DNA of 64,000 nt. It comes from a virus. Below are positions 1-64,000 of the stretch, piece by piece. The DNA is taken from IMG/VR virus record IMGVR_UViG_3300043411_000921, positions 124,001 to 188,000 of that record; one strand, 5' to 3'. The notes under the pieces were generated by a model, which worked only from the letters and a program-made list of their open reading frames with translations, did not search any database and had not been told where the DNA came from. Both the position numbers and the translations under genes were made by a program. The number at the start of each line of letters is the position of its first letter. Position 1 is the stretch's first letter.

Positions 1-288
1 GCCAGTGTCAGCACGAACACCTAGAAACCTTCTGTTTCTTGCAACGTCACCGGGAACAGTGGAAGCCCCAGCTTCTGGTGTTCTTGCGGTTTCTTCTTGT
101 CTGTTGTTGAAGTCTCCAGTTGCCTGTTGAAGAGCAATGGCGGAAGCAACATCTTGACCAGATGTGAAACCGTAATAGTCTCCCAGAGTCCTTTTTAGCT
201 CGGAGAGTCTTTGGTTGCGGAGTGCTCTTAGAGCAGAAGGGCTTTCAACTCCTGTGGAGATTGGTGGTCTTTGACCAAGTGTCAGCAT
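1..288 (-). CDS. Hypothetical virion-region protein, 3' truncated by window edge
   Basis: An open frame of 96 codons runs from ATG at 288 to the left edge without a stop, so the C-terminus is outside the window. The N-terminus reads MLTLGQRPPISTGVE and is followed by an Arg/Leu-rich helical stretch and a Gln/Thr/Ala-rich segment. I do not recognise a family. It lies 24 bases downstream of the LysM/gp53-like gene on the same strand, so it is probably another baseplate or tail component. The start is preceded directly by a short palindrome and has no clear Shine-Dalgarno sequence. Confidence 0.6.
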   Translation of the reverse strand, partial: MLTLGQRPPISTGVESPSALRALRNQRLSELKRTLGDYYGFTSGQDVASAIALQQATGDFNNRQEETARTPEAGASTVPGDVARNRRFLGVRADTG

Positions 289-306
289 GTTCTGTAAATA
301 CAGAAC
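289..306. promoter_or_regulatory. 18-bp palindrome abutting a start codon
   Basis: GTTCTGTA-aa-TACAGAAC is a perfect inverted repeat with a 2-base centre that ends exactly at the ATG of the leftmost minus-strand gene. It could be an operator, or an RNA hairpin limiting translation. Nothing else supports a function. Confidence 0.35.
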
Positions 307-312
307 CTTGGA

Positions 313-609
313 TTAGCCCAAATAAGCAAGAGCTTGCTGGAGATTTGGAATCACAATTCTTGTGTTTGGTTTCAGTTGAAGTCCCCAGCCAATGTCACTT
401 GCCGCTGCAATGAGCCAGTAATACCTTCCATCTCCGTAATACTGACCCGCAAGCACATCCAGCCGAATAACTTCTTGAAGGAATATGACTGTGGTTTGGA
501 TTCTTCCAGCTTTGACAGCAGCACGGATTTTCTGAACAGTGTCAGAGGTTCCATACCTGAATCCAAACTCAAGTCTTGGTGTTTGTGAATATCTGCTGAT
601 TGCTGGCAT
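313..609 (-). CDS. Baseplate protein, LysM / T4 gp53-like
   Basis: A 98-residue protein whose central part (IRLDVLAGQYYGDGRYYW, then LIAAASDIGWG and a closing RIVIP) matches the LysM-like baseplate proteins of contractile phages, which resemble T4 gp53. Such proteins sit in the baseplate wedge or hub and may contact peptidoglycan. The start is ATG at 609, five bases after the stop of the large structural gene upstream, so the two are co-transcribed. Length is normal for a single-LysM phage protein. The family match is by eye; the exact baseplate position is inferred. Confidence 0.75.
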   Translation of the reverse strand: MPAISRYSQTPRLEFGFRYGTSDTVQKIRAAVKAGRIQTTVIFLQEVIRLDVLAGQYYGDGRYYWLIAAASDIGWGLQLKPNTRIVIPNLQQALAYLG

Positions 610-614
610 GACCC

Positions 615-3600
615 TTATCCTTTCCTGTTTACGAAGAGTGTCTTGCGTCCAGGATCGTAGTAGTCAACAGGGCTTGGATTGCCAGCAGTGGGCCTAGAAG
701 GATTATCCTGGCCGTTGTTGGCAAAGAAGGTAGAACGATGACCAACGGGCCAAATGGGCGCCCACATAATCCCTTTAGCGTCAAGACCAGGAGTGATGTC
801 GTGGATAACTGCCATTGCCATTGTGACTGTGACAAACTTTGGAGCACGAAGATAGTCACCGCCATCAGTTCCCCATTGTCCCTTGGCTTCTGAATAATCA
901 ACCTTGAAACTCGTCACAACCCCGGCAAGACCTTTTCCTCCCGAAGATTTGAAAGCACGAACGATTGGGTTTTTGCTTTCATCGTAGAACATTGCCGGAT
1001 TCATGTCCGCTGCTCTGACTTCTGAGACAGCTTCGGGATTGTTTTCATTCGTTTGCTGTGTTTCTGTGCTTTGAGAAGCTCGGAACAACTCGACTGCTGT
1101 CATTGTTCTGTTCAAACACGCCTGGGCGCCGTTTAGCTTCCCTATTGGAACTATGATTTCGTCACTTCCTCCATTTGATGGAGTGATGGGTATTGGTGTT
1201 GAGTTTTCGGAAGCAAGATATTGAAACGGTTTCAAAACGACGGTGGCTGTGGTGTTGGAATTCCCCAACGTTCTTCGACTTCTCACTCTCTCACGACCGA
1301 CTCTTGTTCCAACCCACCTTGCTTTAATACGAACTCCTCTACCGCCCCGAACAGGGACGGAACGCCCGTTTATTGTAACTCGAAAACGATTTATTCCAGG
1401 TGTGTGCGCTGGATCCAATACAACAATGTCGTCAGGTCTGAAAACGTCGGAAGGGTTTAGTGTTCTATCGTTTGAAACCCCGGCAGTGAACGGTTTCCCT
1501 GAACGAAGAAGAGCGATGCTCTGAGTTCTTGGTGCCGCATCAAGGAATTCTCTCTCTGCTGTGGAGGTTTGAGAATTTGTTGTTGGCTGAGAAACATTTC
1601 CTGCCGTCCTGGTTCTTTGGTATTGACCATTGACATTGTATTCTTCGTCCGTAGTGATACCAAACAACCTAGCAACAGCCATCTTGCTGTAATTTGACTT
1701 GAACAAGTCTCCAAGTCTCAAGCGAATAACGGGTGTTGCTCCTGGAATCTGTGAGAACGGCTGGATGAAGTGAAGGTTGCCAACTTCAATCTTTCTTCCT
1801 TGAGTCCATTGAGGGTAAATGAACATGGCGAGTCTGTTCAGCTTGTACCACATCAAATCATGGTCTTCTGGGTTGGTTGCAACCATTTTGAACGAAACGT
1901 TGATGTTCCTGGTTGCACCCTTGTAGATCTGGACCTTATCCATGCGTCCATAACCTTCTTGAGCACTGTATTCCACACTGAAATCATCAGCAACATCCTC
2001 CAGAAACGCATGAAAAGAAAGGATTTCATTTGTTCTTAGGTCTTGCATGTAGAACGGCATGTAGTCAGCTTCCAGAGTGTCTTCCATTCGTTTGACAACT
2101 TCTGCTGGAAGTCTGTCCTTTTGAAGTGTTCTCGTTTTTTCGTCTGCGGAAAGGGTTACACCACCAAGAGTATCATCTCCAATGGGAACAACCTGCAAAC
2201 CCATTTCCTGCCAGTGTCCAGCCCTTGAAGGTTGAGAACGATCAACACCAGCACCAGCAAAACTTCCATTGCCTCCCCACAAAGGAATTTGAAGCATTCC
2301 TGCCGTTCTGTTGCTCCAAGCCATCTCACCAGTGCTCAACCTGGATTTAGCAACGAGGAAGTCTCTTGAGTCTGGAAGGCTGTCAACGTATGACATCGTT
2401 CCTCCATCTCCAGACCCTTGAGGATTTTGAACGTTCGCTTGTGTTTGCTCTTCAAACCCAGTCTGGAACAGTACCTTGTCACCAACCTGCATCAACACAT
2501 TGATAAACTTGGTGATCTTCAAGTCACGAATCTTACGAACAAGGTTGCCAATTCCAGTGATGCCAACACCACCAGAAAAATCAGAAGAAGCAACCTCAAC
2601 CAGAGTGATTCCGCTTCTCAAAATCTCTCTGAGGATAACGTTGAGTCTTCCACTTTCGGAGAGAACACGCAAAGAAGTGTTTGCAACCGCGGCATTCACA
2701 GGACCATTCCCAGAGAAGCTGAATCCAAAGAATTCACGGATTCCTGCATTGAGAGCGTCTTCCGCGTTGTGTCTTGTTGTTGTGAATATGCCTTCAACAC
2801 CAAGGAATTGAGTGAGAACATCTGTTGCGGAGTTGGCAGACGTTGGATATACGCTGGAGTCTTGAAGCGTTGAGACTCCGAGCAGTTGTCTTTTTTCTTG
2901 TGCGGTGAGATTGACGAAGTTGCTTTCTTCATCTGTTGGGTTTGCAACACGAACAAGTGCCACGATTCCGTTGAGGACTGTGACATAGGAAAGGATCATT
3001 GCGATGGCAAGTGCGACTTGTCCTGTCGGGAGGAGGGAATCAAATTGAGAGTAAGCATTATAGAAGCTGCCATAGCTCATAACGGCATTATCCGTGTCAA
3101 TGAATCCAGGGTTCGAGGGTTTCTCTGCTCCGGTCATCTTCTTCAACTGATAAGCCGCTGTGAACCGCCCAAGCGATACTCTTTTTCCTATCCTCTGCTC
3201 AGAAGGAATTGTCATCCTCCTGGCTTCAGCTTCAATCACCGAAGCAGGATCTGAACTCTTGACAACAAAATCAAGTCCTGCTGCTCCTTGAACACCCTCA
3301 AACATCATGTTCAACCCAATGTCTTTGAGAGATTCAACGGTCAAAGCCCCAAAATCAGTTGGGTTCTCTCCGTTTGGAGTAGAACGAACATAGCTTCCAG
3401 TTGCATAGGTTCCTGGTTGCTTGTAGAACACAGAACCAAGTCGGATTCTGTTGTCTGGATTATCAGAACTATCCGTTGGTTGGAAGAATCGGTTGTCGCT
3501 GTTCTGTCCACGGGTTGCCAACAAAACACTATCCAGCAAATCCCCATGTGCTTTGCCAGAGTTACCATTAACAGCAGTTCTGTTGTAGAAAGCAAGCTGG

Positions 3601-4007
3601 AATGCTCTTGTCCCAGGCTCCGTTGTCTTTTGGTGAGTTCCAAGAGTGTCTGGAAAAGTTGTTTGCTCCGGGAAGAAGGTTGGTTTTGAATTTAGTTCAT
3701 TCTCGGCGTTTGGAATACCGCTAACAACTCTATCAACATACCTTCTTTGCTCCGGTTCTTGAGTGACACCAAAAGTTGCTGGGATGATAGGGAGCCCAGC
3801 GATTGGAATTGAGTTCCCTTGTGTTTGTTGTGTTGCATATTCAACCATTCTGTTGATGGTTGATTCAGCAATGTCGTGTCCGTCGTCAATCCTTGGAGAA
3901 ACGGGTGTTTCTCCATTGTCATTCCTATAAGAAATGGCGAGCCTTCTCCTTGTGGGATTGGTTGCAGCTTCGTAAAGAAGTTCAGGATCGACAGGTTGGA
4001 TAGGCAC
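615..4007 (-). CDS. Large tail/baseplate structural protein
   Basis: A 1130-residue protein encoded between the tape measure gene and a LysM-like baseplate gene, a position typical of baseplate hub or tail-tube-associated proteins. The N-terminal half is rich in Asn, Ser and Thr with one hydrophobic segment (around QVALAIAMILSYVTVL). The C-terminal half has a beta-rich region with FHAFLEDVADDFSVEY and an aromatic stretch (MWYKLNRLAMFIYPQW) that resembles tail proteins of large myophages. The start is GTG at 4007, eight bases past the preceding stop, with no strong Shine-Dalgarno. No enzymatic motif is seen. Structural role is inferred from position and composition. Confidence 0.7.
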   Translation of the reverse strand: MPIQPVDPELLYEAATNPTRRRLAISYRNDNGETPVSPRIDDGHDIAESTINRMVEYATQQTQGNSIPIAGLPIIPATFGVTQEPEQRRYVDRVVSGIPNAENELNSKPTFFPEQTTFPDTLGTHQKTTEPGTRAFQLAFYNRTAVNGNSGKAHGDLLDSVLLATRGQNSDNRFFQPTDSSDNPDNRIRLGSVFYKQPGTYATGSYVRSTPNGENPTDFGALTVESLKDIGLNMMFEGVQGAAGLDFVVKSSDPASVIEAEARRMTIPSEQRIGKRVSLGRFTAAYQLKKMTGAEKPSNPGFIDTDNAVMSYGSFYNAYSQFDSLLPTGQVALAIAMILSYVTVLNGIVALVRVANPTDEESNFVNLTAQEKRQLLGVSTLQDSSVYPTSANSATDVLTQFLGVEGIFTTTRHNAEDALNAGIREFFGFSFSGNGPVNAAVANTSLRVLSESGRLNVILREILRSGITLVEVASSDFSGGVGITGIGNLVRKIRDLKITKFINVLMQVGDKVLFQTGFEEQTQANVQNPQGSGDGGTMSYVDSLPDSRDFLVAKSRLSTGEMAWSNRTAGMLQIPLWGGNGSFAGAGVDRSQPSRAGHWQEMGLQVVPIGDDTLGGVTLSADEKTRTLQKDRLPAEVVKRMEDTLEADYMPFYMQDLRTNEILSFHAFLEDVADDFSVEYSAQEGYGRMDKVQIYKGATRNINVSFKMVATNPEDHDLMWYKLNRLAMFIYPQWTQGRKIEVGNLHFIQPFSQIPGATPVIRLRLGDLFKSNYSKMAVARLFGITTDEEYNVNGQYQRTRTAGNVSQPTTNSQTSTAEREFLDAAPRTQSIALLRSGKPFTAGVSNDRTLNPSDVFRPDDIVVLDPAHTPGINRFRVTINGRSVPVRGGRGVRIKARWVGTRVGRERVRSRRTLGNSNTTATVVLKPFQYLASENSTPIPITPSNGGSDEIIVPIGKLNGAQACLNRTMTAVELFRASQSTETQQTNENNPEAVSEVRAADMNPAMFYDESKNPIVRAFKSSGGKGLAGVVTSFKVDYSEAKGQWGTDGGDYLRAPKFVTVTMAMAVIHDITPGLDAKGIMWAPIWPVGHRSTFFANNGQDNPSRPTAGNPSPVDYYDPGRKTLFVNRKG

Positions 4008-4015
4008 CCAACTAA

Positions 4016-4186
4016 CTAGCCAATCAGGCTTTTTTGAAGGGTTTCCCCAGCTTTCTGCATAGTTTGAACCAAATCCTCAATCGCCCGGCGAGCTATTTCC
4101 CTTTGTTTCTCATCCGTAATTTGGAGAAGAGCCTCCTCCACGATCGGGTTGGTTAGCACAGAAGGTTTGGTGTTGTTGTTATCCAT
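4016..4186 (-). CDS. Small hypothetical protein between tape measure and structural gene
   Basis: A 56-residue protein, MDNNNTKPSVLTNP followed by an amphipathic helix (DEKQREIARRAIEDLVQTM). Its ATG overlaps the last codons of the tape measure gene by eight bases, indicating translational coupling. A longer in-frame start exists upstream but would lie deep inside the tape measure gene. Perhaps a small tail assembly factor; function unknown. Confidence 0.6.
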   Translation of the reverse strand: MDNNNTKPSVLTNPIVEEALLQITDEKQREIARRAIEDLVQTMQKAGETLQKSLIG

Positions 4187-7100
4187 TGTTTCTGATTGTA
4201 GCCACTGGGTTGAATGCAGCAGCAGCAAGTCTTGCTGGAGTTGGTGATGTGGCATTGGTTCTTTCTGTTTGTGTCTTCATTGCCATCACGATGTCAGCCG
4301 CACTCATTTTCACTTCAACGTTGATTGTGGCATTTACAGCAGCATTCCTGATTGTTGCTGTTTGGACACCGCCAAGACGATCACCAAGAGCGTTCAGTGT
4401 CACTTGAAGGGGTTGTGTTCCTTGTCCAAGAGTTGCAAGATCTCTGGAGAAAGTGTTGTAACTCTCAACCATTGCTCTGACATTGGCAGTGAGCCCACCG
4501 ACAAGGTTGTTTTTGACTTGCCTGATTGTTCTTTTGCTCTGGGCAAAAGTTTTTGAATCATCAGAGAAGAACTCACCAAGTTGACCGATGACACCATCTG
4601 GACCAAGCAACGTTGTGAGATGTTGATTCAGCGTTGTAACACTTCCTGCCGGGATTGTCAGAGTCAATCCAGCGATAGTGGTGGTGGAAGAAAACATTTC
4701 GCTCATCGCTGAGGCGATTGTAGTGAGTTTTGATCCTTTTCCTCTCAGGTTCCTAGCGATTTGTGGAATCCTTTCAAAGAAACTGGCATCGCTGAGAAAT
4801 GCACTCGATCTAATTTCGGAGATGGTGTTTGACAGAATTTGAAGAGGAACGCCAACAGAATCGGAGGAAGAAGATGTTGTACTTGTTCCGGCAAGATCTT
4901 TGAGGGTCTTGGTTGCTTCCACCATAACCTTGATGGATTCAAACGTCTGCTTCAACATTTGAATCTTGCTTGAAAAACTACGAGGGAAAGTCAAGTCGCC
5001 AATTCCTTTCAGAACGGCTTCAAAAGATCTTTTGTGCCCACCAGAACCAGGAACGTCTGGAAGTGCTCTATCCAGAACAAAATAAGACAGTAATGCCAAG
5101 GTTGGGACAAACACCTCAGACCAAACATTCAGTTGTCTTGAGTTTCCTCCACCAGAAGGAACTCTGAAGCTGGAGACAACCGATCCAAGCTGTGTCACCA
5201 GATCCAAAACAGATTTCACCGCTTTGACTTTGGTTGAAAGAGAAGGAGGAATGTTGATTTTTTTAACTGCTTCAACCATTTGTGGAAGTGTAGTCACCAA
5301 GTTCTGTATTGTTGAGGAAATAGATTGGATCATGAATCCAATTTGGAGCCCGATCATTTGGATTTGATCAGTGTCTGCCCCATTTCCTGCCTTGACATTC
5401 CTTGTGAGGTTTGAAACGGCTTCGATTGTTGGGGCAATCACAGAAGTCACCGTTTTGATCAACTCAGAGACAACAGAAAGACCTCTGATCTTGGCTGGGT
5501 TTGTTGGTGCGGCAGCAATCAATCCATTCAAAGAAGAAATGATGCCCTCTTTACCTTCGGAGCCAACAAGCAGAGATTGAATTGATGAAGCAAGCTGTCC
5601 AATGAAGTTTTGAACGGTTGCCATCTTGTCTCTCAACACATCAATGGAAGAACCTCCACTGATCACGTTGACCAAAGAATCAAACCCTTCCATAAAACTT
5701 CCCGAATCACTTGACAGCAAACCAGAAACTCCTGTCAGAACACTGGAGACTGTTTCAGAGATTGCCGAGAGAACTGGGCCGATCGCTTTGACGGCTTCTA
5801 TGTTCGTAATTCCTGATGCAAACCCCAGCACAGAAGTTATCACTCCAGAAAGAGCGCCTTGCAGGGAAGGAAGAACGGTTGTTGCAATGAGTCTGAGAGC
5901 ATTAGATTTTTGTTCGATGACATACTGGTCAACTCCCATCAGCCAATTACCGGCAGATACATCGAATTGGGTGAGAAGGGTTCCAACTCCACCCAACAAC
6001 GATCCAAGACCAGTGCTAACCGCTGTAAACACAGCCGCAGAAGTCCTCATCCTCTCCGAATCAGCACTTCCAATATTCATTCCATCCAACTGTCTAATCA
6101 GTACCGTAATGACTCCATCGGTTTGGTTTGTTAGCACGCCCAACAAACTGGTAAGATCGCCAACGGTACGCTGAACGGCATCGGCGGTGTTGTGTGAAAA
6201 CACACTATTTCCCACAGAAGACAAAATATGCGTCAAAGGGGCAATTAGAGCCGAAATTCCTTGAGCAACGACTTCAAAAAGCCTTGCCTTTGCCTGCAAG
6301 ACAGAAACATCTCCAGGCATGTTATTCAACATGCCCAGAATGTCAATCGCTTTTGCGGCAATCAAACTTACCATATCTTGCAAAACATTGAGAGGATTTG
6401 CATTCCTGGAAAATATTCCAGCAAAGCTACCGAGGGCGGCGAGGGGTGCAGAAACAGCCAACAAACCGATTACGGCGGCCATTCTTCCAAAAATTCCAAC
6501 AAAGGTAAGAAGAATTTCGGTTGCTTGAGTTGCAGCCCCCATTTTTTCTGGGCTGATGGCCGCGATGAGTCCACGAATTGTTACCCCGGCGAAAACTGCG
6601 ACTCCCGCAAGAACCGCACCAACAGTTAGCAATCCCCCAAAAATGAACCCGAGGCCCATGCCACCCGAAGCTTCAATTGCCGCTCCCAAACCAGCAAGAA
6701 TGGGCATTGCTGCCGCCATCCCAACCAACAACAGAGTCATCACACCAAACAGAGCAGTAACAACAGCAACGTCTTGTGGTGAAACACCCGATTTCTTGTA
6801 AAGAAGAGACAGACCAATCACGGCTGCTGCCATCAAAGAAACACCAGCAATCAAAATCAACATAGACCCAGCAAGCCTCATAAGGGATTGTCCCGTCTGC
6901 CTTGTTGTTGTTGCTTGCTTCATGATGTCTCCTGGAGACATTGCCCCAGACCCCGCTGCTCCTCCTGCTTTAGCTGCCGATGCTGCAACCGTATTCACAG
7001 ACCTAGCTGCACCAAACAAATAAGATCCAAGAGCTTTGAACATCAATGCTCCTGTTCCTCTGACAAGATCTGTTACCAATCCAGGAGCAAAGTAAGCAAG

Positions 7101-9182
7101 AAGAATTTTTCCAAGGTTTGGTTTGATGTAATCTTGGTAGAGTTTATCTGCCATGAGTTTTATCAAGCCCCACAAGGCACCAGCAGCCTCAAGAAAGACC
7201 GGCTTCAATTCTCGCTCCAGATACCCAGCCATACCGGCAAACGACCCGGAAATACCCTCCACGGTCGATTGCGCGGTATCCAAAAAGGCTCTCGGATTCT
7301 TGATAAACTCAGTGATCGTTTTCAGTGCATCTCTGAGAGAAGTCAAACCATGCTTAATTGCCGCAACGGAAATTACAAAGATCGCATTCCAATAAGCCTT
7401 CAATCCATCAACAAAACGTCTTCCTGCTGGAGAACCTGAGTTGAAGAAGTCAAAGAAATTCTTCTTCATGTTCTTCATAAAGGTTTCGACTCCACCGCGA
7501 GGATCTGTTCTCAAAGCTCTGAAGAAGGTTTGGAATTCTCCCACAACCTTTTTCATCAGGCTTCTGAATCGAGCAGGATCAAACATCTCTTTCAGAGACT
7601 TGAGGATTTCGATGACGCCTGGGAACTCTTTGACGAACATGCGTCCGACTTGTCGTCCAGCCATGAAGACAACACGCATACTTCGCTGCAACGCAATAAC
7701 AACTTCTCGAAACTCACGAGTTCGTTGCATTCCTTGCAAGAATCCATCTACAAACATATCAAGGAAGGAACCTTTTAGAGCTCCTCCTGATTGAACCAGT
7801 CTCTTAATCGACTCAGCCAGGGTCTTCATTGCTTCCGCCTGGGAAATCTGAGTTTTTTGTGCTTTCTTCATCTGAGCATCGAGTTGGGCGCCACTCAACG
7901 CTCTGTTCTTCTGAGCAAACGCAATTCTAAGAGTTTCTTCGGTCATTCCTGTGGTGTCAGCAAGGTATTTCCTTTGCGCCACAGACATGCTTTCTATGTT
8001 TTGTCCCGTCTTGAAGAAGGCTTGGCGATACATGTCCATTTTTTTGGTTGGATCTGTTTCGCTCATCAACTTCATCGCATCAATCTGGATGTTAAATGCT
8101 TCAGAAAGTTTGGCAGACTGGGAGGCAGCATCCTCGAAGTTCAGAGTCTTCTCCATGATGCCTTTCAAGGCTTCCATCGAGATTCCGAGCTTGCGAGCAT
8201 ACACGCTCACCTTCAACATCTGTTGAGGTGCCAAAATACCAAAACTTGCCGTCTCTTTCATCATGAAGTCAAGGTCTTTGCCCATTTCCTTGACTGAGAT
8301 GCCGAAAGCTCTTTCTGCCCGAGCCATGTCTTTGACCATGTTTCGGATCGCAGTTCCAGTTCTTTGACCAGAGTTTTCAGCAGTTAGTTGTATTGATTTG
8401 AATGCTTCCGCACCAAGACCTGTGGACTTGCGAAGCACAGTCATTTCTGACTCTGCACCTCGAATTCCAGCAGCAAACCTGTTGAAGATTGGCCCCATGC
8501 CCTTGGCCAACTCCATGTTTTCAGTCAAAAGCTTTGCAAGACCCTCCCTCCCATACCCAAAGACTCGACTCATGCGAAGGCCAGCTTCACCCAGTCCTTT
8601 CATGTCCTCGGTCATCCTTCTCACAGACTGAGAAGTTCCGATCTTCAAGTTACCAAATTCTTCTCTGAGATTTTCCAGAGCTTCTCGGTAAGGGTCAACA
8701 CCACTTCCAGCAGCCTTCTGGAAGAAGTCCATCAATCTTCCCGGAAGAGACAGAAGAAGCATTGCGATGTCAGCCGCCAAATCCTTGATTGGCCCAGCAA
8801 ACGACAAAATGTTTCTGAGAAGATTGTTTGAGAGCTTGATTCCAGACTTGAATCCATTGATAAATTCAAGCGGAACTGCAAGAGTTCTAACAGCAACAGC
8901 AACCTTTTGGGTTGCTGAACTCATCTTGTTGATTTGTTCTTCGGTAACGACTGCTTCTCTGCCAAAGCCTTTGGTTTTTTCCTGGGCTTCCTGAAGGTTT
9001 TCTGTGACTTCCTTGAGTTTGGAAGAGTCAAGGTTGTTGAAGCAGTCTTGTGCTTTACAAATGGCTTCTACGAACCCTGCTTGTTTCGAATAGACTTCAG
9101 CTTGCTTTTCCAGTTGCAGAGTGATCTGCTGCATGGTTGCAAGAAGCTGTTGAGTCAGTTTTAGGTTGTCAGCAGTTGCCAT
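4179..9182 (-). CDS. Tail tape measure protein
   Basis: The longest gene in the window (1667 residues). It has the hallmarks of a tape measure protein: long helical, coiled-coil-prone N-terminal region, a central set of hydrophobic segments (roughly residues 760-900, including LLVGMAAAMPILAGLGAAI), and a repetitive Ser/Val/Ile-rich C-terminal half. Such proteins set tail length and are ejected through the tail; the hydrophobic part may act at the inner membrane. ATG at 9182. It is followed without a gap by small and large tail genes and preceded, past two small plus-strand genes, by the gp26-like gene and its possible frameshift extension, the usual place for tail assembly chaperones. No lytic transglycosylase motif was noticed. 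Confidence 0.88.
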   Translation of the reverse strand: MATADNLKLTQQLLATMQQITLQLEKQAEVYSKQAGFVEAICKAQDCFNNLDSSKLKEVTENLQEAQEKTKGFGREAVVTEEQINKMSSATQKVAVAVRTLAVPLEFINGFKSGIKLSNNLLRNILSFAGPIKDLAADIAMLLLSLPGRLMDFFQKAAGSGVDPYREALENLREEFGNLKIGTSQSVRRMTEDMKGLGEAGLRMSRVFGYGREGLAKLLTENMELAKGMGPIFNRFAAGIRGAESEMTVLRKSTGLGAEAFKSIQLTAENSGQRTGTAIRNMVKDMARAERAFGISVKEMGKDLDFMMKETASFGILAPQQMLKVSVYARKLGISMEALKGIMEKTLNFEDAASQSAKLSEAFNIQIDAMKLMSETDPTKKMDMYRQAFFKTGQNIESMSVAQRKYLADTTGMTEETLRIAFAQKNRALSGAQLDAQMKKAQKTQISQAEAMKTLAESIKRLVQSGGALKGSFLDMFVDGFLQGMQRTREFREVVIALQRSMRVVFMAGRQVGRMFVKEFPGVIEILKSLKEMFDPARFRSLMKKVVGEFQTFFRALRTDPRGGVETFMKNMKKNFFDFFNSGSPAGRRFVDGLKAYWNAIFVISVAAIKHGLTSLRDALKTITEFIKNPRAFLDTAQSTVEGISGSFAGMAGYLERELKPVFLEAAGALWGLIKLMADKLYQDYIKPNLGKILLAYFAPGLVTDLVRGTGALMFKALGSYLFGAARSVNTVAASAAKAGGAAGSGAMSPGDIMKQATTTRQTGQSLMRLAGSMLILIAGVSLMAAAVIGLSLLYKKSGVSPQDVAVVTALFGVMTLLLVGMAAAMPILAGLGAAIEASGGMGLGFIFGGLLTVGAVLAGVAVFAGVTIRGLIAAISPEKMGAATQATEILLTFVGIFGRMAAVIGLLAVSAPLAALGSFAGIFSRNANPLNVLQDMVSLIAAKAIDILGMLNNMPGDVSVLQAKARLFEVVAQGISALIAPLTHILSSVGNSVFSHNTADAVQRTVGDLTSLLGVLTNQTDGVITVLIRQLDGMNIGSADSERMRTSAAVFTAVSTGLGSLLGGVGTLLTQFDVSAGNWLMGVDQYVIEQKSNALRLIATTVLPSLQGALSGVITSVLGFASGITNIEAVKAIGPVLSAISETVSSVLTGVSGLLSSDSGSFMEGFDSLVNVISGGSSIDVLRDKMATVQNFIGQLASSIQSLLVGSEGKEGIISSLNGLIAAAPTNPAKIRGLSVVSELIKTVTSVIAPTIEAVSNLTRNVKAGNGADTDQIQMIGLQIGFMIQSISSTIQNLVTTLPQMVEAVKKINIPPSLSTKVKAVKSVLDLVTQLGSVVSSFRVPSGGGNSRQLNVWSEVFVPTLALLSYFVLDRALPDVPGSGGHKRSFEAVLKGIGDLTFPRSFSSKIQMLKQTFESIKVMVEATKTLKDLAGTSTTSSSSDSVGVPLQILSNTISEIRSSAFLSDASFFERIPQIARNLRGKGSKLTTIASAMSEMFSSTTTIAGLTLTIPAGSVTTLNQHLTTLLGPDGVIGQLGEFFSDDSKTFAQSKRTIRQVKNNLVGGLTANVRAMVESYNTFSRDLATLGQGTQPLQVTLNALGDRLGGVQTATIRNAAVNATINVEVKMSAADIVMAMKTQTERTNATSPTPARLAAAAFNPVATIRNNG

Positions 9183-9229
9183 GTTTTGCGAAAATAAGTA
9201 GACAACAGACGTTTTGGAAAAGCGTACTT

Positions 9230-9604
9230 ATGACAACCATGACCGATCCAGCAAGCCCAGAAGCAGAAGAAACCAACGAGGTCTCAGAAGAAATCCTCAA
9301 GGAATATTTGAAGGTTCTTCCAATGCCAACAGGCATCGAAACCTATAAAATGACAACGCTGGGCAAGTTGGTATTTGCAAGTCTTCTTGCCTCAATGGCA
9401 ACAGGACAACGTTCACCTTTCAAGCTCTCTGGCGATCCAAAAAAACTGGAGGTTCTTGCTAAGGTTGTTCAGTCATCCAAACGTTTTCAAGATGAGATCA
9501 GGAAGCCTGGAGCTTCTGTTGACTCAGTGATTCGCGCTATGGATTTGAAGAATATCGACGCAAGAACATTCAGAGCACACTTCGGCGCTCCTTGGCCTTT
9601 GTGA
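9230..9604 (+). CDS. Hypothetical protein
   Basis: A 124-residue protein divergent from the tape measure gene. ATG at 9230; a second in-frame ATG at 9239 is possible. The N-terminus is acidic (PEAEETNEVSEEILKEYL), the middle is helical, and the C-terminus is Phe/Ala/Pro-rich (ARTFRAHFGAPWPL). I do not recognise the family. It sits with the next small gene as a two-gene plus-strand island inside the minus-strand tail cluster. Confidence 0.65.
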   Translation: MTTMTDPASPEAEETNEVSEEILKEYLKVLPMPTGIETYKMTTLGKLVFASLLASMATGQRSPFKLSGDPKKLEVLAKVVQSSKRFQDEIRKPGASVDSVIRAMDLKNIDARTFRAHFGAPWPL

Positions 9605-9620
9605 TCGCTGAAGAGGGTTT

Positions 9621-9809
9621 ATGTCAAGATCAATTCCAAGAAGGCAAGCACGAGTAGATCAAACAACAGCAACAGAATTCATTGTCACGGTTCCAACAAC
9701 CATTGAAGGAATCAATGTCAAGACAACCATTGAAAACTTGATTGCTGAAAACAGAAGACTCACTGCCAGAATCGTTGAACTCGAAAGAAAGACAGCCGCT
9801 CTTCCCTGA
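9621..9809 (+). CDS. Small coiled-coil protein
   Basis: A 62-residue protein with a basic N-terminus (MSRSIPRRQARVD) and a short C-terminal coiled coil (TIENLIAENRRLTARIVELE). ATG at 9621, sixteen bases after the preceding gene. No family recognised. It might be an oligomerisation partner for its upstream neighbour. Confidence 0.55.
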   Translation: MSRSIPRRQARVDQTTATEFIVTVPTTIEGINVKTTIENLIAENRRLTARIVELERKTAALP

Positions 9810-9824
9810 ATCAACGCTACGGGG

Positions 9825-9919
9825 TCTATACGCCTTATTACGGGCTTGGAATTGTTTTGATGGGTGAGAGGGTGTTCGGGGAATTTGCTGGCACTGCTGA
9901 GGCGTATAGAACGATTTGG
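9825..9919 (+). repeat. Intergenic 96-nt element, copy 1
   Basis: One of three related intergenic elements (others at 29605 and 55205), all readable in the same orientation. This copy starts TCTATACGCCT and ends with its exact complement AGGCGTATAGA, then aCGATTTGG, so an 11-bp stem can close a loop of about 65 nt. Shared internal blocks are GGGTGAGAG, an AATTTG block and the terminal GAGCGATTT-like box. It fills the gap between a plus-strand gene and the end of the thymidine kinase gene. There is no T-run, so it does not look like a simple terminator. Function unknown. Confidence 0.65.
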
Positions 9920-9926
9920 AAATGGA

Positions 9927-10544
9927 TCAGTTGAAGAACCTGAGTTTTTCTTCTTGACCTTGAACCCAGTGTGTGAGACACCTTGGTTCGTAAGTCTCAG
10001 CACCACCAATCAAAACCTGTTCAGTGCTAGAAGCTGAAAGTTTTCTGAAAGTTCTTGTTGCTGTTACTTCTCCACAGACAGAACAAATACCAACAAGTTT
10101 GAAAACGCTGTTTGCAATGGAAAGAAGTTCTGGCATGATCTTGAATGGTTTACCTTCACTGTCGAGGTCAAGACCAACCGCGATCACATCAATTCCAGAC
10201 AAGAGAACTTCTTCAATCTTTTCTGGGAAGTGAGGACCAAAGAACTGGATCTCATCAACCAGGAGAACGTCAATATTGGTGAGGAGTTCTTGAGATGGGA
10301 AGCTGTCTGTTTGGATTCGGTGAACGAAGTGTCCTGTGTGTTTCTGGAGTGAGACGCCATCGTGCGAAATGACATCTTCATCGCTGAAACGATTGTCGAT
10401 TGATGGTTTGATAACAAGAACTCTGTTTCCGTCTTCAAGACTGTCTTGCAATTCAGCAATGAGTGCTGTTGTTTTTCCAGACATCATTGGTCCAGCGTAG
10501 ATCGTCAAACGCCCAGCTTGTTTTGGTGTTGGTTGTGTTCTCAT
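9927..10544 (-). CDS. tdk: Thymidine kinase
   Basis: Phosphorylates thymidine to dTMP with ATP in the salvage pathway. The 205-residue sequence has the type II thymidine kinase layout: Walker A GPMMSGKT at residues 18-25, a DEIQFF Walker B-like motif near residue 96, and a C-terminal zinc and lasso region with CSVCG and YEPRCLTHW. ATG at 10544 overlaps the preceding stop (ATGA), so it is coupled to a small gene upstream. Its presence inside the tail cluster, away from the other nucleotide genes, is unusual but common in large phages. With TS, dUTPase and DHFR in this window it supports dTTP supply. Confidence 0.95.
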   Translation of the reverse strand: MRTQPTPKQAGRLTIYAGPMMSGKTTALIAELQDSLEDGNRVLVIKPSIDNRFSDEDVISHDGVSLQKHTGHFVHRIQTDSFPSQELLTNIDVLLVDEIQFFGPHFPEKIEEVLLSGIDVIAVGLDLDSEGKPFKIMPELLSIANSVFKLVGICSVCGEVTATRTFRKLSASSTEQVLIGGAETYEPRCLTHWVQGQEEKLRFFN

Positions 10545-10855
10545 GGTTTGAATTTGTACTCCAGAATCAGGTTTGGTGCTGATTTGTTGAAAGTGATAAT
10601 CCCAACATCTTTGTGTTCGATAACACGAACGAGTGTTCCTCCTGCGTCATATTGACGAATGATCAAGCAGGCAAACCTTGTTTTTGGTTCGGCAAGAAAG
10701 ATGTGATTTGTTTGAATTGGCGCCAAAGGTCTTGTCAGCCACAGAGCAGCGAATGGATGTTCTGGTGATGATGACAAACGTGATTTGGAAGCATCGAACT
10801 CGTAGAGTTCTGGTGTGTTGGGAAGGCTTAGTGTGTAGGTGAAGTGGTTTGACAT
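10541..10855 (-). CDS. Hypothetical protein upstream of thymidine kinase
   Basis: A 104-residue protein, ATG at 10853-10855, ending in a 4-base overlap with tdk. The sequence is predicted mainly beta (MSNHFTYTLSLPNTPELYEF, then VRVIEHKDVGIITF). No family recognised and no catalytic motif seen. Confidence 0.65.
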   Translation of the reverse strand: MSNHFTYTLSLPNTPELYEFDASKSRLSSSPEHPFAALWLTRPLAPIQTNHIFLAEPKTRFACLIIRQYDAGGTLVRVIEHKDVGIITFNKSAPNLILEYKFKP

Positions 10856-10896
10856 GCTGTTTGGAGTGTTCAGAGTTATGCTACAAGATGTTTCGG

Positions 10897-11124
10897 TTAG
10901 AATCTTGTGGTTTTTCCGTTCATTCCAAACTGTCTGGGTTTGCCGAGCATGGCTCTGAGGTTGGGATCGTTGTGGTGAGCACCTTTGGTTGGAATATCGG
11001 CGCCTGCTTCCACAGCTTTTGTGACTTCTTTGTTGATTCTTTCAATCAGCCAGCGGCGATAAGCAACTGGAAAGTTGTAGAAGGTAGGAATGTCCATCCC
11101 GTAGTAATATCCCAAAAGAAACAT
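10897..11124 (-). CDS. Small tail-assembly-like protein, possibly a frameshift extension
   Basis: A 75-residue product from ATG 11124 with the signature LLGYYYGMDIPTF then PVAYRRWLIERINKE. Similar short proteins follow gp26-like genes in many contractile phages. The frame stays open upstream of the ATG and continues in the +1 frame through the end of the gp26-like gene, encoding LTPNDIVDVLLEP before the conserved part. No good start codon precedes that extension. It may therefore be translated as a C-terminal extension of the upstream protein through a +1 frameshift at the T7 run. Confidence 0.7.
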   Translation of the reverse strand: MFLLGYYYGMDIPTFYNFPVAYRRWLIERINKEVTKAVEAGADIPTKGAHHNDPNLRAMLGKPRQFGMNGKTTRF

Positions 11125-11149
11125 TGGTTCGAGAAGGACATCAACAATA

Positions 11150-12052
11150 TCATTTGGCGTTAGGCCAAAAAAAGGAAGGACCGAGCGTAACGCTCATAAC
11201 CTCCTGATGACCACAGCCATCACATGAAAAGTCTGCTGTCATATCCAGCCCAGGCTCCGCTTCGTCCATCACCCTTCTCAGAGCAGAAGAATCCATCGCA
11301 GGCATGTGCTGACAAAACTTGTTCACAAAACTTCTATCAGAAGAACCATCAACAGAAAGAATTGAGTTCAATAGCTTGGTTGTGACTGGGCTCTCCTGTG
11401 TGAATCCCTTCTTCTTCCTCGCTTCCATATCCTGAAGGATTCTCTCTTCTTCTGCTCCTGTGAGAAACTTGAAAACCACAACCTTCTTTGTCACTGGAAG
11501 TGTGAACTCAAAAGCATTCTGAAAAGGTGCAACCTGCTTCACTTTGTCAAGATCCAGCTCCTTCACTGGAAGGTTTTCAAGATCAATTGTGTGGTCTTGC
11601 TGGAGTTCACAGGATGGGCAGGTGACTTTGCTTGTGTAGGCAGAGCCATAACCAGAAATTCTGATAGCAACCATCAAAGCGTGTTGATCCCCAGAAATCA
11701 AAGAACCAACCTCAATGGATTTGTCCATCAAACAGGACTTGATGAGTTCCTTGATAATGGTTCCTTTGCGGGCAAGAGTTCTATTCATCAGAATATCTTC
11801 TTCTCTTGCGGTCATTGCTTTGATGTCGAGGGTTTCAGAACCTTGCAGTGGTTGGTCTGGATAGACAAGTCCTCTGGATGGGAGAGGAACAACGGCCACG
11901 GGAAGTTCAAACCCGAGGTCTTTCCTTGCTGTTTGTGTTGCATCTTGGATTGCAACACCTTGCAGGGTTGGAAGTCCTCCGGCAGCGGCTTGCTGTGCTG
12001 CAAAAACACTGTTGCGATATGCCCTAAGCTCTTCTTCGTTGGATGTTGACAT
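11150..12052 (-). CDS. T4 gp26-like baseplate hub / tail assembly protein
   Basis: A 300-residue protein resembling the gp26-like family of contractile phages: an N-terminal LPSRGLVYP block, a helical TAREEDILMNR block, then two CxxC pairs (TCPSCEL near residue 147 and FSCDGCGHQ near the C-terminus) that probably bind one zinc. In T4 gp26 is needed for baseplate hub assembly. ATG at 12052. The gene lies just upstream, in transcription order, of the small YRRWL gene and then the tape measure region, where tail assembly chaperones are normally encoded. The stop lies a few codons after a run of seven T that may promote frameshifting. Confidence 0.75.
   Translation of the reverse strand: MSTSNEEELRAYRNSVFAAQQAAAGGLPTLQGVAIQDATQTARKDLGFELPVAVVPLPSRGLVYPDQPLQGSETLDIKAMTAREEDILMNRTLARKGTIIKELIKSCLMDKSIEVGSLISGDQHALMVAIRISGYGSAYTSKVTCPSCELQQDHTIDLENLPVKELDLDKVKQVAPFQNAFEFTLPVTKKVVVFKFLTGAEEERILQDMEARKKKGFTQESPVTTKLLNSILSVDGSSDRSFVNKFCQHMPAMDSSALRRVMDEAEPGLDMTADFSCDGCGHQEVMSVTLGPSFFWPNAK
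11167..11173 (-). other. Candidate +1 frameshift site (T7 run)
   Basis: On the minus strand the gp26-like frame reads TCC TTT TTT TGG, five codons before its TGA. A peptidyl tRNA on the second TTT can re-pair perfectly one base downstream, moving ribosomes into the frame of the YRRWL protein, which is open across the junction. A separate internal start at 11124 is the alternative. Confidence 0.4.
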
Positions 12053-12102
12053 AGAAATTCTCTCTTATTGATGTTTGTGGATAAAGGTTTTGTGTGGAGG
12101 AT

Positions 12103-12507
12103 TTAGAGGGTTGGAAGTGAAGAGTGAACAGTGTTCCCAGAAGATGCAACCGCGGCTTCTCTGCCGCCCTTGTTTGACTTCTTGTCTTCTTCTTCTGCTG
12201 GGCGTTCGGAAAGATCTTTCACGGTTCTTGAAGCTTGAACAACCGCTTCAACCATTTTGGCGTGCATGTCTGCCATTGCTGTGGCGAACACGGATTGCTC
12301 AACATCAGAAAGATCATCTGGATCTTTAAGGTTCAATGCCTTGATAATCTCTGCTTCAAATTTCAAGGCTGTTTGCTGCGCTTGAATCGTCAAAGAACGA
12401 ATGGCGTTGAATTTCGTTCCTTCTTGCAACATTTCCATCTTCTTGTCAACAACAAGTGCAACAAGTTTTTTCAGTGCTTCCTCGTTGAGTTTCTGTTTTG
12501 TTTTCAT
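12103..12507 (-). CDS. Hypothetical helical protein
   Basis: A 134-residue mostly helical protein (KTKQKLNEEALKKLVALVVD onward) with a charged, Gly-rich tail. I chose ATG at 12507 over a GTG six bases upstream because GGAAAA lies at a suitable distance. The start sits two bases after the previous stop. No family recognised; position suggests a tail or head assembly factor. Confidence 0.65.
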   Translation of the reverse strand: MKTKQKLNEEALKKLVALVVDKKMEMLQEGTKFNAIRSLTIQAQQTALKFEAEIIKALNLKDPDDLSDVEQSVFATAMADMHAKMVEAVVQASRTVKDLSERPAEEEDKKSNKGGREAAVASSGNTVHSSLPTL

Positions 12508-12509
12508 TG

Positions 12510-12803
12510 TCACTTGGTTTTCCTTCCAGTCTTTTTTGAGTGTTCCATAACAAAGTTTGAAATCACAGTTTTCACAACGTCCTTCAGTCCAGCCTTAGAA
12601 GTGTCATCTGAATTATCAGTGACAGTTTCTGGAGTGTTTTTGCAAGAAGGGATTGCTGCTGAACCACCTTCTTCTGTTCCAAGACCAACATCACTCATAC
12701 CTGGAAACATTCCGGGAGTGTCCGAATTGCTAGATGGTTCATTAACTGCCACTACCACCGCTTCCCGAATCATTTCTTTCAACTTTTTAACCGTGAGTCT
12801 CAT
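12510..12803 (-). CDS. Hypothetical protein with N-terminal MIRE tag
   Basis: A 97-residue protein starting MRLTVKKLKEMIREAVVV, followed by a low-complexity Ser/Gly/Pro-rich linker and a short basic C-terminal helix. The N-terminal Ile-x-Glu segment resembles T4-type capsid-targeting tags and the start of the SOD-like protein at 60317. Function unknown. It is coupled to the genes on both sides. Confidence 0.6.
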   Translation of the reverse strand: MRLTVKKLKEMIREAVVVAVNEPSSNSDTPGMFPGMSDVGLGTEEGGSAAIPSCKNTPETVTDNSDDTSKAGLKDVVKTVISNFVMEHSKKTGRKTK

Positions 12804-12809
12804 GCTTTA

Positions 12810-13466
12810 TCACTTGCCCTTCTTGGAAAAGGTTTGCTTTAGATAGGATTTCAGGTGTGCTTCCATCATCAAAGCTTCTTCTTCACCCTTTTCACCATCT
12901 TCTCCTTTTGATTTAGCTGGAAATGTGAAGTGAAAGGTTTTTTCAATCTCACCAACGGCTTGTTTGATATTGAATGGAACCTCATCATCCCCAGCCTTTG
13001 CCTGGGCAATCAAATCCTCGGCTTGCCTTCTTTTATCTCCAGCTTGAAGATCAGCAACCAATGTCTTTTTGATATCGGTGACTGTCTTAGCCCCCAAAGC
13101 ACCAATCATATCTTCAATTGGATTAGAAGATGACTCTTCACCTTCAATTCCTCCATCCACTGCACCTTCTGGGTCAAGGTCTTCCATGCCTTCCATCCCA
13201 GGCATTCCTGGTGGAGTTGATGATGTTTCATCTCCTCCAATCCCTGGCATATCCGCCAGTGGATCAGAAGGTATTTCTGGCACTGCTGGATCAGTTGGAA
13301 TTTCAGAAGGTTCTTCCGCTGGGGGGGCTGGGGATGCTTCTGGTGGTGGTGATGGTGTGGAAGATGCTGGAAGAATGCCTTGTTCGAGGAAAAGCTCGAT
13401 TTCTTCAAGGATAAGTGCAAGGATCTTGGCTTGCTTGGGTGTCTGAGAGTGGGACATGGTATCCAT
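12810..13466 (-). CDS. Low-complexity acidic/proline-rich protein
   Basis: A 218-residue protein. The N-terminus is a hydrophobic helix (AKILALILEEIELFLEQ), followed by about 100 residues dominated by Pro, Glu, Gly, Met and Ser, then a helical C-terminal region ending in Lys-rich FSKKGK. The pattern of a helix, disordered linker and small domain resembles scaffold or internal head proteins of large phages, but that is inference. ATG at 13466, with an alternative ATG nine bases in. It starts the minus-strand operon that runs toward the tape measure gene. Confidence 0.65.
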   Translation of the reverse strand: MDTMSHSQTPKQAKILALILEEIELFLEQGILPASSTPSPPPEASPAPPAEEPSEIPTDPAVPEIPSDPLADMPGIGGDETSSTPPGMPGMEGMEDLDPEGAVDGGIEGEESSSNPIEDMIGALGAKTVTDIKKTLVADLQAGDKRRQAEDLIAQAKAGDDEVPFNIKQAVGEIEKTFHFTFPAKSKGEDGEKGEEEALMMEAHLKSYLKQTFSKKGK

Positions 13467-13565
13467 CTAAGTAATGCCCCTTTGAATCCCTCTTCTGGTT
13501 ATCCTCCACAACCTCATCCCCAAACACCTACAAACAAGCCCATTCGAATCCCAGGGAGACCAAAA

Positions 13566-14246
13566 CTACCCCCCGATCTGCCTGACCACCCTCCGAGCAT
13601 GAATCCAGTTTGTCAAATCTTTGTAAATTCCCTGCTCCCAACCAGATTCATCCTTCAAGTCCTTCCTCACCCAAGATTTGAACGGCCAAGTCCAATAGTA
13701 AAGCTTCGTGCAAAGTTGTTTTTCAACCCACTCATAATGATATTCCATCTCAGAATCACTCAGCTTGTCTTCTTTTCTGGCAAAGAGGAGTTGGGTTCTG
13801 TATGCCTTCAACTCAAACCAATAACGGAAAGGAGCAGGAAAAGGAGCAAGGAAAACCAGGAAGCCAAGGCACCAAAAGAACATGGGGTTTAACAGGCCCA
13901 GGAGGCTTAATAGCGCCAGTGGAGCAAGTGACTGGGGGAAGAGATATAGGAACCCGAAGAGGGCACTAGAAAGCCTCCTAGCGTCATCTGCGTGTACCGT
14001 CTCGTGTGCCAGTGTTCTGATAAAGCTGGAGGTGTTCGTGTTTTCCAGAAGGTTGTCTGGGACGTAGATCGTACTGCCGAGGGTTGTGTAGTAGTTCGTC
14101 ATGAACTGCGGAGAAATCTTTGTGATACGGAAGAACCAACCAATCAACTTCATCAAGACTGAACTTGATTTGGGTTTGATTGTTACTCCTCCATACTTCG
14201 CAGAAACATCTGACAGAAAAACTTGAATTTCCTTTGAAAGAGCCAT
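13566..14246 (-). CDS. Membrane-associated zinc metalloprotease-like protein
   Basis: A 226-residue protein with the zinc protease motif HETVH (near residue 81, in RTLAHETVHADDARR) followed by two long hydrophobic segments (around LAPLALLSLLGLLNPMFFW) and FELKAYRTQ, whose Glu could be the third zinc ligand. It probably sits in the inner membrane with the active site on the cytoplasmic face. ATG at 14246. It is divergent from the Hsp20 gene. The family is not one I can name; protease activity is inferred from HExxH plus the downstream Glu. Confidence 0.65.
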   Translation of the reverse strand: MALSKEIQVFLSDVSAKYGGVTIKPKSSSVLMKLIGWFFRITKISPQFMTNYYTTLGSTIYVPDNLLENTNTSSFIRTLAHETVHADDARRLSSALFGFLYLFPQSLAPLALLSLLGLLNPMFFWCLGFLVFLAPFPAPFRYWFELKAYRTQLLFARKEDKLSDSEMEYHYEWVEKQLCTKLYYWTWPFKSWVRKDLKDESGWEQGIYKDLTNWIHARRVVRQIGG

Positions 14247-14296
14247 GATTTACCTCGTTACCGTTGCTGTTGTTCCGTGCCGTTAACTAGAATTCC

Positions 14297-14325
14297 TTGA
14301 CGGTTGTTTTTCCGGTGTTTACAGT
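14297..14325 (+). promoter_or_regulatory. Sigma-70-like promoter upstream of hsp20
   Basis: TTGACG, 17-base spacer, TACAGT. It belongs to a recurring set in this window with a near-perfect -35 and a TAnAGT-type -10. The predicted transcript has a leader of about 60 nt before the ATG at 14392. Confidence 0.6.
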
Positions 14326-14391
14326 CAATCCCCGAAGCCGCACAACAAATATATCAGCGGTAAACCAACACAGAAAAGGAACAGAAACATC

Positions 14392-14910
14392 ATGGGAATT
14401 TCAGATACAATGCGTTGCGAAGACTTCCTCAGCATGAGGAACCAAGAAACACAACGAAAATTGGAAGAAGAGTTGAAGAGGCTTTTTGGTGGAGCAGTTG
14501 ACCTTTCCGGTGTCTTTCTTCCTGGGTTTACTGAGTCGGAGAGAAAAGGGCAAGGATTCCTGGAATATCGAGTTGGTAGAGCAACCAAAGAAACTGATTC
14601 GCCCGTGAAAATTACGGTGGATGTTCCTGGTTGCACCAAAGCCGATGTAACCGTTGAAATTCAAGAAACAGTTTCGGCGTCAACAAAAACCAGTTTCAAA
14701 TCTTTGAAGGTGTCTGCAACCAGAAAGGACATTTTCCAAACTTCAAAACTGGAATTGAGCGTTCCAAAACTTGATGCGTCTCTGGGAGGTTATCGCTGTG
14801 ACTTGGAGAAGGTAACGGCAAAGGTGGAAAATGGAGTTCTGACACTGATTGTACCTCTGCTTTCCCCGCAGGAAAACAAGCCTTCTGTGACAAAAGTGTC
14901 GGTGCTGTAA
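14392..14910 (+). CDS. Hsp20 / alpha-crystallin-like small heat-shock protein
   Basis: A 172-residue protein with an alpha-crystallin domain over about residues 65-165: VKITVDVPGCTKADVTVEI, then SLKVSATRKD, then KVENGVLTLIVPL, the last holding the conserved Gly-x-Leu turn. Small heat-shock proteins hold unfolding proteins in an ATP-independent way; in phages they may aid capsid or tail assembly. ATG at 14392 follows GGAACAG at a proper distance. It has its own promoter and is followed by the VWA gene, whose promoter begins nine bases after this stop. One of three chaperone-type genes here, with DnaJ and the GroEL-like gene. Confidence 0.85.
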   Translation: MGISDTMRCEDFLSMRNQETQRKLEEELKRLFGGAVDLSGVFLPGFTESERKGQGFLEYRVGRATKETDSPVKITVDVPGCTKADVTVEIQETVSASTKTSFKSLKVSATRKDIFQTSKLELSVPKLDASLGGYRCDLEKVTAKVENGVLTLIVPLLSPQENKPSVTKVSVL

Positions 14911-14918
14911 AAACCCTG

Positions 14919-14947
14919 TTGACCTTGGGAGGGAGCCGTGGTAGTGT
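14919..14947 (+). promoter_or_regulatory. Promoter of the VWA gene, giving a leaderless transcript
   Basis: TTGACC, 17 bases, TAGTGT, then only seven bases to ATG 14955. Transcription would start at or next to the ATG. The in-frame TTG at 14919 is therefore read as a -35 box and not as a start codon. Confidence 0.55.
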
Positions 14948-14954
14948 TCAGAAC

Positions 14955-16331
14955 ATGAGGACTACCACAGTGAAAATGAACGCCAAGGCAAGCAAACACT
15001 CCAACTCCAACGGTCCCAACACCAAGGACCAAGTTTCCGATTTCATTCATTACAAGTTTGATCCCAGTGTTCCACCAGACGAATATGTCTTTGATCGGGA
15101 GCGGCTGGACCTGCTCCAGCAGGAACCCTTCATGGGTGGTATTTCCCTTCGCCTGCCAATGCGGGCTGATTGGAATGTTCCCACTGCTTATGTTTCTTGT
15201 GATCGTCAGGGAAACATCATTCTTGGTTACAACCCCGGCTGGATGCGGTCGCTGACTTACGAGCAGCGAAAGGGTGTTTTCAAGCATGAGGTTTTGCACA
15301 TCGCCCTGATGCACGTTGCTGGTCGTGCGGTTGCCGATCCTCGGAAAGCGCGTCTTTGGAACGTTGCCACCGACCTTGCTATCAACAGCATCATTTCCAA
15401 TGGCGGAAGCAACATGGCACCAATTGCTGATTGCCTTCTTCTGCCTGGGCGTGAGCCTAAGACGAAAGACCAAGGATTGAAGGCACTCATCAAGAGTTTC
15501 CCGCACCTGGAATCCAGTGACTTTTATATGGATGCTCTGGAGCAGTACGCTGAATCCCAGGGAAACCCAGAAGATGGCGACGGAAACATCACGATTGACA
15601 TTGGTGACGACGGTCAGTTTGATGGTCACGGCGGTTGGGGTAATATCCCCGAGGAGCTTCGAGACATCCTTCGTGAAAACGTCCGAGAACTTGTTTCTCA
15701 GGGTGTGAAGAATGCTCACCGAGCTGGGCAGTGGGGGTCCATCCCCTCTTCCACGAGTGCTCAAATTGAGGCGCTTCTCAAGCATGAACTTGATTGGAAG
15801 GCGATTCTTCGGATGTTTCTTGGTCGGGCCCGGTCGATGGATCGGAACAGCACGATCAAGCGAATCAACAAGCGTGCGCCTTACATGATGCCCGGCGTGA
15901 AGCGCAGCACCGTTGCCAACTTCCTCTGGGCGATTGACCAGTCGGGCTCTGTGTCTGACGAAAACGTGCAGCGAGGTCTTGCCGAAGCTTTCGCCTGTTC
16001 CAAGGAAGGGAAGATTGACATTGTGAACTTCGACACGGAGATTGACATGTCCAGCTTCAAGACCGTTAACAACGGGCAGGGTTTCAAATGGGAGCGGACT
16101 CGGTGCGGCGGCACTGACTTCAATGCGGTTTCTGGATTCTTGAATCGTCAGGAAAACCGTGGGAAGTATTCTGCGGTGGTGATCTTTACCGATGGTTACG
16201 CTCCGACAATGAACAATATTGTCGGGACCAAGGTTCTCTGGCTTATTACCGAAGACGGCACAATGGAAGCGCCTCGGCCTGGAGATCTCGCAGTGAAGAT
16301 GGACAAGCCGAAATCCATCAAGCGGGTCTGA
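14955..16331 (+). CDS. VWA-like protein with putative metallopeptidase domain
   Basis: A 458-residue protein. The N-terminal half carries the putative metallopeptidase domain seen in DUF2201-type proteins, with HEVLHIALMH (zinc motif HEVLH at residues 111-115). The C-terminal half is a VWA-like domain with a metal-binding DQSGS motif, a DIVNFDTEID strand and IFTDG. Such proteins pair with MoxR-type AAA+ ATPases, and one lies two genes downstream, so the two probably form a chaperone-like complex that remodels a partner. Codon use is more GC-rich at third positions than in flanking genes, shared with the MoxR gene. ATG 14955 is chosen from promoter spacing; ATG 14976 is an alternative. Confidence 0.8.
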   Translation: MRTTTVKMNAKASKHSNSNGPNTKDQVSDFIHYKFDPSVPPDEYVFDRERLDLLQQEPFMGGISLRLPMRADWNVPTAYVSCDRQGNIILGYNPGWMRSLTYEQRKGVFKHEVLHIALMHVAGRAVADPRKARLWNVATDLAINSIISNGGSNMAPIADCLLLPGREPKTKDQGLKALIKSFPHLESSDFYMDALEQYAESQGNPEDGDGNITIDIGDDGQFDGHGGWGNIPEELRDILRENVRELVSQGVKNAHRAGQWGSIPSSTSAQIEALLKHELDWKAILRMFLGRARSMDRNSTIKRINKRAPYMMPGVKRSTVANFLWAIDQSGSVSDENVQRGLAEAFACSKEGKIDIVNFDTEIDMSSFKTVNNGQGFKWERTRCGGTDFNAVSGFLNRQENRGKYSAVVIFTDGYAPTMNNIVGTKVLWLITEDGTMEAPRPGDLAVKMDKPKSIKRV

Positions 16332-16354
16332 AAACAAAAAACAAACGGCAGAAA

Positions 16355-16404
16355 TCCCAGAAAACATCTCGGTCGCAAAATCTAGGCTGGGATGTTTTCT
16401 GGGA
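16355..16404. terminator. Strong hairpin after the VWA gene
   Basis: TCCCAGAAAACATC and its perfect complement GATGTTTTCTGGGA form a 14-bp stem around a 22-base loop, 23 bases after the VWA stop. No T-run follows, so it may be an mRNA 3'-end stabiliser or weak terminator. Confidence 0.5.
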
Positions 16405-16422
16405 CTCTGAGCAAGAAAGTTC

Positions 16423-16451
16423 TTGACTCTCCTGGATGACTCTGATAGAGT
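16423..16451 (+). promoter_or_regulatory. Promoter of the zinc-ribbon gene
   Basis: TTGACT, 17 bases, TAGAGT. It shares AAAGTTCTTGACTCTC with the promoter at 16711. Leader of about 30 nt with a good Shine-Dalgarno (AAAGGAG) before ATG 16488. The -10 is flanked by GACTC and GAGTC. Confidence 0.65.
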
Positions 16452-16487
16452 CTGTTCATCAACTGGCTGGGAACGAAAGGAGTGAAA

Positions 16488-16682
16488 ATGAGACTGATTC
16501 AACAAAGGTTTGCAGTTGGTCACAAGTGTGACAGGTGTAAGGCTGAGGGCGAGGTTGGTTGTCTCAATCTTCTGAATGGGAAGCCGATTTTTTTCACTTG
16601 TCATCAATGCCAAGAAAACGACTTTCAAGTTTTGCTTGTGGAGCTTGGAGTTGTCGATGATTGTATCTCCGCAAGCGACTGA
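16488..16682 (+). CDS. Small zinc-ribbon protein
   Basis: A 64-residue protein with two CxxC pairs, HKCDRCKAEG and FTCHQCQEN, spaced like a zinc ribbon. ATG 16488 is preceded by AAAGGAGTGAAA, a strong ribosome-binding site. It sits with its own promoter between the VWA and MoxR genes, so it may be an adaptor or regulator of that pair. Function is otherwise unknown. Confidence 0.7.
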   Translation: MRLIQQRFAVGHKCDRCKAEGEVGCLNLLNGKPIFFTCHQCQENDFQVLLVELGVVDDCISASD

Positions 16683-16710
16683 CAAAAACGACAGGGACAG
16701 AAAAAAGTTC

Positions 16711-16739
16711 TTGACTCTCTCGACTGGTTCTGGTAAGGT
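16711..16739 (+). promoter_or_regulatory. Promoter of the MoxR-like gene
   Basis: TTGACT, 17 bases, TAAGGT, with the same upstream AAAGTTCTTGACTCTC block as the promoter at 16423. The leader is about 45 nt. Confidence 0.6.
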
Positions 16740-16786
16740 TCAAACAACTTCAACGGCTACGAAATAAGAAAAGGATACAAAACACA

Positions 16787-18028
16787 ATGTCTCACGGTGC
16801 AATTTCTCTCGACATCAAGTCCACGGTTCGTCTGGTTCAGGCGTTCTCCCCCAACCGCGCCATCATGCTTCGTGGTGCTCACGGTATCGGGAAGTCCCAG
16901 GTGGTCTATCAGATCGCCACGACTGTCAAGAACGATTTCTACAAGGATCGTGGCAACTGTGAGCGGGTCACTGCTGCTCTCGGCAAGGATTCCGGGTTTG
17001 TTCGGGCGATGGCTGGGTTCTGGAGCAAGAATGGTTCCAAGGAGGAATACAAGGATTATCCTCGAAACCTTTGGCACTACGACATGGGCACTCCGGTTGT
17101 GGAGCGTCGCCTCTCCCAGCTTACGGAAGGTGACATGACGGGTCTCCCCTTCGAGGGCAACCGCGGCGGCACGGTGTTCCGAGCGTGTGAGTGGCTTCTG
17201 GCAACGACCGAGTTCCCTTGTTTTCTCTTCTTGGATGAGCTGAACCGAGCTATCAAGGGTGTTGAGCAGGCGACCTTCCAGCTTGCGGACAGCAAGGCTT
17301 TTGATGGCAACACTCTTCACCCGGACACCCGAGTGATTGTGGCCGTGAACATCGGTGATGAGTACGATGTGCAGGGAATGGACCTTGCGGCTCTCAGCCG
17401 GTACGCCACCATCGACCTGGAGCCTACGGTTGAAGACTGGCTCGCCTGGGCGAAGGACAACTGTCATCCCGCCCTTGGGGAATTCATCCGAGGCAACCCG
17501 CGATTCCTGGAGGTTCGTGGCGCCCAAGAGCCCAACAAGAAGACCCCGGATCGTCGTGCCTGGGGCAACCTCGACGCCGAGCTTCGCCGCCTGGAACTGT
17601 ATGATTCCGAGAACTGCAAGGATCCAATGTTTGTTCACATGGTTGCTTCGATGGTAGGGTTTGAGGCCGCAAGTGCCCTCTGGAAGTTTGTGAAGGAGCG
17701 TGAAGCTGATATCACCGCCCAGGATGTTCTTAAGTCTTGGGAGAAGGTGCAGAAGCGACTTCCGAAGGATGACGAAGCCGAGCGTCATGGAAAGTTCCTT
17801 GATATGCTCGGCAAGCTCGACAACCTTCTCAAGACTCACCTCTTGACGAAGGAGGAAGCCAAGAACTTCGCAGCCTTCATGGAAGCGGCCCCGCCCGAGA
17901 TCATGATGAGTGCTTGGAAGAGCCTGAACCAGCAGGCTGCCAACCTCGTGAAGTGTCACCCATACTGCGGCAACCTCCTTGTGAAGCGTGTCGCGGGCGG
18001 TTCGGCAAACACCGAAACCACCAAGTAA
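16787..18028 (+). CDS. MoxR-type AAA+ ATPase
   Basis: A 413-residue ATPase with Walker A GAHGIGKS at residues 30-37, Walker B FLFLDELNR at about 145-152, a sensor-like VAVNIGDEYD stretch and an arginine-containing ALSRYATIDL. MoxR ATPases act with VWA proteins to remodel or load cofactors into a target; the VWA gene upstream is the likely partner. Codons are GC-rich at third positions (GCC, GGC, CTC), unlike most of the window but like the VWA gene. This points to joint acquisition or to high expression. A clear terminator follows. Confidence 0.85.
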   Translation: MSHGAISLDIKSTVRLVQAFSPNRAIMLRGAHGIGKSQVVYQIATTVKNDFYKDRGNCERVTAALGKDSGFVRAMAGFWSKNGSKEEYKDYPRNLWHYDMGTPVVERRLSQLTEGDMTGLPFEGNRGGTVFRACEWLLATTEFPCFLFLDELNRAIKGVEQATFQLADSKAFDGNTLHPDTRVIVAVNIGDEYDVQGMDLAALSRYATIDLEPTVEDWLAWAKDNCHPALGEFIRGNPRFLEVRGAQEPNKKTPDRRAWGNLDAELRRLELYDSENCKDPMFVHMVASMVGFEAASALWKFVKEREADITAQDVLKSWEKVQKRLPKDDEAERHGKFLDMLGKLDNLLKTHLLTKEEAKNFAAFMEAAPPEIMMSAWKSLNQQAANLVKCHPYCGNLLVKRVAGGSANTETTK

Positions 18029-18052
18029 CACCAACAAAATCCCACCAACACT

Positions 18053-18095
18053 AAACCCCAAGCGGACAACCAACAAGTCCCTTGGGGTTTTCCCT
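18053..18095 (+). terminator. Rho-independent terminator
   Basis: AAACCCCAAG, an 18-base loop, CTTGGGGTTT and then TCCCTTTT: a 10-bp stem followed by a T-rich tract, right after the MoxR gene. Confidence 0.75.
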
Positions 18096-18134
18096 TTTAT
18101 CCCCTCTTTTCATCTTGTTATCTTCCATGTTGAG

Positions 18135-18608
18135 ATGAAAAAAGAACTCACAATCAAATTCCGCAAAACACTCCCAACCGCAAAACTTCCCACACACGCA
18201 CACGAAACCGGAGATGCTGGCTTCGACATTTATGCGGCAGAGCAAACAGACATTCTCCCAGGCCAAGTGAAGATGGTGAGAACGGGTTTGCAGTTGGCTG
18301 ATTGTCCTTCTGCTTTGGAGTGTGGATCTCAGTATTTCTTTGATATGCGTTCGAGATCTGGGTTGTCAAAGTTTTTGGTGCTCCCTATCACTGGAACAAT
18401 TGACACAAACTATCGTGGCGAGATCATAGTTGTCCTCGCAAACTTCTCTGACAAACCATACACGATCGTTCCAGGCGATCGTATCGCACAACTTGTTATT
18501 CAGAAAATTGTTGCTGCTTCCGAAACTCAGGCTGTTACATTTTCCGAAACAGATGTTGTGACAGAAACCACCAGGGGCTCTGGTGGTTTTGGGAGCACTG
18601 GACGATGA
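18135..18608 (+). CDS. dut: dUTPase
   Basis: Hydrolyses dUTP to dUMP and PPi, keeping uracil out of DNA and feeding thymidylate synthase. The 157-residue trimeric-type enzyme shows all five motifs: AGFDIYA (28-34), RSRSGLS (73-79), GTIDTNYRGEI (87-97, with the catalytic Asp and Tyr), GDRIAQLVI (115-123) and the C-terminal RGSGGFGSTG (147-156). I chose ATG 18135; the frame is open further upstream but that region holds the terminator of the previous gene. It overlaps the next gene by four bases. Confidence 0.95.
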   Translation: MKKELTIKFRKTLPTAKLPTHAHETGDAGFDIYAAEQTDILPGQVKMVRTGLQLADCPSALECGSQYFFDMRSRSGLSKFLVLPITGTIDTNYRGEIIVVLANFSDKPYTIVPGDRIAQLVIQKIVAASETQAVTFSETDVVTETTRGSGGFGSTGR

Positions 18609-19093
18609 CACCAGAAGAATGGCTTAGTCTTCCTGCTGGAACCCTTGTTCGTGGTTGTGAATCCATTTTGGATGAAGCCACTGGTTGTTACTTCCTCACA
18701 CCCAGCCTGAAAAAGTGGTCTGTGCCAAAAAACAAACACCCTTACTACTCGGAGGGGATCTATTTTTTGTCAGAAGGATTCGAAAGGGAATTCGGTTTGC
18801 TGGATTCAGTAGAGGCTATGAGAACTTTCACAAACAGCCAGTTTTCAACAAGGATGACCGATGGTTGTTTTCCTGCCAATACGGGTACCATAATTTGGGA
18901 TGAAGTTTTTCACATCAAAGATGTAGACCAAACGAAAATTCTTGGAATGTTGCTTGGAAAGCATTGCATCGGCTCAGGACCACAAGATTCCCCAGTGATT
19001 TGTAGCTCCATTCTTATGCCATCTGGCAAAACGTGGGCATTGATGCTGACCACGAAGCCGAACACGGGAGAAGACATAGTTCTTTACTATTAA
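18605..19093 (+). CDS. Hypothetical protein with LPAGTLV start
   Basis: A 162-residue protein coupled to dut by ATGA. The N-terminus MTPEEWLSLPAGTLVRG recalls the PGTLL start of the small proteins clustered at 38-41 kb, though this one is about twice as long. The rest is beta-rich with scattered cysteines and no recognised motif. It may be a diverged, longer member of that family. Confidence 0.6.
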   Translation: MTPEEWLSLPAGTLVRGCESILDEATGCYFLTPSLKKWSVPKNKHPYYSEGIYFLSEGFEREFGLLDSVEAMRTFTNSQFSTRMTDGCFPANTGTIIWDEVFHIKDVDQTKILGMLLGKHCIGSGPQDSPVICSSILMPSGKTWALMLTTKPNTGEDIVLYY

Positions 19094-19097
19094 ACCC

Positions 19098-20123
19098 ATG
19101 ACAAACTCACAGAATCTCTCCAGACCAATCATGGTTATTGACGGTCTCAACCTTTTCACCAGAAACTTTGTTGTAAACGAAACCACAACGGCAACAGGAG
19201 AACTCGTTGGTGGAGTTGTTGGTTTTATGAGGGCGCTAGGCAACCTCATAAACCAATTCCATCCAGCTTCTGTTTATGTTGTTTGGGAGCAGGGCGGACC
19301 ATCCCAGCGAAGAAAACACATCTGTCCAGAATACAAAGCGAACAGACTCACAACCGGGCAAGGGTTGAAAGAGATGTATCGTACCGATGGCAAGTTCCAA
19401 CCATCAAGCAATCCTCAAAACAAAATCTTCCAGCTTCAGCTTCTCACCAAGGCTCTTGCAACACTTCCCATTTGTCAGATTTACGTTCAAGACACAGAAG
19501 CAGATGATGTGATTGCTTATCTTGTAAAGAGGAAGTTCCAAACAGACAGCAAGACCAAACTGGTTGTGTCAAACGACAAGGACTTCTACCAGTTGCTGGA
19601 AGATCCGAACGTGAGAATTTTTGATCCTGCAACCAAAATGTTGATTGATTCCCAACACATCAAAACGAAACTGGGAATCAGTCCCAGGAACATCACACTG
19701 GCAAGAGCGGTTATTGGTGATCCCAGTGACAACTTGAAGGGTGTGGAGGGAATTGGTTTTAAGACCCTCGCAAGCCGGTTTGAAGCCTTTTCCAGGGACG
19801 ACATTGACTTGGACAGGGAATGGCTCATAAAAGAATCCAAGGCCCTGCATAATGCCTCCAAACGTCCTCTGAAGTGCTATTCCCAAATCTTCCAGGGTGA
19901 AGAGATTATCGAGAGAAACTGGAAGCTGATGTACCTCGACACCTTTTGCTTGTCTTCTCAGCAGATTGAGAAGGTGAATTTCAAGGTAGAAAACTTTGAG
20001 CCAGTTTTGAATAAAATGGAATACCTCAAAACCTTCACAGGAAACGACATTCCAATTTCACTGGAGATCGAACAGGCGTTTACGGCGGCAAAAACGCTGT
20101 TTGGTGCCTTTTCGGGTTCTTGA
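19098..20123 (+). CDS. 5'-3' exonuclease / flap endonuclease
   Basis: A 341-residue FEN-family nuclease like T4 RNase H, which removes RNA primers and flaps at the lagging strand. Metal-binding acidic clusters are visible: VIDGLNLFTRN near the N-terminus, DTEADDVIAYL and SNDKDFYQLL in the middle. The helix-hairpin-helix DNA-binding segment is GDPSDNLKGVEGIGFKTL. ATG at 19098 follows the previous stop by four bases. It is next to the replicative helicase, matching a replication module. Confidence 0.88.
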   Translation: MTNSQNLSRPIMVIDGLNLFTRNFVVNETTTATGELVGGVVGFMRALGNLINQFHPASVYVVWEQGGPSQRRKHICPEYKANRLTTGQGLKEMYRTDGKFQPSSNPQNKIFQLQLLTKALATLPICQIYVQDTEADDVIAYLVKRKFQTDSKTKLVVSNDKDFYQLLEDPNVRIFDPATKMLIDSQHIKTKLGISPRNITLARAVIGDPSDNLKGVEGIGFKTLASRFEAFSRDDIDLDREWLIKESKALHNASKRPLKCYSQIFQGEEIIERNWKLMYLDTFCLSSQQIEKVNFKVENFEPVLNKMEYLKTFTGNDIPISLEIEQAFTAAKTLFGAFSGS

Positions 20124-20168
20124 AAACTTCCAATAGTTAGCCCCACCCCTTCCCCGGCCAGCAACCGT

Positions 20169-20197
20169 TTGACCTCTGGTTAACAGTCCCATACATT
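20169..20197 (+). promoter_or_regulatory. Promoter of the helicase gene
   Basis: TTGACC, 17 bases, TACATT, twelve bases before ATG 20210. Same class as the other promoters here; the leader would be only about six bases. Confidence 0.55.
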
Positions 20198-20209
20198 GGG
20201 CAAAGGTAT

Positions 20210-21646
20210 ATGACGCAACAACAAACCGCACAAAACCCAGCCGTTTTCAACAGTCTTGGTAAGTCCTTTCAAGAGAAAGTTCTTCAAGCCCTTCTAACTG
20301 ACCGAGCATGGTCAACCCAATTCATCGAGGTTTTCAACGTTGATGAATGTCTTGAACCAGCGTACCTGAAACTCATTGCAAACAGGTACATTGGTTACTA
20401 CCACGAGTACAAAGAGTTCCCAACCATTCCCCTTCTCGTCACAATCATGAAAGATGAGTTGAGGGAAGCAAAGGATGTTGTTATTCGGGAACAATGTCAC
20501 TCTTTTCTCCAAAAGGTTATTCGCAATGAGGAGATGAATGACCTTCCTTGGGTGAAAGACAAAGCATTTACCTTCTGTCGTCAGCAGCTTCTCAAAAAAG
20601 CTTTGTCTGACAGTGTTGATATCATTCTAACTGAGAAGTACGAGAAGGTTGTTGATATCATGAAGGGGGCGATTGCCGCAGGAATGGCAACATCTCCTGG
20701 TCATGATTACAACGTTGATCTTGCAGCGAGATATAGCACGACTTTTCGCCATCCAATTCCCACTGGGATTTATGAGTTGGATGAGAAGAAGATTATGGGT
20801 GGTGGGCTTGGTGGAGGAGAAATTGGAATTGTTTGCGCACCAGCGGGTGTAGGGAAAAGTCATATTCTTACCCACTTTGGAGCACAAGCCATTCTTCTTG
20901 GAAAGAATGTCATCCATTACACAATGGAATTGAATGAGCGGTATTGCGGAGTGAGATACGACTCCAACCTCACAGGCATCAACTCCAGTGACTGCTCAGA
21001 TAACCAAGATCAAATTCAACAATTCTTCACCTCAAACGCAGATCGTTTGGGCAGACTGATCATTAAGGAATATCCGGCAAGATCTATTACCTGCAACACG
21101 ATTAGAGCACACATTGAGAAGATGTCATTGAAGGGCGTGAAGCCTGACATGATCATTATTGACTATGCTGGCCTTATTCGTTCCACAGAGAAATACGAAC
21201 TTCCTCGGCTGGAAATGCAATACGTCATTCAGGAAATTCGTTCTCTTGCAAAAGAGTTGGATGTTCCTATTTGGACTGCTCTCCAATCTAACAAGGAAGG
21301 AGCCAAGTCGGATATTGTTGACTTGACAAACCTTGCTGAGAGTTATGGACAAGCAGCCGAAGCCGATTTTGTTTTGGGTTTGCAACGCATCAGCACCCAG
21401 AAGTCAACAGGACTTGGAACTCTCTTCATTGCGAAGAACAGGTTTGGAATTGACGGTCTCCAGTTCAAGATTCACCTGGATACCGCCCGCTCAACTCTTC
21501 GTGTTCTCTCTGCTGATGAAGTTGAAGGAATGCAACAAGACCAAGAAACTCACAGAGAGCAAGTCCAAAAATCTACTCTGGACAGTTTCAAAGAAGCCAT
21601 CAAAAAAAGCAAAGCAGAGTTTCAGATGAAACCTCTGCGTTCGTGA
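20210..21646 (+). CDS. DnaB-type replicative helicase
   Basis: A 478-residue RecA-fold helicase in the DnaB / T4 gp41 family, which unwinds DNA 5' to 3' ahead of the polymerase. The N-terminal third is helical. The motor domain has Walker A APAGVGKS near residue 213, an ITYTMELN-like strand (VIHYTMELNERYC), Walker B IIIDYAGLI near 316 and LQSNKEG as the H3-like motif. ATG at 20210 has its own promoter. It leads the transcription unit with RNR. No separate primase domain is fused; a PrimPol is encoded at 42-43 kb. Confidence 0.9.
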   Translation: MTQQQTAQNPAVFNSLGKSFQEKVLQALLTDRAWSTQFIEVFNVDECLEPAYLKLIANRYIGYYHEYKEFPTIPLLVTIMKDELREAKDVVIREQCHSFLQKVIRNEEMNDLPWVKDKAFTFCRQQLLKKALSDSVDIILTEKYEKVVDIMKGAIAAGMATSPGHDYNVDLAARYSTTFRHPIPTGIYELDEKKIMGGGLGGGEIGIVCAPAGVGKSHILTHFGAQAILLGKNVIHYTMELNERYCGVRYDSNLTGINSSDCSDNQDQIQQFFTSNADRLGRLIIKEYPARSITCNTIRAHIEKMSLKGVKPDMIIIDYAGLIRSTEKYELPRLEMQYVIQEIRSLAKELDVPIWTALQSNKEGAKSDIVDLTNLAESYGQAAEADFVLGLQRISTQKSTGLGTLFIAKNRFGIDGLQFKIHLDTARSTLRVLSADEVEGMQQDQETHREQVQKSTLDSFKEAIKKSKAEFQMKPLRS

Positions 21647-21662
21647 AAGGAACAAAGGAACA

Positions 21663-23603
21663 ATGATTACAGACAGCCAAGGATTTATTGCAGAGCCTTA
21701 CAAGAACTTCATTCACATTTCCCGTTATGCCAGATGGCTTGACAAGGAAAAGCGTCGTGAGACCTGGACAGAGACAGTTGATCGTTATTGTAACTTCATG
21801 TCTAAACACCTGGGAAGCTCCATCGAACAAGAACTTCTTTCCAGGATTCGTGAAGCGATCTTGAATCATGAAATCATGCCTTCCATGCGTGCCCTGATGG
21901 CTGCTGGGCCTGCAATGGAAGCCGATAATATCAGTGCTTTTAACTGCGCTTTCGTCGCCGTGGACTCTCTCCGCGCATTCGACGAAACGATGTATATTTT
22001 GATGAACGGCACTGGTGTTGGTTTCTCTGTTGAGCAGTCTTACATCAACAACCTTCCAGTCATTGCCGAGGAGTTCCATTCAACAGAAACAACAATTGTT
22101 GTTGAGGATTCAAAGCTTGGCTGGGCTAAGGCGTACAAAGAGTTGATTGCTTTGCTTGTTCAGGGACAAATTCCTCGTTGGGATACAACCAAGGTTCGTC
22201 CCAAAGGTGCTCGTCTGAAAACCTTTGGTGGGCGTGCTTCTGGTCCTGAGCCTTTGCGTGAGCTTTTTGCTTTCACGGCGCGAGTGTTTTCAAACGCAAG
22301 AGGTCGTCGTCTGAAACCAATCGAAGCTCATGACATTATTTGCAAAGTGGCAGAAGTGGTTGTGGTAGGCGGCGTCCGAAGAAGCGCGACCATCTCTCTT
22401 TCCAACCTCGATGACTTCGAGATGGCAAAGGCAAAGAGTGGACAGTGGTGGGAAACACAACCACAAAGAAGCTTGGCAAACAACTCTGCTGTTTACAACT
22501 CCAAACCCAACACTGCCCAGTTCCTTCGTGAATGGAGAAACCTTTATGAATCCAAGAGCGGTGAACGTGGAATCTTCAACATGGATTCCGTTCGCAAACA
22601 CATTGATCGGTTTGGTCGTAGAGACTCCAGTAAAGTCAAAGGCGTAAATCCTTGTGCTGAAATTCTCCTTCGTCCAAATCAATTCTGCAACCTTACTGAA
22701 GTTGTTATCTCCGCATCTGATACCGCAGAAGACCTTTTTAGAAAGGTAGAACTGGCAACAATCCTTGGAACTTGGCAATCAACACTGACCAACTTCAAAT
22801 ACATTCGGAAGGTCTGGAAAACCAATTGTGAGGAAGAAAGACTTCTCGGTGTTTCTTTGACTGGAATCTTTGGAAATTCTCTTACTTCGACAAACGGCCC
22901 AGAGCTTAGGGAGCTTTTGACCAAACTGAGAGAACATGCTGTTGTGGTAAATGCGGAACACGCAAAGGGTCTGGGGATTCCCGTGAGTGCTGCTATCACT
23001 TGTGTGAAGCCTTCAGGAACAGTGTCTCAGTTGACGGGTGTTTCCAGCGGCATTCACCCCTGGTATTCACCTTATTACATTCGCACAGTCAGAGCAGACA
23101 ACAAAGATCCTCTGACTGAGTTTTTGAAGAACCAAGGGGTGCCAAATGAGCCAGATGTCATGCGTCCAGACTCCACAACTGTTTTCTCTTTCCCAATCAA
23201 GGCTCCAGAGAACGCTGTTGTAACCTCCGATCTTTCAGCGATTGAACACTTGGAGATTTGGAAGTCTTATCGTGAGTGCTTCACAGAACATAATCCTTCA
23301 GTGACAATCAACGTGAAAGAAGACGAGTGGATGGATGTTGGCGCTTGGGTTTATAGAAACTTTGATTCGGTTGGTGGTATTTCCTTCTTGCCAGCGACAG
23401 AACACACTTATCGCCAAGCTCCTTATCAAGCAATTGACAAGGAGAAGTATGAAGAATTGAAAGCTGCTTTCCCAGAAGATATTCAGTGGAGTTGGCTTGT
23501 TCACTTTGAGAAGGAAGACACCACAACCGGAACCCAAGAGCTTGCTTGTGTTGGTGGTGTTTGCAGCGCAGATGATGATGTGTCCAAACTCCTAAAACAG
23601 TGA
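21663..23603 (+). CDS. nrdJ: Class II (B12-dependent) ribonucleotide reductase
   Basis: A 646-residue monomeric adenosylcobalamin-dependent reductase of the RTPR type, converting ribonucleotides to deoxyribonucleotides. Key features: SAFNCAFVAVD near residue 95 with the first disulfide cysteine, NPCAEILL with the thiyl cysteine at about 331, and a partner cysteine eleven residues later, the spacing found in the Lactobacillus enzyme. The C-terminal CVGGVC matches the RTPR CX4C shuttle pair. ATG 21663 follows AAAGGAAC. Class II needs no oxygen or NrdB subunit but needs cobalamin from the host. No intein is present. A strong terminator follows. Confidence 0.92.
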   Translation: MITDSQGFIAEPYKNFIHISRYARWLDKEKRRETWTETVDRYCNFMSKHLGSSIEQELLSRIREAILNHEIMPSMRALMAAGPAMEADNISAFNCAFVAVDSLRAFDETMYILMNGTGVGFSVEQSYINNLPVIAEEFHSTETTIVVEDSKLGWAKAYKELIALLVQGQIPRWDTTKVRPKGARLKTFGGRASGPEPLRELFAFTARVFSNARGRRLKPIEAHDIICKVAEVVVVGGVRRSATISLSNLDDFEMAKAKSGQWWETQPQRSLANNSAVYNSKPNTAQFLREWRNLYESKSGERGIFNMDSVRKHIDRFGRRDSSKVKGVNPCAEILLRPNQFCNLTEVVISASDTAEDLFRKVELATILGTWQSTLTNFKYIRKVWKTNCEEERLLGVSLTGIFGNSLTSTNGPELRELLTKLREHAVVVNAEHAKGLGIPVSAAITCVKPSGTVSQLTGVSSGIHPWYSPYYIRTVRADNKDPLTEFLKNQGVPNEPDVMRPDSTTVFSFPIKAPENAVVTSDLSAIEHLEIWKSYRECFTEHNPSVTINVKEDEWMDVGAWVYRNFDSVGGISFLPATEHTYRQAPYQAIDKEKYEELKAAFPEDIQWSWLVHFEKEDTTTGTQELACVGGVCSADDDVSKLLKQ

Positions 23604-23630
23604 CCACGAAATAACCCAGAAGGGTGAATG

Positions 23631-23667
23631 AGAAGAGGGGAGAGGCTAAAAACCTCTCCCCTCTTCT
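23631..23667. terminator. Bidirectional terminator between convergent genes
   Basis: AGAAGAGGGGAGAGG, a 7-base loop CTAAAAA, then the perfect 15-bp complement. It lies between the RNR stop and the convergent GP88-like gene. T-runs are weak on both sides. Confidence 0.75.
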
Positions 23668-23707
23668 GTTTGGATAGTGTTAGAACCTTCTGGAAGGTTT
23701 ATCTGTG

Positions 23708-25189
23708 TCAGTGGAACATGAGGTAGACACCAGCAACGTGAATATCTTTTGCTGGTCTGTCATTTTCTCCTGGGAGGATGATAACGTTCACTCTGTCATC
23801 ATCACCAAGATCATCTTCGACTTGCTCATATTCTGCCATTGTAAGCATTGGGAAGCTGTTTTTGAATTTGACCTTTGAAGAGTTCAAGATCGCCATTTTG
23901 ACTTCCTCCTCTCTGTTGGGCGCATAGGTCCATGCCGAGTCCCCTTCCACGCCAGATTCTTTTTTGCCCACCTCACTCTTTTTGACGATCGCTCCAGTTT
24001 TCATAAGCAGTGTTTTCACAGACTTTGGAACAATTTGGGAGAACATGTCCTTGGTTGGGTCTATTTGGCGTTCTTCTTCTGGGGTGGCACCAAGGGATTT
24101 GCGAAGCAAGAGGTCTTTGTGTGGCATTTTTGCGGCCAGGGATGGCCGCTTTGTATAAGCGTAAAACTTAACGAAATTTTGGAGAGATGCGGGGAGTTCA
24201 CTCTTTACTCTGTCGATGATGTGGTGGGCGAGTTTAAGATAATCTTCCGAATAGAAATCCCCGGAGTCATGCCAACGAATGACAGTCCTGATTTTTTCTT
24301 GAGCATATTTTTGCACGTTTTGAAGGATCTCGTTCACCAATCTTTCCTGATACATTTCTGGATGGTTGTAAAGCATGTTGAGAGTGATGTTCCTGTTTTC
24401 TGAACTGCCCTTGTATTGCACATACCCGCCTTTCGTGGCATAACAAACCTGCATACAACTTCCGGCACCCGGACAAGTGTTGATAACCTTGAACTTGTTA
24501 TCCCGTTCGTCGTATACAAGACCCATGATGGCCGGGATGCCGATATTGAAAAAGGCTTCAAGCTCTCCGGTAGTGCTCTTTTTCATTTTGTCGTTCTGAT
24601 TTAGAAGAGTAAATTTTGGTTTGTTGTAGTTGGTAACAATGGTTTTTAATACCGAGAGGTCAATTTGTTTTTCATTTTGATCAACAACTGGAACAGCCCC
24701 CGTTTCAGTGTCCCTGTTCCTTCTGTTGAGCGCCGAGGCAGGAACAATGGTGTTTGTTGCTGTTGATGGGTGAAGATACGGAAAAGCATTTGGCAATCCT
24801 CCAGCCACTCCTTTTACAACTTTCCCCTTCTTGTTGATTCTATCTGGCCCCCTCTCAGATCTTTTTCCCAGAACCCCAGCCAAATATGCTGGGTCAACTT
24901 CCGTTCCGCGAATATCACTCCCTGGAGTCAGTGGTTTTTGTGGTGGCTTTGGAAACCTCTTAACATAAGGCGCTTCCGAAAGCAACTTGTCCAGCAGTTT
25001 GGTTTGGACTCTGCGGGCGAACATCTCTTGGATTGTTTCGGATTCACCAGGAACTTCTGGTGGCATGTTTCCTGAATACTTTTGGACAAACTCTTCTGGA
25101 GACATAACCTCGGCATTTGCGAAGATACCAGCACCTGAAACTGCTCCCTCGTTCAAGATCAAATAACGAAGTTTCTTTTTCATTGTCAT
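23708..25189 (-). CDS. GP88-like cysteine-cluster protein, possibly packaged
   Basis: A 493-residue protein. Near residue 240 it has CPGAGSCMQVCYA, the cysteine cluster of the phage GP88-like family, followed by RTVIRWHDSGDFYSEDYL. The cluster suggests a metal or Fe-S site; the reaction is not known to me. The N-terminus MTMKKKLRYLILNEGAVSG has an Ile-Leu-Asn-Glu tag like other candidate head-cargo proteins here. The first 200 residues are Pro/Lys/Arg-rich and probably disordered. ATG at 25189, with an alternative six bases downstream. Confidence 0.7.
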   Translation of the reverse strand: MTMKKKLRYLILNEGAVSGAGIFANAEVMSPEEFVQKYSGNMPPEVPGESETIQEMFARRVQTKLLDKLLSEAPYVKRFPKPPQKPLTPGSDIRGTEVDPAYLAGVLGKRSERGPDRINKKGKVVKGVAGGLPNAFPYLHPSTATNTIVPASALNRRNRDTETGAVPVVDQNEKQIDLSVLKTIVTNYNKPKFTLLNQNDKMKKSTTGELEAFFNIGIPAIMGLVYDERDNKFKVINTCPGAGSCMQVCYATKGGYVQYKGSSENRNITLNMLYNHPEMYQERLVNEILQNVQKYAQEKIRTVIRWHDSGDFYSEDYLKLAHHIIDRVKSELPASLQNFVKFYAYTKRPSLAAKMPHKDLLLRKSLGATPEEERQIDPTKDMFSQIVPKSVKTLLMKTGAIVKKSEVGKKESGVEGDSAWTYAPNREEEVKMAILNSSKVKFKNSFPMLTMAEYEQVEDDLGDDDRVNVIILPGENDRPAKDIHVAGVYLMFH

Positions 25190-25210
25190 TTTATCGTTCC
25201 CTCTGTGGAA

Positions 25211-25558
25211 ATGGTAGTTATAGGTATGACATCAACACTCGTATCTCTCTCCTCCCTCCTGTTCAAAGAAGCTATGGCTCTATCGACCGGAGGTGCCTCA
25301 TTAGGGGCCTCAAGCCAAGTCGTTGGGGTTGGACCCGTTGCAAAAAAAGGAACGCTCGCAAAAGCCTCCCAGGCCCCTTCCCGGTCACTTGAAGAAATCA
25401 CTGACGAGGAGTTGCAGGAATCTTTTGGTGCGATGCACGAACCTGATTTTGATGGACCTTCGATGCCTGGACTTTGGGCTGGACTCGAAGATGTCAACGC
25501 TCCAGTGAAAACAGACTCACCAGAGCTTCATCCAAAGCGTTCAAGAAACAAACGATAG
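25211..25558 (+). CDS. Hypothetical protein
   Basis: About 115 residues, divergent from the GP88-like gene and overlapping the end of the DUF192 gene tail to tail. Starts at 25205 (GTG), 25211 or 25226 are all possible; none has a clear Shine-Dalgarno. The N-terminal half is Ser/Gly/Ala-rich and moderately hydrophobic; the C-terminal half is acidic, then ends in a basic KRSRNKR. No family recognised. Confidence 0.5.
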   Translation: MVVIGMTSTLVSLSSLLFKEAMALSTGGASLGASSQVVGVGPVAKKGTLAKASQAPSRSLEEITDEELQESFGAMHEPDFDGPSMPGLWAGLEDVNAPVKTDSPELHPKRSRNKR

Positions 25559-26619
25559 GCAGCTTCCTCTATCTCAACAATCACACTTCCCTTTGTCCTT
25601 CCAGCAGCAGAAGCAAGAGCAGCAATCATTTCCTTCCCTTCTGAATAAAGGGAATCAGAGTTCAGTTGTTTCTTGAGTTGATAAGCCCAAAGATTTCCAA
25701 GAACACCTGAATCAATTGTTGCTGCTGGAACAAACCTTCTCAAGGTTTCTTCGTCCATTGGGGAAGACAGTCCCAAACTGGTGTAATCAATCATCTTCCT
25801 GAAAGCTTCGTGGATTTCTGGTGGAAGTTTTGAAGCTCTTACCGCCGTCATCAGTTCCATTGGACCGAAATCCCCAAGAAACTTTCTGTCGTAGAGATCT
25901 TGAAGTTTGAACATCTGAATCCAGATGTTGGCTGCTTCTTTGGAAAGAAAAACGTCTGATCTGAGCCAGCCAGGATGAACTGCTTTCATGACAAGTTGAT
26001 AGAGAAGTGGTCCATATCCCTTCTCAGCAACAGAAGCTTTCACAAGAAAAAGTCCTGGAGTTGATTCCGACTCTCTGTATCCGATCATTCCAGCCAAAGC
26101 TTCGCTGGGAATTGTTCCGTCTTCTGGATTCAGGACTGCTTTATCAGAGAACACGAGTGTGATTGATTTTCCTTTGAGTGATCCTCTTGGAATAGCAACA
26201 ACCTTTTCTTTGGAAGTATCCGTCAGAGATTTTGGTCCTTCAAAAAGGATGTCGGAGAGAGATGGATTTTTGAGGAAGAGCCTCTGGCCCTTTATTACGC
26301 CCTTGTCCTTGCACCAACCCCCTCTGACCTCAACAACATTTTTCACAGCCCGCATAAAGCTCCTAGAGGCCGTATCATTTGCCTTGAGGTGCATAACCTC
26401 AACAACCCGATCATCCTCATCAAACCCAATGCAGTCCAAGTCAAAAGGAACGTTCTTCATCCAAAAAGATTGAGGTCTTACCTTTGAGTTTTGGAACAAC
26501 AGCCCGAATCCATCTGGGGGAGGCGTTGTCGAACCCATGAAACCCTTCTTTTTCTGCTCATTTGTGGTGAGTGGCTCAAGGGTTAGTGGAACATAACCAA
26601 GAAAGGCAGGGAAGGGCAT
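25528..26619 (-). CDS. DUF192-domain protein with acetyltransferase-like C-terminal part
   Basis: A 363-residue protein. Residues 25-110 match DUF192: GFMGSTTPPPDGFGLLF, SFWMKNVPFDLDCIGF and a VVEV strand. The region with LFLVKASVAEKGYGPLLYQL resembles the acetyl-CoA-binding part of GNAT folds. I chose ATG 26619 with GGAAATAAG in front; a GTG at 26649 is also in frame. DUF192 proteins have no clear role. The start is only 14 bases from the divergent gene at 26634. Confidence 0.65.
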   Translation of the reverse strand: MPFPAFLGYVPLTLEPLTTNEQKKKGFMGSTTPPPDGFGLLFQNSKVRPQSFWMKNVPFDLDCIGFDEDDRVVEVMHLKANDTASRSFMRAVKNVVEVRGGWCKDKGVIKGQRLFLKNPSLSDILFEGPKSLTDTSKEKVVAIPRGSLKGKSITLVFSDKAVLNPEDGTIPSEALAGMIGYRESESTPGLFLVKASVAEKGYGPLLYQLVMKAVHPGWLRSDVFLSKEAANIWIQMFKLQDLYDRKFLGDFGPMELMTAVRASKLPPEIHEAFRKMIDYTSLGLSSPMDEETLRRFVPAATIDSGVLGNLWAYQLKKQLNSDSLYSEGKEMIAALASAAGRTKGSVIVEIEEAAYRLFLERFG

Positions 26620-26633
26620 CTTATTTCCAGAAT

Positions 26634-26987
26634 ATGTATCCCCAAGCACTCAAGATGTTTTTCCAACGGTTTTCTAAGCCAAATCCTCAACCAAGCTCTT
26701 CCAAACTGGCTCCGTTGAAAACAAGACTGCTCGAACTCAAGGCTGGAGAGTGTGTGAGATTCATCTTTGCAGAAGAGATGGTTTCCCAACTTCTTGCTGC
26801 CAACAGTCCCAGATTTGACAAGGGAAGCCTTGAAAGAGGAACGTTTCTTGCAGTGGTGAAGAGTGTTGGAACAACAAGGATTGGAATTGTTGTTGTTGAG
26901 GTAGTTTGTGTTTCTGGAGGGAGAGTGAAGGAGACTGTTGTAATGGAAACAGACTTGTGTGGGATGGAAGTGATTGGTAAGCCGTGA
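26634..26987 (+). CDS. Hypothetical protein
   Basis: About 117 residues from ATG 26634, after AT-rich sequence shared with the divergent gene. A basic, Pro/Ser-rich N-terminus leads into a compact beta-rich domain (LLELKAGECVRFIFAEEM, then IGIVVVEVVCVSGGRVKE). The end overlaps the next gene through GTGA. No family recognised. Confidence 0.65.
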   Translation: MYPQALKMFFQRFSKPNPQPSSSKLAPLKTRLLELKAGECVRFIFAEEMVSQLLAANSPRFDKGSLERGTFLAVVKSVGTTRIGIVVVEVVCVSGGRVKETVVMETDLCGMEVIGKP

Positions 26988-27235
26988 AAGACCTGATTCA
27001 ATTGTTGGTTTTGGAAGCGGCTTATGACGTTGGGCTGTTGAAGCGCATGGGTTACACACACCTTGGAAAAAATCATCGTGTTGGCTCTGATGCTTTCATT
27101 CACACCAAGGACGACGATGACCCAGAATATCACAAAGGTCTCCAAAACAAGATCAATGCAAACCTGGACAAAAAAGATACTCTGAAAGATCCACCAGCGG
27201 TTGGTATATCTCTTCCGAAGAGGATGAAGGGATAA
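26984..27235 (+). CDS. Hypothetical small protein
   Basis: An 83-residue protein starting with GTG at 26984, overlapping the previous stop. The N-terminal helix MKDLIQLLVLEAAYDVGLLK is followed by a charged, His/Asp-rich middle. No family recognised. It could be an adaptor or an internal virion protein, but nothing decides this. Confidence 0.6.
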   Translation: MKDLIQLLVLEAAYDVGLLKRMGYTHLGKNHRVGSDAFIHTKDDDDPEYHKGLQNKINANLDKKDTLKDPPAVGISLPKRMKG

Positions 27236-27239
27236 TGCC

Positions 27240-27269
27240 TTGATCCTCAAATCTTTTTTCTGATACATC
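27240..27269 (+). promoter_or_regulatory. Candidate leaderless promoter of thyA
   Basis: TTGATC, 18 bases, TACATC, six bases before ATG 27276. A weaker match to the set, but the -10 to ATG distance equals that at 29764, 42093 and 63998. Confidence 0.45.
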
Positions 27270-27275
27270 GGTCTT

Positions 27276-28109
27276 ATGACCGACACATCCACAGACCAAC
27301 CATATCACGTCGATAGAATCTACTTCTCCCTCGTCAAAGACGTTCTTGAAAACGGAATTGACAAATCAGATAGAACAGGAACAGGAACAAGAAGCGTCTT
27401 TGGAAGGCAGGTTCGATATGATCTTTCCAAAGGCTTCCCCATTCTCACATCAAAACGAGTTCACTGGAAATCCGTTGTTGGTGAGCTTCTCTGGTTTCTC
27501 CAGGGAAACACCAATGTCAAGTGGCTGAATGAGAATGGAATCACCATCTGGGATGAATGGGCAGACAAGGATGGAAACCTTGGACCTGTTTATGGGAAAC
27601 AATGGAGATCGTGGGAATCAGACGACGGGTTGAATGTGTATGATCAAATCAAACAAGTGATTGAACAGATCAAATCCAACCCAGACTCACGAAGGTTGAT
27701 TGTGAGTGCTTGGAATGTTGGAGATATTCCTCACATGGCACTTGCTCCTTGCCACACCATGTTCCAGTTTTACGTTGTAGACGGCAAGCTTTCGTGTCAA
27801 CTTTATCAAAGAAGTTGCGATTTGGGATTGGGCGAGCCCTATAATGTTGCTTCCTATGCACTTCTAACACACATGATTGCACATGTGTGTGATCTGGAAG
27901 TCGGAGAGTTCGTTCACACCTTTGGTGATCTTCATGTTTATTCAAACCACATTGAAGCACTCTCGCAGCAGCTTCACAGAACACCTTATCCAATGCCAAG
28001 GTTGATTCTGGATCCAAGCGTCAAGGATATTGATGGTTTTGGGTTTGACAATATTCTGCTTGACAGTTATCAGCATCATGCTACAATCAAGTTGCCAGTG
28101 GCAGTATAA
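27276..28109 (+). CDS. thyA: Thymidylate synthase
   Basis: Converts dUMP and methylene-tetrahydrofolate to dTMP and dihydrofolate. The 277-residue ThyA-type enzyme has the folate/dUMP site [12 protein letters not shown] near the N-terminus, WDEWAD, the catalytic cysteine in [10 protein letters not shown] at about residue 158, [13 protein letters not shown] and the dUMP-binding [13 protein letters not shown] at 27276 follows the -10 box by six bases. DHFR at 34918 can regenerate the folate cofactor, and dUTPase and TK complete the dTTP route. Confidence 0.97.
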
Positions 28110-28121
28110 GGAGCAAAACCA

Positions 28122-28475
28122 GTGAAATATGATTGCAACAAATTTAACAGAGAGCGGCAAGTGATCTTCCGGGAAGAAAGTTTGGACGATCATGTTACCA
28201 TTCCAAATCTCTTGAAGATGATTGGCGATGCGGACAACCAAAAAGACGCATCCATTCGGTTGAGCTATTATGGTGACAACCCCGAAATGGTCTTGGTCAC
28301 AAAATCACTGGAAACGGATGAGGAATGGGCGGCTAGACTCCGAGAAATGGATCGCAAAGCAGAAGCCAGCAGGAAACGAAAAGAGGCTGCTGAAAAGAAA
28401 GAACTTGCAGAACTCGCAAGATTGAAGGCCAAATACGAATCAGGTAATCCTGGAAAGGAAAATGGTAATGAGTAA
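28122..28475 (+). CDS. Hypothetical protein, paralogue of the next gene
   Basis: A 117-residue protein starting with GTG at 28122 behind AAGGAG. It shares with the downstream protein the block ETDEEWAARL followed by a long charged helix (KRKEAAEKKELAELARLKAK). The N-terminal half is a small domain that differs between the two. Tandem duplication is likely. Function unknown. Confidence 0.65.
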   Translation: MKYDCNKFNRERQVIFREESLDDHVTIPNLLKMIGDADNQKDASIRLSYYGDNPEMVLVTKSLETDEEWAARLREMDRKAEASRKRKEAAEKKELAELARLKAKYESGNPGKENGNE

Positions 28476-28842
28476 AGCCAAGGCAAATTGGCATCTGGGT
28501 CAAAGCCGAGAGAGATTGGTGAGTGTGGAACGCACGAAAGACATACTCTCTGGCGACACAACAATCAATGACGTGATCAAACACGTTAAAGAAAACGATG
28601 GTGATTTGGATTCTGTTTACTTTGACATAACAACTAGTTGGAATGGTCCAACCATGTTTTTTGCCTTCACCTCCCCAGAGACTGATGAAGAATGGGCATT
28701 CCGTCTAAAACAATTGGACGAACTCGAAGCTCGTGAAAAAGCAAGGGAAATGAAAGAAGCCGCTGACAAGAAACTTGCCAAGCAAAAGAAAGAAGAGAAC
28801 GAGCGAGCAGAATACGAGAGACTGAAAGCCAAGTTTGGCTAG
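28468..28842 (+). CDS. Hypothetical protein, paralogue of the previous gene
   Basis: A 124-residue protein from ATG 28468 (ATG 28462 also in frame; the second has the better spacing to AAAGG). It overlaps the previous gene. The C-terminal half, ETDEEWAFRLKQLDELEA and on, mirrors its neighbour, with a Lys/Glu helix ending RLKAKFG. Function unknown. Confidence 0.65.
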   Translation: MSKAKANWHLGQSRERLVSVERTKDILSGDTTINDVIKHVKENDGDLDSVYFDITTSWNGPTMFFAFTSPETDEEWAFRLKQLDELEAREKAREMKEAADKKLAKQKKEENERAEYERLKAKFG

Positions 28843-28871
28843 CCAACACCAAGGTTTCATACCTATTCTGG

Positions 28872-29570
28872 ATGAAACTCTATCAGTTCCTATTTGAAAA
28901 CTCTGTTCCAGAAGTCGAGTTCGATCGTGCTGGAACAGAGTTTGTCCCGCCCACCAAAACCATCAAAGCCTACAAACTCTTTCGTGTGAATCCAGCAAAA
29001 CCTGGAGAACTCTTTCCTCTGTTCGTCAATGCCAACCAATCCTTGAAAATTGGTGTTTGGTATGAAGCAGAAGAAGGAGAAAAAGTTATTGACTCCAAGA
29101 CAGGAAAACCCGGAGTCAAGTCGAAGTTGGGAAGGTTGGCTTATAGACCAGGATGGCACGCAGGGGATTATCCCTTTTCCACACACATTGGAATTGAACC
29201 AAAACCCAGTGAAATTTCTGGGAGGATGGCACCTTCGGCCAGGGCAGACAATCAAGTGTGGGCAGAAGTAGAAATGCCAGCAGATTTTGATTGGCAAGAA
29301 GTTGCTGATAGCAGAGCGGAAAAGATCAAGTCTGGTCCCAAGAAAGGACAGATTAGATCTGATACTGCTCACATCACCGATCAAATCCCCAAAGGCGGAC
29401 ATTATCGGTACAAAACCAATCCCAACATGACAGGAAACTGGATCATTGGTGGTGCAATGAAAATCATTCGTGTTCTCTCCGATGAAGAAGTTGAGAAGAT
29501 CAACTCCTCTGCCGGATACAAAGACCTTCCCAGAAAATCTCCCTTCGATCTAAAACGTTACGGCTTCTGA
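28872..29570 (+). CDS. Candidate head-cargo protein with AYKLF...LAYRPGWHAGD domain
   Basis: A 232-residue protein. The start MKLYQFLFENSVPE closely resembles the T4 internal-protein tag (MKTYQEFIAEA), which targets proteins to the prohead and is cut after Glu. The body has KAYKLFRVN, LFPLFVNANQ, GVWYEAEEG, LAYRPGWHAGD and HYRYKTNPNMTGNWIIGG. I recall this combination from large phage and plasmid polyvalent proteins, with no settled function. Prediction: processed after Glu9 and packaged. ATG at 28872. An intergenic repeat element follows. Confidence 0.65.
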   Translation: MKLYQFLFENSVPEVEFDRAGTEFVPPTKTIKAYKLFRVNPAKPGELFPLFVNANQSLKIGVWYEAEEGEKVIDSKTGKPGVKSKLGRLAYRPGWHAGDYPFSTHIGIEPKPSEISGRMAPSARADNQVWAEVEMPADFDWQEVADSRAEKIKSGPKKGQIRSDTAHITDQIPKGGHYRYKTNPNMTGNWIIGGAMKIIRVLSDEEVEKINSSAGYKDLPRKSPFDLKRYGF

Positions 29571-29604
29571 TCTACCATCACCCCTTTTCTTCCGAACAGA
29601 ATCG

Positions 29605-29701
29605 TTCCAGGATGCCCCTTCCGTGTCAGAGAATCATCTGAACGGGTGAGAGTGGCTTGGAACATTTGGGGGCCGCAATAAGGCGTATAGAGCGATTTAG
29701 G
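29605..29701 (+). repeat. Intergenic 96-nt element, copy 2
   Basis: Related to copies at 9825 and 55205. Left arm TTCCAGGATGCC; right arm ATAAGGCGTATAGAGCGATT. The flanking AATCG (29600-29604) pairs with CGATT (29693-29697). Internal blocks GTGTCAG, AATCAT, GGGTGAGAG and TTGGAACATTTGG are shared with the other copies. The left arm here is the arm type found at the right end of copy 3. Confidence 0.65.
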
Positions 29702-29728
29702 AATCTTGGCTGCTGACAACGAATGTTG

Positions 29729-29757
29729 TTGACCCTGAGACGTGGAAGTGGTAGAGA
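29729..29757 (+). promoter_or_regulatory. Leaderless promoter of the 500-residue gene
   Basis: TTGACC, 17 bases, TAGAGA, six bases to ATG 29764. A close match to the promoters at 42100 and 63963. Confidence 0.65.
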
Positions 29758-29763
29758 TAGGGC

Positions 29764-31266
29764 ATGTCATACATTCCAGTAAAACTGAAAGTTTTTCATC
29801 CGAAGAAGGTTGTCTCTTACACGGTGGAAGATGCCGACGAGAAGCCACAGCAGATCGACGTGTTTCCAGGGTTCGCCACTGATGCTGTTGAAGGGAACTC
29901 CCACGAGACAGCAAGGAACTGGGCTGCTGGATATCGGTGGCAGCAAAATGAATATGGCGAGACAGAGTTCAACAATGAACCTGTTGAATCCATTCGTGTT
30001 GTTGGGCTGGAACATCGTCGCAACGGTGGGCGTGCTTGGAAGATCGTTGACCGTGGATTTCTCTTTGATCTTCGTGAACAAGCTTTGCTTGATCTAGTGA
30101 TGAATGGTGCTGGAGTATTTTCCCAGGGAATCGTATCTGGTCCTTTTATTTGGATCAGCAACTCTGGAATGCGCCTTGTCCGTGTGGGTTCAACCCAGCA
30201 CTTGGAGGCAACAAAGGGAAAGCCAAAGGATCCAACTCTGTCTCTACTGAGCCAGGGCGATGTTTTCAAACAGAAGCCAGGAAAGTTTTTGGTGTTGATT
30301 ACAGAGCAATCCCGAAAGGAAGAGATGTGGTTGACCTTTAAGGAAGAGCCGACCCAAGAAGACCTTTCCCCAGAAAAGATTGCGGAACTTCTGATTACTG
30401 GGAAAGTGTTTCAGCCGACAAAGCGGCCTGTTCTTCCTGCCAATTCTCTGATTGGGAACTTGAAGGTAGATTTGGAAGAGGTTTACTGTGTCATTACCAG
30501 GAAGGTTTTGAATGAGCCTGTGAAGTGGGTGGGGAACGGGCACAAACTGTTCACTCAACTTTCCAAAAAGACCGAACTGCGTTATTCGGCTGGGGTCGGC
30601 TCTTTTGTCAACAGTGTTTCCACACTGCAAAACGCCATTAGCAGCATTCTTTTTCCAAACAAGAGGGACGAAGGGGTTGATCAAAGGAATTACAAGGTTA
30701 GCCAGTATTACACTGAGATTGAGAGGGCATGTGATTTGATCGGTCATGATTCTTACGGATACGGCACCCATTTCGCAAAATCCAAATCCATCAAGGTAAA
30801 ACCGATTGATTTTGTTTGGATGATTTGGAAGAAAAAAGAGCAATTGGACTCCGCTGGATTTCAGTCATACTCAGGGAATGAATTGGCCGACATGCAGTTT
30901 GATTGCCCCGAATGCGCGAAGACTGCTAAAGAGTTCGTCCTTTATGATCAGGGTCGTGGTCAAAACGGCTGGGAAAAGCGTGGTGTTTTTCTTGAGAAGG
31001 TGTCAAACCATTTTGTTCACTGTGGCAAACAGACGGCAGAGAATAAGATGAAGATTTTTGAGCAGGCATTTCCAGGAGGCGTTGAGCGGTTTCAACTGAA
31101 GCCTCATCACTTTGAGGATATTGTGCCGCCTTATATCAAAGGGCAGTTCACATATAACGATTACGCTCGTCAGGTAAAGGAAATGATGGGAAGCATTTGG
31201 GCTCGGGATCTGGAACCCAAGCTGATTTCATCCTTTGATTACCCAGAACTCAAGAACAAAGAGTGA
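29764..31266 (+). CDS. Large hypothetical protein
   Basis: A 500-residue soluble protein with no membrane segment or family that I recognise. Near residue 375 it has FDCPECAKTA and further on NHFVHCGKQ, which could bind zinc. The N-terminus is beta-rich (YIPVKLKVFHPKKVVSYTV). It has its own leaderless promoter and follows repeat element copy 2, so it is transcribed separately from the upstream genes. The downstream small gene is coupled by GTGA. Confidence 0.65.
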   Translation: MSYIPVKLKVFHPKKVVSYTVEDADEKPQQIDVFPGFATDAVEGNSHETARNWAAGYRWQQNEYGETEFNNEPVESIRVVGLEHRRNGGRAWKIVDRGFLFDLREQALLDLVMNGAGVFSQGIVSGPFIWISNSGMRLVRVGSTQHLEATKGKPKDPTLSLLSQGDVFKQKPGKFLVLITEQSRKEEMWLTFKEEPTQEDLSPEKIAELLITGKVFQPTKRPVLPANSLIGNLKVDLEEVYCVITRKVLNEPVKWVGNGHKLFTQLSKKTELRYSAGVGSFVNSVSTLQNAISSILFPNKRDEGVDQRNYKVSQYYTEIERACDLIGHDSYGYGTHFAKSKSIKVKPIDFVWMIWKKKEQLDSAGFQSYSGNELADMQFDCPECAKTAKEFVLYDQGRGQNGWEKRGVFLEKVSNHFVHCGKQTAENKMKIFEQAFPGGVERFQLKPHHFEDIVPPYIKGQFTYNDYARQVKEMMGSIWARDLEPKLISSFDYPELKNKE

Positions 31267-31583
31267 CCAAAGCAATGGATTGCCCGTTTAGGATTGGTGG
31301 ATTGTATCGGTGGAAGGGATTGACTCCTCCTTACAGCCCAGAGAATTTTTTCCACCTTTACCCTTGCGGACACGGAAGCAACAATTCTCGCAATTCTACA
31401 AACTCTTCGTATCGAGCCGCCCCAGGCACATGGTTTGTTTTCTTGGCGGTGATTCCCAGCGGACCAAACTTTTTTGCAACTTGTTTGGCACCCGATGGAA
31501 CCGTTCACGAAGCATCTATTCCTCACAGTGGATTGTATTGTTGGGAAGAAGTAACGGAACAAGAAGGAATGGAAAAACAATGA
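31263..31583 (+). CDS. Small protein, possible member of the PG-turn family
   Basis: A 106-residue protein starting at GTG 31263 (GTGA overlap) or ATG 31275. The body reads FRIGGLYRWKG, then APGTWFVFLAV, then TCLAPDGTVHEASI, which follows the same order of strands as the small proteins at 38-41 kb: an opening Gly-x-Leu turn, a hydrophobic FVFLAV-like strand and a PDGTV-like turn. Function unknown. Confidence 0.55.
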   Translation: MTKAMDCPFRIGGLYRWKGLTPPYSPENFFHLYPCGHGSNNSRNSTNSSYRAAPGTWFVFLAVIPSGPNFFATCLAPDGTVHEASIPHSGLYCWEEVTEQEGMEKQ

Positions 31584-32512
31584 CATTCAAATATATCACA
31601 AGAAACACAATCCCGAATGTGACCAATTGTCCATCGCATCGAATTGGTTACACAAATCCCGACGGTTCAAACAACACCATTTTCTATGCCTGTGAGTTTG
31701 TAAACCACCGCGATTCTTTCTTCAAATTACATGCAAGTGAAGAAGAGTTGGTTGAGAATACACTCACTCTAATGGAACAAGAAGGTTTTTTGAGGTGGAC
31801 ATTGGAACCATGTAAAATCCAAGTTGTTTCATTCCCAAACTCTTTGGTTGACTGGTATGCTCACGAAACGGAAACGGAGGTGTATCGTCTTGTGAAAGAT
31901 ACAACATTACACCGCGCAGTGGACTACTACAACCAATTTAACAGACTTCCGAGCGGGTTCTCCTTCACCAAACCAAGCCAATCCAGAAAATTACGGCTTG
32001 CAGACAAAAAGCGAATGTTGGGATTTCGTGGCGCTAATGGCGGCCTCGATTTTTACTGCAAAGAACTCTGGTTCAATGGAGACAAGAAAACATTGCTAAA
32101 ACGTTTCCTTTCAAATTTTACGGAAGGAAAAGGAACAGGGGGTGTGAGAGTCGAAACAGTTGAAAGGCGTGGGAAACCTTCGCTCGCTCCACAGCCAATA
32201 GTTTTAGAAAATGTGTTCGCAGTGCTAGTAGAAGATTATCCAAACCACATTGATTATGTTCCCAAATGTTCATACCACCCCGTTCTGATTGATTGGGGAA
32301 GAGAAACAACGCTGAATCACGAGCTTCTTCAGGAAGAATACATTTTGTTTTGGTTTGAAAAACTGACGAAATGTGGCAACGCCAAACAGAAGCTGGAAGC
32401 TGAATATGAGAAGCTTGGGGCGTTGGATAGGGAGAGGAGGCGTTTGGAAGACGAAGAGCAGAGTCGAAAAAACAACGACGAAATCAAAGAGTTTTTTGGA
32501 GAAGGAGAATAG
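31580..32512 (+). CDS. Hypothetical protein with C-terminal coiled coil
   Basis: About 310 residues from ATG 31580, overlapping the previous stop. Upstream in-frame codons lie inside the preceding gene and are not used. The C-terminal 60 residues are strongly charged and helical (KLEAEYEKLGALDRERRRLE). No family recognised. Confidence 0.6.
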   Translation: MTFKYITRNTIPNVTNCPSHRIGYTNPDGSNNTIFYACEFVNHRDSFFKLHASEEELVENTLTLMEQEGFLRWTLEPCKIQVVSFPNSLVDWYAHETETEVYRLVKDTTLHRAVDYYNQFNRLPSGFSFTKPSQSRKLRLADKKRMLGFRGANGGLDFYCKELWFNGDKKTLLKRFLSNFTEGKGTGGVRVETVERRGKPSLAPQPIVLENVFAVLVEDYPNHIDYVPKCSYHPVLIDWGRETTLNHELLQEEYILFWFEKLTKCGNAKQKLEAEYEKLGALDRERRRLEDEEQSRKNNDEIKEFFGEGE

Positions 32513-32517
32513 CAAAG

Positions 32518-32916
32518 ATGACTAACAAGAGCACAAAGCTACACACAATTGTTTTCAGGGCTGGGGATTCTAGTGGTGATGGCCATGAGAAACACCGCGA
32601 TTGGACTGTTTGCAGCAATCTTTCCAAAGCTGAGATCAATGACGCCTACCTTGCTGCTGTTAAAAAGCTAAGGTTTGATCCAACGGACAATTTTGACGAA
32701 TACAAGGCAAATCGTCTGCCATCGGATCAGGCAGAGAAGTTGATTGCAAGCGGATTTGTGCCAAAAGACAGAGACGAAGACGGAACGGTCTATTTCTATC
32801 CACAAGCCCTACTCCACCTTTTCCTCTTTATGGTAAAGCTTGGAAACCCTGAGTTTGAATATGAGGAAGTGAAAGCCAGCGTGATCTACATTGGCGGATA
32901 TGGATTGTTTCGATAA
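32518..32916 (+). CDS. Hypothetical protein
   Basis: A 132-residue protein, ATG 32518, five bases after its neighbour. It contains a helical, charged middle (KAEINDAYLAAVKKLRF) and a hydrophobic C-terminal part (LLHLFLFMVKLG). It converges on the kinase-like gene with a 15-base gap. No family recognised. Confidence 0.6.
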   Translation: MTNKSTKLHTIVFRAGDSSGDGHEKHRDWTVCSNLSKAEINDAYLAAVKKLRFDPTDNFDEYKANRLPSDQAEKLIASGFVPKDRDEDGTVYFYPQALLHLFLFMVKLGNPEFEYEEVKASVIYIGGYGLFR

Positions 32917-32931
32917 TCTTCGGCTGAAATC

Positions 32932-34200
32932 TCAGTCAAAGAACTTCAGATACCCTTCGGGTCCATTCCTTTGGATCCCAATGTTCCCTTCGTGAAAATC
33001 TGTTGGAATCTTGTTCTTCACCATATGAACAATGTCTTGTGCTAGCTTCACATGCCAATCTCCTGCCAACCTCAAAGCAGCTTCCACATCTAACCCAATC
33101 ATTTTTTTGATCGGAATTGAGATGGCTTTGATGAAATTTTTGTTGAGCAAATCTGGGTTGACTTTGTAGTATTTGAGTTTGCTCGGGCTTGGTTCAAATC
33201 CATCGAAATGGACTTTCAAAATGTCCACCAAACCATTCAATCTTCCGAACATATCAGCAGGGAGAATGTTCTCCATCTTGGTTTCACCACTTCCAGTTTC
33301 CAATCGTTCGGTCAAGAACCAGTCAACTCGCAATGCTCCTTTGAAAACCTTGAAGGTTCCGTGGTCATAAACCATTGGCTGGGAAGTTCCGGCTGGGTCT
33401 CCGCTCCTTTGTTGCTGAGCGCCTGGAATCTTTTTGTGCTTGGTTGCGGCGCCGTGACCAGAATCGGTTTCCATCTTAAAAACATATTCGTGTTCATCTG
33501 AGTCTTTGACGAGGAACGCAAGACCAATTACTCCTGCTCCCATAAAAGAAACCGAAGCTGCATCTGAACCAACCGCTTGCATCAAGTAGGGCGTTGCTTC
33601 TTTTGTGAATGTGGCAACGCATTCTTTGTCTTCCTTGCAATTGGCAAAGGTTTTTCCATCATTAATGATCGCGGTCATTGTGTCATTGTTATACCATTCT
33701 CCATAGGCTGGATGATGCTTCCTGGTACGTTTGAGAGCTTCCATCATAGCATCGAACCATTCCGCCCAAGTAACTCCACCATCCTCTGGTTGCACCTGCT
33801 CAAGAAACAAAATTCTGGAAAGGCTTGTTCTAAACTCTCTTTTCTCAACCAATGAAACGAGCTTGTCAACTTTTCCTGCCAAGTCACCAACCCTGGCAGA
33901 CAACTCTTCTGTACCTTCTCCAGACCCAGGTGTGATTGTTCCTGGGCCTTTTGGAATTGATGTTGTTGCCGGTTTGGTTGCACCAGAGGTTGATCTTGCA
34001 TTTGTTGGATCTTGTTTCTTTTGTCCTTGAGCTTGCTGGATAACCTTCACATCATTCCCGATCTGTTTGACTTGTTTTGTCAATGGTTCAAGAGTGTCTG
34101 TGATGGTCTTTCCAATGTCAGAAAGAGCAGAAGTGTCTTCTGGTGCAGGTTGGACTTGTTCTGACAAAAACAGTAGTGAAGAGAGAAGATGTTGTTTCAT
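32932..34200 (-). CDS. Protein-kinase-like protein with possible capsid-targeting tag
   Basis: A 422-residue protein. Landmarks of a kinase fold appear in order: glycine loop GAGVIG (221-226), VFK with Lys242, a catalytic-loop-like TDFHEGN (Asp401, Asn406) and a terminal LKFFD whose Asp422 could replace the DFG aspartate. The N-terminus MKQHLLSSLLFLSEQVQP and a second segment ILFLEQVQPED (residues 130-140) both look like prohead-protease sites of the L-x-E type. Between them lies a disordered Thr/Gly/Pro-rich linker. ATG 34200 lacks a Shine-Dalgarno. Kinase activity and packaging are inferences. Confidence 0.5.
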   Translation of the reverse strand: MKQHLLSSLLFLSEQVQPAPEDTSALSDIGKTITDTLEPLTKQVKQIGNDVKVIQQAQGQKKQDPTNARSTSGATKPATTSIPKGPGTITPGSGEGTEELSARVGDLAGKVDKLVSLVEKREFRTSLSRILFLEQVQPEDGGVTWAEWFDAMMEALKRTRKHHPAYGEWYNNDTMTAIINDGKTFANCKEDKECVATFTKEATPYLMQAVGSDAASVSFMGAGVIGLAFLVKDSDEHEYVFKMETDSGHGAATKHKKIPGAQQQRSGDPAGTSQPMVYDHGTFKVFKGALRVDWFLTERLETGSGETKMENILPADMFGRLNGLVDILKVHFDGFEPSPSKLKYYKVNPDLLNKNFIKAISIPIKKMIGLDVEAALRLAGDWHVKLAQDIVHMVKNKIPTDFHEGNIGIQRNGPEGYLKFFD

Positions 34201-34291
34201 GGGGAGGGTGTTGGTAAATACCAATATTCGTGGGATGGAGCATGTTAGACTGCTGGAGTCTAGCAACACCAAGAAAGGGAAGCCACAAACA

Positions 34292-34921
34292 ATGTTTGAA
34301 ATCACAACAGATAGCCCCAATTTTTCAAAGCCAGAACAATCTGAAACCGGAGATATTCTCCTCCGATACCGTTCTCCTGGAATCATCTATGTCAACCGAT
34401 TCAACGAGGAAGCAGCTAAGGAGTTCCACCAGGAAATGATTAACGCTCAAAACACTGGGCAAACCGTTATTCCCATTGTGGTTGATTCTTACGGTGGGGA
34501 AGTTTATTCCCTTCTCAAGATGATTGATGTCATCAAAGCTTCAAAGATTCCAGTTTCAACCATTTGTCTTGGGAAAGCAATGTCTTGTGGAGCAGTTCTC
34601 TTGAGTTGTGGATCTCCAGGAATGAGATATGCTGCTCCTTATGCAACAGTCATGATTCACGATGCTGCTTCTTACGCTGCCGGAAAGTGTGAGGAAATCA
34701 AAGCAGAAGCAAAGGAAGTCGAACGTTTGAACAAGATGATTTTCAGAATCATGGCTGAGAATGCCAGTAAGCCAGCGGATTATTTCTCAAAAATCGTTCA
34801 CGAGAAGGGACATGCCGATTGGTACCTCGAACCAGAAGAAGTTAAGGAACATGGTCTGATTGATTTTGTTTCTGTTCCCAAGTTGAAGGTTGAGTTCAAG
34901 GCAACGGTGAGTTTCCAATGA
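34292..34921 (+). CDS. ClpP-like serine protease
   Basis: A 209-residue protein of the ClpP fold. The catalytic serine lies in GKAMSCGAVL (Ser98) and the histidine in MIHDAA (His123); the third residue is probably in GLIDFV near the C-terminus. The oxyanion-like region SYGGEV is present. ATG 34292 follows AAAGGGAAG at the right distance; longer in-frame starts exist but lack one. No Clp ATPase is visible here, so it may use a host ATPase or process virion proteins. It overlaps the DHFR gene by four bases. Confidence 0.8.
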   Translation: MFEITTDSPNFSKPEQSETGDILLRYRSPGIIYVNRFNEEAAKEFHQEMINAQNTGQTVIPIVVDSYGGEVYSLLKMIDVIKASKIPVSTICLGKAMSCGAVLLSCGSPGMRYAAPYATVMIHDAASYAAGKCEEIKAEAKEVERLNKMIFRIMAENASKPADYFSKIVHEKGHADWYLEPEEVKEHGLIDFVSVPKLKVEFKATVSFQ

Positions 34922-35910
34922 CCAATGCAACTCCTGAAAATCCTGATATCATCCTGATTGCCGCCGCTTCTTTGGATGGTTACATCGGAATTGACAACAA
35001 GTTGCCCTGGCATTCCCCAGCCGACATGAAACACTTCCGCCAACAGACAGAGGGTCATGTCGTGATCATGGGAAGAAAAACCTTTGATAGCCTTGGCGGA
35101 AAACCACTGAAAAACAGGGTCAACATCATTTTGACCCGGAATGGAAATCTTGAGACTCATGGCACCGAACCCCTGTTTGCCAGCTCAAAACAGCAAGCAT
35201 TGATGATTGCAAAAACACAATGCGAGTTCTTAAACTCGAAAAAAATCTTTGTCATTGGAGGCGAAGAGATTTACGCCCAGTTCCTTGAAGATGCCACAGA
35301 AATTCTTCTAACGACATTCAACGTGCGATTGGGCCCGCTTGGACCTCTTATCGACGCATACACATACACTCCCAGACTTTCTAAGTTTCCCAATTGGGAA
35401 ACGTTTCAAAAGGATGGCGGCTGGATTCCTTATGCTTATTGTTCCGATGAGTTTGATTCAAACGCAACACTGACTCCAAGCGGGGAAGAAGTGTTTGAAA
35501 CTCTTGAAAAAGAGAACAATGGATTGAGTTACACAATTTCTCCTCTTCAGAAACTCGTAAGAGATGTTGGATATCTTGTGAAAGAGAAGCCAACACCAAC
35601 TCCTGAGCTTGGTCAATATGAAAAACTGGCTTTAGAGATCGGATCGTTGGTTCAGTCCAAGAACAAGACTTATGGTTCTGCTTTTGACAAGGCTGGAGAG
35701 TTTTTGTCTGTGTTGTTTCCGAACGGTGTTCCTGTTGACCGATACAAAGACATGCTCTGTTTGGTCAGGATGTTCGACAAGATGATGAGGATTTCAACCT
35801 CTGAGTTTGAAGGAACAGATGAAAAGAGAGAAGAGGCTTACCGCGATCTGGCTGGATATTCTCTTCTTGGTTTGAACTCTGAAAAGATGAGCAAGGAGAA
35901 GAAAGCATGA
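34918..35910 (+). CDS. Dihydrofolate reductase fused to an Nmad1-like domain
   Basis: A 330-residue fusion. Residues 1-200 are DHFR: IAAASLDGYIGIDNKLPWH, VIMGRKTFDSLG and FVIGGEEIYAQFL, covering the folate and NADPH sites. Residues 235-325 (SKNKTYGSAFDKAGEFL, DMLCLVRMFDKMMRI, YRDLAGYSLLGL) resemble the DUF1599/Nmad1 domain linked to nucleotide modification. DHFR regenerates tetrahydrofolate after thymidylate synthase. The role of the C-terminal domain is inferred. ATGA overlaps on both sides. Confidence 0.8.
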   Translation: MTNATPENPDIILIAAASLDGYIGIDNKLPWHSPADMKHFRQQTEGHVVIMGRKTFDSLGGKPLKNRVNIILTRNGNLETHGTEPLFASSKQQALMIAKTQCEFLNSKKIFVIGGEEIYAQFLEDATEILLTTFNVRLGPLGPLIDAYTYTPRLSKFPNWETFQKDGGWIPYAYCSDEFDSNATLTPSGEEVFETLEKENNGLSYTISPLQKLVRDVGYLVKEKPTPTPELGQYEKLALEIGSLVQSKNKTYGSAFDKAGEFLSVLFPNGVPVDRYKDMLCLVRMFDKMMRISTSEFEGTDEKREEAYRDLAGYSLLGLNSEKMSKEKKA

Positions 35911-36140
35911 AAGTTTTGAACGAAAGGGTTTTGGGGGTTCAAGGGCCTTGGCTTATCAAGGGTCGCTATGTCCAATACTCAACAAGGGAACAAGGAACCT
36001 TTCACAGGCCCGAACTTGTTTTTGAAAAGCAGCCTGGGATTCAGCAGGGCCTAGAGGTTGGCTTCTCCCTTGAAGATATTGGAAGATTTCAAGCATTGTT
36101 GAAACAATATGCTGCTGAGAACTATCACTCCACTTCCTAG
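35907..36140 (+). CDS. Hypothetical small protein
   Basis: A 77-residue protein coupled to DHFR by ATGA and converging on the split kinase gene with a 4-base overlap. It has a beta-rich start (MKVLNERVLGVQGPWLIKGR) and a helical end. No family recognised. Confidence 0.6.
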   Translation: MKVLNERVLGVQGPWLIKGRYVQYSTREQGTFHRPELVFEKQPGIQQGLEVGFSLEDIGRFQALLKQYAAENYHSTS

Positions 36141-36661
36141 AACAATCCTTCCAACTCACTCCTGATCTGCTCTCTGCTCTTCCTAATCGAATCCACAACC
36201 TTCCTCTCTTGATAAGAAAGAGGGGAAACAGGAATGGATTTATCTCCCAATCCCAGAGAAGCAGGATACCTTAACACCTTCTCTCCATTCTCTTCTGCCG
36301 CTTCCAACAAGGATGTTGTTTCGTAGTAGGTGCAAACAGGTTCATTTAAGAACCATTGCTTTAACTCGGAGTAGTGTTCCAGGTACCCATCCAGGGTATT
36401 TCCGATCAAGTAGCTGGAAAACATCCTTCCTCCAGACTCCCCTCTTTTCCTTGTGGTGTCGATACTCAGTTCTTTTGGTGCATACACGGAGAGGTACAAC
36501 AACTCATATCCGTTCACCTTGCAGAACTCAATTTCGTCTCTATACCTTCTCTGCCCTGTGCCTTCGATAACAAAAGACTTGAGCTGACTTTCAAACCCTC
36601 GCTGAAGGCCCTTGGCGTGTTTTCTGGAGTCGTCTCTGTATCTTTTCAGGGTCGCATCCAC
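36137..36661 (-). CDS. C-terminal part of a split zeta-toxin-like P-loop kinase
   Basis: 174 codons from GTG 36661. It is in the same frame as the upstream P-loop fragment, separated only by one TAA and three codons. The sequence (FVIEGTGQ, VNGYELLYLSVYAP, GGRMFSSYL) fits the distal half of zeta-toxin-like phage kinases, where a Gly-Tyr strand and a GGR motif follow the P-loop half. The GTG has no clear Shine-Dalgarno. Either a nonsense mutation split the gene, or two chains are made, or the stop is read through. Confidence 0.6.
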   Translation of the reverse strand: MDATLKRYRDDSRKHAKGLQRGFESQLKSFVIEGTGQRRYRDEIEFCKVNGYELLYLSVYAPKELSIDTTRKRGESGGRMFSSYLIGNTLDGYLEHYSELKQWFLNEPVCTYYETTSLLEAAEENGEKVLRYPASLGLGDKSIPVSPLSYQERKVVDSIRKSREQIRSELEGLF

Positions 36662-36670
36662 ATCGGGAGG

Positions 36671-36904
36671 TTATCGCCCAGAAAAGGCGTTTTGAACCGT
36701 TATGCCCCTGCTTCTCAAATCCTCATCCGAGTTAATCAAATCCTCTAGCTTTTCATCCAGGTTCACAAAACCCACATTGGCCTTCTTCAAGATTTCTTTG
36801 ACGAAGAATGTTTTACCTGCCCCCAGTGGTCCTTGAAGCAACAAGATTTTGGGTTTGGTATTGCTTGAACTCTCGAACAGAAGGCGTGCTAAACTGGTAT
36901 TCAC
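36671..36904 (-). CDS. N-terminal P-loop part of the split kinase
   Basis: Encodes ILLLQGPLGAGKT, a Walker A motif, then a helix and NLDEKLEDLINSD, where zeta-type kinases carry a substrate Asp. It ends at TAA (36671-36673) after AFSGR. GTG 36904 is taken as start; an in-frame TTG at 36928 is possible and would overlap the dnaJ start. Alone it is too short to be a complete kinase; with the downstream part the total of about 260 residues fits the family. Confidence 0.6.
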   Translation of the reverse strand: MNTSLARLLFESSSNTKPKILLLQGPLGAGKTFFVKEILKKANVGFVNLDEKLEDLINSDEDLRSRGITVQNAFSGR

Positions 36905-36914
36905 CAAGTTAGAT

Positions 36915-37814
36915 ATGAAAAAACACAACCACCTTTATTCCATCCTGGGTGTAGAACCATCTGCAACCCAAGAACAAATCAAAACCGCTTACAGAGCAAA
37001 AGCTCTCAAGACACATCCTGATCGCAACCAAAACAATCCCAAGGCAGAAGAGGAATTCAAGGAAATCACTTCGGCCTATGAAACTCTCTCCAACCCAGAG
37101 AAGAGAACCGAATATGATTTGTTGCAAAATCCACCTGTTCATCCGTTTCCAAACACTGATGAGTTTTTCTCTTACAGGTGGTCAACGCAACAGGCTCGCA
37201 ATCGCTCAGAAAGGGTCCATGCGGGCGACGTAAGGATTGGTATGGGTGAGACCCTAACAGAACAAATCCGTGACGTAGAAATGGCGATTAGAGCCTCCTG
37301 CACCAAATGCCTCGGTCTTGGGATGAGAGGCATGGAAGATTTCTGCTCCAACTGCGAGGGAAGAGGTTGGAATTTTACCAATAGAAGCTTCCCTGTGAAA
37401 ATTCCCGCTGGTGTTTTTGACGGTTATACCGTTTCAACAAAGGTTCCAGGTGTTGGAGAACTTCAAACCAAGGTGTTGCTGGACATCCCAGAAAACATCA
37501 AACTTGGGCCAACGGGAAAAGTTGTGATGTCCCTGGATATTCCTTATCATCTTGCAGTGCTCGGTGGCCCATTGAAGTTGGACTTGTTTGATGGATCCAG
37601 TGTAACTGTGAAAGTTCCACCATTGAAGAAGCCAAAACAGATGTTGAAGTTGGCTGGGAAGGGGTTGGTGGTCCAGCCAGGAGGGAAGAGTCGAGGGGAT
37701 TTGTTTTTGAGTTTTGGGATTGAGTACCCACCAACGAACTTGTCTGACGAGTACAAGACAACCGTTGAGAAGCTTGCCACATTGTACTCACAAGAACAGG
37801 AAGGTAACAAATGA
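36915..37814 (+). CDS. DnaJ-like co-chaperone
   Basis: A 299-residue Hsp40. The J domain (residues 5-70) has the Hsp70-activating HPD in KTHPDRNQ. It then has a single zinc hairpin pair, CTKCLG and CSNCEG, half of the usual four repeats. The C-terminal substrate-binding region follows (VKIPAGVFDGYTV and DLFLSFGIEYP). It likely recruits the host DnaK to phage proteins. ATG 36915. The promoter is unclear. The next gene overlaps by ATGA. Confidence 0.9.
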   Translation: MKKHNHLYSILGVEPSATQEQIKTAYRAKALKTHPDRNQNNPKAEEEFKEITSAYETLSNPEKRTEYDLLQNPPVHPFPNTDEFFSYRWSTQQARNRSERVHAGDVRIGMGETLTEQIRDVEMAIRASCTKCLGLGMRGMEDFCSNCEGRGWNFTNRSFPVKIPAGVFDGYTVSTKVPGVGELQTKVLLDIPENIKLGPTGKVVMSLDIPYHLAVLGGPLKLDLFDGSSVTVKVPPLKKPKQMLKLAGKGLVVQPGGKSRGDLFLSFGIEYPPTNLSDEYKTTVEKLATLYSQEQEGNK

Positions 37815-38062
37815 AACAGACATACAAACTCAGTTATAGATTCATCGCTCAATTGGCAAAACTGGTTCAACTCAGCATGTTGACTGGTGAGCCTCTCAAG
37901 GAAAACATGCTGCAAATGCGTGTTGAGGTTGGTGGAGAAGATGGAAATGAGATTGTTCTGACTCCAGAATACGAGGAGTATTTCGAGAACTGTCTTGAAA
38001 CTCTGCTCCAGCAAGCTGATGCAATCCAAGAGAATATGCGAAACACTCCCGCCGAAGCCTGA
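37811..38062 (+). CDS. Hypothetical small protein after dnaJ
   Basis: An 83-residue protein coupled to dnaJ by ATGA: an N-terminal helix (YRFIAQLAKLVQLSMLTG), a short acidic beta segment and a C-terminal helix. No family recognised. It converges on the small membrane protein gene. Confidence 0.65.
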   Translation: MKQTYKLSYRFIAQLAKLVQLSMLTGEPLKENMLQMRVEVGGEDGNEIVLTPEYEEYFENCLETLLQQADAIQENMRNTPAEA

Positions 38063-38063
38063 T

Positions 38064-38270
38064 CTATTTCGTTCGTTTCATCACAAGCCCAAAAATCAGG
38101 GCTGCAAATCCAAACAAAGAAAAACACAGGAACTCACCGTTACTGATCTTTCCAAAATAGTGAAGGAACATGACAGTGATCAAAATGACAATGCCAAAAA
38201 AACCAGTTAGGAGAATAATTGCGTTCTCCTGACGGTCTTCTGGGGCGGTATTATTGTCGTTGTTATTCAT
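38064..38270 (-). CDS. Small membrane protein with two transmembrane helices
   Basis: A 68-residue protein with hydrophobic segments around AIILLTGFFGIVILITVMF and LCFSLFGFAALIFGLVM, short polar N-terminus and basic tail. The last gene of the 38-42 kb minus-strand operon; its ATG overlaps the preceding stop. Possibly inserted in the inner membrane. Function unknown. Confidence 0.65.
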   Translation of the reverse strand: MNNNDNNTAPEDRQENAIILLTGFFGIVILITVMFLHYFGKISNGEFLCFSLFGFAALIFGLVMKRTK

Positions 38271-38505
38271 CGACTGTCTCTCCTGGAAATATCAGTTCTT
38301 TAATCCCAGAGGTGAACCACAAGCCAAAAATACGAGTTGTGATCCTATCTTCACACAGCAACTCGCATTCGATGCAAGTTTTTCCGCCAGGAAGATGAAT
38401 GGTTCTCGAAGAAAGAACCAACATGTAACTGGATTCGAGATAGGGCGACTCGTACAATAACAAAGTGCCTGCTGGATATAAGTCGCTTGTTTTACTCATA
38501 ATCAT
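38263..38505 (-). CDS. Small PG-turn family protein (array member 11)
   Basis: About 80 residues: LYPAGTLLLYES, the hydrophobic strand SSYMLVLSS, IECELLCED and an acidic end GETVDE. It shares the order PAGTLL, strand, strand, acidic tail with the ten genes upstream. ATG choices at 38505 and 38499. Its start overlaps the previous gene by 14 bases. Confidence 0.65.
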   Translation of the reverse strand: MIMSKTSDLYPAGTLLLYESPYLESSYMLVLSSRTIHLPGGKTCIECELLCEDRITTRIFGLWFTSGIKELIFPGETVDE

Positions 38506-38746
38506 TTGGGTTTACTTCCCTCAAACCGAGGGCAACCCAACCGTCCCCTTTTGCATTTTCAACATTTCCATCTGGAGACAAGATGTCGTACTGAGTAAGG
38601 GATTCTCCATTTTGGAAATTAAACACTTTTGAAGAAAGGATTAGATAGAAACCTCTTGGGAACACATGCTCGCTGTATTTCAAGGCCCAGTCCGTCAACT
38701 CCAGCAAAGTTCCAGGTGAATACAGCTTGTTTGGATCAGTCATCAT
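38492..38746 (-). CDS. Small PG-turn family protein (array member 10)
   Basis: 84 residues from ATG 38746: LYSPGTLLELTD, GFYLILSSKVF, QYDILSPDGNVE and an acidic end NPNDYE. This is the clearest example of the family pattern: a PGTLL opening, a GFYLILSS strand and a DG turn. A longer frame upstream lies inside the neighbouring gene. Confidence 0.7.
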   Translation of the reverse strand: MMTDPNKLYSPGTLLELTDWALKYSEHVFPRGFYLILSSKVFNFQNGESLTQYDILSPDGNVENAKGDGWVALGLREVNPNDYE

Positions 38747-38990
38747 AATCCGTTGTTTCCACTTTCTCAAAAATTTCAAACATGCCTACCACGTCCCACA
38801 CCATTTCCTTTCCCGTTTTGGCAAAAAGCAAGGTGACTTGCTCAAAAGTTGGATGGTGTGCAACTACCACACAGTAATCTCCAAGTCCTTCATCTTCCCA
38901 ACTGCTTTCTTCGACATCTTTGACACGCAAGAGGGTTCCGATGGGAAATTCTCGAAACGTTTGTGCCCACCATTTGTCAGCTTTTTTCAT
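38736..38990 (-). CDS. Small PG-turn family protein (array member 9)
   Basis: 84 residues from ATG 38990 in a cagtgATGA overlap: FPIGTLLRVKD, GDYCVVVAHH, VTLLFAKTGKEMVWDV and acidic end ETTDYDD. Confidence 0.7.
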   Translation of the reverse strand: MKKADKWWAQTFREFPIGTLLRVKDVEESSWEDEGLGDYCVVVAHHPTFEQVTLLFAKTGKEMVWDVVGMFEIFEKVETTDYDD

Positions 38991-39241
38991 CACTGTTCAA
39001 CGTCTCCATCTTCCAACTCGACAACCGCCATATGTTTTACTGGTGAACCATCCCCGTATGTCAGGCTCCAAGTTTGGACTTCCCCACACTTGTCCAAAGC
39101 AAGGATAGTTTTGTGCTTTCCTTGCGGTGGTAAAACCATTACGACGAGAAGAAATCCTTTTCTGAGAGAGTATGGATGAGAGTAATCCAGCAACATCCCA
39201 GCGATTAAATCTTCATCAGATCCTATTGGTCTTGTTTTCAT
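38990..39241 (-). CDS. Small PG-turn family protein (array member 8)
   Basis: 83 residues, ATG 39241: MKTRPIGSDEDLIAGMLLDY, GFLLVVMVLPP, ILALDKCGEVQTWSL and acidic end LEDGDVEQ. The N-terminus is nearly the same as member 2 (MKTRPIKSFDDLHPGMLL), direct evidence of duplication. Confidence 0.7.
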   Translation of the reverse strand: MKTRPIGSDEDLIAGMLLDYSHPYSLRKGFLLVVMVLPPQGKHKTILALDKCGEVQTWSLTYGDGSPVKHMAVVELEDGDVEQ

Positions 39242-39501
39242 TCTTCATCCGTTGTCTCGACTACAACAAAACCTTCGTACTGCATTAGTTTCCAATTCCA
39301 TTCATGCAATTCCCCCGAAGGTTCCAAAAAAGTAAACAATTCAAAATTTCCTGACGAATACCTCCCGTCCGGTTTGCGATCTACTAGCAAGTAAAACCCC
39401 AAATCCCAAGCAACAAGACAGGTGGTGCTGGCCTCCTCACCTCCACGATACAGGAGAATCCCCAGCCTGGGTTCAACTTTTGATAACGGCTTGGTTTTCA
39501 T
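39238..39501 (-). CDS. Small PG-turn family protein (array member 7)
   Basis: 87 residues: MKTKPLSKVEPRLGILLYRG, DLGFYLLVDRKP, FTFLEPSGELHEWNW and acidic end VETTDEE. It overlaps the next gene by ATGA. Confidence 0.7.
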   Translation of the reverse strand: MKTKPLSKVEPRLGILLYRGGEEASTTCLVAWDLGFYLLVDRKPDGRYSSGNFELFTFLEPSGELHEWNWKLMQYEGFVVVETTDEE

Positions 39502-39504
39502 TCT

Positions 39505-39777
39505 TTATTGTTCTTCTGTGTCTTCTGGGAATGCCACCAACAGAGTTTCTTTGATCAACATTTGTACGTTCCAAAAATAGACTTTGCAATCATCTTCCAA
39601 GACACAAATCTCTCCAAGTCTAAGATCTTCACCTACCCCAACAACGAGGTAGAATTGCATTTGCCCATCTTCTCTCGGTGTGTAATGGTAACTCGTAGGA
39701 TTAGCCATCAATAGCACCCCCGAAAAGATTTCTTCCTCTTTGGGAGGCAGGAATGGTAAAGATGTTGTTGGTGTCAT
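39505..39777 (-). CDS. Small PG-turn family protein (array member 6)
   Basis: 90 residues from ATG 39777 overlapping the previous stop: IFSGVLLMANP, MQFYLVVGVG, ICVLEDDCKVYFWNV and acidic end FPEDTEEQ. The in-frame codons upstream of 39777 lie in the previous gene. Confidence 0.7.
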   Translation of the reverse strand: MTPTTSLPFLPPKEEEIFSGVLLMANPTSYHYTPREDGQMQFYLVVGVGEDLRLGEICVLEDDCKVYFWNVQMLIKETLLVAFPEDTEEQ

Positions 39778-40100
39778 GTTTGTGATGCTGGGGTGTAGGC
39801 ATATCGCCAAGTGTTGTTGCTGCAAATCAACCTGTTACCATTCGGATCTAAGAACTCTTGAAATCTAGCAGAAGTCGGCGCAATGACTTCTCTTAAAAAA
39901 ACCAAGTGGTATGGGAGTGCTCCACAAAGATAGCCATAAAGATAGCTTTCCCCGTAGAGGATATCAAAAAACTCTCGCTCGGTTAGTTTAGAATAGTCGG
40001 CTGGGAGTTTAGAATTATACCATACTCTAAAGACGAAATGTGTTTCCTCTTTATAGGCATTGAGTTCAAGGAGTTCCCCTGGGCTTAGGCGTTGTACCAT
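39774..40100 (-). CDS. Small PG-turn family protein (array member 5)
   Basis: 108 residues from ATG 40100 (GTG 40115 possible): LSPGELLELNAYKEE, a Tyr-rich insertion (DILYGESYLYGYLCG), then LVFLREVI and EFLDPNGNRL. It lacks the acidic tail, the only clear exception in the array. Confidence 0.65.
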   Translation of the reverse strand: MVQRLSPGELLELNAYKEETHFVFRVWYNSKLPADYSKLTEREFFDILYGESYLYGYLCGALPYHLVFLREVIAPTSARFQEFLDPNGNRLICSNNTWRYAYTPASQT

Positions 40101-40108
40101 GCCTGTTT

Positions 40109-40390
40109 TTACCACGAATCCTCAAGGACTTCAATGAAAACAGGGGGATGTCCTGGTCCGGGCGTTTCTTCTCCGCCCATAGGAACCAAACAATCCCAGT
40201 CGAACCACCTTTCTTGACCTTCTGAGTTTACCACCTCACCAGGAAAGTTGGGCTTGATGTAGCCGAGGAATTTGAGATATGCGCCGGTTTTTTTGGCAAC
40301 AATTCCAACCATCTCAGTTCGATCAAAATACCCAGCGGGGAAAAATACAACACGAACCAAAGCTCCTAGTTTGAACTTGTCCGGGTTCAT
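40109..40390 (-). CDS. Small PG-turn family protein (array member 4)
   Basis: 93 residues, ATG 40390: FKLGALVRVVFFPAG, EMVGIVAKKTGAYLKFLGY, EVVNSEGQERWFDWDCL and the end FIEVLEDSW. The order of strands agrees with its neighbours although the opening is LGALV. Confidence 0.65.
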   Translation of the reverse strand: MNPDKFKLGALVRVVFFPAGYFDRTEMVGIVAKKTGAYLKFLGYIKPNFPGEVVNSEGQERWFDWDCLVPMGGEETPGPGHPPVFIEVLEDSW

Positions 40391-40611
40391 GGATCTTCTT
40401 GCGGCTCTGCGATCTGAACGATTCGATAATCAGAGTCAAGGTATCTTTCCGTACATGCCATTGGGAGATGAGTCGGACTAATCGTGTCAATCATTTTTGA
40501 CACTTCTCCATTCCTAAACTTATGCCAACCCAGACAAACACGAAAGATGTCGGGGCTGTCAATATTTTGAAGTAGGGTTCCTGGAGGGTATTTTGCGGGA
40601 ACTGGTTTCAT
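40387..40611 (-). CDS. Small PG-turn family protein (array member 3)
   Basis: 74 residues, ATG 40611: KYPPGTLLQNIDSPDIFRV, IDTISPTHLP, YLDSDYRIVQIAEPQEDP. ATGA overlap with both neighbours. Confidence 0.7.
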   Translation of the reverse strand: MKPVPAKYPPGTLLQNIDSPDIFRVCLGWHKFRNGEVSKMIDTISPTHLPMACTERYLDSDYRIVQIAEPQEDP

Positions 40612-40832
40612 TCCACAGCCTCTTCATCATCATCGCAAATAATTTCTTGCTGATAAAGTGCGCTAAATCGAGTTTCCATGATCTCTCCTTTGTGAACCCA
40701 CAAAGACCAATATACTCTTCGTTCTTTGTCCACTCTGATAATCGTCTCGATTTCATCTGTTGGATCTTCTACATCCACCAGCAACATACCCGGATGGAGG
40801 TCGTCAAAAGATTTGATTGGCCTTGTTTTCAT
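40608..40832 (-). CDS. Small PG-turn family protein (array member 2)
   Basis: 74 residues, ATG 40832: MKTRPIKSFDDLHPGMLLVD, YWSLWVHKGEIME and acidic end CDDDEEAVE. N-terminus shared with member 8. Confidence 0.7.
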   Translation of the reverse strand: MKTRPIKSFDDLHPGMLLVDVEDPTDEIETIIRVDKERRVYWSLWVHKGEIMETRFSALYQQEIICDDDEEAVE

Positions 40833-41029
40833 TGTGAATCTTCATCCTCTTCCATTGGAACGATCTCATACCAATCTTCCACATAGTTTTTACTTACCAC
40901 AATGACATTGAACCCATTGGAGTCTGCTGCGAGAAGGCGAACGGTGTTTTTTAGTGGATCTTCGTCAAGATATACACGGAACCGCGAAGGAATGTTGTAC
41001 TTGTTTTTGAGCAGCGTTCCTGGTTTCAT
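40829..41029 (-). CDS. Small PG-turn family protein (array member 1)
   Basis: 66 residues from ATG 41029, which overlaps the stop of the zinc-finger gene (TAATGA). MKPGTLLKNKYNIPSRFRVY, VRLLAADSNGFNVIVV, EDWYEIV and acidic end MEEDEDSQ. This is the shortest and simplest form of the family. Much longer in-frame codons upstream lie in the zinc-finger gene and are rejected. Confidence 0.7.
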   Translation of the reverse strand: MKPGTLLKNKYNIPSRFRVYLDEDPLKNTVRLLAADSNGFNVIVVSKNYVEDWYEIVPMEEDEDSQ

Positions 41030-42093
41030 TATCGGCGTGGGAAGGTGTGACGGCCACGATTGTAGGAATAAGCGGGGAAAACCGGCATGTTGACCATTGA
41101 AGTTTGAATCTCTTCGGTGAAACAAAAGCCAGCAGCTTTGATGCAATCGAGCACAGATGCCTTTTCCGTGGCACGGAACACCCAGGTGCGGGTAGAGTCC
41201 ACATAAGACCGATTGGACGCCTGGATATTCTTCTTGAGGGCTTCCACGAGCTTTGGAGTCTTGCCAGCAACCCAGGGAACGTCCAGGGTGATAACCGTGG
41301 GCCAGCAAACCACCCTTGCACCATCTCGGGCTGCTGCAATAGAGTTTTGCTGAGGATTTACAGCGATCCACTCCTCACACATCTTGATGATGTTGGGAAC
41401 ATCCCCCTCAAAGCACGGCCAATACTCCATCACAACTTCAACAAAAGCCTTGTGAGACTTCGCTGGACAAGTGAAAGTCCGACCGGAGAGCTTGGGAAAA
41501 ACAACTCCGGGAATCTTGCGCATCGCATTCCACCCAGCCTTGTTCTTGCTTCCAGTCAAACTGATAAGGCCATTTTCAAACTTCAGGGTTGCTTCACCCG
41601 TGCTGCTCTTTCCAGCAAGCACGCCAGCAAGGCCAGGATAACCCAGAGACTTGACAACTTGAATCAAGCAAGTCTTGTTTTGGGTGCTGATTCCAACGAA
41701 GGAGAGCATGAAGTCTACGATCTTGACAATGGGACGATAATCCTCACCAGCAAGATAAAACCCACTGTCGCCCTCGTTCTTTTCCTGGAGCTTCTCGTTC
41801 TTCTGCATGAGGAGTTCGAGGGTTGCAGCCCAGATGGGTTGAATGGCGAGGGGAAGTCCGTCAGGAACCACAGACATTCCATAGAGTGTGGCTGCTGAGA
41901 AATTTGCGGGAACAGTGCGAGCAAAAAGCGCGGTGTCCTTCTTCGCGCAGATGGGGCCGATGCCACGCTCCCAGGAAGCGGGATCGGTCAATGCGGCGAA
42001 GCATCGAGAACAATGACGGACATCATTGCAACTCCGAGTGATGCTCGGAAACATGTTGAGGATATCTTGAAAGCTGGTCGTGGCGTTCTTCAT
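41029..42093 (-). CDS. Zinc-finger protein leading the small-gene operon
   Basis: A 354-residue protein. The N-terminus has a treble-clef-like zinc finger (CSRCFAALTDPASWERG then GPICAKK, DUF6011-type). The C-terminal half has two segments of the type xxIPGxxFxxxxRxFxxP (MRKIPGVVFPKLSGRTFTCP and NRSYVDSTRTWVFRATEK), which recall the short N-terminal repeats of HARP-type annealing helicases. ATG 42093 is six bases after the -10 of a strong promoter, so the operon mRNA should be leaderless. Its role is unknown; nucleic acid binding is inferred. Confidence 0.65.
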   Translation of the reverse strand: MKNATTSFQDILNMFPSITRSCNDVRHCSRCFAALTDPASWERGIGPICAKKDTALFARTVPANFSAATLYGMSVVPDGLPLAIQPIWAATLELLMQKNEKLQEKNEGDSGFYLAGEDYRPIVKIVDFMLSFVGISTQNKTCLIQVVKSLGYPGLAGVLAGKSSTGEATLKFENGLISLTGSKNKAGWNAMRKIPGVVFPKLSGRTFTCPAKSHKAFVEVVMEYWPCFEGDVPNIIKMCEEWIAVNPQQNSIAAARDGARVVCWPTVITLDVPWVAGKTPKLVEALKKNIQASNRSYVDSTRTWVFRATEKASVLDCIKAAGFCFTEEIQTSMVNMPVFPAYSYNRGRHTFPRR

Positions 42094-42099
42094 GACCAG

Positions 42100-42128
42100 A
42101 CTCTATCACGGCTTCTCGGGTGGGTCAA
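42100..42128 (-). promoter_or_regulatory. Leaderless promoter of the small-gene operon
   Basis: On the minus strand TTGACC, 17 bases, TAGAGT, six bases to ATG 42093. It is the only clear promoter of this class on the minus strand and would drive about 4 kb down to 38064. Confidence 0.7.
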
Positions 42129-42134
42129 GAGCCT

Positions 42135-43322
42135 TTATCTGGCCTGTGCGATTTTTTCTGGGAGGGCTACATTCCAGAGATTTGCCTTGGCTGTCCTTGA
42201 CTTGGTAAACCCCAAAGACTCCAACTTCTTTGCCATTAGCTGAGGCTTATAGTTCGAAACATGAACCAAGCATTTCTCTTCCTTCAAAAACAACATCCTC
42301 GCTTGGATAATCTCCTGAAGGGAAGACTTGGGCTCTTTATCTGTCCAGGGTCGAAGGGAAGAAAAAAACTCCCGGTCCCCATCCTTCAAAGCTCGAACCT
42401 CTTCCAACCCAATCTTCAAATTAGGCTTGTTCTTCTTCAACCAAGAGAAGTAAATCTCATTGACCTTCTCAAAAGATGTATTGAATGCCGGATACTTCGT
42501 TACCGAGTCAATAACTTGTGTAGCTTCATCAAAAAATTCACAATAGTTTTCAAAATGTTTTAGGTAAGCGGAGCAAAGTTTTTCTAGTTGAGCACGTTCT
42601 GCCCCTTTGGCTCTGTCAGAGGAAAGAAGTCTGTGGAGAACAATGTTTCTAACGCCAACTGGGACGGGTTCGGTTTTCATTTTTTCTCTGACATGCTCGA
42701 TTGTTCCAGTTGACCAGTCAGACAGAGAGGACTTAGCCGCCATCTTTGATTTGGTCGTTGTTGTTTTTTGTGTCTTGGTTGATTTCCTTGATTTTAGTGC
42801 GTTGAGGAATTTTTCTGGTAGGTCTTGAATTTCATTCGGACAGACTTCGCCATAAGTGCCACGAGTATGTTTGCTTGGTGGAATAACAACATAACCGTCT
42901 TGGCCTCGTGTATCTACCTTGTCCGCCAAATGGGATGCAGTGTTTTTTGTCGGGGTCGATGTCCAAAACCAAAAATGCCACCCACCAGATCCAGTCCGAT
43001 AGTGAAAAGTCGAAGAAAGTTCCTTTATGATTGGGTGATCTGCCGCATCAACATCAACAACAATAAGATATTTCCCAGTTTTTTCAGATTTTCGTCCTGT
43101 TGCGAGGCCAAAGTTCATTTTGTGACTGAGAGAAAACCACTCTTCAACCTTTTCTGGTTTATTGCTGGCAATGATTTTCCAATTGTAACGAAAGAGTGGG
43201 TGTTTTCCAGGAGAAGCGCAGTTTTGTTCGCCACACGAACAAGTGTTGTTAAGCCGAATCGAATAAAGTGGAAGTATGTGAAATTTGTTTTCCAGAATGA
43301 TTTGTTTAATTGATGATGGCAT
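42135..43322 (-). CDS. Primase-polymerase (PrimPol)
   Basis: A 395-residue protein with an N-terminal bifunctional primase/polymerase domain: CSCGEQNCASPGKHP at residues 28-42, catalytic VVDVDAAD (Asp90 and Asp92), RTGSGGWHFWF with His116, and DTRGQDGYVVIPPSKH. It makes primers and may extend them; it likely serves the DnaB-type helicase. The C-terminal half is helical and basic. ATG 43322 lies inside a perfect 21-bp inverted repeat that would hide the start in an mRNA hairpin. Confidence 0.9.
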   Translation of the reverse strand: MPSSIKQIILENKFHILPLYSIRLNNTCSCGEQNCASPGKHPLFRYNWKIIASNKPEKVEEWFSLSHKMNFGLATGRKSEKTGKYLIVVDVDAADHPIIKELSSTFHYRTGSGGWHFWFWTSTPTKNTASHLADKVDTRGQDGYVVIPPSKHTRGTYGEVCPNEIQDLPEKFLNALKSRKSTKTQKTTTTKSKMAAKSSLSDWSTGTIEHVREKMKTEPVPVGVRNIVLHRLLSSDRAKGAERAQLEKLCSAYLKHFENYCEFFDEATQVIDSVTKYPAFNTSFEKVNEIYFSWLKKNKPNLKIGLEEVRALKDGDREFFSSLRPWTDKEPKSSLQEIIQARMLFLKEEKCLVHVSNYKPQLMAKKLESLGFTKSRTAKANLWNVALPEKIAQAR

Positions 43323-43360
43323 TTCAACCTCAAAGTATCAGGTTGAAATGCCATCATCAA
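43310..43360. promoter_or_regulatory. Perfect 21-bp inverted repeat over the PrimPol start
   Basis: Arms 43310-43330 and 43340-43360 are perfect complements around a 9-base loop. On the minus-strand mRNA the PrimPol AUG lies in the 3' arm, and the 5' arm overlaps the stop of the upstream gene. No T-run follows. It also marks the edge of the GC-rich cassette. Confidence 0.75.
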
Positions 43361-43575
43361 GAGACTCTTTCGACCACCGCGCCCGCAGGGATCGCCCCCG
43401 CGTCCGTGGTGGAGCCGCGAGTGCCGCCGCTCGTGCGGTAGTAGTAGGTCGTCGAGGGCGCGGGAGCGCCGACGCGCGGGGCGAAGGCCCCGCGGAGGGG
43501 CGCAGGGATGGGCTTATACAGCCCAGGGGCGATCGATGGCGAGGGCGGGGCGAGGCCTGCGGTATAGGTGCTCAT
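43357..43575 (-). CDS. Hypothetical protein of GC-rich cassette
   Basis: A 72-residue protein rich in Pro, Ala, Gly and Thr (MSTYTAGLAPPSPSIAPGLY, later PAPSTTYYYRTSGGTRGS). GC-rich codons throughout. It ends inside the inverted repeat. Ten bases after the upstream gene, so part of one operon. It may be a fibre tip or chaperone-like piece; unknown. Confidence 0.6.
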   Translation of the reverse strand: MSTYTAGLAPPSPSIAPGLYKPIPAPLRGAFAPRVGAPAPSTTYYYRTSGGTRGSTTDAGAIPAGAVVERVS

Positions 43576-44660
43576 GGCGGCACCTCACGAGAGCGTCGGG
43601 GTCGAGGAGTCCCACCGCAGCCACAGGCCCGCGGCATAAATCCAGTACTCGGTCGTGCCGTCGAGCGTCTGGCCATTGGCCCGGCCCGCCACGGTGGCCC
43701 ACCGGATGCCGCGCGCAAATCCGACCCACCCCGTCGTGGTGGACGGCGCGCCCGCACACATCACGGGGACCGGCAGCGGCACCTCGTACCCGCTGCTAGG
43801 CAGCGCGCCGCCCTGCTCGCCTTCGGGCGGCGCCAGCCGCCCGTAGGTGCCGAAGAGCGACGCGAAGGTGACCCGCTGGTTGCTGCCAGCCCCGACGAAT
43901 CGCTTGTAGATCAGGGCGTAACCCGTCTGGAGGGCCACCCCGGCTGCCGCGTAGACCGTCAAACCCGTGGCGTTGTAGTACCCGACCCACAGGGGTGGGT
44001 CCGTGTCGCTCGGGTCGGGCGAGTCGAGGGGTACGTCGGCAAGGAGAGTGCGGACATTGCCGCCACCGCTCGGGAGGCACATGAGTCGCCAGCCGAAGTC
44101 GTCGATGTCGTCTGCCGAGATGAAGAGCCGCCCGGGCGTTGCCGTGAATGCCGACGCTGCCGAGAAAAGCTCCGTCGCGTCCGTCGCCGTAGGCAGCACC
44201 GTAGCGGTGCCACCCGTGACGAACCCCGCCGCGCTGCGAGAGATGGTCCACGCGGCATCGCTCGCGCCGCGCTGGAAGAGCCACTCGCGGCTTGAATCCG
44301 GCGAACGCACGGTGAACCACGCGGAGGTGTTGCCGAGGTTGCCCGCGCCGCTACCGCCGCTGCCGTAGGGGTTGGCGCTGAGCGGTGGGTTGGCGCTGAG
44401 CGGTGCGCCGGTGCGGTCGGTGTAGGTGGTCGCGTCCGACCATCGCGTGATGACCCACCCCGCGGAGAGCAGGGTGTCGATGAGCGCGTCGACGGCGACA
44501 GCGCCCGACGCGGGCGAGGATACGTGTGTGATAGTGGCCATGTGTCAGCTCCCGATCATCGAGGCAGCGGCGCAGATAAGCCAACGGTATGAGCCATCGG
44601 TGGGCAAGAGTTGCGCCGCCGAGATGAGGGTCTGCTGGTCGGCTGCCGTTGGGGCTGGTG
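43361..44660. other. GC-rich inserted cassette
   Basis: Base composition changes abruptly to very GC-rich, with GC-rich third positions, for about 1.3 kb between the PrimPol gene and the tail fibre gene, both of which are AT-leaning. It holds two complete genes and most of a third, all in the orientation of the fibre gene. The left edge coincides with the inverted repeat. It is most likely a fibre-related module from a phage of a GC-rich host. Confidence 0.7.
43585..44541 (-). CDS. Fibre-associated protein of GC-rich cassette
   Basis: A 318-residue protein with no cysteine clusters or catalytic motif. It is Ser/Thr/Gly/Ala-rich and predicted beta (MATITHVSSPASGAVAVDAL, ITRWSDATTYTDR, then a LSANPPLSANPYG repeat coded by an 18-base tandem duplication). 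The end WIYAAGLWLRWD is aromatic. Position directly after the tail fibre gene suggests a receptor-binding or fibre-capping protein. ATG 44541 is four bases after the small gene upstream. Confidence 0.65.
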   Translation of the reverse strand: MATITHVSSPASGAVAVDALIDTLLSAGWVITRWSDATTYTDRTGAPLSANPPLSANPYGSGGSGAGNLGNTSAWFTVRSPDSSREWLFQRGASDAAWTISRSAAGFVTGGTATVLPTATDATELFSAASAFTATPGRLFISADDIDDFGWRLMCLPSGGGNVRTLLADVPLDSPDPSDTDPPLWVGYYNATGLTVYAAAGVALQTGYALIYKRFVGAGSNQRVTFASLFGTYGRLAPPEGEQGGALPSSGYEVPLPVPVMCAGAPSTTTGWVGFARGIRWATVAGRANGQTLDGTTEYWIYAAGLWLRWDSSTPTLS

Positions 44661-44685
44661 TAGTGAGATTTTCCAAGTATGCCAT
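44545..44685 (-). CDS. Small gene at the right edge of the GC-rich cassette
   Basis: A 46-residue protein: MAYLENLTTPAPTAADQQTL, then YRWLICAAASMIGS. ATG 44685 lies in AT-rich sequence, but the codons quickly become GC-rich, so the gene spans the composition boundary. It is four bases from the next gene, which suggests coupling. There is no clear Shine-Dalgarno. Confidence 0.5.
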   Translation of the reverse strand: MAYLENLTTPAPTAADQQTLISAAQLLPTDGSYRWLICAAASMIGS

Positions 44686-44708
44686 TGTGTTAAAATCTAA
44701 CTACAGTT

Positions 44709-47111
44709 TCACCCAAAAAACACGGCTGAAAATAGCGCATAGTCGGAAATGCCTCCTCCGCTCTTGTTGACCCTCAATTCCAAAACTCTTGAAGAACCAG
44801 TGGCAACAAAAGAAGCTGTTTTGTGCGTTGGGGTTGTCTCAGTCCATGACAAAGAAGAAAGAGATGATGAGTTAACAAGATCATACAATTCCACACTTCC
44901 AGTGACTCCGGCTACGGAAGCAAAACCAATGCCTTCGAGTGTGTAGGATGGAGAATTTAGATCTGTAAAAAGAGCGTAACCCGCGATGGTGCTTGCAGAA
45001 AGGGTTGTTGTGACAACCCCAGCCAGAATTGGGATTTTACTTGAGGCAGAGAGTTCCCACTGACCAATTGTGTTGTAGTTTGCTGTAATGCCGGAACTTC
45101 CTGTCAAGAAAGGATTTCCGTTTGTAGTAGTGTTCAAAGAACCCGTTATGCCACCAAAGACTTCAAATGAACCTGTTACTTGAACGGAGCCGGAAGCAAC
45201 TCTAAAAACATCGTGCCGATTAAAACTACTATCCCCGTCCCCGACAACAAAAAGAGAGGAAGCATCTTGAATGTTGAATTTTCCGAATGCGGCTTGTGTC
45301 GTTGTGGGGTCAAGATTCCCAGCGGTTTCTCCTTCTGCGATTGTTCCAAGCCCCGCAGCGAAGCTTCCACTGCCATTCGCAATCGTTTGCCAACCTGTGG
45401 TGTGGGAGGCTGGGCCGTTCGTTAAAGTGTAGTAGCCTTCGGCGTGGGAATAGCTGCCGTTGGTTGATGAACCAACCCCTTCTGCGTGGGAATGCTCTGC
45501 GCCAGTGGTTGTTCCATTTCCCTCAGCGTGAGAAAAATTACCATTTGCTGTTGAAAAAAAGCCTTCAGCGTGCCCACCGAGAGCGTTAGATTTTGCGAAA
45601 TAACCTTCTGCGTGTGCAGCGTATGCTGCTGCTGTTGTAAACACACCTTCCGCATGGGAAAAGAACCCAGATGCTTGTGTGCTTGAACCTTCGGCGTGAG
45701 TGGCTTGGCTTGATGCAATAGTGTCTTGGCCTTCGGCGTGAGAGTTGTCACCGGATGCAATGTTTCTTATTCCCTGGGTTACGCTTCCAGTGATTTCGGC
45801 CCCCAAAGAGGCACTTAGTTTTGCAATTTCGATAGAGCTGGTCGTGTAAATGATTGTGCTGTTTATTTCAGACCAGAGGCTTGTTCCACCAGAAGAGCCA
45901 GAAATTTCCCACTGGCCGTTTGTGTTGTAGACTGTTGTGATACCCGGCCCACCAATCAAAAACGGACTACCATCGACGGTACCACTCAAAGAACCAGTGA
46001 TTTTTGAAGAGATGAACGACCCAGTTACTTCAACCGAGGTGTCATTAACTCTGAAAATATCAGATCTGAGAAAATCATCATCATCTGTTCCGTTTCCAAC
46101 AACGAACAATGAGAAATCGTTGTTGCGAAGATTATACTTTCCAACTACATTTTGTCCAGAGCCAGATGCGATTGTTCGGATACCGGAAGCGTGTGAAAAG
46201 TCGCCTGGGGTGTCGGTGTAGGAACCTTCGGCATGTGACCAGTTTCCAATAGCGTTTGTCTCAAATCCTTCAGCGTGCGATCCCACCCCAAACGCTTCTG
46301 CGCCTTCCCCTTCTGCGTGGTTATAATCGGCATGTGCTCTTGTCATTCTCCCTTCTGCGTGGGAATAATCGCCAGAAGCAATTGTCATTGTGCCTTCTGC
46401 ATGGGAACCAAGACCTGAAGAAGTCGCCATTCTCCCTTCTGCGTGGGAATTGATTCCACTGGCGAGTGTACCATCTCCCTCCGAGTGACCACCAGCACCT
46501 GATGCCGTTGTTGCAAAACCTTCTGCGTGCGAATGATTTCCAGAAGCAGTAGAATTGTACCCTTCCGAATGAGAATAGTCGCCCGAAGCGACTCCATATT
46601 GGCCTTCCGAGTGACTACACAAACCCGAAGCCACTGTTTCTTCTCCTGATGCGACAGAAGATCCGGTGGCATAGCTGCCAATTCCAGCGATCACACTAGA
46701 TCCTGTGACAACGAGACTGATTTCCCCAACAAATTCATTTCGGATTTGAACAGATCCAGTGGAGTAGGTACTACCTGAGATGTCTGAGAACCAGATTTGG
46801 GCACTGCCCCCACTTGCGCCAGAACCATCAACAGACAGGTTCCCAGAGACGTGTAGATCCCCTCCAAAAACCGCAATAGTAGGCGTGCTACCTCCCTTGC
46901 CCCCAACCGATCCAGAGACGTAGAAAAAGGCGTCAGAGCCGATTGGCGAGGTGTCAAAAATAGCAGGGTTGATATTCCCCTGGTTGGCTGGAGTTCCTTG
47001 AGCACTCAAAGGATAAACAAGAAGGCATTCGGCGGAACCCGCATTGGCTCCGCTGACAATCAGCTTGTTTACTTGAATTTGATCGGAACGAAAATCTGGT
47101 GAGTTTGGCAT
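44709..47111 (-). CDS. Trimeric tail fibre with YadA-head-like repeats
   Basis: An 800-residue fibre. After an N-terminal attachment region (residues 1-140) come two blocks of about 14-residue repeats with the signature SHAEG...ASG (residues 145-322 and 447-592), as in the left-handed beta-roll heads of YadA-type adhesins. Each block is followed by the same module: FRV, VTGSF, ITGSL, GNPFL or GSPFL, YNT-GQWE-S. The fibre is thus an internal duplication. The C-terminal 150 residues are probably the tip. ATG 47111 lies inside a 12-bp inverted repeat. It binds the host surface. Confidence 0.85.
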   Translation of the reverse strand: MPNSPDFRSDQIQVNKLIVSGANAGSAECLLVYPLSAQGTPANQGNINPAIFDTSPIGSDAFFYVSGSVGGKGGSTPTIAVFGGDLHVSGNLSVDGSGASGGSAQIWFSDISGSTYSTGSVQIRNEFVGEISLVVTGSSVIAGIGSYATGSSVASGEETVASGLCSHSEGQYGVASGDYSHSEGYNSTASGNHSHAEGFATTASGAGGHSEGDGTLASGINSHAEGRMATSSGLGSHAEGTMTIASGDYSHAEGRMTRAHADYNHAEGEGAEAFGVGSHAEGFETNAIGNWSHAEGSYTDTPGDFSHASGIRTIASGSGQNVVGKYNLRNNDFSLFVVGNGTDDDDFLRSDIFRVNDTSVEVTGSFISSKITGSLSGTVDGSPFLIGGPGITTVYNTNGQWEISGSSGGTSLWSEINSTIIYTTSSIEIAKLSASLGAEITGSVTQGIRNIASGDNSHAEGQDTIASSQATHAEGSSTQASGFFSHAEGVFTTAAAYAAHAEGYFAKSNALGGHAEGFFSTANGNFSHAEGNGTTTGAEHSHAEGVGSSTNGSYSHAEGYYTLTNGPASHTTGWQTIANGSGSFAAGLGTIAEGETAGNLDPTTTQAAFGKFNIQDASSLFVVGDGDSSFNRHDVFRVASGSVQVTGSFEVFGGITGSLNTTTNGNPFLTGSSGITANYNTIGQWELSASSKIPILAGVVTTTLSASTIAGYALFTDLNSPSYTLEGIGFASVAGVTGSVELYDLVNSSSLSSLSWTETTPTHKTASFVATGSSRVLELRVNKSGGGISDYALFSAVFFG
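45336..45773 (-). repeat. Second SHAEG repeat block in the fibre gene
   Basis: About ten 42-base coding repeats encoding HAEG-containing 14-mers (residues 447-592). Sequence is degenerate at DNA level, so this is protein-level repetition. Confidence 0.8.
46146..46679 (-). repeat. First SHAEG repeat block in the fibre gene
   Basis: About twelve 42-base coding repeats encoding SHSEG/SHAEG 14-mers (residues 145-322). Confidence 0.8.
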
Positions 47112-47136
47112 AGTTTGTGTGGGTAACTATGCCAAA
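47104..47136. promoter_or_regulatory. 12-bp inverted repeat over the tail fibre start
   Basis: TTTGGCATAGTT and AACTATGCCAAA flank a 9-base loop. On the mRNA the fibre AUG is in the 3' arm. The same design, including a 9-base loop and AUGCCA at the start, occurs at PrimPol. Confidence 0.65.
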
Positions 47137-47153
47137 ACAAGGCCAGAAAGGTT

Positions 47154-48020
47154 TTAGAGGATTTCGGAGGAGATCGTTGCGAGCGACCAGCCTTTCGTGG
47201 ATTTGCGGCGCCCTTTTAGAACCGCGCACAATTTTGTTGGCGCAAGACCGTACAAACGACAAAAAGCTGCCAAGCATTGAATTTCTGTTATCACAACCCC
47301 ATCGGGGCCGATCAGTTGTAATCCCAAATAGGTTTTTGAATTATGATGTTCTGTTCCCATCTTCTTACCCAAATGGGCCAAACGATTTTTTTGCTTGGAT
47401 TCTTCGGTGTGATGTTTGTTGAAATTAGGATGCTTCGAACCTTTCAACACATTTTTTGGACCAAGCTTTTTCTTTTCCGTGCCAACCAAAGTCCACCCTT
47501 TTGTGCTGGGGGCTTGTCGATTTAGCAACTTCCACAAACACTTCGGATTCAAATGGTGTTCTTCTGCAAAACTTGTAACGGAATCGACACTTGTATACAG
47601 AATTAAATCCGGTGAGAGTAGTTGAATATTGCTGTATTGTTTTCCCACCTTCTTGGATCCGTGCGGGGAAGAAGCATCTTTTCTGAGATTGTAACACTTG
47701 TTCTTACCAAAAGAAGAATCAATGTAGCGTTGTTCTACCAACAAACGATCTTCCTTGGTACCACCAACGACTTCCAGAACCTCAAACACGAATACCTCTT
47801 CCCCGCATTTGTCAAAATCGGCTTGCAGATAACGGTTAGAATGCTTCCCTCTTCTTAGGGAAGCGGTGTGCTGATTCCAGCGGACCTTGAAGCATTTTGC
47901 CGAACCAACATAGACTCTTTCGTTGAGTTTGTTTCTGAGTCTATACACACCGCCTTCATTCGATTTCCCTCCGAACTTGTATTCCACAGGACGTAACCTT
48001 TCATGGAATACATAGTTCAA
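47154..48020 (-). CDS. GIY-YIG homing endonuclease
   Basis: About 288 residues with a GIY-YIG nuclease domain at the start (GGVYRLRNKL, VYVGSAKCFKVRWNQH), then DNA-binding repeats: two NUMOD/IENR-like units (SVTSFAEEHHLNPKCLWKLL ending STKGWTL, and CLAAFCRLYGLAPTKLCAVL ending STKGWSL) and a NUMOD3-like HTEESKQKN region. It starts at TTG 48020 behind AACAGGGG; a GTG at 47987 is possible. The last nine codons (LATISSEIL) repeat the end of PhoH, showing that it inserted next to phoH and carries a copy of its 3' end. Confidence 0.88.
   Translation of the reverse strand: MNYVFHERLRPVEYKFGGKSNEGGVYRLRNKLNERVYVGSAKCFKVRWNQHTASLRRGKHSNRYLQADFDKCGEEVFVFEVLEVVGGTKEDRLLVEQRYIDSSFGKNKCYNLRKDASSPHGSKKVGKQYSNIQLLSPDLILYTSVDSVTSFAEEHHLNPKCLWKLLNRQAPSTKGWTLVGTEKKKLGPKNVLKGSKHPNFNKHHTEESKQKNRLAHLGKKMGTEHHNSKTYLGLQLIGPDGVVITEIQCLAAFCRLYGLAPTKLCAVLKGRRKSTKGWSLATISSEIL
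47156..47184 (-). repeat. 29-bp direct repeat, copy at endonuclease 3' end
   Basis: Matches 48043-48071 with one mismatch and encodes ATISSEIL in frame at the C-terminus of both proteins. The stop codons differ (TAA here, TGA for phoH). Confidence 0.85.
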
Positions 48021-48040
48021 AAACCCCTGTTTTCCAGGCT

Positions 48041-49432
48041 TCAGAGGATTTCGGAGGAGATTGTTGCGAGCAAACTCCTTTCCCCGCGCAAAAATGTCAC
48101 ATGTCCGGCAATATCTTGATCTTTGAAGCGTTCAATAACAATTGAGAGACCATTGGAAACTGAGTCAACGTAGGTGTTGTCGATCTGCTCCAAGTCTCCA
48201 GTCAAAACAATCTTGGTGTTTTCTCCAACACGAGTCAATATTGTTTTCATTTCGTGCAGGTTCGTGTTTTGAGCTTCGTCAATAATCACGAAAGCGTTGG
48301 CGATGGAACGTCCACGAATGAAGGTCATTGCTTGAACTTCAATGATTCCTTCGTCGAAGTAACTCTGAAGAACTTGCTCGTCATGTCGTGGTTGTTTTTT
48401 CTTTCCACCTTCTTGCATTGAATTGCCGATGAGAAAGCGAAGGTTGTCTTTGATTGGAGCAAGCCACGGTTCCAGTTTTTCATTCAAATCTCCTGGAAGG
48501 AACCCAACGTCTTTTCCGAGGGGCATGATTGGACGGCAGATGAGCAGACTTCTGTACCGTTTTGTGTTCAAGACTTGTTCAAGTCCAGCGTTGATTGCGC
48601 TAAGTGTTTTTCCCACACCGGCTTTTCCAGCAAGAGTGACAAGTTTCACGGCTGGGTCAAAGAGAAGGTCGGCAGCAAATTCTTGTTCTTTGTTTCTTGG
48701 TTGAAGTTTTCCAGGAGAAGGGGTCAATTGTCGCAATGGTTTGTTTTTGGACACGAACCTTGCAACTGCGGACTGTTGTCCGTCTTTGATAACAACAAAC
48801 TGGTTAGGATGAAGGTCTTGTTGGAGGTCTTCGGGAAGTGTGTAATCATTTTTGTTGTCATGGAAGTCATCAACCACAGTTTCATCGCGGCTGGAAACAT
48901 CAATCGTTTTTACGCCCGAGTAAAGACTGTTCACGCTTGTTGCGACATTGAACTTACGGTAATCCTCACAGGGAATTCCGAGGGCCTGAGCTTTCAATCG
49001 AAGGATTGTATCTCTTGTGACAAGGAATGCGGTTTCACCAGCAGCTTTTGCCATATCCAAGTAGTTTTGACAGAAGTGAACAATGGTGTTGTCACCGCTC
49101 TTCTTTGTCTCCAATTCAGATGGCAAACCGATTGCTGTTTTCTCATCGGCACACAAATCGGAGAGTGCAAGGATACGGAGGGTTCCCAACTTCTTTCCGA
49201 GTGGAATTCCAGCTTTGAAATCTTTGTGGACCTTGGTCAAGTCAGCAAGTTTTCTGACAACTTCTCTGGCGTTTCTGCCGACTTCATCTTGACGGTCTTT
49301 GTGTCTGTCAAGTTCCTCCAGCACAATGAGAGGAATCACCAAGTCATGCTCTTCGAAACCAAACAGGCTGTTGCTGTCAGTCAACAGAACGTTTGTGTCA
49401 AGAATGTAAGTCTTGCGGGCTTTTTTTGTCAT
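48041..49432 (-). CDS. phoH: PIN-PhoH fusion ATPase
   Basis: A 463-residue protein: PIN RNase-like domain at the N-terminus (YILDTNVLLTD, PLIVLEELDRHK, with conserved Asp residues) and PhoH ATPase domain with Walker A GKAGVGKT near residue 271 and Walker B-like VIIDEAQN. PhoH2-type proteins are RNA helicase/nucleases. The C-terminal LATISSEIL is shared with the neighbouring endonuclease. ATG 49432. Downstream on the same strand is the homing endonuclease, 20 bases away. Confidence 0.9.
   Translation of the reverse strand: MTKKARKTYILDTNVLLTDSNSLFGFEEHDLVIPLIVLEELDRHKDRQDEVGRNAREVVRKLADLTKVHKDFKAGIPLGKKLGTLRILALSDLCADEKTAIGLPSELETKKSGDNTIVHFCQNYLDMAKAAGETAFLVTRDTILRLKAQALGIPCEDYRKFNVATSVNSLYSGVKTIDVSSRDETVVDDFHDNKNDYTLPEDLQQDLHPNQFVVIKDGQQSAVARFVSKNKPLRQLTPSPGKLQPRNKEQEFAADLLFDPAVKLVTLAGKAGVGKTLSAINAGLEQVLNTKRYRSLLICRPIMPLGKDVGFLPGDLNEKLEPWLAPIKDNLRFLIGNSMQEGGKKKQPRHDEQVLQSYFDEGIIEVQAMTFIRGRSIANAFVIIDEAQNTNLHEMKTILTRVGENTKIVLTGDLEQIDNTYVDSVSNGLSIVIERFKDQDIAGHVTFLRGERSLLATISSEIL
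48043..48071 (-). repeat. 29-bp direct repeat, copy at phoH 3' end
   Basis: The partner of 47156-47184. It holds the last codons of phoH. Confidence 0.85.
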
Positions 49433-49476
49433 TGGTTTGTGCTTTTCTTTCTGTTTGTCACTTGACGGTTGAAACT

Positions 49477-49504
49477 AAAAAGGGGGTGACGTTATGCCAC
49501 CCCC
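49477..49504 (-). terminator. Rho-independent terminator of the histone-like gene
   Basis: On the minus strand GGGGGTG, 9-base loop, CACCCCC, then TTTTT. It separates the histone-like gene from phoH. Confidence 0.8.
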
Positions 49505-49534
49505 TCCATTAGTTAGACTACCTTTTGTTTGAAA

Positions 49535-49849
49535 TCACTCGGTTTCGTCTTCGTCTCCGTCGTCTGTGGGAGTCTCAACAGGTGCAACAACGGCTTTCTT
49601 GTGTTCGAGACGTGCGAGTCGGGTTTCTTCCCTTGCGGCCAGAGTTGCTTTTCCAACGAGCACACCCAGAGTGCGCAGAGCCCTCGTTCCCTTCCTCACA
49701 CGAACACCGGCAGACTGATTTCCCTTCACCGCAAGCTTGTTGACTTCTGCATCAACCTGCTCAACCAAAACCCTAAATTCAGTCCACAAGTCCAAAACTT
49801 GCTTCTCACCAGCAGTCATTTCCCTAGCAGCCTTTGTCTTCTTTGCCAT
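49535..49849 (-). CDS. Histone H1 / Hc1-like DNA-binding protein
   Basis: A 104-residue protein. The core KGNQSAGVRVRKGTRALRTL resembles the conserved KGNxxAGxRxRK segment of chlamydial Hc1-like and related bacterial H1-like proteins. The N-terminal half is a helix (EFRVLVEQVDAEVNKLA); the C-terminus is acidic (TPTDDGDEDETE), unlike the basic tails of Hc1. It could compact phage DNA or bind the host nucleoid. It is a single transcription unit with its own terminator. Confidence 0.55.
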   Translation of the reverse strand: MAKKTKAAREMTAGEKQVLDLWTEFRVLVEQVDAEVNKLAVKGNQSAGVRVRKGTRALRTLGVLVGKATLAAREETRLARLEHKKAVVAPVETPTDDGDEDETE

Positions 49850-49956
49850 GTTCTTTCTCTTTTCTTAGTGTTTCCCAATGGTTCGGGATTACACAAGAAT
49901 AAATTCCAAGTAGAAATGGCGTTTGTATAGGTCGTGGAAGGGTTTTGGGGGGAAAA

Positions 49957-50409
49957 TTAGCGGCGGGTGATGACTTGGTAGAGAACGGAACCGACAAAGG
50001 CAAGAACGCTAGCAACGAGCGTCCAGTAAATTCTGGAAAGGTGTTTGCGGAGCCTCACAAGGTCATTGAGTTCTTCAAGTTGTTTTCCAGCGACACGCTC
50101 AATGGAATCCTTGAACTTCTTCATGTCTGTGACATCGACAACAATTGCGGGCATCTCTTTAACTTTTCCTTCGAGATCGCTGAGGTTGTTGTCGAGCTTT
50201 GACTCAATCGTTTTGACTCTGGAGAACAAGCCGTTGTCCGGTCCGTAAAGAGCTTCTGCGACCTTATCCAACTTTTTCCCCGACTCCTCTTGTTTGTCCT
50301 GGATGTGTTCAATCATAACACACATACGGTCAAACCCACCATTCAACGCCTTGGATTCCCTTATTTTCCTAGCGATACTCTCCAGAAGTTCTCTTTCACT
50401 TTGAGTCAT
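49957..50409 (-). CDS. Coiled-coil protein with C-terminal membrane anchor
   Basis: 150 residues from ATG 50409 behind a strong GAGGTG. The long helical region (ESGKKLDKVAEAL, VKTIESKLDNNLSDL) suggests a coiled coil, ending in one transmembrane segment (IYWTLVASVLAFVGSVLYQV) and RR. It is probably anchored in the inner membrane with the coil in the cytoplasm. Possibly a lysis or exclusion factor. The divergent GroEL-like gene begins 47 bases away. Confidence 0.65.
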   Translation of the reverse strand: MTQSERELLESIARKIRESKALNGGFDRMCVMIEHIQDKQEESGKKLDKVAEALYGPDNGLFSRVKTIESKLDNNLSDLEGKVKEMPAIVVDVTDMKKFKDSIERVAGKQLEELNDLVRLRKHLSRIYWTLVASVLAFVGSVLYQVITRR

Positions 50410-50456
50410 ATCGTCACCTCGCCGGAATAAATACACCAGGAAAAAGGTTGACAAAA

Positions 50457-51830
50457 ATGTCGCACAATTATTTCGCTGAGAAACAAGAGGTTCAAGACAA
50501 TCTAATTCGGGCTGTTGACAAGCTGGAGAGACAAATGAGTGCGATCACTCTTGCTATCAGTTCTCCAAACCAAACATATCTCACCGAAAATTCTTTTCAA
50601 CTTCTTACCAAACTTCTTCTTCCGTCCAACCCTTGGGAAAGAATGCTCTATCAGGAGCTTGTTCAGAAGTGTTATCAATTGGAAATGCGTTGTCAGGGTT
50701 CATCCCCGATGTTTCTCAGAGCCTTTGCTGCTGCTGCAAGAGAAATCACGAGGAAACAAGGGTCTTACCGTGAGCTTGTGGAGGATAACCAGAAGAGCAA
50801 CCAAAGATACTCTCAAGAAATACTTCCTCACTGCTACCCTTCCTCCCCATCTTTCATCAAAGAAGAAATACAAAAAGCCTGTCAAAACCTCTCAATCCCA
50901 GCAACCGCTGTCGAAGAGGCAATCAAGTTGGCTGGGGTTGAGGGAAATATTGTCTTGGCAGAGGAAGAAGTCCCATCTGTTCTGGTTGAGTTGCAATTTG
51001 GCTATAACTTCTCAATGAACCCATTCAAAGGTTTCATCCCAACAAATGGAACTTGGACGAGAGCGGAAACAAAAATCATGCTGGTAGACGGAATGCTAGA
51101 ATCTGTTTCTGAAATTGACAAGCTTCTAAATGGCTGCTATTCCAGCAAAATCCCGGTGATCTTGATTGCACAAGGTTTTTCAGAAGAGGTAGTTGCAACC
51201 CTTCATGCAAATTACTCCCGAGGTTCTTTGGATGTTTTTCCTTTGAGAACTCAACAGAACTTGGAAGCAATCAACATTATGAATGACATTGCTGTTGTTT
51301 CTGGAACTGATGTTATCAGCACGCTCAAAGGAGAACGTTTGGGAACAGTGGGTTTGGATTCCCTTGGTTCGGTTGAAAAGGCTTCAATCACCGGAAACGT
51401 TTTGACAATTCACAATTCCAGAACCAGAGGAAATGTTCTTTCTCACCTTGGTTATCTGGAGAAGAGAAGGGTTGAGCAAGCAGAAACATCACAGGTTTCA
51501 GATTTGGCAGATTTGACTTCAAAGAGGATTCAGAATCTTTTGGCACATCTTGTGAAGGTAACGATTCCAAAGGGGGACGTTAATCGCTTCAGGGGGATTA
51601 TAGACAACGCCATTCGGGCTTGTCGTACTTCCATCACCTACGGTTATTGCAAGCCGCTAGAAATCAACCTGGAGCGATTGGAGCCCATGTGGAGAAAAGC
51701 TCACCTGGGTGCGATCAAAAATCTGGAAGGTGAGAAAGTTTCGAGTGTTGGTTTGTGGTTGTCTGTGAGGATGGGAGTGGAACTTGCAACGGCTTATTTC
51801 ACTGCTGCTGGGGCATTGGTCAGGAACTAA
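50457..51830 (+). CDS. Divergent GroEL-like chaperonin with degraded ATP site
   Basis: 457 residues, shorter than GroEL (about 548). The apical and intermediate regions are recognisable: VEGNIVLAEEE (GroEL KEGVITVEE), LVELQFGYNFSMNPFKGFI (EGMQFDRGYLSPYF), IPVILIAQGFSEEVVATLHA (PLLIIAEDVEGEALATLVV), and NIMNDIAVVSGTDVISTLKG (AMLQDIATLTGGTVISEE). The equatorial ATP motifs are missing: no TLGPKGRN, no GDGTTT, and the GGG turn is YGYCKP. One Asp equivalent to D398 (IIDNAIRACR) seems kept. ATG 50457 follows AGGAAAAAGG. It may be a cap, an inhibitor or a non-ATPase chaperone. Confidence 0.65.
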   Translation: MSHNYFAEKQEVQDNLIRAVDKLERQMSAITLAISSPNQTYLTENSFQLLTKLLLPSNPWERMLYQELVQKCYQLEMRCQGSSPMFLRAFAAAAREITRKQGSYRELVEDNQKSNQRYSQEILPHCYPSSPSFIKEEIQKACQNLSIPATAVEEAIKLAGVEGNIVLAEEEVPSVLVELQFGYNFSMNPFKGFIPTNGTWTRAETKIMLVDGMLESVSEIDKLLNGCYSSKIPVILIAQGFSEEVVATLHANYSRGSLDVFPLRTQQNLEAINIMNDIAVVSGTDVISTLKGERLGTVGLDSLGSVEKASITGNVLTIHNSRTRGNVLSHLGYLEKRRVEQAETSQVSDLADLTSKRIQNLLAHLVKVTIPKGDVNRFRGIIDNAIRACRTSITYGYCKPLEINLERLEPMWRKAHLGAIKNLEGEKVSSVGLWLSVRMGVELATAYFTAAGALVRN

Positions 51831-52503
51831 GAACGGTCTTTGCCAACTCTTTGTGTGTCTTCATTGAGACATAAAGCTTCATGGATGGCATTGACTCACA
51901 CAGAACTCCCAGATCCAACATTGTCATCTTTGACAGTTCTTCAGCGATCATTGAAACAAGTTGCTCGGAACCAACCAGGAAGCTGTGTGAGTTCGCTTTG
52001 GAGATGCAAAACTCCAGAAGTTTTTGTGAATCTTTTCCGTAAGCCTCTTGGAGTGTTTGCTTTGGACTATGTTTTTTCTGAAGCATCTTGACGGCTTCAC
52101 CAACACATTTCCCGACAGCTTCAGAGACAAAGGTATAATTCAAGAGAGTGGATTCAACCAAGGCTGGATCCCTTCTTGACTCACTCAAATTCTTTCCTGT
52201 TTCCATTGTAAGGTGAAAGAGGGTTGGAATTTGTTTTTGGTATTTGGAAACAACCTCCTCCAGCTTCTCGATTGATTCTGCTACGGCCAAGGTTTCTGTT
52301 TGTTCGTGGAGGAAGAGGTCAATTGGGTAGATTCCTTTTGAAACCAGAGCCTCTTGTGCTTCAACCAATCTGTTTGCGTATTCTTTCCACATTGCGGGGT
52401 TTTCCTTTTTCTCGTGTTTTGAGAGTGCTGGTAAGTATCTTTTGAGACCTGAACACGTTTTTGCTTGCCTCGCATGAAAGACTGTGTTAGAAAGGGTAAG
52501 CAT
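51820..52503 (-). CDS. Hypothetical helical protein
   Basis: 227 residues from ATG 52503. Mostly helical, with Cys and Lys scattered (RYLPALSKHEKKENPAMWKE, VSEAVGKCVGEAVKMLQKK). The start codon overlaps the divergent start at 52502 within one CATG. The end overlaps the GroEL-like gene by eleven bases. No family recognised. Confidence 0.65.
   Translation of the reverse strand: MLTLSNTVFHARQAKTCSGLKRYLPALSKHEKKENPAMWKEYANRLVEAQEALVSKGIYPIDLFLHEQTETLAVAESIEKLEEVVSKYQKQIPTLFHLTMETGKNLSESRRDPALVESTLLNYTFVSEAVGKCVGEAVKMLQKKHSPKQTLQEAYGKDSQKLLEFCISKANSHSFLVGSEQLVSMIAEELSKMTMLDLGVLCESMPSMKLYVSMKTHKELAKTVLSS
52465..52493 (+). promoter_or_regulatory. Promoter of the cysteine-cluster gene
   Basis: TTGCCT, 17 bases, TAGAAA, eight bases before ATG 52502. 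A weaker -35, but the spacing is as in the other near-leaderless units. It lies inside the divergent gene. Confidence 0.4.
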
Positions 52504-53170
52504 GAAAATCCAGTACAAGGGTTCTGTTTCTCCAGAAGTTTTGGAGTCAGAATCAACCAGATCGGTTTCGGAAGAACAAGTAACCTCTTCTGAAGCTTCA
52601 ATCAAAACCCAGAAGGATAGGTTTTATCTTCCTGTGTTGAATATCAATCACAACCACGAGTGGCCTTCAAAGCCACTGGAGGATCGTAAGCATTTTACTG
52701 ATGAGGTGGCAACTGAAACGTGTCTTGGGAATTGTTGTGGCGTTGAAGGTTTGAAAGGTGCTTGTTGTCATCTTGATCCTTATGATACCGAACACGTTCT
52801 TGGACCTTTGAAGGGTTCAGATAAGGATGAGTGGATTCGAGACATTCTCGCTTGGTTCAGGAAGCGGGGATTGAATTTGACAAGAGCAGATGTAGTGATT
52901 GACTACGAAGAGGGAAAAATCATTGGTGAAACACTATTCAAAGATGCACCAAACAACGGTATTTTCCAGGAGCCTAGTGCATATCCGATGCTCAGGTTTC
53001 AAGTGATTGGTCCGAGATACGCTTGCAAGTTCATGAATCCAGTGACTTACAAGTGTGGGATTTACGCAATGAGACCAAATATGTGCAGAACATATCTTTG
53101 CAACTATGTCTTGACGAACTTCCTTGTTAAGACAAAGAGCAAACCAAACACATGGCAGAAGGTCCGATAG
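52502..53170 (+). CDS. YkgJ-like metal-binding cysteine-cluster protein
   Basis: 222 residues. Cysteine groups CLGNCCG, GACCHLDP and the C-terminal ACKFMNPVTYKCGIYAMRP then MCRTYLCNY match the YkgJ/UPF0153-type zinc- or iron-chelating family. The reaction is unknown; in hosts such proteins are often called Fe-S oxidoreductases. ATG 52502 overlaps the divergent start on the other strand. Followed by a small operon of conserved genes. Confidence 0.75.
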   Translation: MKIQYKGSVSPEVLESESTRSVSEEQVTSSEASIKTQKDRFYLPVLNINHNHEWPSKPLEDRKHFTDEVATETCLGNCCGVEGLKGACCHLDPYDTEHVLGPLKGSDKDEWIRDILAWFRKRGLNLTRADVVIDYEEGKIIGETLFKDAPNNGIFQEPSAYPMLRFQVIGPRYACKFMNPVTYKCGIYAMRPNMCRTYLCNYVLTNFLVKTKSKPNTWQKVR

Positions 53171-53199
53171 AAAGAAAGGGTATTGAGAGTTGAACGACA

Positions 53200-53796
53200 A
53201 TGAAAACCAGTACATCAACAGTTGGAGCAGTTTGGAAAGACGCAGACGGTAAGACCTTAACCGACGAAGGACTTTATCAATGGGTGAAGTCTTCTGTCCT
53301 GGGCATGGACTCTGAATATGAATTGATTGTGGGTGTTGACTCACATCGTCACAAGAAATTCTTTCAGTTTATCACGGTTGTTTGCATTTATCGCAAGGGT
53401 CGTGGAGGTTACTACTTTTACAAGAGATCAGCACGTCCTGCGTCTGATTACAAGGGAACGTATCCAGTAAGAGTTAGAACCCGCATGTTTTACGAGGCTT
53501 CCTTGGCTCTTGAAACAGCGCAGAACATTTTTGATCACACTGAGGCTTTGCCTGTCATTCACCTTGACGCATCTCCTCCAGGTGGAACAGAAGTGACTTC
53601 TGCTTTCTCTGATCAGTTGAATGGTTACATTGTTGGTTCAGGTTTTGAGTGTGTTTTGAAGCCTTGGGCGTTTGTCGCAAGTGGAATTGCTGACAAACAT
53701 AGCAAGTCTTCGTGCTGGGTTATTCCAAACACTTTGGACATCGGAAACCCAAGAGACAAAGGTAAAAACACGATTGCTAAGGAAATTCAAAAATGA
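53200..53796 (+). CDS. RNase-H-like YkuK (DUF458) family protein
   Basis: 198 residues with YELIVGVDSHRHKKFFQF, a beta-strand plus Asp as in RNase-H folds, then YYFYKRSARPAS, VIHLDASPPGG and GYIVGSGFECVLKPWAFVAS, as in the B. subtilis YkuK family. It is thought to be nuclease-like; the substrate is unknown. ATG 53200. ATGA overlap with the next gene. Confidence 0.75.
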   Translation: MKTSTSTVGAVWKDADGKTLTDEGLYQWVKSSVLGMDSEYELIVGVDSHRHKKFFQFITVVCIYRKGRGGYYFYKRSARPASDYKGTYPVRVRTRMFYEASLALETAQNIFDHTEALPVIHLDASPPGGTEVTSAFSDQLNGYIVGSGFECVLKPWAFVASGIADKHSKSSCWVIPNTLDIGNPRDKGKNTIAKEIQK

Positions 53797-54125
53797 GCAA
53801 AGATGAACGCAGAGTAAAGCTTGATACCGCCATCGAAAGAAACATTCACCAACTGGTCAAAAACATCTCCGAAGGAATGTTTGACGCCGTTCAACTGAGT
53901 TGTCGGAAGAACAACATTCCTGTCGAACCAGAAGTGCTAACGCATATTTTGAAGACAGCCCAGATTGTCATTTCTGGGCTGGAGCTTCAGAACCTCGATG
54001 CTTTTCACAGAAGCATCAAGACATTGCTGGATGATTATGCTGGAGAGGATGGGGAAGGCTCGCTTGCAAAACTTTCCGAGGCAACCGTTCTCCCAAAATC
54101 CCGTGGCAATCAAAAATCAGCTTGA
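53793..54125 (+). CDS. Hypothetical helical protein
   Basis: A 110-residue helical protein coupled to the YkuK-like gene by ATGA (IERNIHQLVKNISEGMFDAV, then VLTHILKTAQIVISGLELQ). No family recognised; perhaps its partner. Confidence 0.6.
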   Translation: MSKDERRVKLDTAIERNIHQLVKNISEGMFDAVQLSCRKNNIPVEPEVLTHILKTAQIVISGLELQNLDAFHRSIKTLLDDYAGEDGEGSLAKLSEATVLPKSRGNQKSA

Positions 54126-54192
54126 GCCTTCAAAAGCTTGAAAAGATTCCCTTCCTCTTGGCATTTCTTGCCATAGTTCTCTTTAGAAACGC

Positions 54193-54678
54193 ATGACAAC
54201 TTCATCCTCTCCACTGGTCGAAGGTGTGAAACACCTCGTCACCTGTACCTGCACACTTCCACAGTTTGAATCGCTGGATCCGCCAGTCTTCCACAAATTC
54301 ATTGTGTTCTCGTTAATCAATGCAGACGGAAGCATTCAACCAAGCATTGCAAGATGTAACAACTGTGAAGGGTTGCATCGAGTAACAGAAGTTGGACTTT
54401 CTCAAAAACTCAAGAAAGAAACCTCTGCCGTTCTTCCCGATGTGGAGGAAATAAAAACAGGATTGCCTGAAAAACTCGTTCAACTCGTTGAACGCTACAA
54501 ACTTGACCTGCCTTCCTGGCAAGAGATTCAGTTTGTTTTTGAGAATGAGAAATGGGGCAGACCAATCATTCTCACCAAAGAACAAGGAGACAATCCAGAT
54601 GATGTCTCTGGAAAATACCTCCTGATCTCCAGCAAATCTCTCTGGAGAATTCAAACCTTCTCAACGGAAAACCTATGA
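54193..54678 (+). CDS. Putative zinc-binding protein
   Basis: 161 residues. CTCTLP, HKFIVFSLINADGSIQP and RCNNCEGLHRV supply a possible CxC...CxxC zinc site. The second half is acidic and helical. ATG 54193; ATGA overlap with the next gene. Function unknown. Confidence 0.65.
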   Translation: MTTSSSPLVEGVKHLVTCTCTLPQFESLDPPVFHKFIVFSLINADGSIQPSIARCNNCEGLHRVTEVGLSQKLKKETSAVLPDVEEIKTGLPEKLVQLVERYKLDLPSWQEIQFVFENEKWGRPIILTKEQGDNPDDVSGKYLLISSKSLWRIQTFSTENL

Positions 54679-55025
54679 CAACAGACAACAACAACATCCC
54701 AGAAACAGAAAAAGCCTCATTTCTTACAGACGAATCAGAAAAAGAGGAAGGTGTCTCTTACGTCGTTCCAAACTACATTGAAACCAAACTCACAAAAGCG
54801 AGCAAACAAAAGTGCCGTGGCATTGTGAGAACCATCAATGATTTCGGAATCTCTCAGAGAGAGAAACTATTCCTCATCTATCTCTTGAGTTTGGAACTTG
54901 AACACCGAGATTCGATGTTGAAAATTTCCAAAACAATTGGAGAATGTCAAGCTTCGATTGAAGCACCCAAGGTTATTGTCTCTGAGGACCAGCCACAGCA
55001 GAAAAAACAAATCCTGCTTGGTTGA
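54675..55025 (+). CDS. Hypothetical protein
   Basis: 116 residues: an acidic, disordered N-terminus (DESEKEEGVSYVVP) and a helical core (ISQREKLFLIYLLSLELEHR). The 3' end overlaps a convergent small gene by about 53 bases. No family recognised. Confidence 0.6.
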   Translation: MTTDNNNIPETEKASFLTDESEKEEGVSYVVPNYIETKLTKASKQKCRGIVRTINDFGISQREKLFLIYLLSLELEHRDSMLKISKTIGECQASIEAPKVIVSEDQPQQKKQILLG

Positions 55026-55170
55026 CACCAATCTTCTCTGCCACTTGTAAATCAATTCTCGTTATCACTTTCCCGTTCTCTTCAATGGTAACAAACCTAG
55101 TCGTTACCTTCTCTGGAAGAATCCCAGTTCCCCTCGAAACATAACAAACCTCAGTAGATGTTTGGATCAT
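54973..55170 (-). CDS. Small hypothetical protein overlapping its convergent neighbour
   Basis: 65 residues from ATG 55170 (MIQTSTEVCYVSRGTGILP, then RFVTIEENGKVITRIDLQVA). AGGTG lies nine bases before the start, which supports translation. It would be the last gene after the amidase, separated by repeat element copy 3. Weak but plausible. Confidence 0.5.
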   Translation of the reverse strand: MIQTSTEVCYVSRGTGILPEKVTTRFVTIEENGKVITRIDLQVAEKIGVNQAGFVFSAVAGPQRQ

Positions 55171-55204
55171 CAGAATGGCACCTATAACCTTCGCCCAAAC
55201 AGGG

Positions 55205-55300
55205 CCTATACGCCTTATCTGTGACAGCAAATCATTTCGATGGCTCGGAGGACGTTGGAGAAATTTGGAGCCCGTATAAGGCATCCTGGAGCGATTTAGG
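55205..55300 (+). repeat. Intergenic 96-nt element, copy 3
   Basis: Starts CCTATACGCCTTAT and ends ATAAGGCATCCTGGAGCGATTTAGG. It aligns without gaps to copy 1 and with small gaps to copy 2. GCCTTAT pairs with ATAAGGC. The end overlaps the stop codon of the amidase gene. Confidence 0.65.
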
Positions 55301-56117
55301 GGATGGTGATAAGTGTGTCGATGGTTCTTGGGACAATCATCCCATGTTTCTTACCAGATTGCAGAAGAAGTTTTGTCGTTTGCGGTCCTGGAACACCATC
55401 ACATTCTTCTGGTTTCAAACCGAGTTTTAGTTGTTCGGCTTTCCAAAAGGCTTTGTCTTCGTTTTTGTCGAAGTTGAAAGGAAGGTATCCAGCAGCTTTG
55501 AGTGCTGCTGGAAGCCAAGGACCACAATCTCCTGGACCTCGGTTTGATGTTTGGTTGCTGTGATTGTAAACACCAACGACATCTCTTCCCTTTCCATCCC
55601 CAGAAATACGATTAACCAACCTCAGCATTGGTTTGTCTTTCTCGGTGTCCCAGGGAATTTGTCGTTGGATGCCAAGAATGGCAGTTAAGAAGTCAATGAA
55701 CAACACTGCCTTTTGGATTTGATCTTCATACAGATCGCCATTGTCATGCTGAACCATTTCTAGTCCACAAGTGTGGGCATTGACTGCTCCCGCTTGCCAA
55801 GTGAAGAATTCCAATGGATCATTCTGGATGATCCAGTCGCCGCTGAAATCTTCAGTAAAATCCCAACTCACTTGTCTTTCCGTATTGGTTTGATATCTTG
55901 CATATCTTAAGTCCAAGTCTGTGTTTGGCCCATAGCCGGGAAGAAGCTTTCCCAGTTTTCCATGAACAGTGTGGCAAACGATGGATCGAATCCATGTTTT
56001 CCTGGGACTTTTATCTGTGACTTGTTTGATTTTGAGGGCAGGAGCTTCTGGATCGAGCCAGGATGTTGTTTTCAACCCTGGAATTCCCAGCTTTCTGCCT
56101 TTGATGATGATGGACAT
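55296..56117 (-). CDS. Endolysin: N-acetylmuramoyl-L-alanine amidase
   Basis: 273 residues. The N-terminal amidase_2/PGRP-like fold has SIVCHTVHGK, DFSGDWIIQND, AHTCGLEMVQHDNG and VYNHSNQTSNRGPGDCG, with His and Cys zinc ligands at expected positions. Residues 205-265 resemble a peptidoglycan-binding domain (LKLGLKPEECDGVPGPQTTK). It cleaves cell-wall peptides from glycan after the holin opens the membrane. ATG 56117. Its stop lies in repeat element copy 3. Confidence 0.85.
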   Translation of the reverse strand: MSIIIKGRKLGIPGLKTTSWLDPEAPALKIKQVTDKSPRKTWIRSIVCHTVHGKLGKLLPGYGPNTDLDLRYARYQTNTERQVSWDFTEDFSGDWIIQNDPLEFFTWQAGAVNAHTCGLEMVQHDNGDLYEDQIQKAVLFIDFLTAILGIQRQIPWDTEKDKPMLRLVNRISGDGKGRDVVGVYNHSNQTSNRGPGDCGPWLPAALKAAGYLPFNFDKNEDKAFWKAEQLKLGLKPEECDGVPGPQTTKLLLQSGKKHGMIVPRTIDTLITIP

Positions 56118-56125
56118 AAAAGAGA

Positions 56126-56155
56126 ATGCCTCCGGCTGTAAATAGCCGGAGGCAT
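56126..56155 (-). terminator. Terminator after the decoration-like gene
   Basis: ATGCCTCCGGCT, a 6-base loop, AGCCGGAGGCAT, then TCTCTTTT on the minus strand. The 12-bp stem is perfect. It lies just upstream of the amidase start, so the amidase may need its own promoter or readthrough. Confidence 0.75.
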
Positions 56156-56186
56156 CTCAGGGGTTTAGAATTGGTGTTGTGTTGGA

Positions 56187-56654
56187 TCAGGTGCCGCTGA
56201 TAACAACGGAACCGGAAGCGCCAATGACGAGGAAATTCTTTCCGTCAGACATCAAAGCAACGGAAGGTCCGCCGCCAGTTGTTGCACCAGCCAAACCACC
56301 AACAGGGAAGGTCAACTTGGAGCCTTTTGTTGCACTGGAGCCGGAAGCAAGAAGGGCAAACACTCTTGTTCCTTCTGCTTCTTGTGAACCTGTCAGAGCG
56401 TGTGCGTGGTTGCTGAGTGTCCTGATCGCAAAGATTGCACCGGGGCATTCATCAGCTTTCGGCATCACGAGTGTCAGAGCTGTTGAGCCGGACACAGTGA
56501 TGACACCAGCTTCGGCTGGTGTGAGTGTCACTGCGGAGGTTTTTGCTTTGATGTTTGGAAGCTTGTATGGAGAGAAACCGGAACTGCCTGCTTGAGCAGT
56601 GTCCAGATCTGTCACAACACCGTTGTCGCCAATTGTTGTTTTAGTTGCTGGCAT
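56187..56654 (-). CDS. Virion decoration or fibre-like protein
   Basis: 155 residues, Gly/Ser/Thr/Ala-rich and beta-predicted (MPATKTTIGDNGVVTDL, TLTPAEAGVITVSGSTALTL). Near the end, VALMSDGKNFLVIGASGSVV resembles small trimeric decoration or collar proteins with a spike-like fold. No catalytic motif. A late-type TATTTATTCC motif lies 32 bases upstream. Confidence 0.6.
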   Translation of the reverse strand: MPATKTTIGDNGVVTDLDTAQAGSSGFSPYKLPNIKAKTSAVTLTPAEAGVITVSGSTALTLVMPKADECPGAIFAIRTLSNHAHALTGSQEAEGTRVFALLASGSSATKGSKLTFPVGGLAGATTGGGPSVALMSDGKNFLVIGASGSVVISGT

Positions 56655-56715
56655 GATCGTCTATATCCTTCTACCCAAGTGGGCTGGGAATAAATATACA
56701 GGTTTTGCTGGAAAA

Positions 56716-56982
56716 TCAGTCTGCTGAGGAAGATGAGGGTTCGGTTGTGGTAGTGGTGGCCGAAGTGTTCTTTTGCACTTGATTCTCATTCCAGCGTCTA
56801 CCGAAGTAGAGAGCAAGAAGAGGAGTAAGAAACCCAGTGGCAATTGTCACATCAAACGCACGAATGTGTGGCGTAGAGAAGATGTTGAGAATGAACCAGA
56901 GAAGGGTTGCGGCAAAGGAAGTGTAAACCATTGTAAAGCTCAAACTGTCCTTTCCTTGGCTGTTTTTGAGAAGAAGTTTCAT
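56716..56982 (-). CDS. Holin-like membrane protein
   Basis: 88 residues with two hydrophobic segments (FTMVYTSFAATLLWFILNIF and FDVTIATGFLTPLLALYF) and a Thr/Ser-rich tail. Position directly between the spanin and amidase supports a holin role. ATG 56982. No family assigned. Confidence 0.6.
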   Translation of the reverse strand: MKLLLKNSQGKDSLSFTMVYTSFAATLLWFILNIFSTPHIRAFDVTIATGFLTPLLALYFGRRWNENQVQKNTSATTTTTEPSSSSAD

Positions 56983-56990
56983 GTAGTCTC

Positions 56991-57620
56991 CTACTGGCTA
57001 AGTACAATAGCAGCGGAAACACCAACACCCAACAAAACCCCAGCACCAACCAATCCAACATAAACCCAAGGAGACCTTTGTCCTGTTCTCTCCAAAGCTT
57101 GGATTGTCCTCTCTGCACTCGTAAGTTCAATATCCCTTGAACGAACCTGGGCTTGATAAAAAGCTCTCATCAGCCTCATGTCCGAATTTAGAATGGAAAC
57201 GTCTCTGATTGCTGTGGTAGCAAGAGTAGCAATCGCAAGCCTGTGGTTTGCATCTATTGTCCTTGTGATTTCCCCCAGAGAAACAGTCAGGTGATTGATG
57301 GCCGGTTCGTTCAAACAGATTCCATTCCAAGGACCATAAACTGTTTGGTCGGCTGGAGAGGTTTGTGGATTCCTGAGCATTGGGATAGCAAACGCTCCAG
57401 CATCCCTAGCCCTCTCTTCGTTGAAGATTTCTCTCAATGAAACAGAAGAGCCTGATTCTACTGAAGAATCGAGGATTTGTTGATAAGGTGTGAGATCAAC
57501 ACTCGAATCTTCTTGAAGAAAAGAAGAGTCCGGGGAAGGCGTTGATATGACTGGAGTTGTTGAAACTGTGGAGGAGCAGCCGAGGGAGAGGAGGATTAGG
57601 ATGGATGCGATTCGCTTCAT
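56991..57620 (-). CDS. Lipoprotein with C-terminal membrane anchor (u-spanin-like)
   Basis: 209 residues. The signal ILILLSLGCSST ends in a lipobox with Cys15, so the N-terminus would be lipidated and sorted to the outer membrane. The C-terminus has a transmembrane helix (WVYVGLVGAGVLLGVGVSAA). A chain with both ends anchored fits a unimolecular spanin that fuses inner and outer membranes during lysis. The middle is helical (IDANHRLAIATLATTAIRDV). ATG 57620. Confidence 0.7.
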   Translation of the reverse strand: MKRIASILILLSLGCSSTVSTTPVISTPSPDSSFLQEDSSVDLTPYQQILDSSVESGSSVSLREIFNEERARDAGAFAIPMLRNPQTSPADQTVYGPWNGICLNEPAINHLTVSLGEITRTIDANHRLAIATLATTAIRDVSILNSDMRLMRAFYQAQVRSRDIELTSAERTIQALERTGQRSPWVYVGLVGAGVLLGVGVSAAIVLSQ

Positions 57621-57625
57621 GCGAA

Positions 57626-58054
57626 TCAGTTTTGTGGCTTGAAGAGAGGAATGCCGAAAACTTCATTGATGGTTTCAGCCATCTTCTCAGGATTGTCGTG
57701 GTGTTTCTCGACCAAAGCACGAATTTCTTTGCTTCGCAGAGAGGCAATCTCTTTCAAGGTTGCATCGTGTTGTTCACTGATCTGACGAACAATGTTAGCG
57801 TGCTCCCTTTCAATGTTTTGTCTTCGCTGGATTTCCTGTTCAACTTGTTGCTGAAGGACTTCCAAGTTTTTCTTGTGAGCTTCTCTTGTTTCTTTTTGCT
57901 GTTTGACAAGCGATTCAACAATATCATTGCGTTGTTTGACAAGAAGGATCGTGTAAACAAGAGCAGCACCAAGAAGAATCTCTGTTCCATAAAGTTTGAG
58001 AAATGACCAAACCTTCATGATGAAGGTTTTTGTTTTCAATAGGATTAATTCCAT
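57626..58054 (-). CDS. Membrane-anchored coiled-coil protein
   Basis: 142 residues: one transmembrane helix (LYGTEILLGAALVYTILLV) then a long charged coil (KQQKETREAHKKNLEVLQQQ and on). This layout is also used by i-spanins (Rz-like), so it may be a lysis helper beside the u-spanin-like gene. ATG 58054 overlaps the previous stop by ten bases; ATG 58018 is possible. Confidence 0.65.
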   Translation of the reverse strand: MELILLKTKTFIMKVWSFLKLYGTEILLGAALVYTILLVKQRNDIVESLVKQQKETREAHKKNLEVLQQQVEQEIQRRQNIEREHANIVRQISEQHDATLKEIASLRSKEIRALVEKHHDNPEKMAETINEVFGIPLFKPQN

Positions 58055-58431
58055 TTTTTACTTTCTTCGCTAAATGGAGTTGGGTTGATGTCAGCATCTG
58101 GATAATCACCATCAGCTTCATCGTCGATCAGACCAGACATCTCTTCCCCGAAAAAGTATTGAAGTTCTTGAATGGAAGTTGAGAGATCGTTCATCTGCCC
58201 AAGGATTTCTTCAAGGAGTTTCTTGTTTGCCATTTGTTGTTTGTTGGTGATAGTCACCATGCGTTCTAGGACTTTCAGTCTATCCAACAACACCTTGTTT
58301 TCAAACTCCCTCATTCTCTCCAGAAGCTCGGCTGCATTGATTGTGGTTGAATCAACAATCAGTTCATCGGCTTGTTCGTCTGGGGAAGGTGGTGGGGGAA
58401 GAATGACTTCGGTTCTTGGTTTTCTTGACAT
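58045..58431 (-). CDS. Hypothetical coiled-coil protein
   Basis: 128 residues: Pro-rich N-terminus (MSRKPRTEVILPPPPSP), coiled coil (ERMREFENKVLLDRLKVLER) and acidic tail. No family recognised. Sits in the lysis/cargo operon. Confidence 0.6.
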   Translation of the reverse strand: MSRKPRTEVILPPPPSPDEQADELIVDSTTINAAELLERMREFENKVLLDRLKVLERMVTITNKQQMANKKLLEEILGQMNDLSTSIQELQYFFGEEMSGLIDDEADGDYPDADINPTPFSEESKKWN

Positions 58432-58435
58432 GACA

Positions 58436-58732
58436 CTACTCCTTTGTTCTTGTTTTCAGGGGATCATCAGCTTCCATAGCTGCGTACAACGAAGCTGGAG
58501 TGCTGAACACATACGTTCTCTTCACATTGGCTATCTTATTCTTCTTCGCCTCCTCTATGACTGCTAGAATTTTCGGATCGTTCCTCTCCAACATCTCCAG
58601 CACCTGTGAAAACATTTCCTGAATGTTCAGTCCGTTCTTGTAAAGTAAACGTTTACAAGCAACGAAGCTCTCAATGGGAAGACCCACTTTCACGGATTGA
58701 AACACACGGCTGGAGAAGTTACGAATTTCCAT
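58436..58732 (-). CDS. Hypothetical protein
   Basis: 98 residues, ATG 58732: basic helical N-terminus (FSSRVFQSVKVGLPIESFVA) and a helical core (LNIQEMFSQVLEMLERNDPK). No family recognised. Two bases after the upstream stop. Confidence 0.6.
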   Translation of the reverse strand: MEIRNFSSRVFQSVKVGLPIESFVACKRLLYKNGLNIQEMFSQVLEMLERNDPKILAVIEEAKKNKIANVKRTYVFSTPASLYAAMEADDPLKTRTKE

Positions 58733-58734
58733 TG

Positions 58735-59499
58735 TTAGCTCGTTGAGGATGATCCTACGCTACCACCACCAGAAGGAACACCGCCACCATTATCTGGACC
58801 AGAGTTGCCAGCCCTTGGAGCAGCAGGATAATCACCTTCAACCTGCTTCTTCGTCTTGGCTGTAAGATCAAAGTCACGCTCCAAAATATTCACCATCTCT
58901 TTAGCAAGTCTTGGCGAGTAGTTCTTTGAAATGTAAAACATTGCTCGATTTAGAATCAAGGATTTTGGATCAATGAGTGTTTGATAGTTGTTCACAAGCC
59001 TAGCAACGCCTTCAGCAAACTTCCTGATGTTGATTTTTGGAACGGGAACAACTTCTGGGGGATTGCTTTCAGTGTCGTCTCCTCCATCGTCACCGCCACC
59101 AAACGGATCATCTCCACCACCCATGTCCATATCACCAGCATCATCGACAGGTGGTTCTGGTGGAGCTTCTTGCTCAAACAAGAACTTTCCCATCGAGAAC
59201 AAACGTTTTCCTTTTTTCCTTTCGGTCAATGGGGGTGTTTGAATGTTGTCTTTGACTTGTGCAGGATCAACAGGAAGTGCCCCATCCGTTTCCGGCATAT
59301 CCAGAGGGACTGACTCTCTTTCAAACTGCATGAGATACTTGTCAATCTTCTGATCAACAGAAGCTTCTGTCTCTGACAAGGAATCAGAAACACTGGGAAG
59401 CTGAAGAATCTGTTCTGGGCTGGAGACATAGGGCTTTCCATCTCCACCACCCTCTTCCTGTTCTCTCAACAAGAACTCGCTGAAACGTTTCTTTCTCAT
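58735..59499 (-). CDS. Candidate internal head protein with two protease sites
   Basis: 254 residues from ATG 59499 (a TTG six bases earlier is rejected). MRKKRFSEFLLREQEEGG at the start and MGKFLFEQEAPPE near residue 107 both fit the L-x-E cleavage type of T4 prohead protease. Between and after them are disordered Asp/Gly/Pro stretches (DMDMGGGDDPFGGGDD) and one folded helical region (INIRKFAEGVARLVNNYQTL) with a Gly/Ser tail. It resembles a scaffold or internal core protein that is processed twice. Confidence 0.6.
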   Translation of the reverse strand: MRKKRFSEFLLREQEEGGGDGKPYVSSPEQILQLPSVSDSLSETEASVDQKIDKYLMQFERESVPLDMPETDGALPVDPAQVKDNIQTPPLTERKKGKRLFSMGKFLFEQEAPPEPPVDDAGDMDMGGGDDPFGGGDDGGDDTESNPPEVVPVPKINIRKFAEGVARLVNNYQTLIDPKSLILNRAMFYISKNYSPRLAKEMVNILERDFDLTAKTKKQVEGDYPAAPRAGNSGPDNGGGVPSGGGSVGSSSTS

Positions 59500-59501
59500 A
59501 A

Positions 59502-60317
59502 TCAAAGGATCCTTCCACCAAGAACTTCAACTGGAGGAGATGATTGTGGCAATCCAACGCTCGTCTCCTTCTCATTTGAAACAACAGCTTGGACAGAGTA
59601 AAGCTGGTGGAGCTTCGCCATCTCAGCAATCAACATTCTCATTTCAACAACATTCCAATTGATTTCTCGCATGGAGCGATTGAGATATTCAAGCTTCTCT
59701 CCTGGGAAATCAAGGAACCAAGCGTGGTGCCATGTGTCAAGAACCAGCACTGGAATTGCCATCAATGGAAGATGAAGGGTATGACCTTCAACAAAAGTGT
59801 TGAAATAACGTTGTTTGAACGGATCGAAGTAACAAACAGCCCAACCTTCTCTGGACGCCATTCCGCAAGCTCTGAAATCCAATTGCCACTGGTCGAAGGT
59901 TCCCCAATCCCTTGAAAGACGCATAAAAGGAATGCTGTCAGCACGAATCTCGGAGTTCAAATCTCCCGTGTTGGTGAACAACAACTCGTGGAACTTCACT
60001 CCGTTCATGTTGTGAGTCTCATCAATCTTCAACCTTCTGAACTCTGAATCGTTTGGGTTATCTGCATCTGTCTTTGGAACAGAATCCAGCTTCGCAGAAA
60101 TTTTGTTGTGACTTGTGACGTAGCTGTTATACAGCTTTTCGTGGTTTTCCTTTGTTGTGGGGGATGAAACATCGCCCTTCAAAATAAATGAACGAGGCAT
60201 CAACACAGCCGCTTCTGAAACAACAGCTTTTGCCGCTTGTGCTACCTTTCCATCCAAAACTGTTCCAACAGCTTCTCGAATGATCTTCTGGAGATCTTTT
60301 GCATTGAGGGTCGTCAT
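59502..60317 (-). CDS. Fe/Mn superoxide-dismutase-like protein
   Basis: 271 residues. The C-terminal two thirds resemble Fe/Mn-SOD: VKFHELLFTN (His110, equal to the NHxxFW ligand), WGTFDQWQLDF, GWAVCYFD, IPVLVLDTWHHAWFLDF (Asp194 and His198, as in DxWxHA) and REINWNVVE. The first ligand is doubtful: ungapped alignment at ENHEKLYNSYV puts Asn58 at the ligand and His59 next to it. The start LQKIIREAVG is an Ile-x-Glu tag. It may be packaged, and may bind a metal, but enzyme activity is uncertain. Confidence 0.7.
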   Translation of the reverse strand: MTTLNAKDLQKIIREAVGTVLDGKVAQAAKAVVSEAAVLMPRSFILKGDVSSPTTKENHEKLYNSYVTSHNKISAKLDSVPKTDADNPNDSEFRRLKIDETHNMNGVKFHELLFTNTGDLNSEIRADSIPFMRLSRDWGTFDQWQLDFRACGMASREGWAVCYFDPFKQRYFNTFVEGHTLHLPLMAIPVLVLDTWHHAWFLDFPGEKLEYLNRSMREINWNVVEMRMLIAEMAKLHQLYSVQAVVSNEKETSVGLPQSSPPVEVLGGRIL

Positions 60318-60323
60318 GTGTTC

Positions 60324-61352
60324 TTACTTCTTCTTCCTTGATCTTACAGTCTCTGTAAATAGACCAGAAAGGGGTGCATGAGCATCATCATCCAATCCAA
60401 GCCTGTCTGCAATGTTCAGCATTCCTCTATCTTCCGCAGCATCCCCAGCCCTTGAAACTCTTGTGTCTCCGAGGGAAGGGAACACCCCCTGATAACTCGG
60501 ACCCGACTCCCCAAGAGGGAACAGGATTTCTCTTATTGATTCCCCTTTGGATCCCTCTTCTGGTAATGTTCCACTAGACAACATCCCTGACAACTTTCTC
60601 ATCGGGTTTTCTCGTGTGTTCTCCAAGAAGACGTAAGCGAGGGCATCACACGTCACGGATCCTTTTGCGAGCACCTCTTGTTGATATTCGTAGGTGTCCT
60701 CCCCGACCTCCAGGTACTTCGCAGCCTCAAACATGTTGAAAAAGAAGCTGTTTTCCTCGGTCTTGCACCTTCCAAGGACAACAAATCCCTTGGGAATATC
60801 ACCTTCCATGCGAACCTGACCAAAAAGCTTGGGCATGGACTCTTCCCTCCTGGACCAACTGGTGATATTATTCCCGGCTCTAGGTGACATAATAGCGCCA
60901 CGAACGACTCCTTCCTTACCAGGAGTCGTCAAGCCTGTTAGACGCCTCAGATAATCCTCCTGGATGCCAAAGAGAACCCTCCAGGCATATCCCTCTCTCA
61001 CCTGAAAGAATTTCTTGTACCAACCCTGCTCCTTCATCTTCCACATCAGGTCAACCATTTTTTCCAGGCCATCCCTGTTGTTCCATGAATAGTAGTTGCC
61101 AAGAGCAGCAATCAACCTCTTTTCTTCGGGAGAATCCTCTTCCTGAATATTTTCCTCGTAAACGTTCTTCCTCATCCACCCAAAAAGATATTCCCCAAAA
61201 GGTGCGTCTTTCGGAGCTTCTGGTGGAGGAGAATCCTTCACAACAGCAACCTTCTTTTTTGGTTTGGGTGGCAGCCAAGGCTTGTCTGGATCAAACTCCC
61301 AATCATCCCATCCGTCACTTTCCCATAAAAACCTTGAAATTCTAGGCGTCAT
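60324..61352 (-). CDS. ADP-ribosyltransferase-like protein with capsid-tag start
   Basis: 342 residues. Three landmarks of R-S-E type mono-ADP-ribosyltransferases lie in order: GYAWRVLFG (Arg125), NNITSWSRREE (Ser165-Trp-Ser167) and YEYQQEVLAKG (Glu226, a QxE-type turn). The start MTPRISRFLWESDGWDDW has Leu-Trp-Glu, a prohead-protease-type site at residue 11. T4 Alt is packaged, trimmed and injected to modify RNA polymerase; this gene fits the same idea. Target unknown. ATG 61352. Confidence 0.55.
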   Translation of the reverse strand: MTPRISRFLWESDGWDDWEFDPDKPWLPPKPKKKVAVVKDSPPPEAPKDAPFGEYLFGWMRKNVYEENIQEEDSPEEKRLIAALGNYYSWNNRDGLEKMVDLMWKMKEQGWYKKFFQVREGYAWRVLFGIQEDYLRRLTGLTTPGKEGVVRGAIMSPRAGNNITSWSRREESMPKLFGQVRMEGDIPKGFVVLGRCKTEENSFFFNMFEAAKYLEVGEDTYEYQQEVLAKGSVTCDALAYVFLENTRENPMRKLSGMLSSGTLPEEGSKGESIREILFPLGESGPSYQGVFPSLGDTRVSRAGDAAEDRGMLNIADRLGLDDDAHAPLSGLFTETVRSRKKK

Positions 61353-61397
61353 CGAAATAACTAGAATCCCTCAAATACCCACGCCACACTCGTTCCC

Positions 61398-62567
61398 ATG
61401 AAGTTGAAATACCAAAATCAGACAGTAGACATCGTTCTAGGAATGGCCTTCGGTGATGAAGGAAAGGGAAAAGTGGTTGACTATCTTGCTGAGAATTATG
61501 ACTATGTTGTTCGGTTCAATGGAGGGAACAACGCTGGGCACAGTTTGAAGGTTGGCAACTTCAAGACTTCCGTTCATGCACTTCCTTCCGGGGTTTTGCA
61601 TCCACACGTTTTCAACGTGATTGGGAACGGCTGTGTTGTGAACCCAAACCAATTGGCAGATGAGATTCAAAAGATTGGGGCTGGGAGTTTGCAAGGGAGA
61701 GTTTTTGTTTCAGATGCTGCTCATGTGATCACACCTCAGAATATTGAGGAAGATTGCAAAGGTGGAAGCAAAGAGAGGATTGGAACAACGGGAAGAGGGA
61801 TTGGTCCGACTTATGCAGCAAAGATGAATAGAACGGGACTGAGAATGGGAGACCTTCTCAAAGGGGAAGGGAGAGAACTCTTTTCCCAAGATGTTCTGGA
61901 TGTTGTTCTTCCTTTGATCACAAACACCACGAAGCTGCTAAGAACAGCTTGTGATTCTGATGCGAGGATTTTGTTGGAAGGAGCACAAGGTTGTGCTTTG
62001 GATATTGACCACGGGACTTATCCATACGTCACCAGCAGCAATTGTTCCGTTGCTGGAGCACTTTCTGGCACTGGGCTTTCTCACAAAAACATTCGACGTG
62101 TGATTGGAGTTACCAAAGCTTATTCAACAAGAGTTGGAGAAGGTCCATTCCTTTCTGAAATTTTTGGGGAAGAAGCAGAAAGACTTCGTGCTGCTGGAAA
62201 TGAGTACGGAACAACCACTGGAAGACCTCGTAGAGTTGGTTGGTTGGATGCCAAACAACTTCGTGAAGCTTGTCAAATGAATGGTGTTGATCAACTCGTT
62301 GTAACCAAACTTGATGTGCTTTCAGGATTGCCTTATGTTGAAATTGATCACGGTGGGCCAAAGGAAACGAAATCGGGGGCACTCGTTTTCAAAATGAAAA
62401 ACCCACAATATTCTAGCTGGGTTTCTATCCCTGAAACCACAACGAAATACTCTGACCTTCCCAAAGAAGCACAGAACTTTGTTGATATCATTGAAAGTGC
62501 AGCATCAGTTCCAGTAACACACGTCTCCATCTCTCCAGATAGATCTGGAACTCTTCCCAGACCATGA
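61398..62567 (+). CDS. purA: Adenylosuccinate synthetase
   Basis: 389 residues, GTP-dependent joining of IMP and aspartate, the first committed step to AMP. FGDEGKGK near residue 19 holds the catalytic Asp; GGNNAGHSL the catalytic His; IGTTGRGIGP, GAQGCALDIDHGTYPYVT and STRVGEGPF bind IMP; TKLDVL is the guanine recognition motif; SISPDRSGT closes the site. It is shorter than bacterial PurA (about 430) and nearer to archaeal and phage types. The retained Asp favours PurA over PurZ. ATG 61398. Confidence 0.92.
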   Translation: MKLKYQNQTVDIVLGMAFGDEGKGKVVDYLAENYDYVVRFNGGNNAGHSLKVGNFKTSVHALPSGVLHPHVFNVIGNGCVVNPNQLADEIQKIGAGSLQGRVFVSDAAHVITPQNIEEDCKGGSKERIGTTGRGIGPTYAAKMNRTGLRMGDLLKGEGRELFSQDVLDVVLPLITNTTKLLRTACDSDARILLEGAQGCALDIDHGTYPYVTSSNCSVAGALSGTGLSHKNIRRVIGVTKAYSTRVGEGPFLSEIFGEEAERLRAAGNEYGTTTGRPRRVGWLDAKQLREACQMNGVDQLVVTKLDVLSGLPYVEIDHGGPKETKSGALVFKMKNPQYSSWVSIPETTTKYSDLPKEAQNFVDIIESAASVPVTHVSISPDRSGTLPRP

Positions 62568-62941
62568 CAACAACTGAAGATTGGTCATTCAAACCAGGAG
62601 ACATTTTCATTATCCCCGCTTCGCATTCATCTGATTGGCAGAATCTATACGACAACATTGGTCGGTACTCTGGCAGCAAATACTTGCAGTTGACCTATCC
62701 TGCTGAGACTCGTCAACAGCCAATCCTTTCCGAAATTGAGATTGATGAACTTTGTTTCTTCTTCAACACCAGAACCCTTGGTCCGAATGGGAAAATCGTC
62801 TTTCTAGGCTTCTCACAGAAAAACCCAGAGACAATGGGTTTGTTCATCAACTCAGAAGGAGCAGTGATTGAAATTGAATTGCTGTTTTTCGAGGAAGATG
62901 TTGTTGGATATCTCCAGAAAATAGAAGTGGAAAGTGATTAA
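62564..62941 (+). CDS. Small PG-turn-like protein (second cluster, 1)
   Basis: 125 residues coupled to purA by ATGA: FKPGDIFIIP, GKIVFLGFSQKNPET and MGLFINSEGAVIEIELLFF, with acidic end VESD. It is clearly paralogous to the next protein (VFLGFS, G-F-INSEG). Confidence 0.7.
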   Translation: MTTTEDWSFKPGDIFIIPASHSSDWQNLYDNIGRYSGSKYLQLTYPAETRQQPILSEIEIDELCFFFNTRTLGPNGKIVFLGFSQKNPETMGLFINSEGAVIEIELLFFEEDVVGYLQKIEVESD

Positions 62942-63275
62942 GCCCGGAGATGTTTTCGTTGAGATCATCGGCAAACGCATACGAAAGTCGCAAAGAAAAC
63001 TGAGAGTTTCTTGGTCTGTCGAAATGAGAGACGATATGAGGGCATTCTATAACGTCATCGGACCAGTGATTCCCATTAATTTCCTTCACCCAGAAGGTTG
63101 TGAAAACAACAAAGTCGTTTTCTTGGGATTTAGTAAAACCAGACCCAAGACAACTGGCATGTTCATCAACTCTGAAGGTTCAATTGAGGAAATTGACTTA
63201 GAGTTCTTTGTTGAAGAGATCGTTGGCAAATTCATAACAAAGCTGGAAACAGAGGATAATGAAGATGTTGAATGA
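62934..63275 (+). CDS. Small PG-turn-like protein (second cluster, 2)
   Basis: 113 residues starting at GTG 62934: MIKPGDVFVEI, KVVFLGFSKTRPKTTGMF, INSEGSIEEIDLEFF and acidic end LETEDNEDVE. Paralogue of the previous gene over its whole length. Confidence 0.7.
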   Translation: MIKPGDVFVEIIGKRIRKSQRKLRVSWSVEMRDDMRAFYNVIGPVIPINFLHPEGCENNKVVFLGFSKTRPKTTGMFINSEGSIEEIDLEFFVEEIVGKFITKLETEDNEDVE

Positions 63276-63621
63276 AAGCGAAGAATCGTTTCTTGGTGTT
63301 TTTGAATTGAATCCGCAAAGAAAGTTTGGTTTGGAAATTGGTGCGGCGGTCATGGTTGCGGTCATGGTTGTTGCTGACCAAGATGTTGTTGGAACAAGTC
63401 CAGAAGGATTTCCTCTTGTTTTGAGAAATCTACAAAGCGTTCAAATTCCAAGTCGGCTGATTGATTTTGTTCTTGGTTCTCCGATCACGGCCATCACAAA
63501 ACATCCAACATACTACATTTGCATCAACAAAACTGGCGATACAATCGCCATTGAAAAACATCTTTGGGAAACCACGGTCAAACAGAAGTTGCAACGAGTG
63601 GCAGAAACAACGAGCGTATAG
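63265..63621 (+). CDS. Hypothetical protein (second cluster, 3)
   Basis: 118 residues from ATG 63265 (ATG 63259 also in frame; AGAGG is better placed for 63265). MLNESEESFLGVF, then a hydrophobic strand (IGAAVMVAVMVVADQ) and YYICINKTGDTIAIEK. It follows the cluster in order of strands (hydrophobic strand, then N-x-G turn) but the likeness is weaker. Confidence 0.6.
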   Translation: MLNESEESFLGVFELNPQRKFGLEIGAAVMVAVMVVADQDVVGTSPEGFPLVLRNLQSVQIPSRLIDFVLGSPITAITKHPTYYICINKTGDTIAIEKHLWETTVKQKLQRVAETTSV

Positions 63622-63630
63622 AAAGAAAAA

Positions 63631-63966
63631 ATGGAAAACGAATACAATCTCACCCCTGGAAAAGTCTTTTCAGTCGAACCAAACATTTCAAAAAATCTAT
63701 TCAAAGCCTTTCATAAACCGGGAACGATGTCATGTGCCATCATGGCACATGCTCAATTGTCGCCACCTGGATTTGCTGAGAATCTTGTGAAAACTGGGAA
63801 GCTGTTGGGTGGAGCTGATGCGATTACCTTCCTTGGTTTTGTGGATGATTCATTCGAGAAAGGTTTGTTTGAAAATTCTCGTGGAGAAAGGGCAGAAGTT
63901 TTCTTGGGACCAGAGATTGACCCACACCTCGAACTTGTTTTAACGGACAAGGCAGAAACTCCTTGA
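63631..63966 (+). CDS. Small PG-turn-like protein (second cluster, 4)
   Basis: 111 residues from ATG 63631: LTPGKVFSVEP, AITFLGFVDDSFEKGLF and ENSRGERAEVFL. The TFLGF, GLFENSRG order matches members 1 and 2. Its stop overlaps the next promoter. Confidence 0.7.
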   Translation: MENEYNLTPGKVFSVEPNISKNLFKAFHKPGTMSCAIMAHAQLSPPGFAENLVKTGKLLGGADAITFLGFVDDSFEKGLFENSRGERAEVFLGPEIDPHLELVLTDKAETP

Positions 63967-63991
63967 CCGGATCGTGGGAGTGTGGTAGAGT
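63963..63991 (+). promoter_or_regulatory. Leaderless promoter at the window edge
   Basis: TTGACC, 17 bases, TAGAGT, six bases to ATG at 63998-64000, the start of a gene beyond the window. The -10 is flanked by GTGTGG and CCACAC, a perfect 6-bp dyad that may be an operator. Confidence 0.65.
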
Positions 63992-64000
63992 CCACACATG

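Follow-up and report, generated by a model that had tools for sequence, protein, structure and literature searches.

At least ten unrelated proteins of a large uncultivated T4-type phage, a superoxide dismutase among them, appear to be tagged for loading into the virus head

In phage T4 the internal proteins IPI, IPII and IPIII, and likewise the propeptide of Alt, carry a capsid-targeting sequence (CTS), an N-terminal segment of about ten residues with hydrophobics at the targeting positions and an L/I-x-E ending, after which it is cut by gp21. A suppressor scan of the T4 CTS assigned residues 4 and 7 to targeting and residues 8 and 10 to processing (PMC9026906). The tags described here share these features, and as in T4 the mature parts behind them are unrelated to each other. 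However, T4 has been described with a handful of cargoes, whereas the parts of one genome that we read yield about ten or more, and its clade about 50-65 tagged body families before subtracting the roughly 15 expected by chance. The predicted cargo also differs in including a superoxide dismutase (SOD), a GP88 protein and a kinase-like protein, several proteins having a second internal site. The large phages phiKZ and SPN3US (proteases gp175 and gp245) are comparable in size, at about 240 kb or more, and a protease that is a distant relative of gp21 cleaves many of their head proteins after Glu. Here, unlike in those phages, capsid, portal and protease belong to the T4 type (gp23, gp20, Peptidase_S77) and cutting follows the L/I-x-E motif of T4. 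A third comparison is with the polyvalent proteins of phages and conjugative elements (Iyer et al. 2017, PMC5512222), since each strategy is regarded as a way of bringing in effectors along with the DNA; in contrast to those giant multidomain proteins, one such domain here stands alone as a tagged 232-residue protein. Searching the open-access literature we found CTS work on T4 and on giant phages, but neither a clade-wide tag nor a packaged phage SOD. The CTS concept is known from T4; its scale and cargo here are new.

The window is a stretch of 64,000 nucleotides from a viral genome of 241 kb. A first-pass annotation had pointed to seven N-termini ending in L/I-x-E, had likened MKLYQFLFENS to MKTYQEFIAE of T4, and had suggested a packaged effector arsenal. 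All seven tags held in sequence and position, and the likeness to T4 held at the targeting and processing positions defined by mutagenesis, P7, P4, P3 and P1 of the tags corresponding to T4 CTS residues 4, 7, 8 and 10 (PMC9026906). Additional tagged proteins were found, some of them in the head-gene region. The features of the window are as follows, a slash marking the predicted cut.

12510-12803, minus strand: 97-aa protein; tag MRLTVKKLKEMIRE/AVV at 12762-12803
12810-13457, minus strand: 215-aa protein; possible tag ...LILEEIELFLE/QGIL, ambiguous
23708-25189, minus strand: GP88 (PF17338) Cys-cluster protein, 493 aa; tag MTMKKKLRYLILNE/GA at 25148-25189
26984-27235, plus strand: 83-aa protein; probable tag MKDLIQLLVLE/AAY at 26984-27016
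28872-29570, plus strand: 232-aa protein; tag MKLYQFLFE/NS at 28872-28898, body a phrog_30118 domain
32932-34200, minus strand: possibly kinase-like protein, 422 aa; tag MKQHLLSSLLFLSE/QVQP at 34159-34200
33799-33834, minus strand: second, internal site of the preceding protein, FRTSLSRILFLE/QVQP, just ahead of the kinase-like domain
42135-43322, minus strand: Prim-Pol protein; MPSSIKQIILE/NKF fits the motif, probably by chance
51820-52392, minus strand: 190-aa protein; possible 30-residue propeptide ending IDLFLHE/QTE (52303-52323)
58735-59499, minus strand: 254-aa protein; tag MRKKRFSEFLLRE/QE at 59461-59499
59173-59199, minus strand: second, internal site of the preceding protein, FSMGKFLFE/QEAP
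59502-60317, minus strand: Fe/Mn SOD by sequence, 271 aa; tag ...LQKIIRE/AVG at 60273-60317
60213-60230, minus strand: second site of the SOD, AVVSE/AAV, where the SOD domain begins
60324-61352, minus strand: 342-aa protein; tag MTPRISRFLWE/SD at 61320-61352
60507-60530, minus strand: internal site of the preceding protein, EILFPLGE/SGPS, at the junction where two genes of relatives are fused

A gp21-type prohead protease, whose absence had been set in advance as a sequence-level refutation, is encoded by the genome at positions 210667-211287 (PF03420, Peptidase_S77, E 1e-26), and its gene adjoins those of the gp20 portal and gp23 capsid proteins. Its GELDH and GISSRALGSL segments align with T4 gp21, the His and Ser positions being conserved; in gp21 these two residues are catalytic. 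The phage's own capsid protein has a site, SMLNE/S, that aligns with E65/A66 of T4 gp23, and this position reads hydrophobic-[L/I]-x-E in all 76 aligned capsid homologues of the clade. Related capsid proteins occur in the Flavobacterium immuto phages and in Rhodothermus phage RM378. The tag equals the capsid-processing motif of the same clade, cleavage itself being inferred. The capsid site agrees with the tags at P4-P1 only; the hydrophobic P7 is missing.

Motif counts were compared with shuffled sequences as the expectation. The published T4 rule, [LI]xE within residues 2-21, matched 35 of the 112 called proteins against 20.1 after shuffling (maximum of 2000 shuffles, 33). Requiring hydrophobic-[LI]-x-E left 24 proteins against 6.2 (maximum 16), and a fuller, helix-like motif, [hyd]xx[hyd][ILVM]xE within residues 2-26, was met by 17 proteins against 3.3 (maximum 9) in the genome regions read, or by 16.6 of 105 families against 3.2 expected once homologues were collapsed. 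A minority of these matches must be chance, about 3 being expected in 112 proteins. Taken alone the bare rule is weak. When D, Q or K replaced E in a comparable hydrophobic-hydrophobic-x pattern no N-terminal excess was seen; it appears only with Glu at P1. In the motif logo the side chains at P7 and P4 occupy the T4 targeting positions 4 and 7, and some members (25189, 59499 and 34200) place the hydrophobic at P8 or P9, not at P7. As a positive control, the same fuller expression picked ipII, ipIII and gp24 among 67 annotated T4 proteins; ipI does not fit it. The expression was refined after the tags had been seen, and gene calling relied on a home-made program that leaves some starts uncertain (34200; L086 and L089 were miscalled). 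Elsewhere in the genome, three further 20-kb stretches showed no tags above chance (1 against 1.8 expected), and a genome-wide search with a profile of 14 tags hit just 12 places, each of them a known tag, the sensitivity of the profile being low. We sampled about 164 kb of the 241 kb, in chosen stretches supplemented by searches, so the tag count is not complete genome-wide.

The tag excess extends to relatives, which were sampled around their head genes. In related contigs 171 of 1188 proteins carry the fuller motif against 40.5 after shuffling (maximum 59), or 54.7 of 355 families against 13.5 expected when homologues are collapsed. Contigs of control phages without a gp21-type protease gave no excess (19 against 13.5). 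The protease was found in 10/10 clade records searched and 6/6 control records had no match; across the phages compared, the tag follows the protease. Orthologues keep the tag sites although the surrounding linkers diverge, and the Glu is lost in some of them (the first SOD site in L091; the L015 and L012 homologues of L003:8095). Among relatives, the tagged families with the broadest conservation are small genes near the capsid gene.

The protein at 28872 had been described as ADP-ribosyltransferase-like, and the fold search gave this identity no support. Its PHROG match begins at residue 29 and its AF2 model is well predicted (pLDDT 81) with the tag disordered, but there was neither a Pfam match nor a significant PDB fold match by Foldseek, the best ART-type hit being rifampin ART 2hw2 (E 3, prob 0.08); viral structure matches were to large uncharacterised proteins and, weakly, to DUF7666 and RIIB-like proteins. 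We dropped the call because Foldseek gave no PDB relative. In other phages the same domain lies within long open reading frames lacking the tag, some of which also encode the Pfam polyvalent-protein domains LPD38 or ART-PolyVal, and its homologues there identify it as a polyvalent-protein domain. DUF7178, which co-occurs with it in those polypeptides, is also found in this clade as a tagged protein on its own. The packaged effector arsenal remains an inference, and packaging and injection are themselves inferred; what lends the arsenal weight is that other phages build the 28872 domain into large multidomain proteins, some with polyvalent domains.

The SOD-like and cysteine-cluster cargoes that had been proposed both held, the latter being identified as GP88. 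The SOD matches PF02777 (E 1e-14), with PF00081 below cut-off, and among PDB SODs is closest to 1coj (3.7e-23). Its four candidate metal ligands, assigned by inspection, lie in NHEKLY, KFHELLF and LDTWHHAWF; enzyme activity is inferred. SOD orthologues keep the N-terminal tag except in L091, and the second site, [hyd][hyd]xE/A, is present in every relative examined, L091 included. No match to the tagged SOD was found among 50,697 phage records searched. Next to it, the 59499 protein has a Glu-Gln junction at its tag in 9/9 aligned sequences, and its internal site is also kept in 9/9, the linker being otherwise divergent. The 61352 protein corresponds to two genes in relatives, both tagged, and its internal EILFPLGE/SGPS aligns with LxxLLFE/TGPS, the N-terminal tag of the relatives' separate gene.

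The kinase-like identity of the 34200 protein is plausible but unproven. Its support consists of motifs (a glycine-rich loop, DFHEGNIG and FFD) and a single homologue of 216 aa, in L031; no Pfam or PDB sequence match was found and the AF2 model reaches a pLDDT of only 37. Its start is an in-frame ATG within a longer frame whose 62 upstream residues look non-coding, and QVQP follows both of its sites. A pattern scan for viral relatives of the 34200 and 61352 proteins found none, but blastp on fetched loci did find homologues. The 52392 site is kept in 4 relatives as hydrophobic-FLKE/[SH] or similar, and no homologue of the 13457 protein was found. Three candidates were set aside: the Prim-Pol protein, in which PF09250 starts at residue 11 and IKQIILE is therefore probably the native first helix, and, as probable chance matches, the 21663 protein, where Pro follows Glu, and L003:8996.

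The motif and its enrichment, the protease, the matching capsid site, the conservation in orthologues and the modularity are shown. We consider it very likely that these are T4-type capsid-targeting sequences on a broad head cargo, cut off by the phage protease, although docking, cleavage, presence in virions, injection and action in the host are all inferred. A short helix, often rich in Lys/Arg, would dock the tagged protein onto the scaffold core as the prohead assembles, using its hydrophobic face with the side chains at P7, P4 and P3. The gp21-type protease, which would mature the capsid protein at hydrophobic-L-x-E, would also cut the tagged proteins after Glu, and the mature proteins, freed within the head, would exit together with the DNA when the phage infects. 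The tag is a modular one, joined to proteins as unrelated in function as an SOD, GP88, a kinase-like protein and a polyvalent-protein domain. Some tagged proteins have a further site where the functional domain begins, which may mean that the linker is removed too.

It might be possible that the tagged proteins are mostly prohead core or scaffold proteins, like gp67, gp68 and gp22 of T4, which are shredded and leave the head so that few are delivered. Several small, charged tagged proteins are indeed encoded next to the capsid gene (L002:13668, 15384, 16397), and the breadth of conservation of such families in relatives speaks for this as well. However, folded enzymes or domains belong to the window set (SOD, GP88, the well-predicted 28872 domain), and these have just one or two sites, close to the N-terminus, instead of numerous sites along their length; we consider this explanation unlikely. 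Less likely still is that the helix is an address for a phage nucleus, the membrane or the replisome, its Glu being incidental. Other sorting systems can make use of short amphipathic helices at the N-terminus; however, the excess here requires Glu at P1, follows the protease and matches the capsid cut site, and orthologues keep the Glu and the next residue, at internal sites too. Chance, given how common hydrophobic helices ending in L/I-x-E are (about 20 of 112 shuffled proteins match the bare rule), is all but excluded for the set as a whole by the fuller-motif counts (17 against 3.3; 171 against 40.5), the conserved sites and the lack of excess in control phages or in the other sampled stretches of the genome, although single members may still be chance.

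On the preferred reading, that at least ten unrelated proteins are likely tagged for loading into the head, their packaging being inferred, a bolder proposal can be made. A clade of uncultivated T4-type large phages might use one modular, removable address on dozens of unrelated families, as an alternative to giant polyvalent proteins; domains that other phages string into one injected polypeptide might here be single tagged proteins; and an active SOD, delivered at infection, might blunt an oxidative host defence. As a joint claim this is less likely than not. If, as is probable, a removable address label loads proteins into the head, virion cargo would be predictable from sequence alone. The rule, controlled by shuffling and by phages that lack the protease, predicts head cargo in a large group of uncultivated phages and makes unannotated proteins testable as early-infection effectors. 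It connects the T4 targeting tag with polyvalent proteins and suggests that an SOD may be borne by the virion.

All seven N-termini that the first-pass annotation had read as a short hydrophobic segment ending in L/I-x-E (genes starting at 28872, 34200, 25189, 59499, 60317, 61352 and 12803) read as claimed on translation. The start at 34200 is an in-frame ATG within an ORF opening at 34386, and the 62 residues upstream look non-coding. Counts were made on the 112 proteins called in the window and two 20-kb stretches to its right; gene starts came from a home-made caller, and some are wrong (related loci L086 and L089). The window covers 124001-188000 of a virus record 241,399 bases long. About 164 of the 241 kb of this genome were read, and related loci were collected around head genes. 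The published T4 rule, L/I-x-E, applied to residues 2-21, matches 35 of the 112 proteins versus 20.1 when each N-terminus is shuffled, and hydrophobic-[LI]-x-E matches 24 versus 6.2. With D, Q or K ending the hydrophobic-hydrophobic-x pattern, these 112 proteins show no N-terminal excess. A fuller motif, hydrophobic-x-x-hydrophobic-[ILVM]-x-E, its Glu concentrated at residues 7-21, is found in 17/112 proteins here (3.3 shuffled) and in 171 of 1188 proteins in 89 related loci (40.5 shuffled). When homologous bodies are collapsed, it is present in 16.6 of 105 families in this genome and 54.7 of 355 in the relatives, versus 3.2 and 13.5 expected. About three of the 17 matches are what chance would give, the Prim-Pol protein at 43322 likely being one.

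Because the fuller motif was refined with data already seen, controls matter. Three further 20-kb stretches of this genome, one containing a baseplate protein gene, gave 1/60 versus 1.8 expected. Control contigs carrying the domain of the 28872 protein showed no excess (19/552 versus 13.5 expected); in their group a gp21-type protease was not found in six of six records searched. Among 67 annotated T4 proteins the expression picks ipII, ipIII and gp24, along with gp2, gp68 and two further hits that are probably due to chance; it misses ipI. In T4 (L174) the N-termini of gp2 (MAIFQIINE^STPQ, ^ marking the predicted cut) and gp68 fit the tag motif.

A gp21-type prohead protease, proposed as a check in the first-pass annotation, is present as a Peptidase_S77 protein (E 1e-26). 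Its gene adjoins those for a T4-type portal and gp23 capsid protein, and its segments GELDH and GISSRALGSL align with the His and Ser segments of T4 gp21. The capsid protein of this phage reads SSMLNE^SLSL where E65 of T4 gp23 aligns, the residue after which gp23 is cut. Hydrophobic-[L/I]-x-E occupies this position in 76/76 clade capsid proteins, most commonly as V/L-L-R/K-E^S/A. Therefore the capsid protein, without recourse to the tags, points to a specificity that equals P4-P1 of the tags, P1 being the Glu. The protease at L003:2667-3287 (minus strand) begins MTTPNNKTLLLKE^VAS, a possible self-processing site, and some relatives' proteases likewise fit the motif near the N-terminus.

The motif also agrees with T4 experiments. 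The first ten residues of IPIII suffice for head targeting, residues 4 and 7 serving targeting and 8 and 10 processing; Asp at residue 10 keeps targeting and loses the cut (reviewed in PMC9026906). In MKTYQEFIAE, the start of T4 ipII and ipIII, Y4, F7, I8 and E10 are P7, P4, P3 and P1, which are also the positions held fixed in the present motif. Unlike the T4 P7, the distal hydrophobic residue lies at P8 or P9 in the tags of 25189, 59499 and 34200. Tag-like N-termini with Gln or Lys replacing Glu occur at L010:4059, L009:5187 and L036:7954 (e.g. MKLTKVQLKEMIRQ); by analogy with T4 Asp10, these might target without cutting.

The sites are conserved and modular. Of the superoxide dismutase (SOD) orthologues from nine other contigs, all but the one in L091 retain the N-terminal site, and a second site directly before the SOD domain (e.g. 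KLLKE^AV) is kept in every orthologue examined. Each of the two sites of the 59499 protein keeps its Glu-Gln junction in nine aligned sequences, in which the flanking linkers barely align. The 61352 protein (60324-61352) corresponds to two adjacent, separately tagged genes in relatives (L084-L092), by gene fusion or fission, and retains the second tag as an internal site, EILFPLGE^SGPS. The PHROG match to the body of the 28872 protein begins only at residue 29, and the tag is absent from the homologues of its domain examined in other phages, where the domain sits within long ORFs. At L015:18244-21566 five adjacent genes share a nearly identical start, MKIK[SP]LIFE, followed by differing sequence.

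The identities claimed for the cargo fared unequally:

59502-60317: Fe/Mn superoxide dismutase; the SOD-like claim held by sequence.
23708-25189: contains GP88, a Cys-cluster family without known function, as the cysteine-cluster claim suggested.
32932-34200: kinase-like claim unproven, resting on motifs and one homologue; fold prediction failed.
Gene starting at 28872: ADP-ribosyltransferase claim unsupported.

Viral contigs hold nine relatives of the SOD; among 50,697 phage records nothing matched it. Near a capsid gene, L031:12865-15040 holds a homologue of the kinase-like protein beside a second possibly kinase-like protein with a tag-like start, MTSNIFRLLTE^N. The fold of the 28872 domain is confidently predicted, and its model resembles no solved structure. 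In Roseobacter phage CRP-212 the domain is part of a 1203-residue protein whose gene lies between those for portal and coat, and in further phages it is part of proteins bearing LPD38 or ART-PolyVal; for polyvalent proteins of this sort, packaging and injection along with the DNA are predicted (PMC5512222). DUF7178 shares polypeptides with the 28872 domain (L096, CRP-212), and in L009 and L010 it also stands alone in tagged proteins. A LysM-lysozyme and a DnaJ-WGR protein are among the further proteins that are tagged in the relatives. Small proteins (~65-130 aa) arrayed at 38492-41029 (minus strand) and in L187 (genome 20001-40000) have in common, close to the N-terminus, a motif resembling G-x-L-[LY]-x-[LV], and appear to form a large paralogous family.

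Overall, the observation of the first-pass annotation is confirmed and its main interpretation, T4-type tagged head cargo, is supported. In the mechanism we infer, the tag helix would dock each tagged protein onto the prohead core and the protease would cut after Glu during maturation; in some proteins a cut at the second site would remove the linker up to the folded domain. The trimmed proteins would remain in the head and exit it together with the DNA; in the absence of proteomics, cutting and presence in virions are inferred, as is delivery. Early-infection superoxide handling by a packaged SOD is a natural guess, not a result. The T4 review itself proposes the capsid-targeting sequence as a general means to load varied proteins (PMC9026906). 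The principle is already known from T4; to judge by the literature searched, what is new is how widely it is used, the cargo it serves and the occurrence of double sites.

What the first reader, a model, noticed from the sequence alone, without database searches (positions are those of the whole stretch)
38263..41029. Tandem array of eleven diverged small genes in one operon
Eleven consecutive overlapping minus-strand genes of 66-108 codons share the order PGTLL or GMLL opening, a hydrophobic strand such as FYLILS, a D/E-x-G turn often with Trp, and (in most) an acidic tail. Members 2 and 8 start almost identically (MKTRPIxS..DL..GMLL). Serial duplication with strong divergence suggests an arms race, for example small acidic inhibitors of host defence, but that is speculation. 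I know of no described system with this layout.
Basis: partly seen in the sequence, partly recalled or inferred. Interest (0 to 1): 0.75.

Follow-up and report, generated by a model that had tools for sequence, protein, structure and literature searches.

The report
Tandem array of SH3-like phage genes
A large bacterial virus carries eleven short genes in a row that are old, heavily altered copies of one another; at least one of them, and probably most, folds into a small SH3-like barrel, and because a distant relative has its own different set at the same spot while five other relatives have none, the cluster is probably a fast-changing set of proteins that grip host proteins.

Summary
Window 38263-41029 (minus strand) contains eleven consecutive, mostly overlapping ORFs of 66-108 codons in a 241-kb IMG/VR phage record. 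All 11 carry G-x-L-[LV] near the start (about 1-4% expected). Leave-one-out profiles recognise 8 of 11; g05 and g06 are borderline and g04 is not recognised. No Pfam, PHROGs, NCBIfam or PADLOC family matches. AlphaFold2 gives an SH3-like barrel for g10 (pLDDT 82, pTM 0.70); the sequence outlier g04 shows the same strand order at lower confidence (pLDDT 73). Six related contigs contain the syntenic site, between Prim-Pol/DUF6011 genes and a convergent DnaJ module. Five have no array, only one membrane-protein-like gene or short ORFs. One (L051) has its own array of six or seven genes whose profile matches this one (hhalign E 1e-5), without one-to-one orthologs: birth-and-death evolution of a site-specific family. 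The acidic tails are specific to this phage (L051 members have pI 5.6-9.3), so 'acidic inhibitors' is not the family's rule. The best function guess is a diversifying set of protein-binding host-takeover/counter-defence modules (about 0.45); this is inferred, not shown.

The parts
40829..41029 (-). g01, 66 aa; start overlaps the stop of the DUF6011 gene (TAATG)
   Evidence: leave-one-out 0/2000 shuffles
40608..40832 (-). g02, 74 aa; closest paralog of g08
40387..40611 (-). g03, 74 aa; paralog of g01 and g10
40109..40390 (-). g04, 93 aa; sequence outlier; AF2 strand order matches an SH3-like barrel (pLDDT 73)
   Evidence: not recognised by leave-one-out; 14/2000 with the L051 profile
39774..40100 (-). 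g05, 108 aa; borderline member, probably with an insertion
39505..39777 (-). g06, 90 aa; borderline member
39238..39501 (-). g07, 87 aa
38990..39241 (-). g08, 83 aa; paralog of g02
38736..38990 (-). g09, 84 aa
38492..38743 (-). g10, 83 aa; AF2 model SH3-like barrel (pLDDT 81.8, pTM 0.70)
38263..38505 (-). g11, 80 aa; adjacent duplicate of g10
38064..38270 (-). small protein with two hydrophobic stretches (likely 2-TM), last gene of the run; several array-less relatives carry a membrane-protein-like gene at this position
41029..42093 (-). conserved upstream gene, PF19474 DUF6011 N-terminal region; one border of the site in all relatives
42135..43322 (-). Prim-Pol (PF09250) primase gene upstream on the same strand
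37811..38062 (+). convergent conserved small gene; other border of the site in all relatives
36849..37814 (+). DnaJ-like co-chaperone gene, conserved flank (protein read from 36909 carries the DnaJ domain)

Best explanation
A tandem, birth-and-death array of paralogous small proteins with an SH3-like beta-barrel fold, part of one same-strand gene run with Prim-Pol and DUF6011 genes at a fixed genomic site. Shown: paralogy of most members, fold prediction for one member (and a compatible one for the outlier), a second diverged array at the same site in another phage, absence in five relatives. Inferred: the barrels are single-domain binding modules whose loops and tails diversify so that each copy grips a different host (or rival-element) protein, i.e. 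a host-takeover/counter-defence repertoire, with copies gained and lost by unequal recombination at the repeated gene junctions.
For: Array is real and homologous. SH3-like fold: strand order b1-RT-like loop-b2-b3-b4-short helix-b5, pLDDT 81.8; nearest solved folds include the MSL3 chromo-barrel, EF-P domain I, Tudor, PWWP and B. subtilis YorP; viral library hits are short uncharacterised phage proteins. Same strand order in the outlier g04. Separate array in L051 at the same site, profile-profile E 9.5e-6, strongest paralog pairs inside each array (h4-h6, g02-g08, g01-g03, g10-g11), so duplication or replacement went on after the lineages split. Site without array in L041, L042, L043, L045 and L050. 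Gene-junction direct repeats. Precedents from papers: phage Phi3T Nip has two predicted SH3-like domains and binds and inhibits the SpbK NADase (PMC11984713); T4 MotB, with a predicted KOW (SH3-like) domain, is an early protein that changes host H-NS binding and has a duplicated neighbour motB.1 (PMC7827196); T6 amplifies counter-defence loci segmentally (PMC13096335).
Against: No member matches any curated family, including PADLOC. Foldseek E-values are 0.05 or worse in PDB and 0.005 or worse in the viral library; TM-scores about 0.4-0.6. Only two of eleven members were modelled, and PDB matches of g04 are mixed, led by trypsin-barrel fragments. The genes sit in a replication gene run, and timing of expression is unknown. 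No selection test was possible because there are no orthologs.
Confidence: 0.45

Rival explanations
1. Nucleic-acid- or translation/transcription-directed SH3-like (KOW/Tudor-type) regulators, working like T4 MotB: several variants modulate host chromatin or the transcription/translation machinery.
For: Best solved folds are chromo-barrel, domain I of EF-P, and Tudor; viral fold hits include a protein named as a Shigella phage Sf25 transcriptional regulator and a T4 13.8-kDa protein of the motB-dexA region; MotB binds DNA and alters H-NS binding (PMC7827196).
Against: All eleven window members are acidic (pI 4.1-5.6), which argues against direct DNA/RNA binding; fold matches to nucleic-acid binders say little in so small a fold.
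Confidence: 0.18
2. Accessory subunits of the phage replication module: a set of small adaptors that bind the Prim-Pol/DUF6011 gene products encoded just upstream.
For: Same strand, overlapping TAATG junction with the DUF6011 gene, conserved position next to it.
Against: Five relatives keep Prim-Pol and DUF6011 without any array, so the array is not needed for their function; eleven diverged copies are more than a complex would need (inference).
Confidence: 0.12
3. Mostly non-adaptive tandem duplication: copies arise by recombination and drift; few have a function.
For: Great divergence, junction repeats, presence/absence in relatives.
Against: All eleven frames are open with ATG starts, coding-frame preference is retained and the G-x-L-[LV] core is kept in 11/11, and a second phage keeps its own intact set. 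A phage genome would be expected to lose useless genes quickly (inference).
Confidence: 0.15
4. Lysis or cell-wall-binding SH3 proteins, as proposed for the standalone SH3 protein of T1-like phages.
For: Standalone SH3 genes occur beside lysis genes in Drexlerviridae (PMC13164509); a small 2-TM-type protein ends the run.
Against: No endolysin or spanin gene was seen among the immediate neighbours, which are replication and DnaJ genes; by eye no signal-like N-terminal stretch in any member; no Pfam SH3 match.
Confidence: 0.04
5. Minor virion or tail-associated structural components.
For: A tail-fibre/adhesin-like gene lies a few kb upstream (44709-47111).
Against: That gene is separated from the array by replication genes, and the array is absent in relatives with the same flanks.
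Confidence: 0.06

Closest known systems
T4 MotB / MotB.1 and the motB-dexA region
   Same: Small early proteins, MotB with a predicted KOW (SH3-like) N-terminal domain, host-directed; neighbouring genes related by duplication (PMC7827196); fold hits from this region in the viral library.
   Different: MotB has a second (OB-fold) domain and binds DNA; a pair of genes, not eleven; no sequence match to the array.
Phi3T Nip (SpbK NADase inhibitor)
   Same: Phage counter-defence protein predicted to hold SH3-like domains and shown to act by binding a host defence protein (PMC11984713).
   Different: 279 aa with two SH3-like domains plus an HU-like dimerisation domain; single gene; no sequence relation tested or claimed here.
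Standalone SH3 protein (DUF7244) of Drexlerviridae
   Same: Single-domain SH3-like small phage protein, patchily distributed (PMC13164509).
   Different: Single copy, beside the lysis cassette, has a Pfam family; array members match no Pfam family.
Arrays of short lineage-specific phage genes (anti-CRISPR-type arrays; short-gene blocks of crAss-like phages)
   Same: Consecutive short genes with no database relatives (PMC7886860).
   Different: Those arrays are described as short genes lacking detectable homologs; here the genes are paralogs of each other and a homologous set recurs at the same site.
SegB-driven segmental amplification in phage T6
   Same: Tandem gain of copies in a phage (PMC13096335); this phage also has a GIY-YIG endonuclease gene at 47154-48020.
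   Different: T6 amplification is recent and selected in the laboratory; here copies are about 15-30% identical and old; the endonuclease is about 6 kb away and no link was shown.

Membership tests
SH3-like small beta-barrel fold | b1-RT loop-b2-b3-b4-3/10 helix-b5 order in a 55-90 aa domain | tested here: met
   g10 model E13-16, E32-42, E48-55, E61-65, H69-73, E74-76 at pLDDT 81.8; nearest PDB folds are chromo-barrel, EF-P domain I and Tudor at modest TM. Met for g10 only; other members inferred from homology.
SH3-like small beta-barrel fold | same fold in the most divergent member (g04) | tested here: inconclusive
   Same strand order, pLDDT 73.2, pTM 0.67; PDB matches mixed.
One paralogous family (g01-g11) | each member recognised by a profile of the others | tested here: inconclusive
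   8/11 met, g05 and g06 borderline, g04 not met by the window profile; g04 14/2000 and g05 12/2000 with the separate L051 profile.
One paralogous family (window array and L051 array) | significant profile-profile similarity | tested here: met
   hhalign probability 82.7%, E 9.5e-6.
Any Pfam SH3-clan, KOW or other curated family | profile match above cut-off | tested here: not met
   no Pfam, PHROGs or NCBIfam match
Known defence proteins (PADLOC) | profile match | tested here: not met
   no match; this library holds defence, not counter-defence, proteins
Acidic DNA-mimic-type inhibitors | conserved strong acidity across the family | tested here: not met
   window pI 4.1-5.6, but L051 members pI 5.6-9.3
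Acidic DNA-mimic-type inhibitors | inhibition of a DNA-binding host protein | not testable with these tools
   needs biochemistry
T4 MotB | KOW domain followed by OB-fold domain | tested here: not met
   members are single domains of 66-108 aa
T4 MotB | DNA binding | not testable with these tools
   needs biochemistry

The most novel reading that the evidence does not exclude
A dedicated genomic site where a jumbo-phage lineage builds a private repertoire of SH3-fold binding proteins by tandem duplication and extreme divergence, each copy neutralising a different host defence or host factor: a phage 'binder library' locus not described before.
Probability: 0.3. Interest if true: 0.8.

Novelty: new variant of a known kind. 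Interest (0 to 1): 0.52.

Why it matters
Blocks of short orphan genes in large phages are usually unreadable one gene at a time. Here eleven such genes form one largely homologous family with a predicted fold, and a second array at the same site gives a comparative handle. If the copies bind different host proteins, the locus would be a ready set of small natural binders and a direct test of whether tandem duplication builds counter-defence repertoires in phages.

Tried and rejected
Acidic tails as a by-product of Shine-Dalgarno sequence embedded in overlapping gene ends: across 307 overlapping and 320 separated gene pairs from rough ORF calls the shift was small (0.00 vs 0.40, p 0.06) and the array is far more acidic than overlapping controls (mean -3.6, p 2e-5), so rejected as the main cause. 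Further members elsewhere in this record or in relatives outside the site: none; the profile is weak, so absence is not proof. Search in named phages by protein (P0010) and DNA: nothing useful. Search for relatives of P0008 in IMG/VR: none. Gene trees to decide between ancestral array with loss and separate gain: unresolved, with long branches for both array-bearing phages. Profile search of PDB sequences: none. Promoter/terminator scan: nothing clear above background that could define the operon. L057, L058 and L060, more distant Prim-Pol relatives: the site is not present. Two last scans for closer relatives of either array-bearing phage found none with a new array.
Full report
What the window is. 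The window is bases 124001-188000 of a 241,399-base IMG/VR virus record. It holds phage genes: a DnaB-type helicase about 77% identical to those of a group of environmental phage contigs, Prim-Pol, thymidylate synthase-like, ClpP-like, DnaJ-like and tail genes. No DNA relative of the region is in the named-phage collection.

The observation. Eleven minus-strand ORFs of 66, 74, 74, 93, 108, 90, 87, 83, 84, 83 and 80 aa follow each other from 41029 to 38263. Nine of the eleven starts overlap the preceding gene by 1-14 nt; g05 and g07 follow gaps of 8 and 3 nt. The first overlaps the stop codon of the upstream DUF6011 gene, and the last overlaps a small gene (38064-38270) for a protein with two hydrophobic stretches. 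The annotated frame scores best for codon usage in each gene, tied at two decimals for g07. Eleven of eleven have G-x-L-[LV] in the first 35 residues against 1-4% in controls.

Are they one family? Pairwise similarity is weak except for g02-g08, g01-g03 and g10-g11. I therefore held each member out, built a profile of the other ten and scored the held-out protein against 2000 shuffles of itself. Eight of eleven are clearly recognised, also above the best unrelated ORFs of the window; g05 and g06 are borderline; g04 fails. With the profile of the L051 array (below), which contains no window sequence, g01, g02 and g03 are recognised at 1-2 of 2000 shuffles, g05 and g04 at 12 and 14 of 2000. DNA repeats lie across gene junctions (g01/g02, g06/g07, g07/g08; ends of g07 and g09), as expected if duplication units included junctions. 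No further member was found in the record, and no Pfam, PHROGs, NCBIfam, PADLOC or PDB-sequence match.

Fold. AlphaFold2 of g10 with a 13-row alignment gives mean pLDDT 81.8 and pTM 0.70 with the strand order of an SH3-like barrel. Foldseek's nearest solved structures include the MSL3 chromo-barrel, domain I (KOW-type) of EF-P, Tudor and PWWP domains, and the B. subtilis protein YorP, at modest scores (E 0.05 or worse, TM about 0.4-0.6). The viral library returns many short uncharacterised phage proteins at probability near 1.0 but E 0.005 or worse, including a T4 protein from the motB-dexA region. The outlier g04 gives the same strand order at pLDDT 73.2 and pTM 0.67, but its PDB matches are mixed, led by trypsin-barrel fragments. 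I take SH3-like as well supported for the core family and likely for g04; nine members were not modelled.

The site in relatives. The flanking genes are conserved in order: Prim-Pol, DUF6011 gene, [site], a convergent small gene and a DnaJ-like gene. In L041, L042, L043 and L045 the site is about 490-620 bp and holds a gene for a protein with hydrophobic stretches and a Pro/Ala-rich tail; L050 is also array-less, with only short ORFs between the same borders. In L051 (IMGVR_UViG_3300032116_000284) the same site holds seven small genes, six of them (h2-h7) with PG- or G-x-hydrophobic openings such as PGTIL, PGQLV, PGMLL and PGTMV. The two arrays match as profiles (hhalign probability 82.7%, E 9.5e-6), and a search of 13 related records with the combined alignment rang only at the L051 site. 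The strongest pairs are inside each array (h4-h6 in L051), so there is no one-to-one orthology: copies were gained or replaced after the two lineages split. Gene trees do not decide whether the array is ancestral and lost, or gained twice.

Acidity. The window proteins are acidic (pI 4.1-5.6) with acidic tails in ten of eleven, but L051 members are not (pI 5.6-9.3). Conserved proteins of the window are mixed in charge, so acidity is a feature of this array, not a rule of the family. I tested whether embedded ribosome-binding sequence explains the tails; it does not to any large extent.

How it may work. Shown: a tandem family, an SH3-like fold prediction for one member, a site with array turnover. 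Inferred: single-domain barrels serve as binding modules, and divergence of loops and tails gives each copy its own target. Published precedents make a host-directed role reasonable: Nip of Phi3T, with predicted SH3-like domains, binds and inhibits the SpbK NADase (PMC11984713); T4 MotB, with a predicted KOW domain, is early and host-directed and has a duplicated neighbour (PMC7827196). Segmental amplification of counter-defence genes by a homing endonuclease is known in T6 (PMC13096335); this window has a GIY-YIG endonuclease gene, but about 6 kb away and with no shown link. Against: no family match, no expression data, no targets, and location in a replication run. I put host-takeover/counter-defence at 0.45.

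Novelty. I found no described phage system with a serial, homologous array of SH3-like small proteins; the literature search covered open-licence papers only. Tandem paralogs, short-gene blocks and SH3-like phage proteins are each known, so I call this a new variant of a known kind.

Noticed in passing
window 47154-48020 (minus), repeats 47149-47184 and 48036-48071: GIY-YIG/NUMOD endonuclease gene directly after phoH; a 36-nt stretch covering the last codons of phoH is repeated (92%) at the end of the endonuclease gene, so both proteins end in LATISSEIL, as if the insertion duplicated the phoH 3' end.
   Followed up: partly
window 43300-44700: A 70% GC island in a 46% GC window, covering a 318-aa gene (43585-44541) that has a 32%-identical counterpart in L043; looks like a recent foreign acquisition.
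   Followed up: partly
window 25528-26649; L044:3963-9095: The single DUF192-containing gene of the window corresponds in a 260-kb relative to a short 53%-identical gene followed by six tandem ORFs that all match the window gene at 26-32% identity: a second site of tandem gene expansion in this phage group.
   Followed up: partly
window 44709-47111: 800-aa protein with many SHAEG-type repeats, resembling head repeats of trimeric adhesins; pieces match several tail-like genes in relatives.
   Followed up: no
window 18605-19093 and 26607-26984 (plus): Two small proteins with openings like the array members (LPAGTLVRG, LKAGECVRF) far from the array; no profile match at E<=10 in the record, so only a resemblance by eye.
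   Followed up: partly
L041:6673-12177, L042:6744-12287, L043:7620-13093: Relatives carry an insert of about 5 kb, with a tail-fibre-like gene, between the DnaJ-like gene and the 35907 gene, where the window has under 1 kb.
   Followed up: no
L168:10571-10789: A lone small ORF with a VGDLVKV...IGLVVSI pattern, typical by eye of SH3-like phage proteins, next to a ClpP-like gene in a more distant phage.
   Followed up: no
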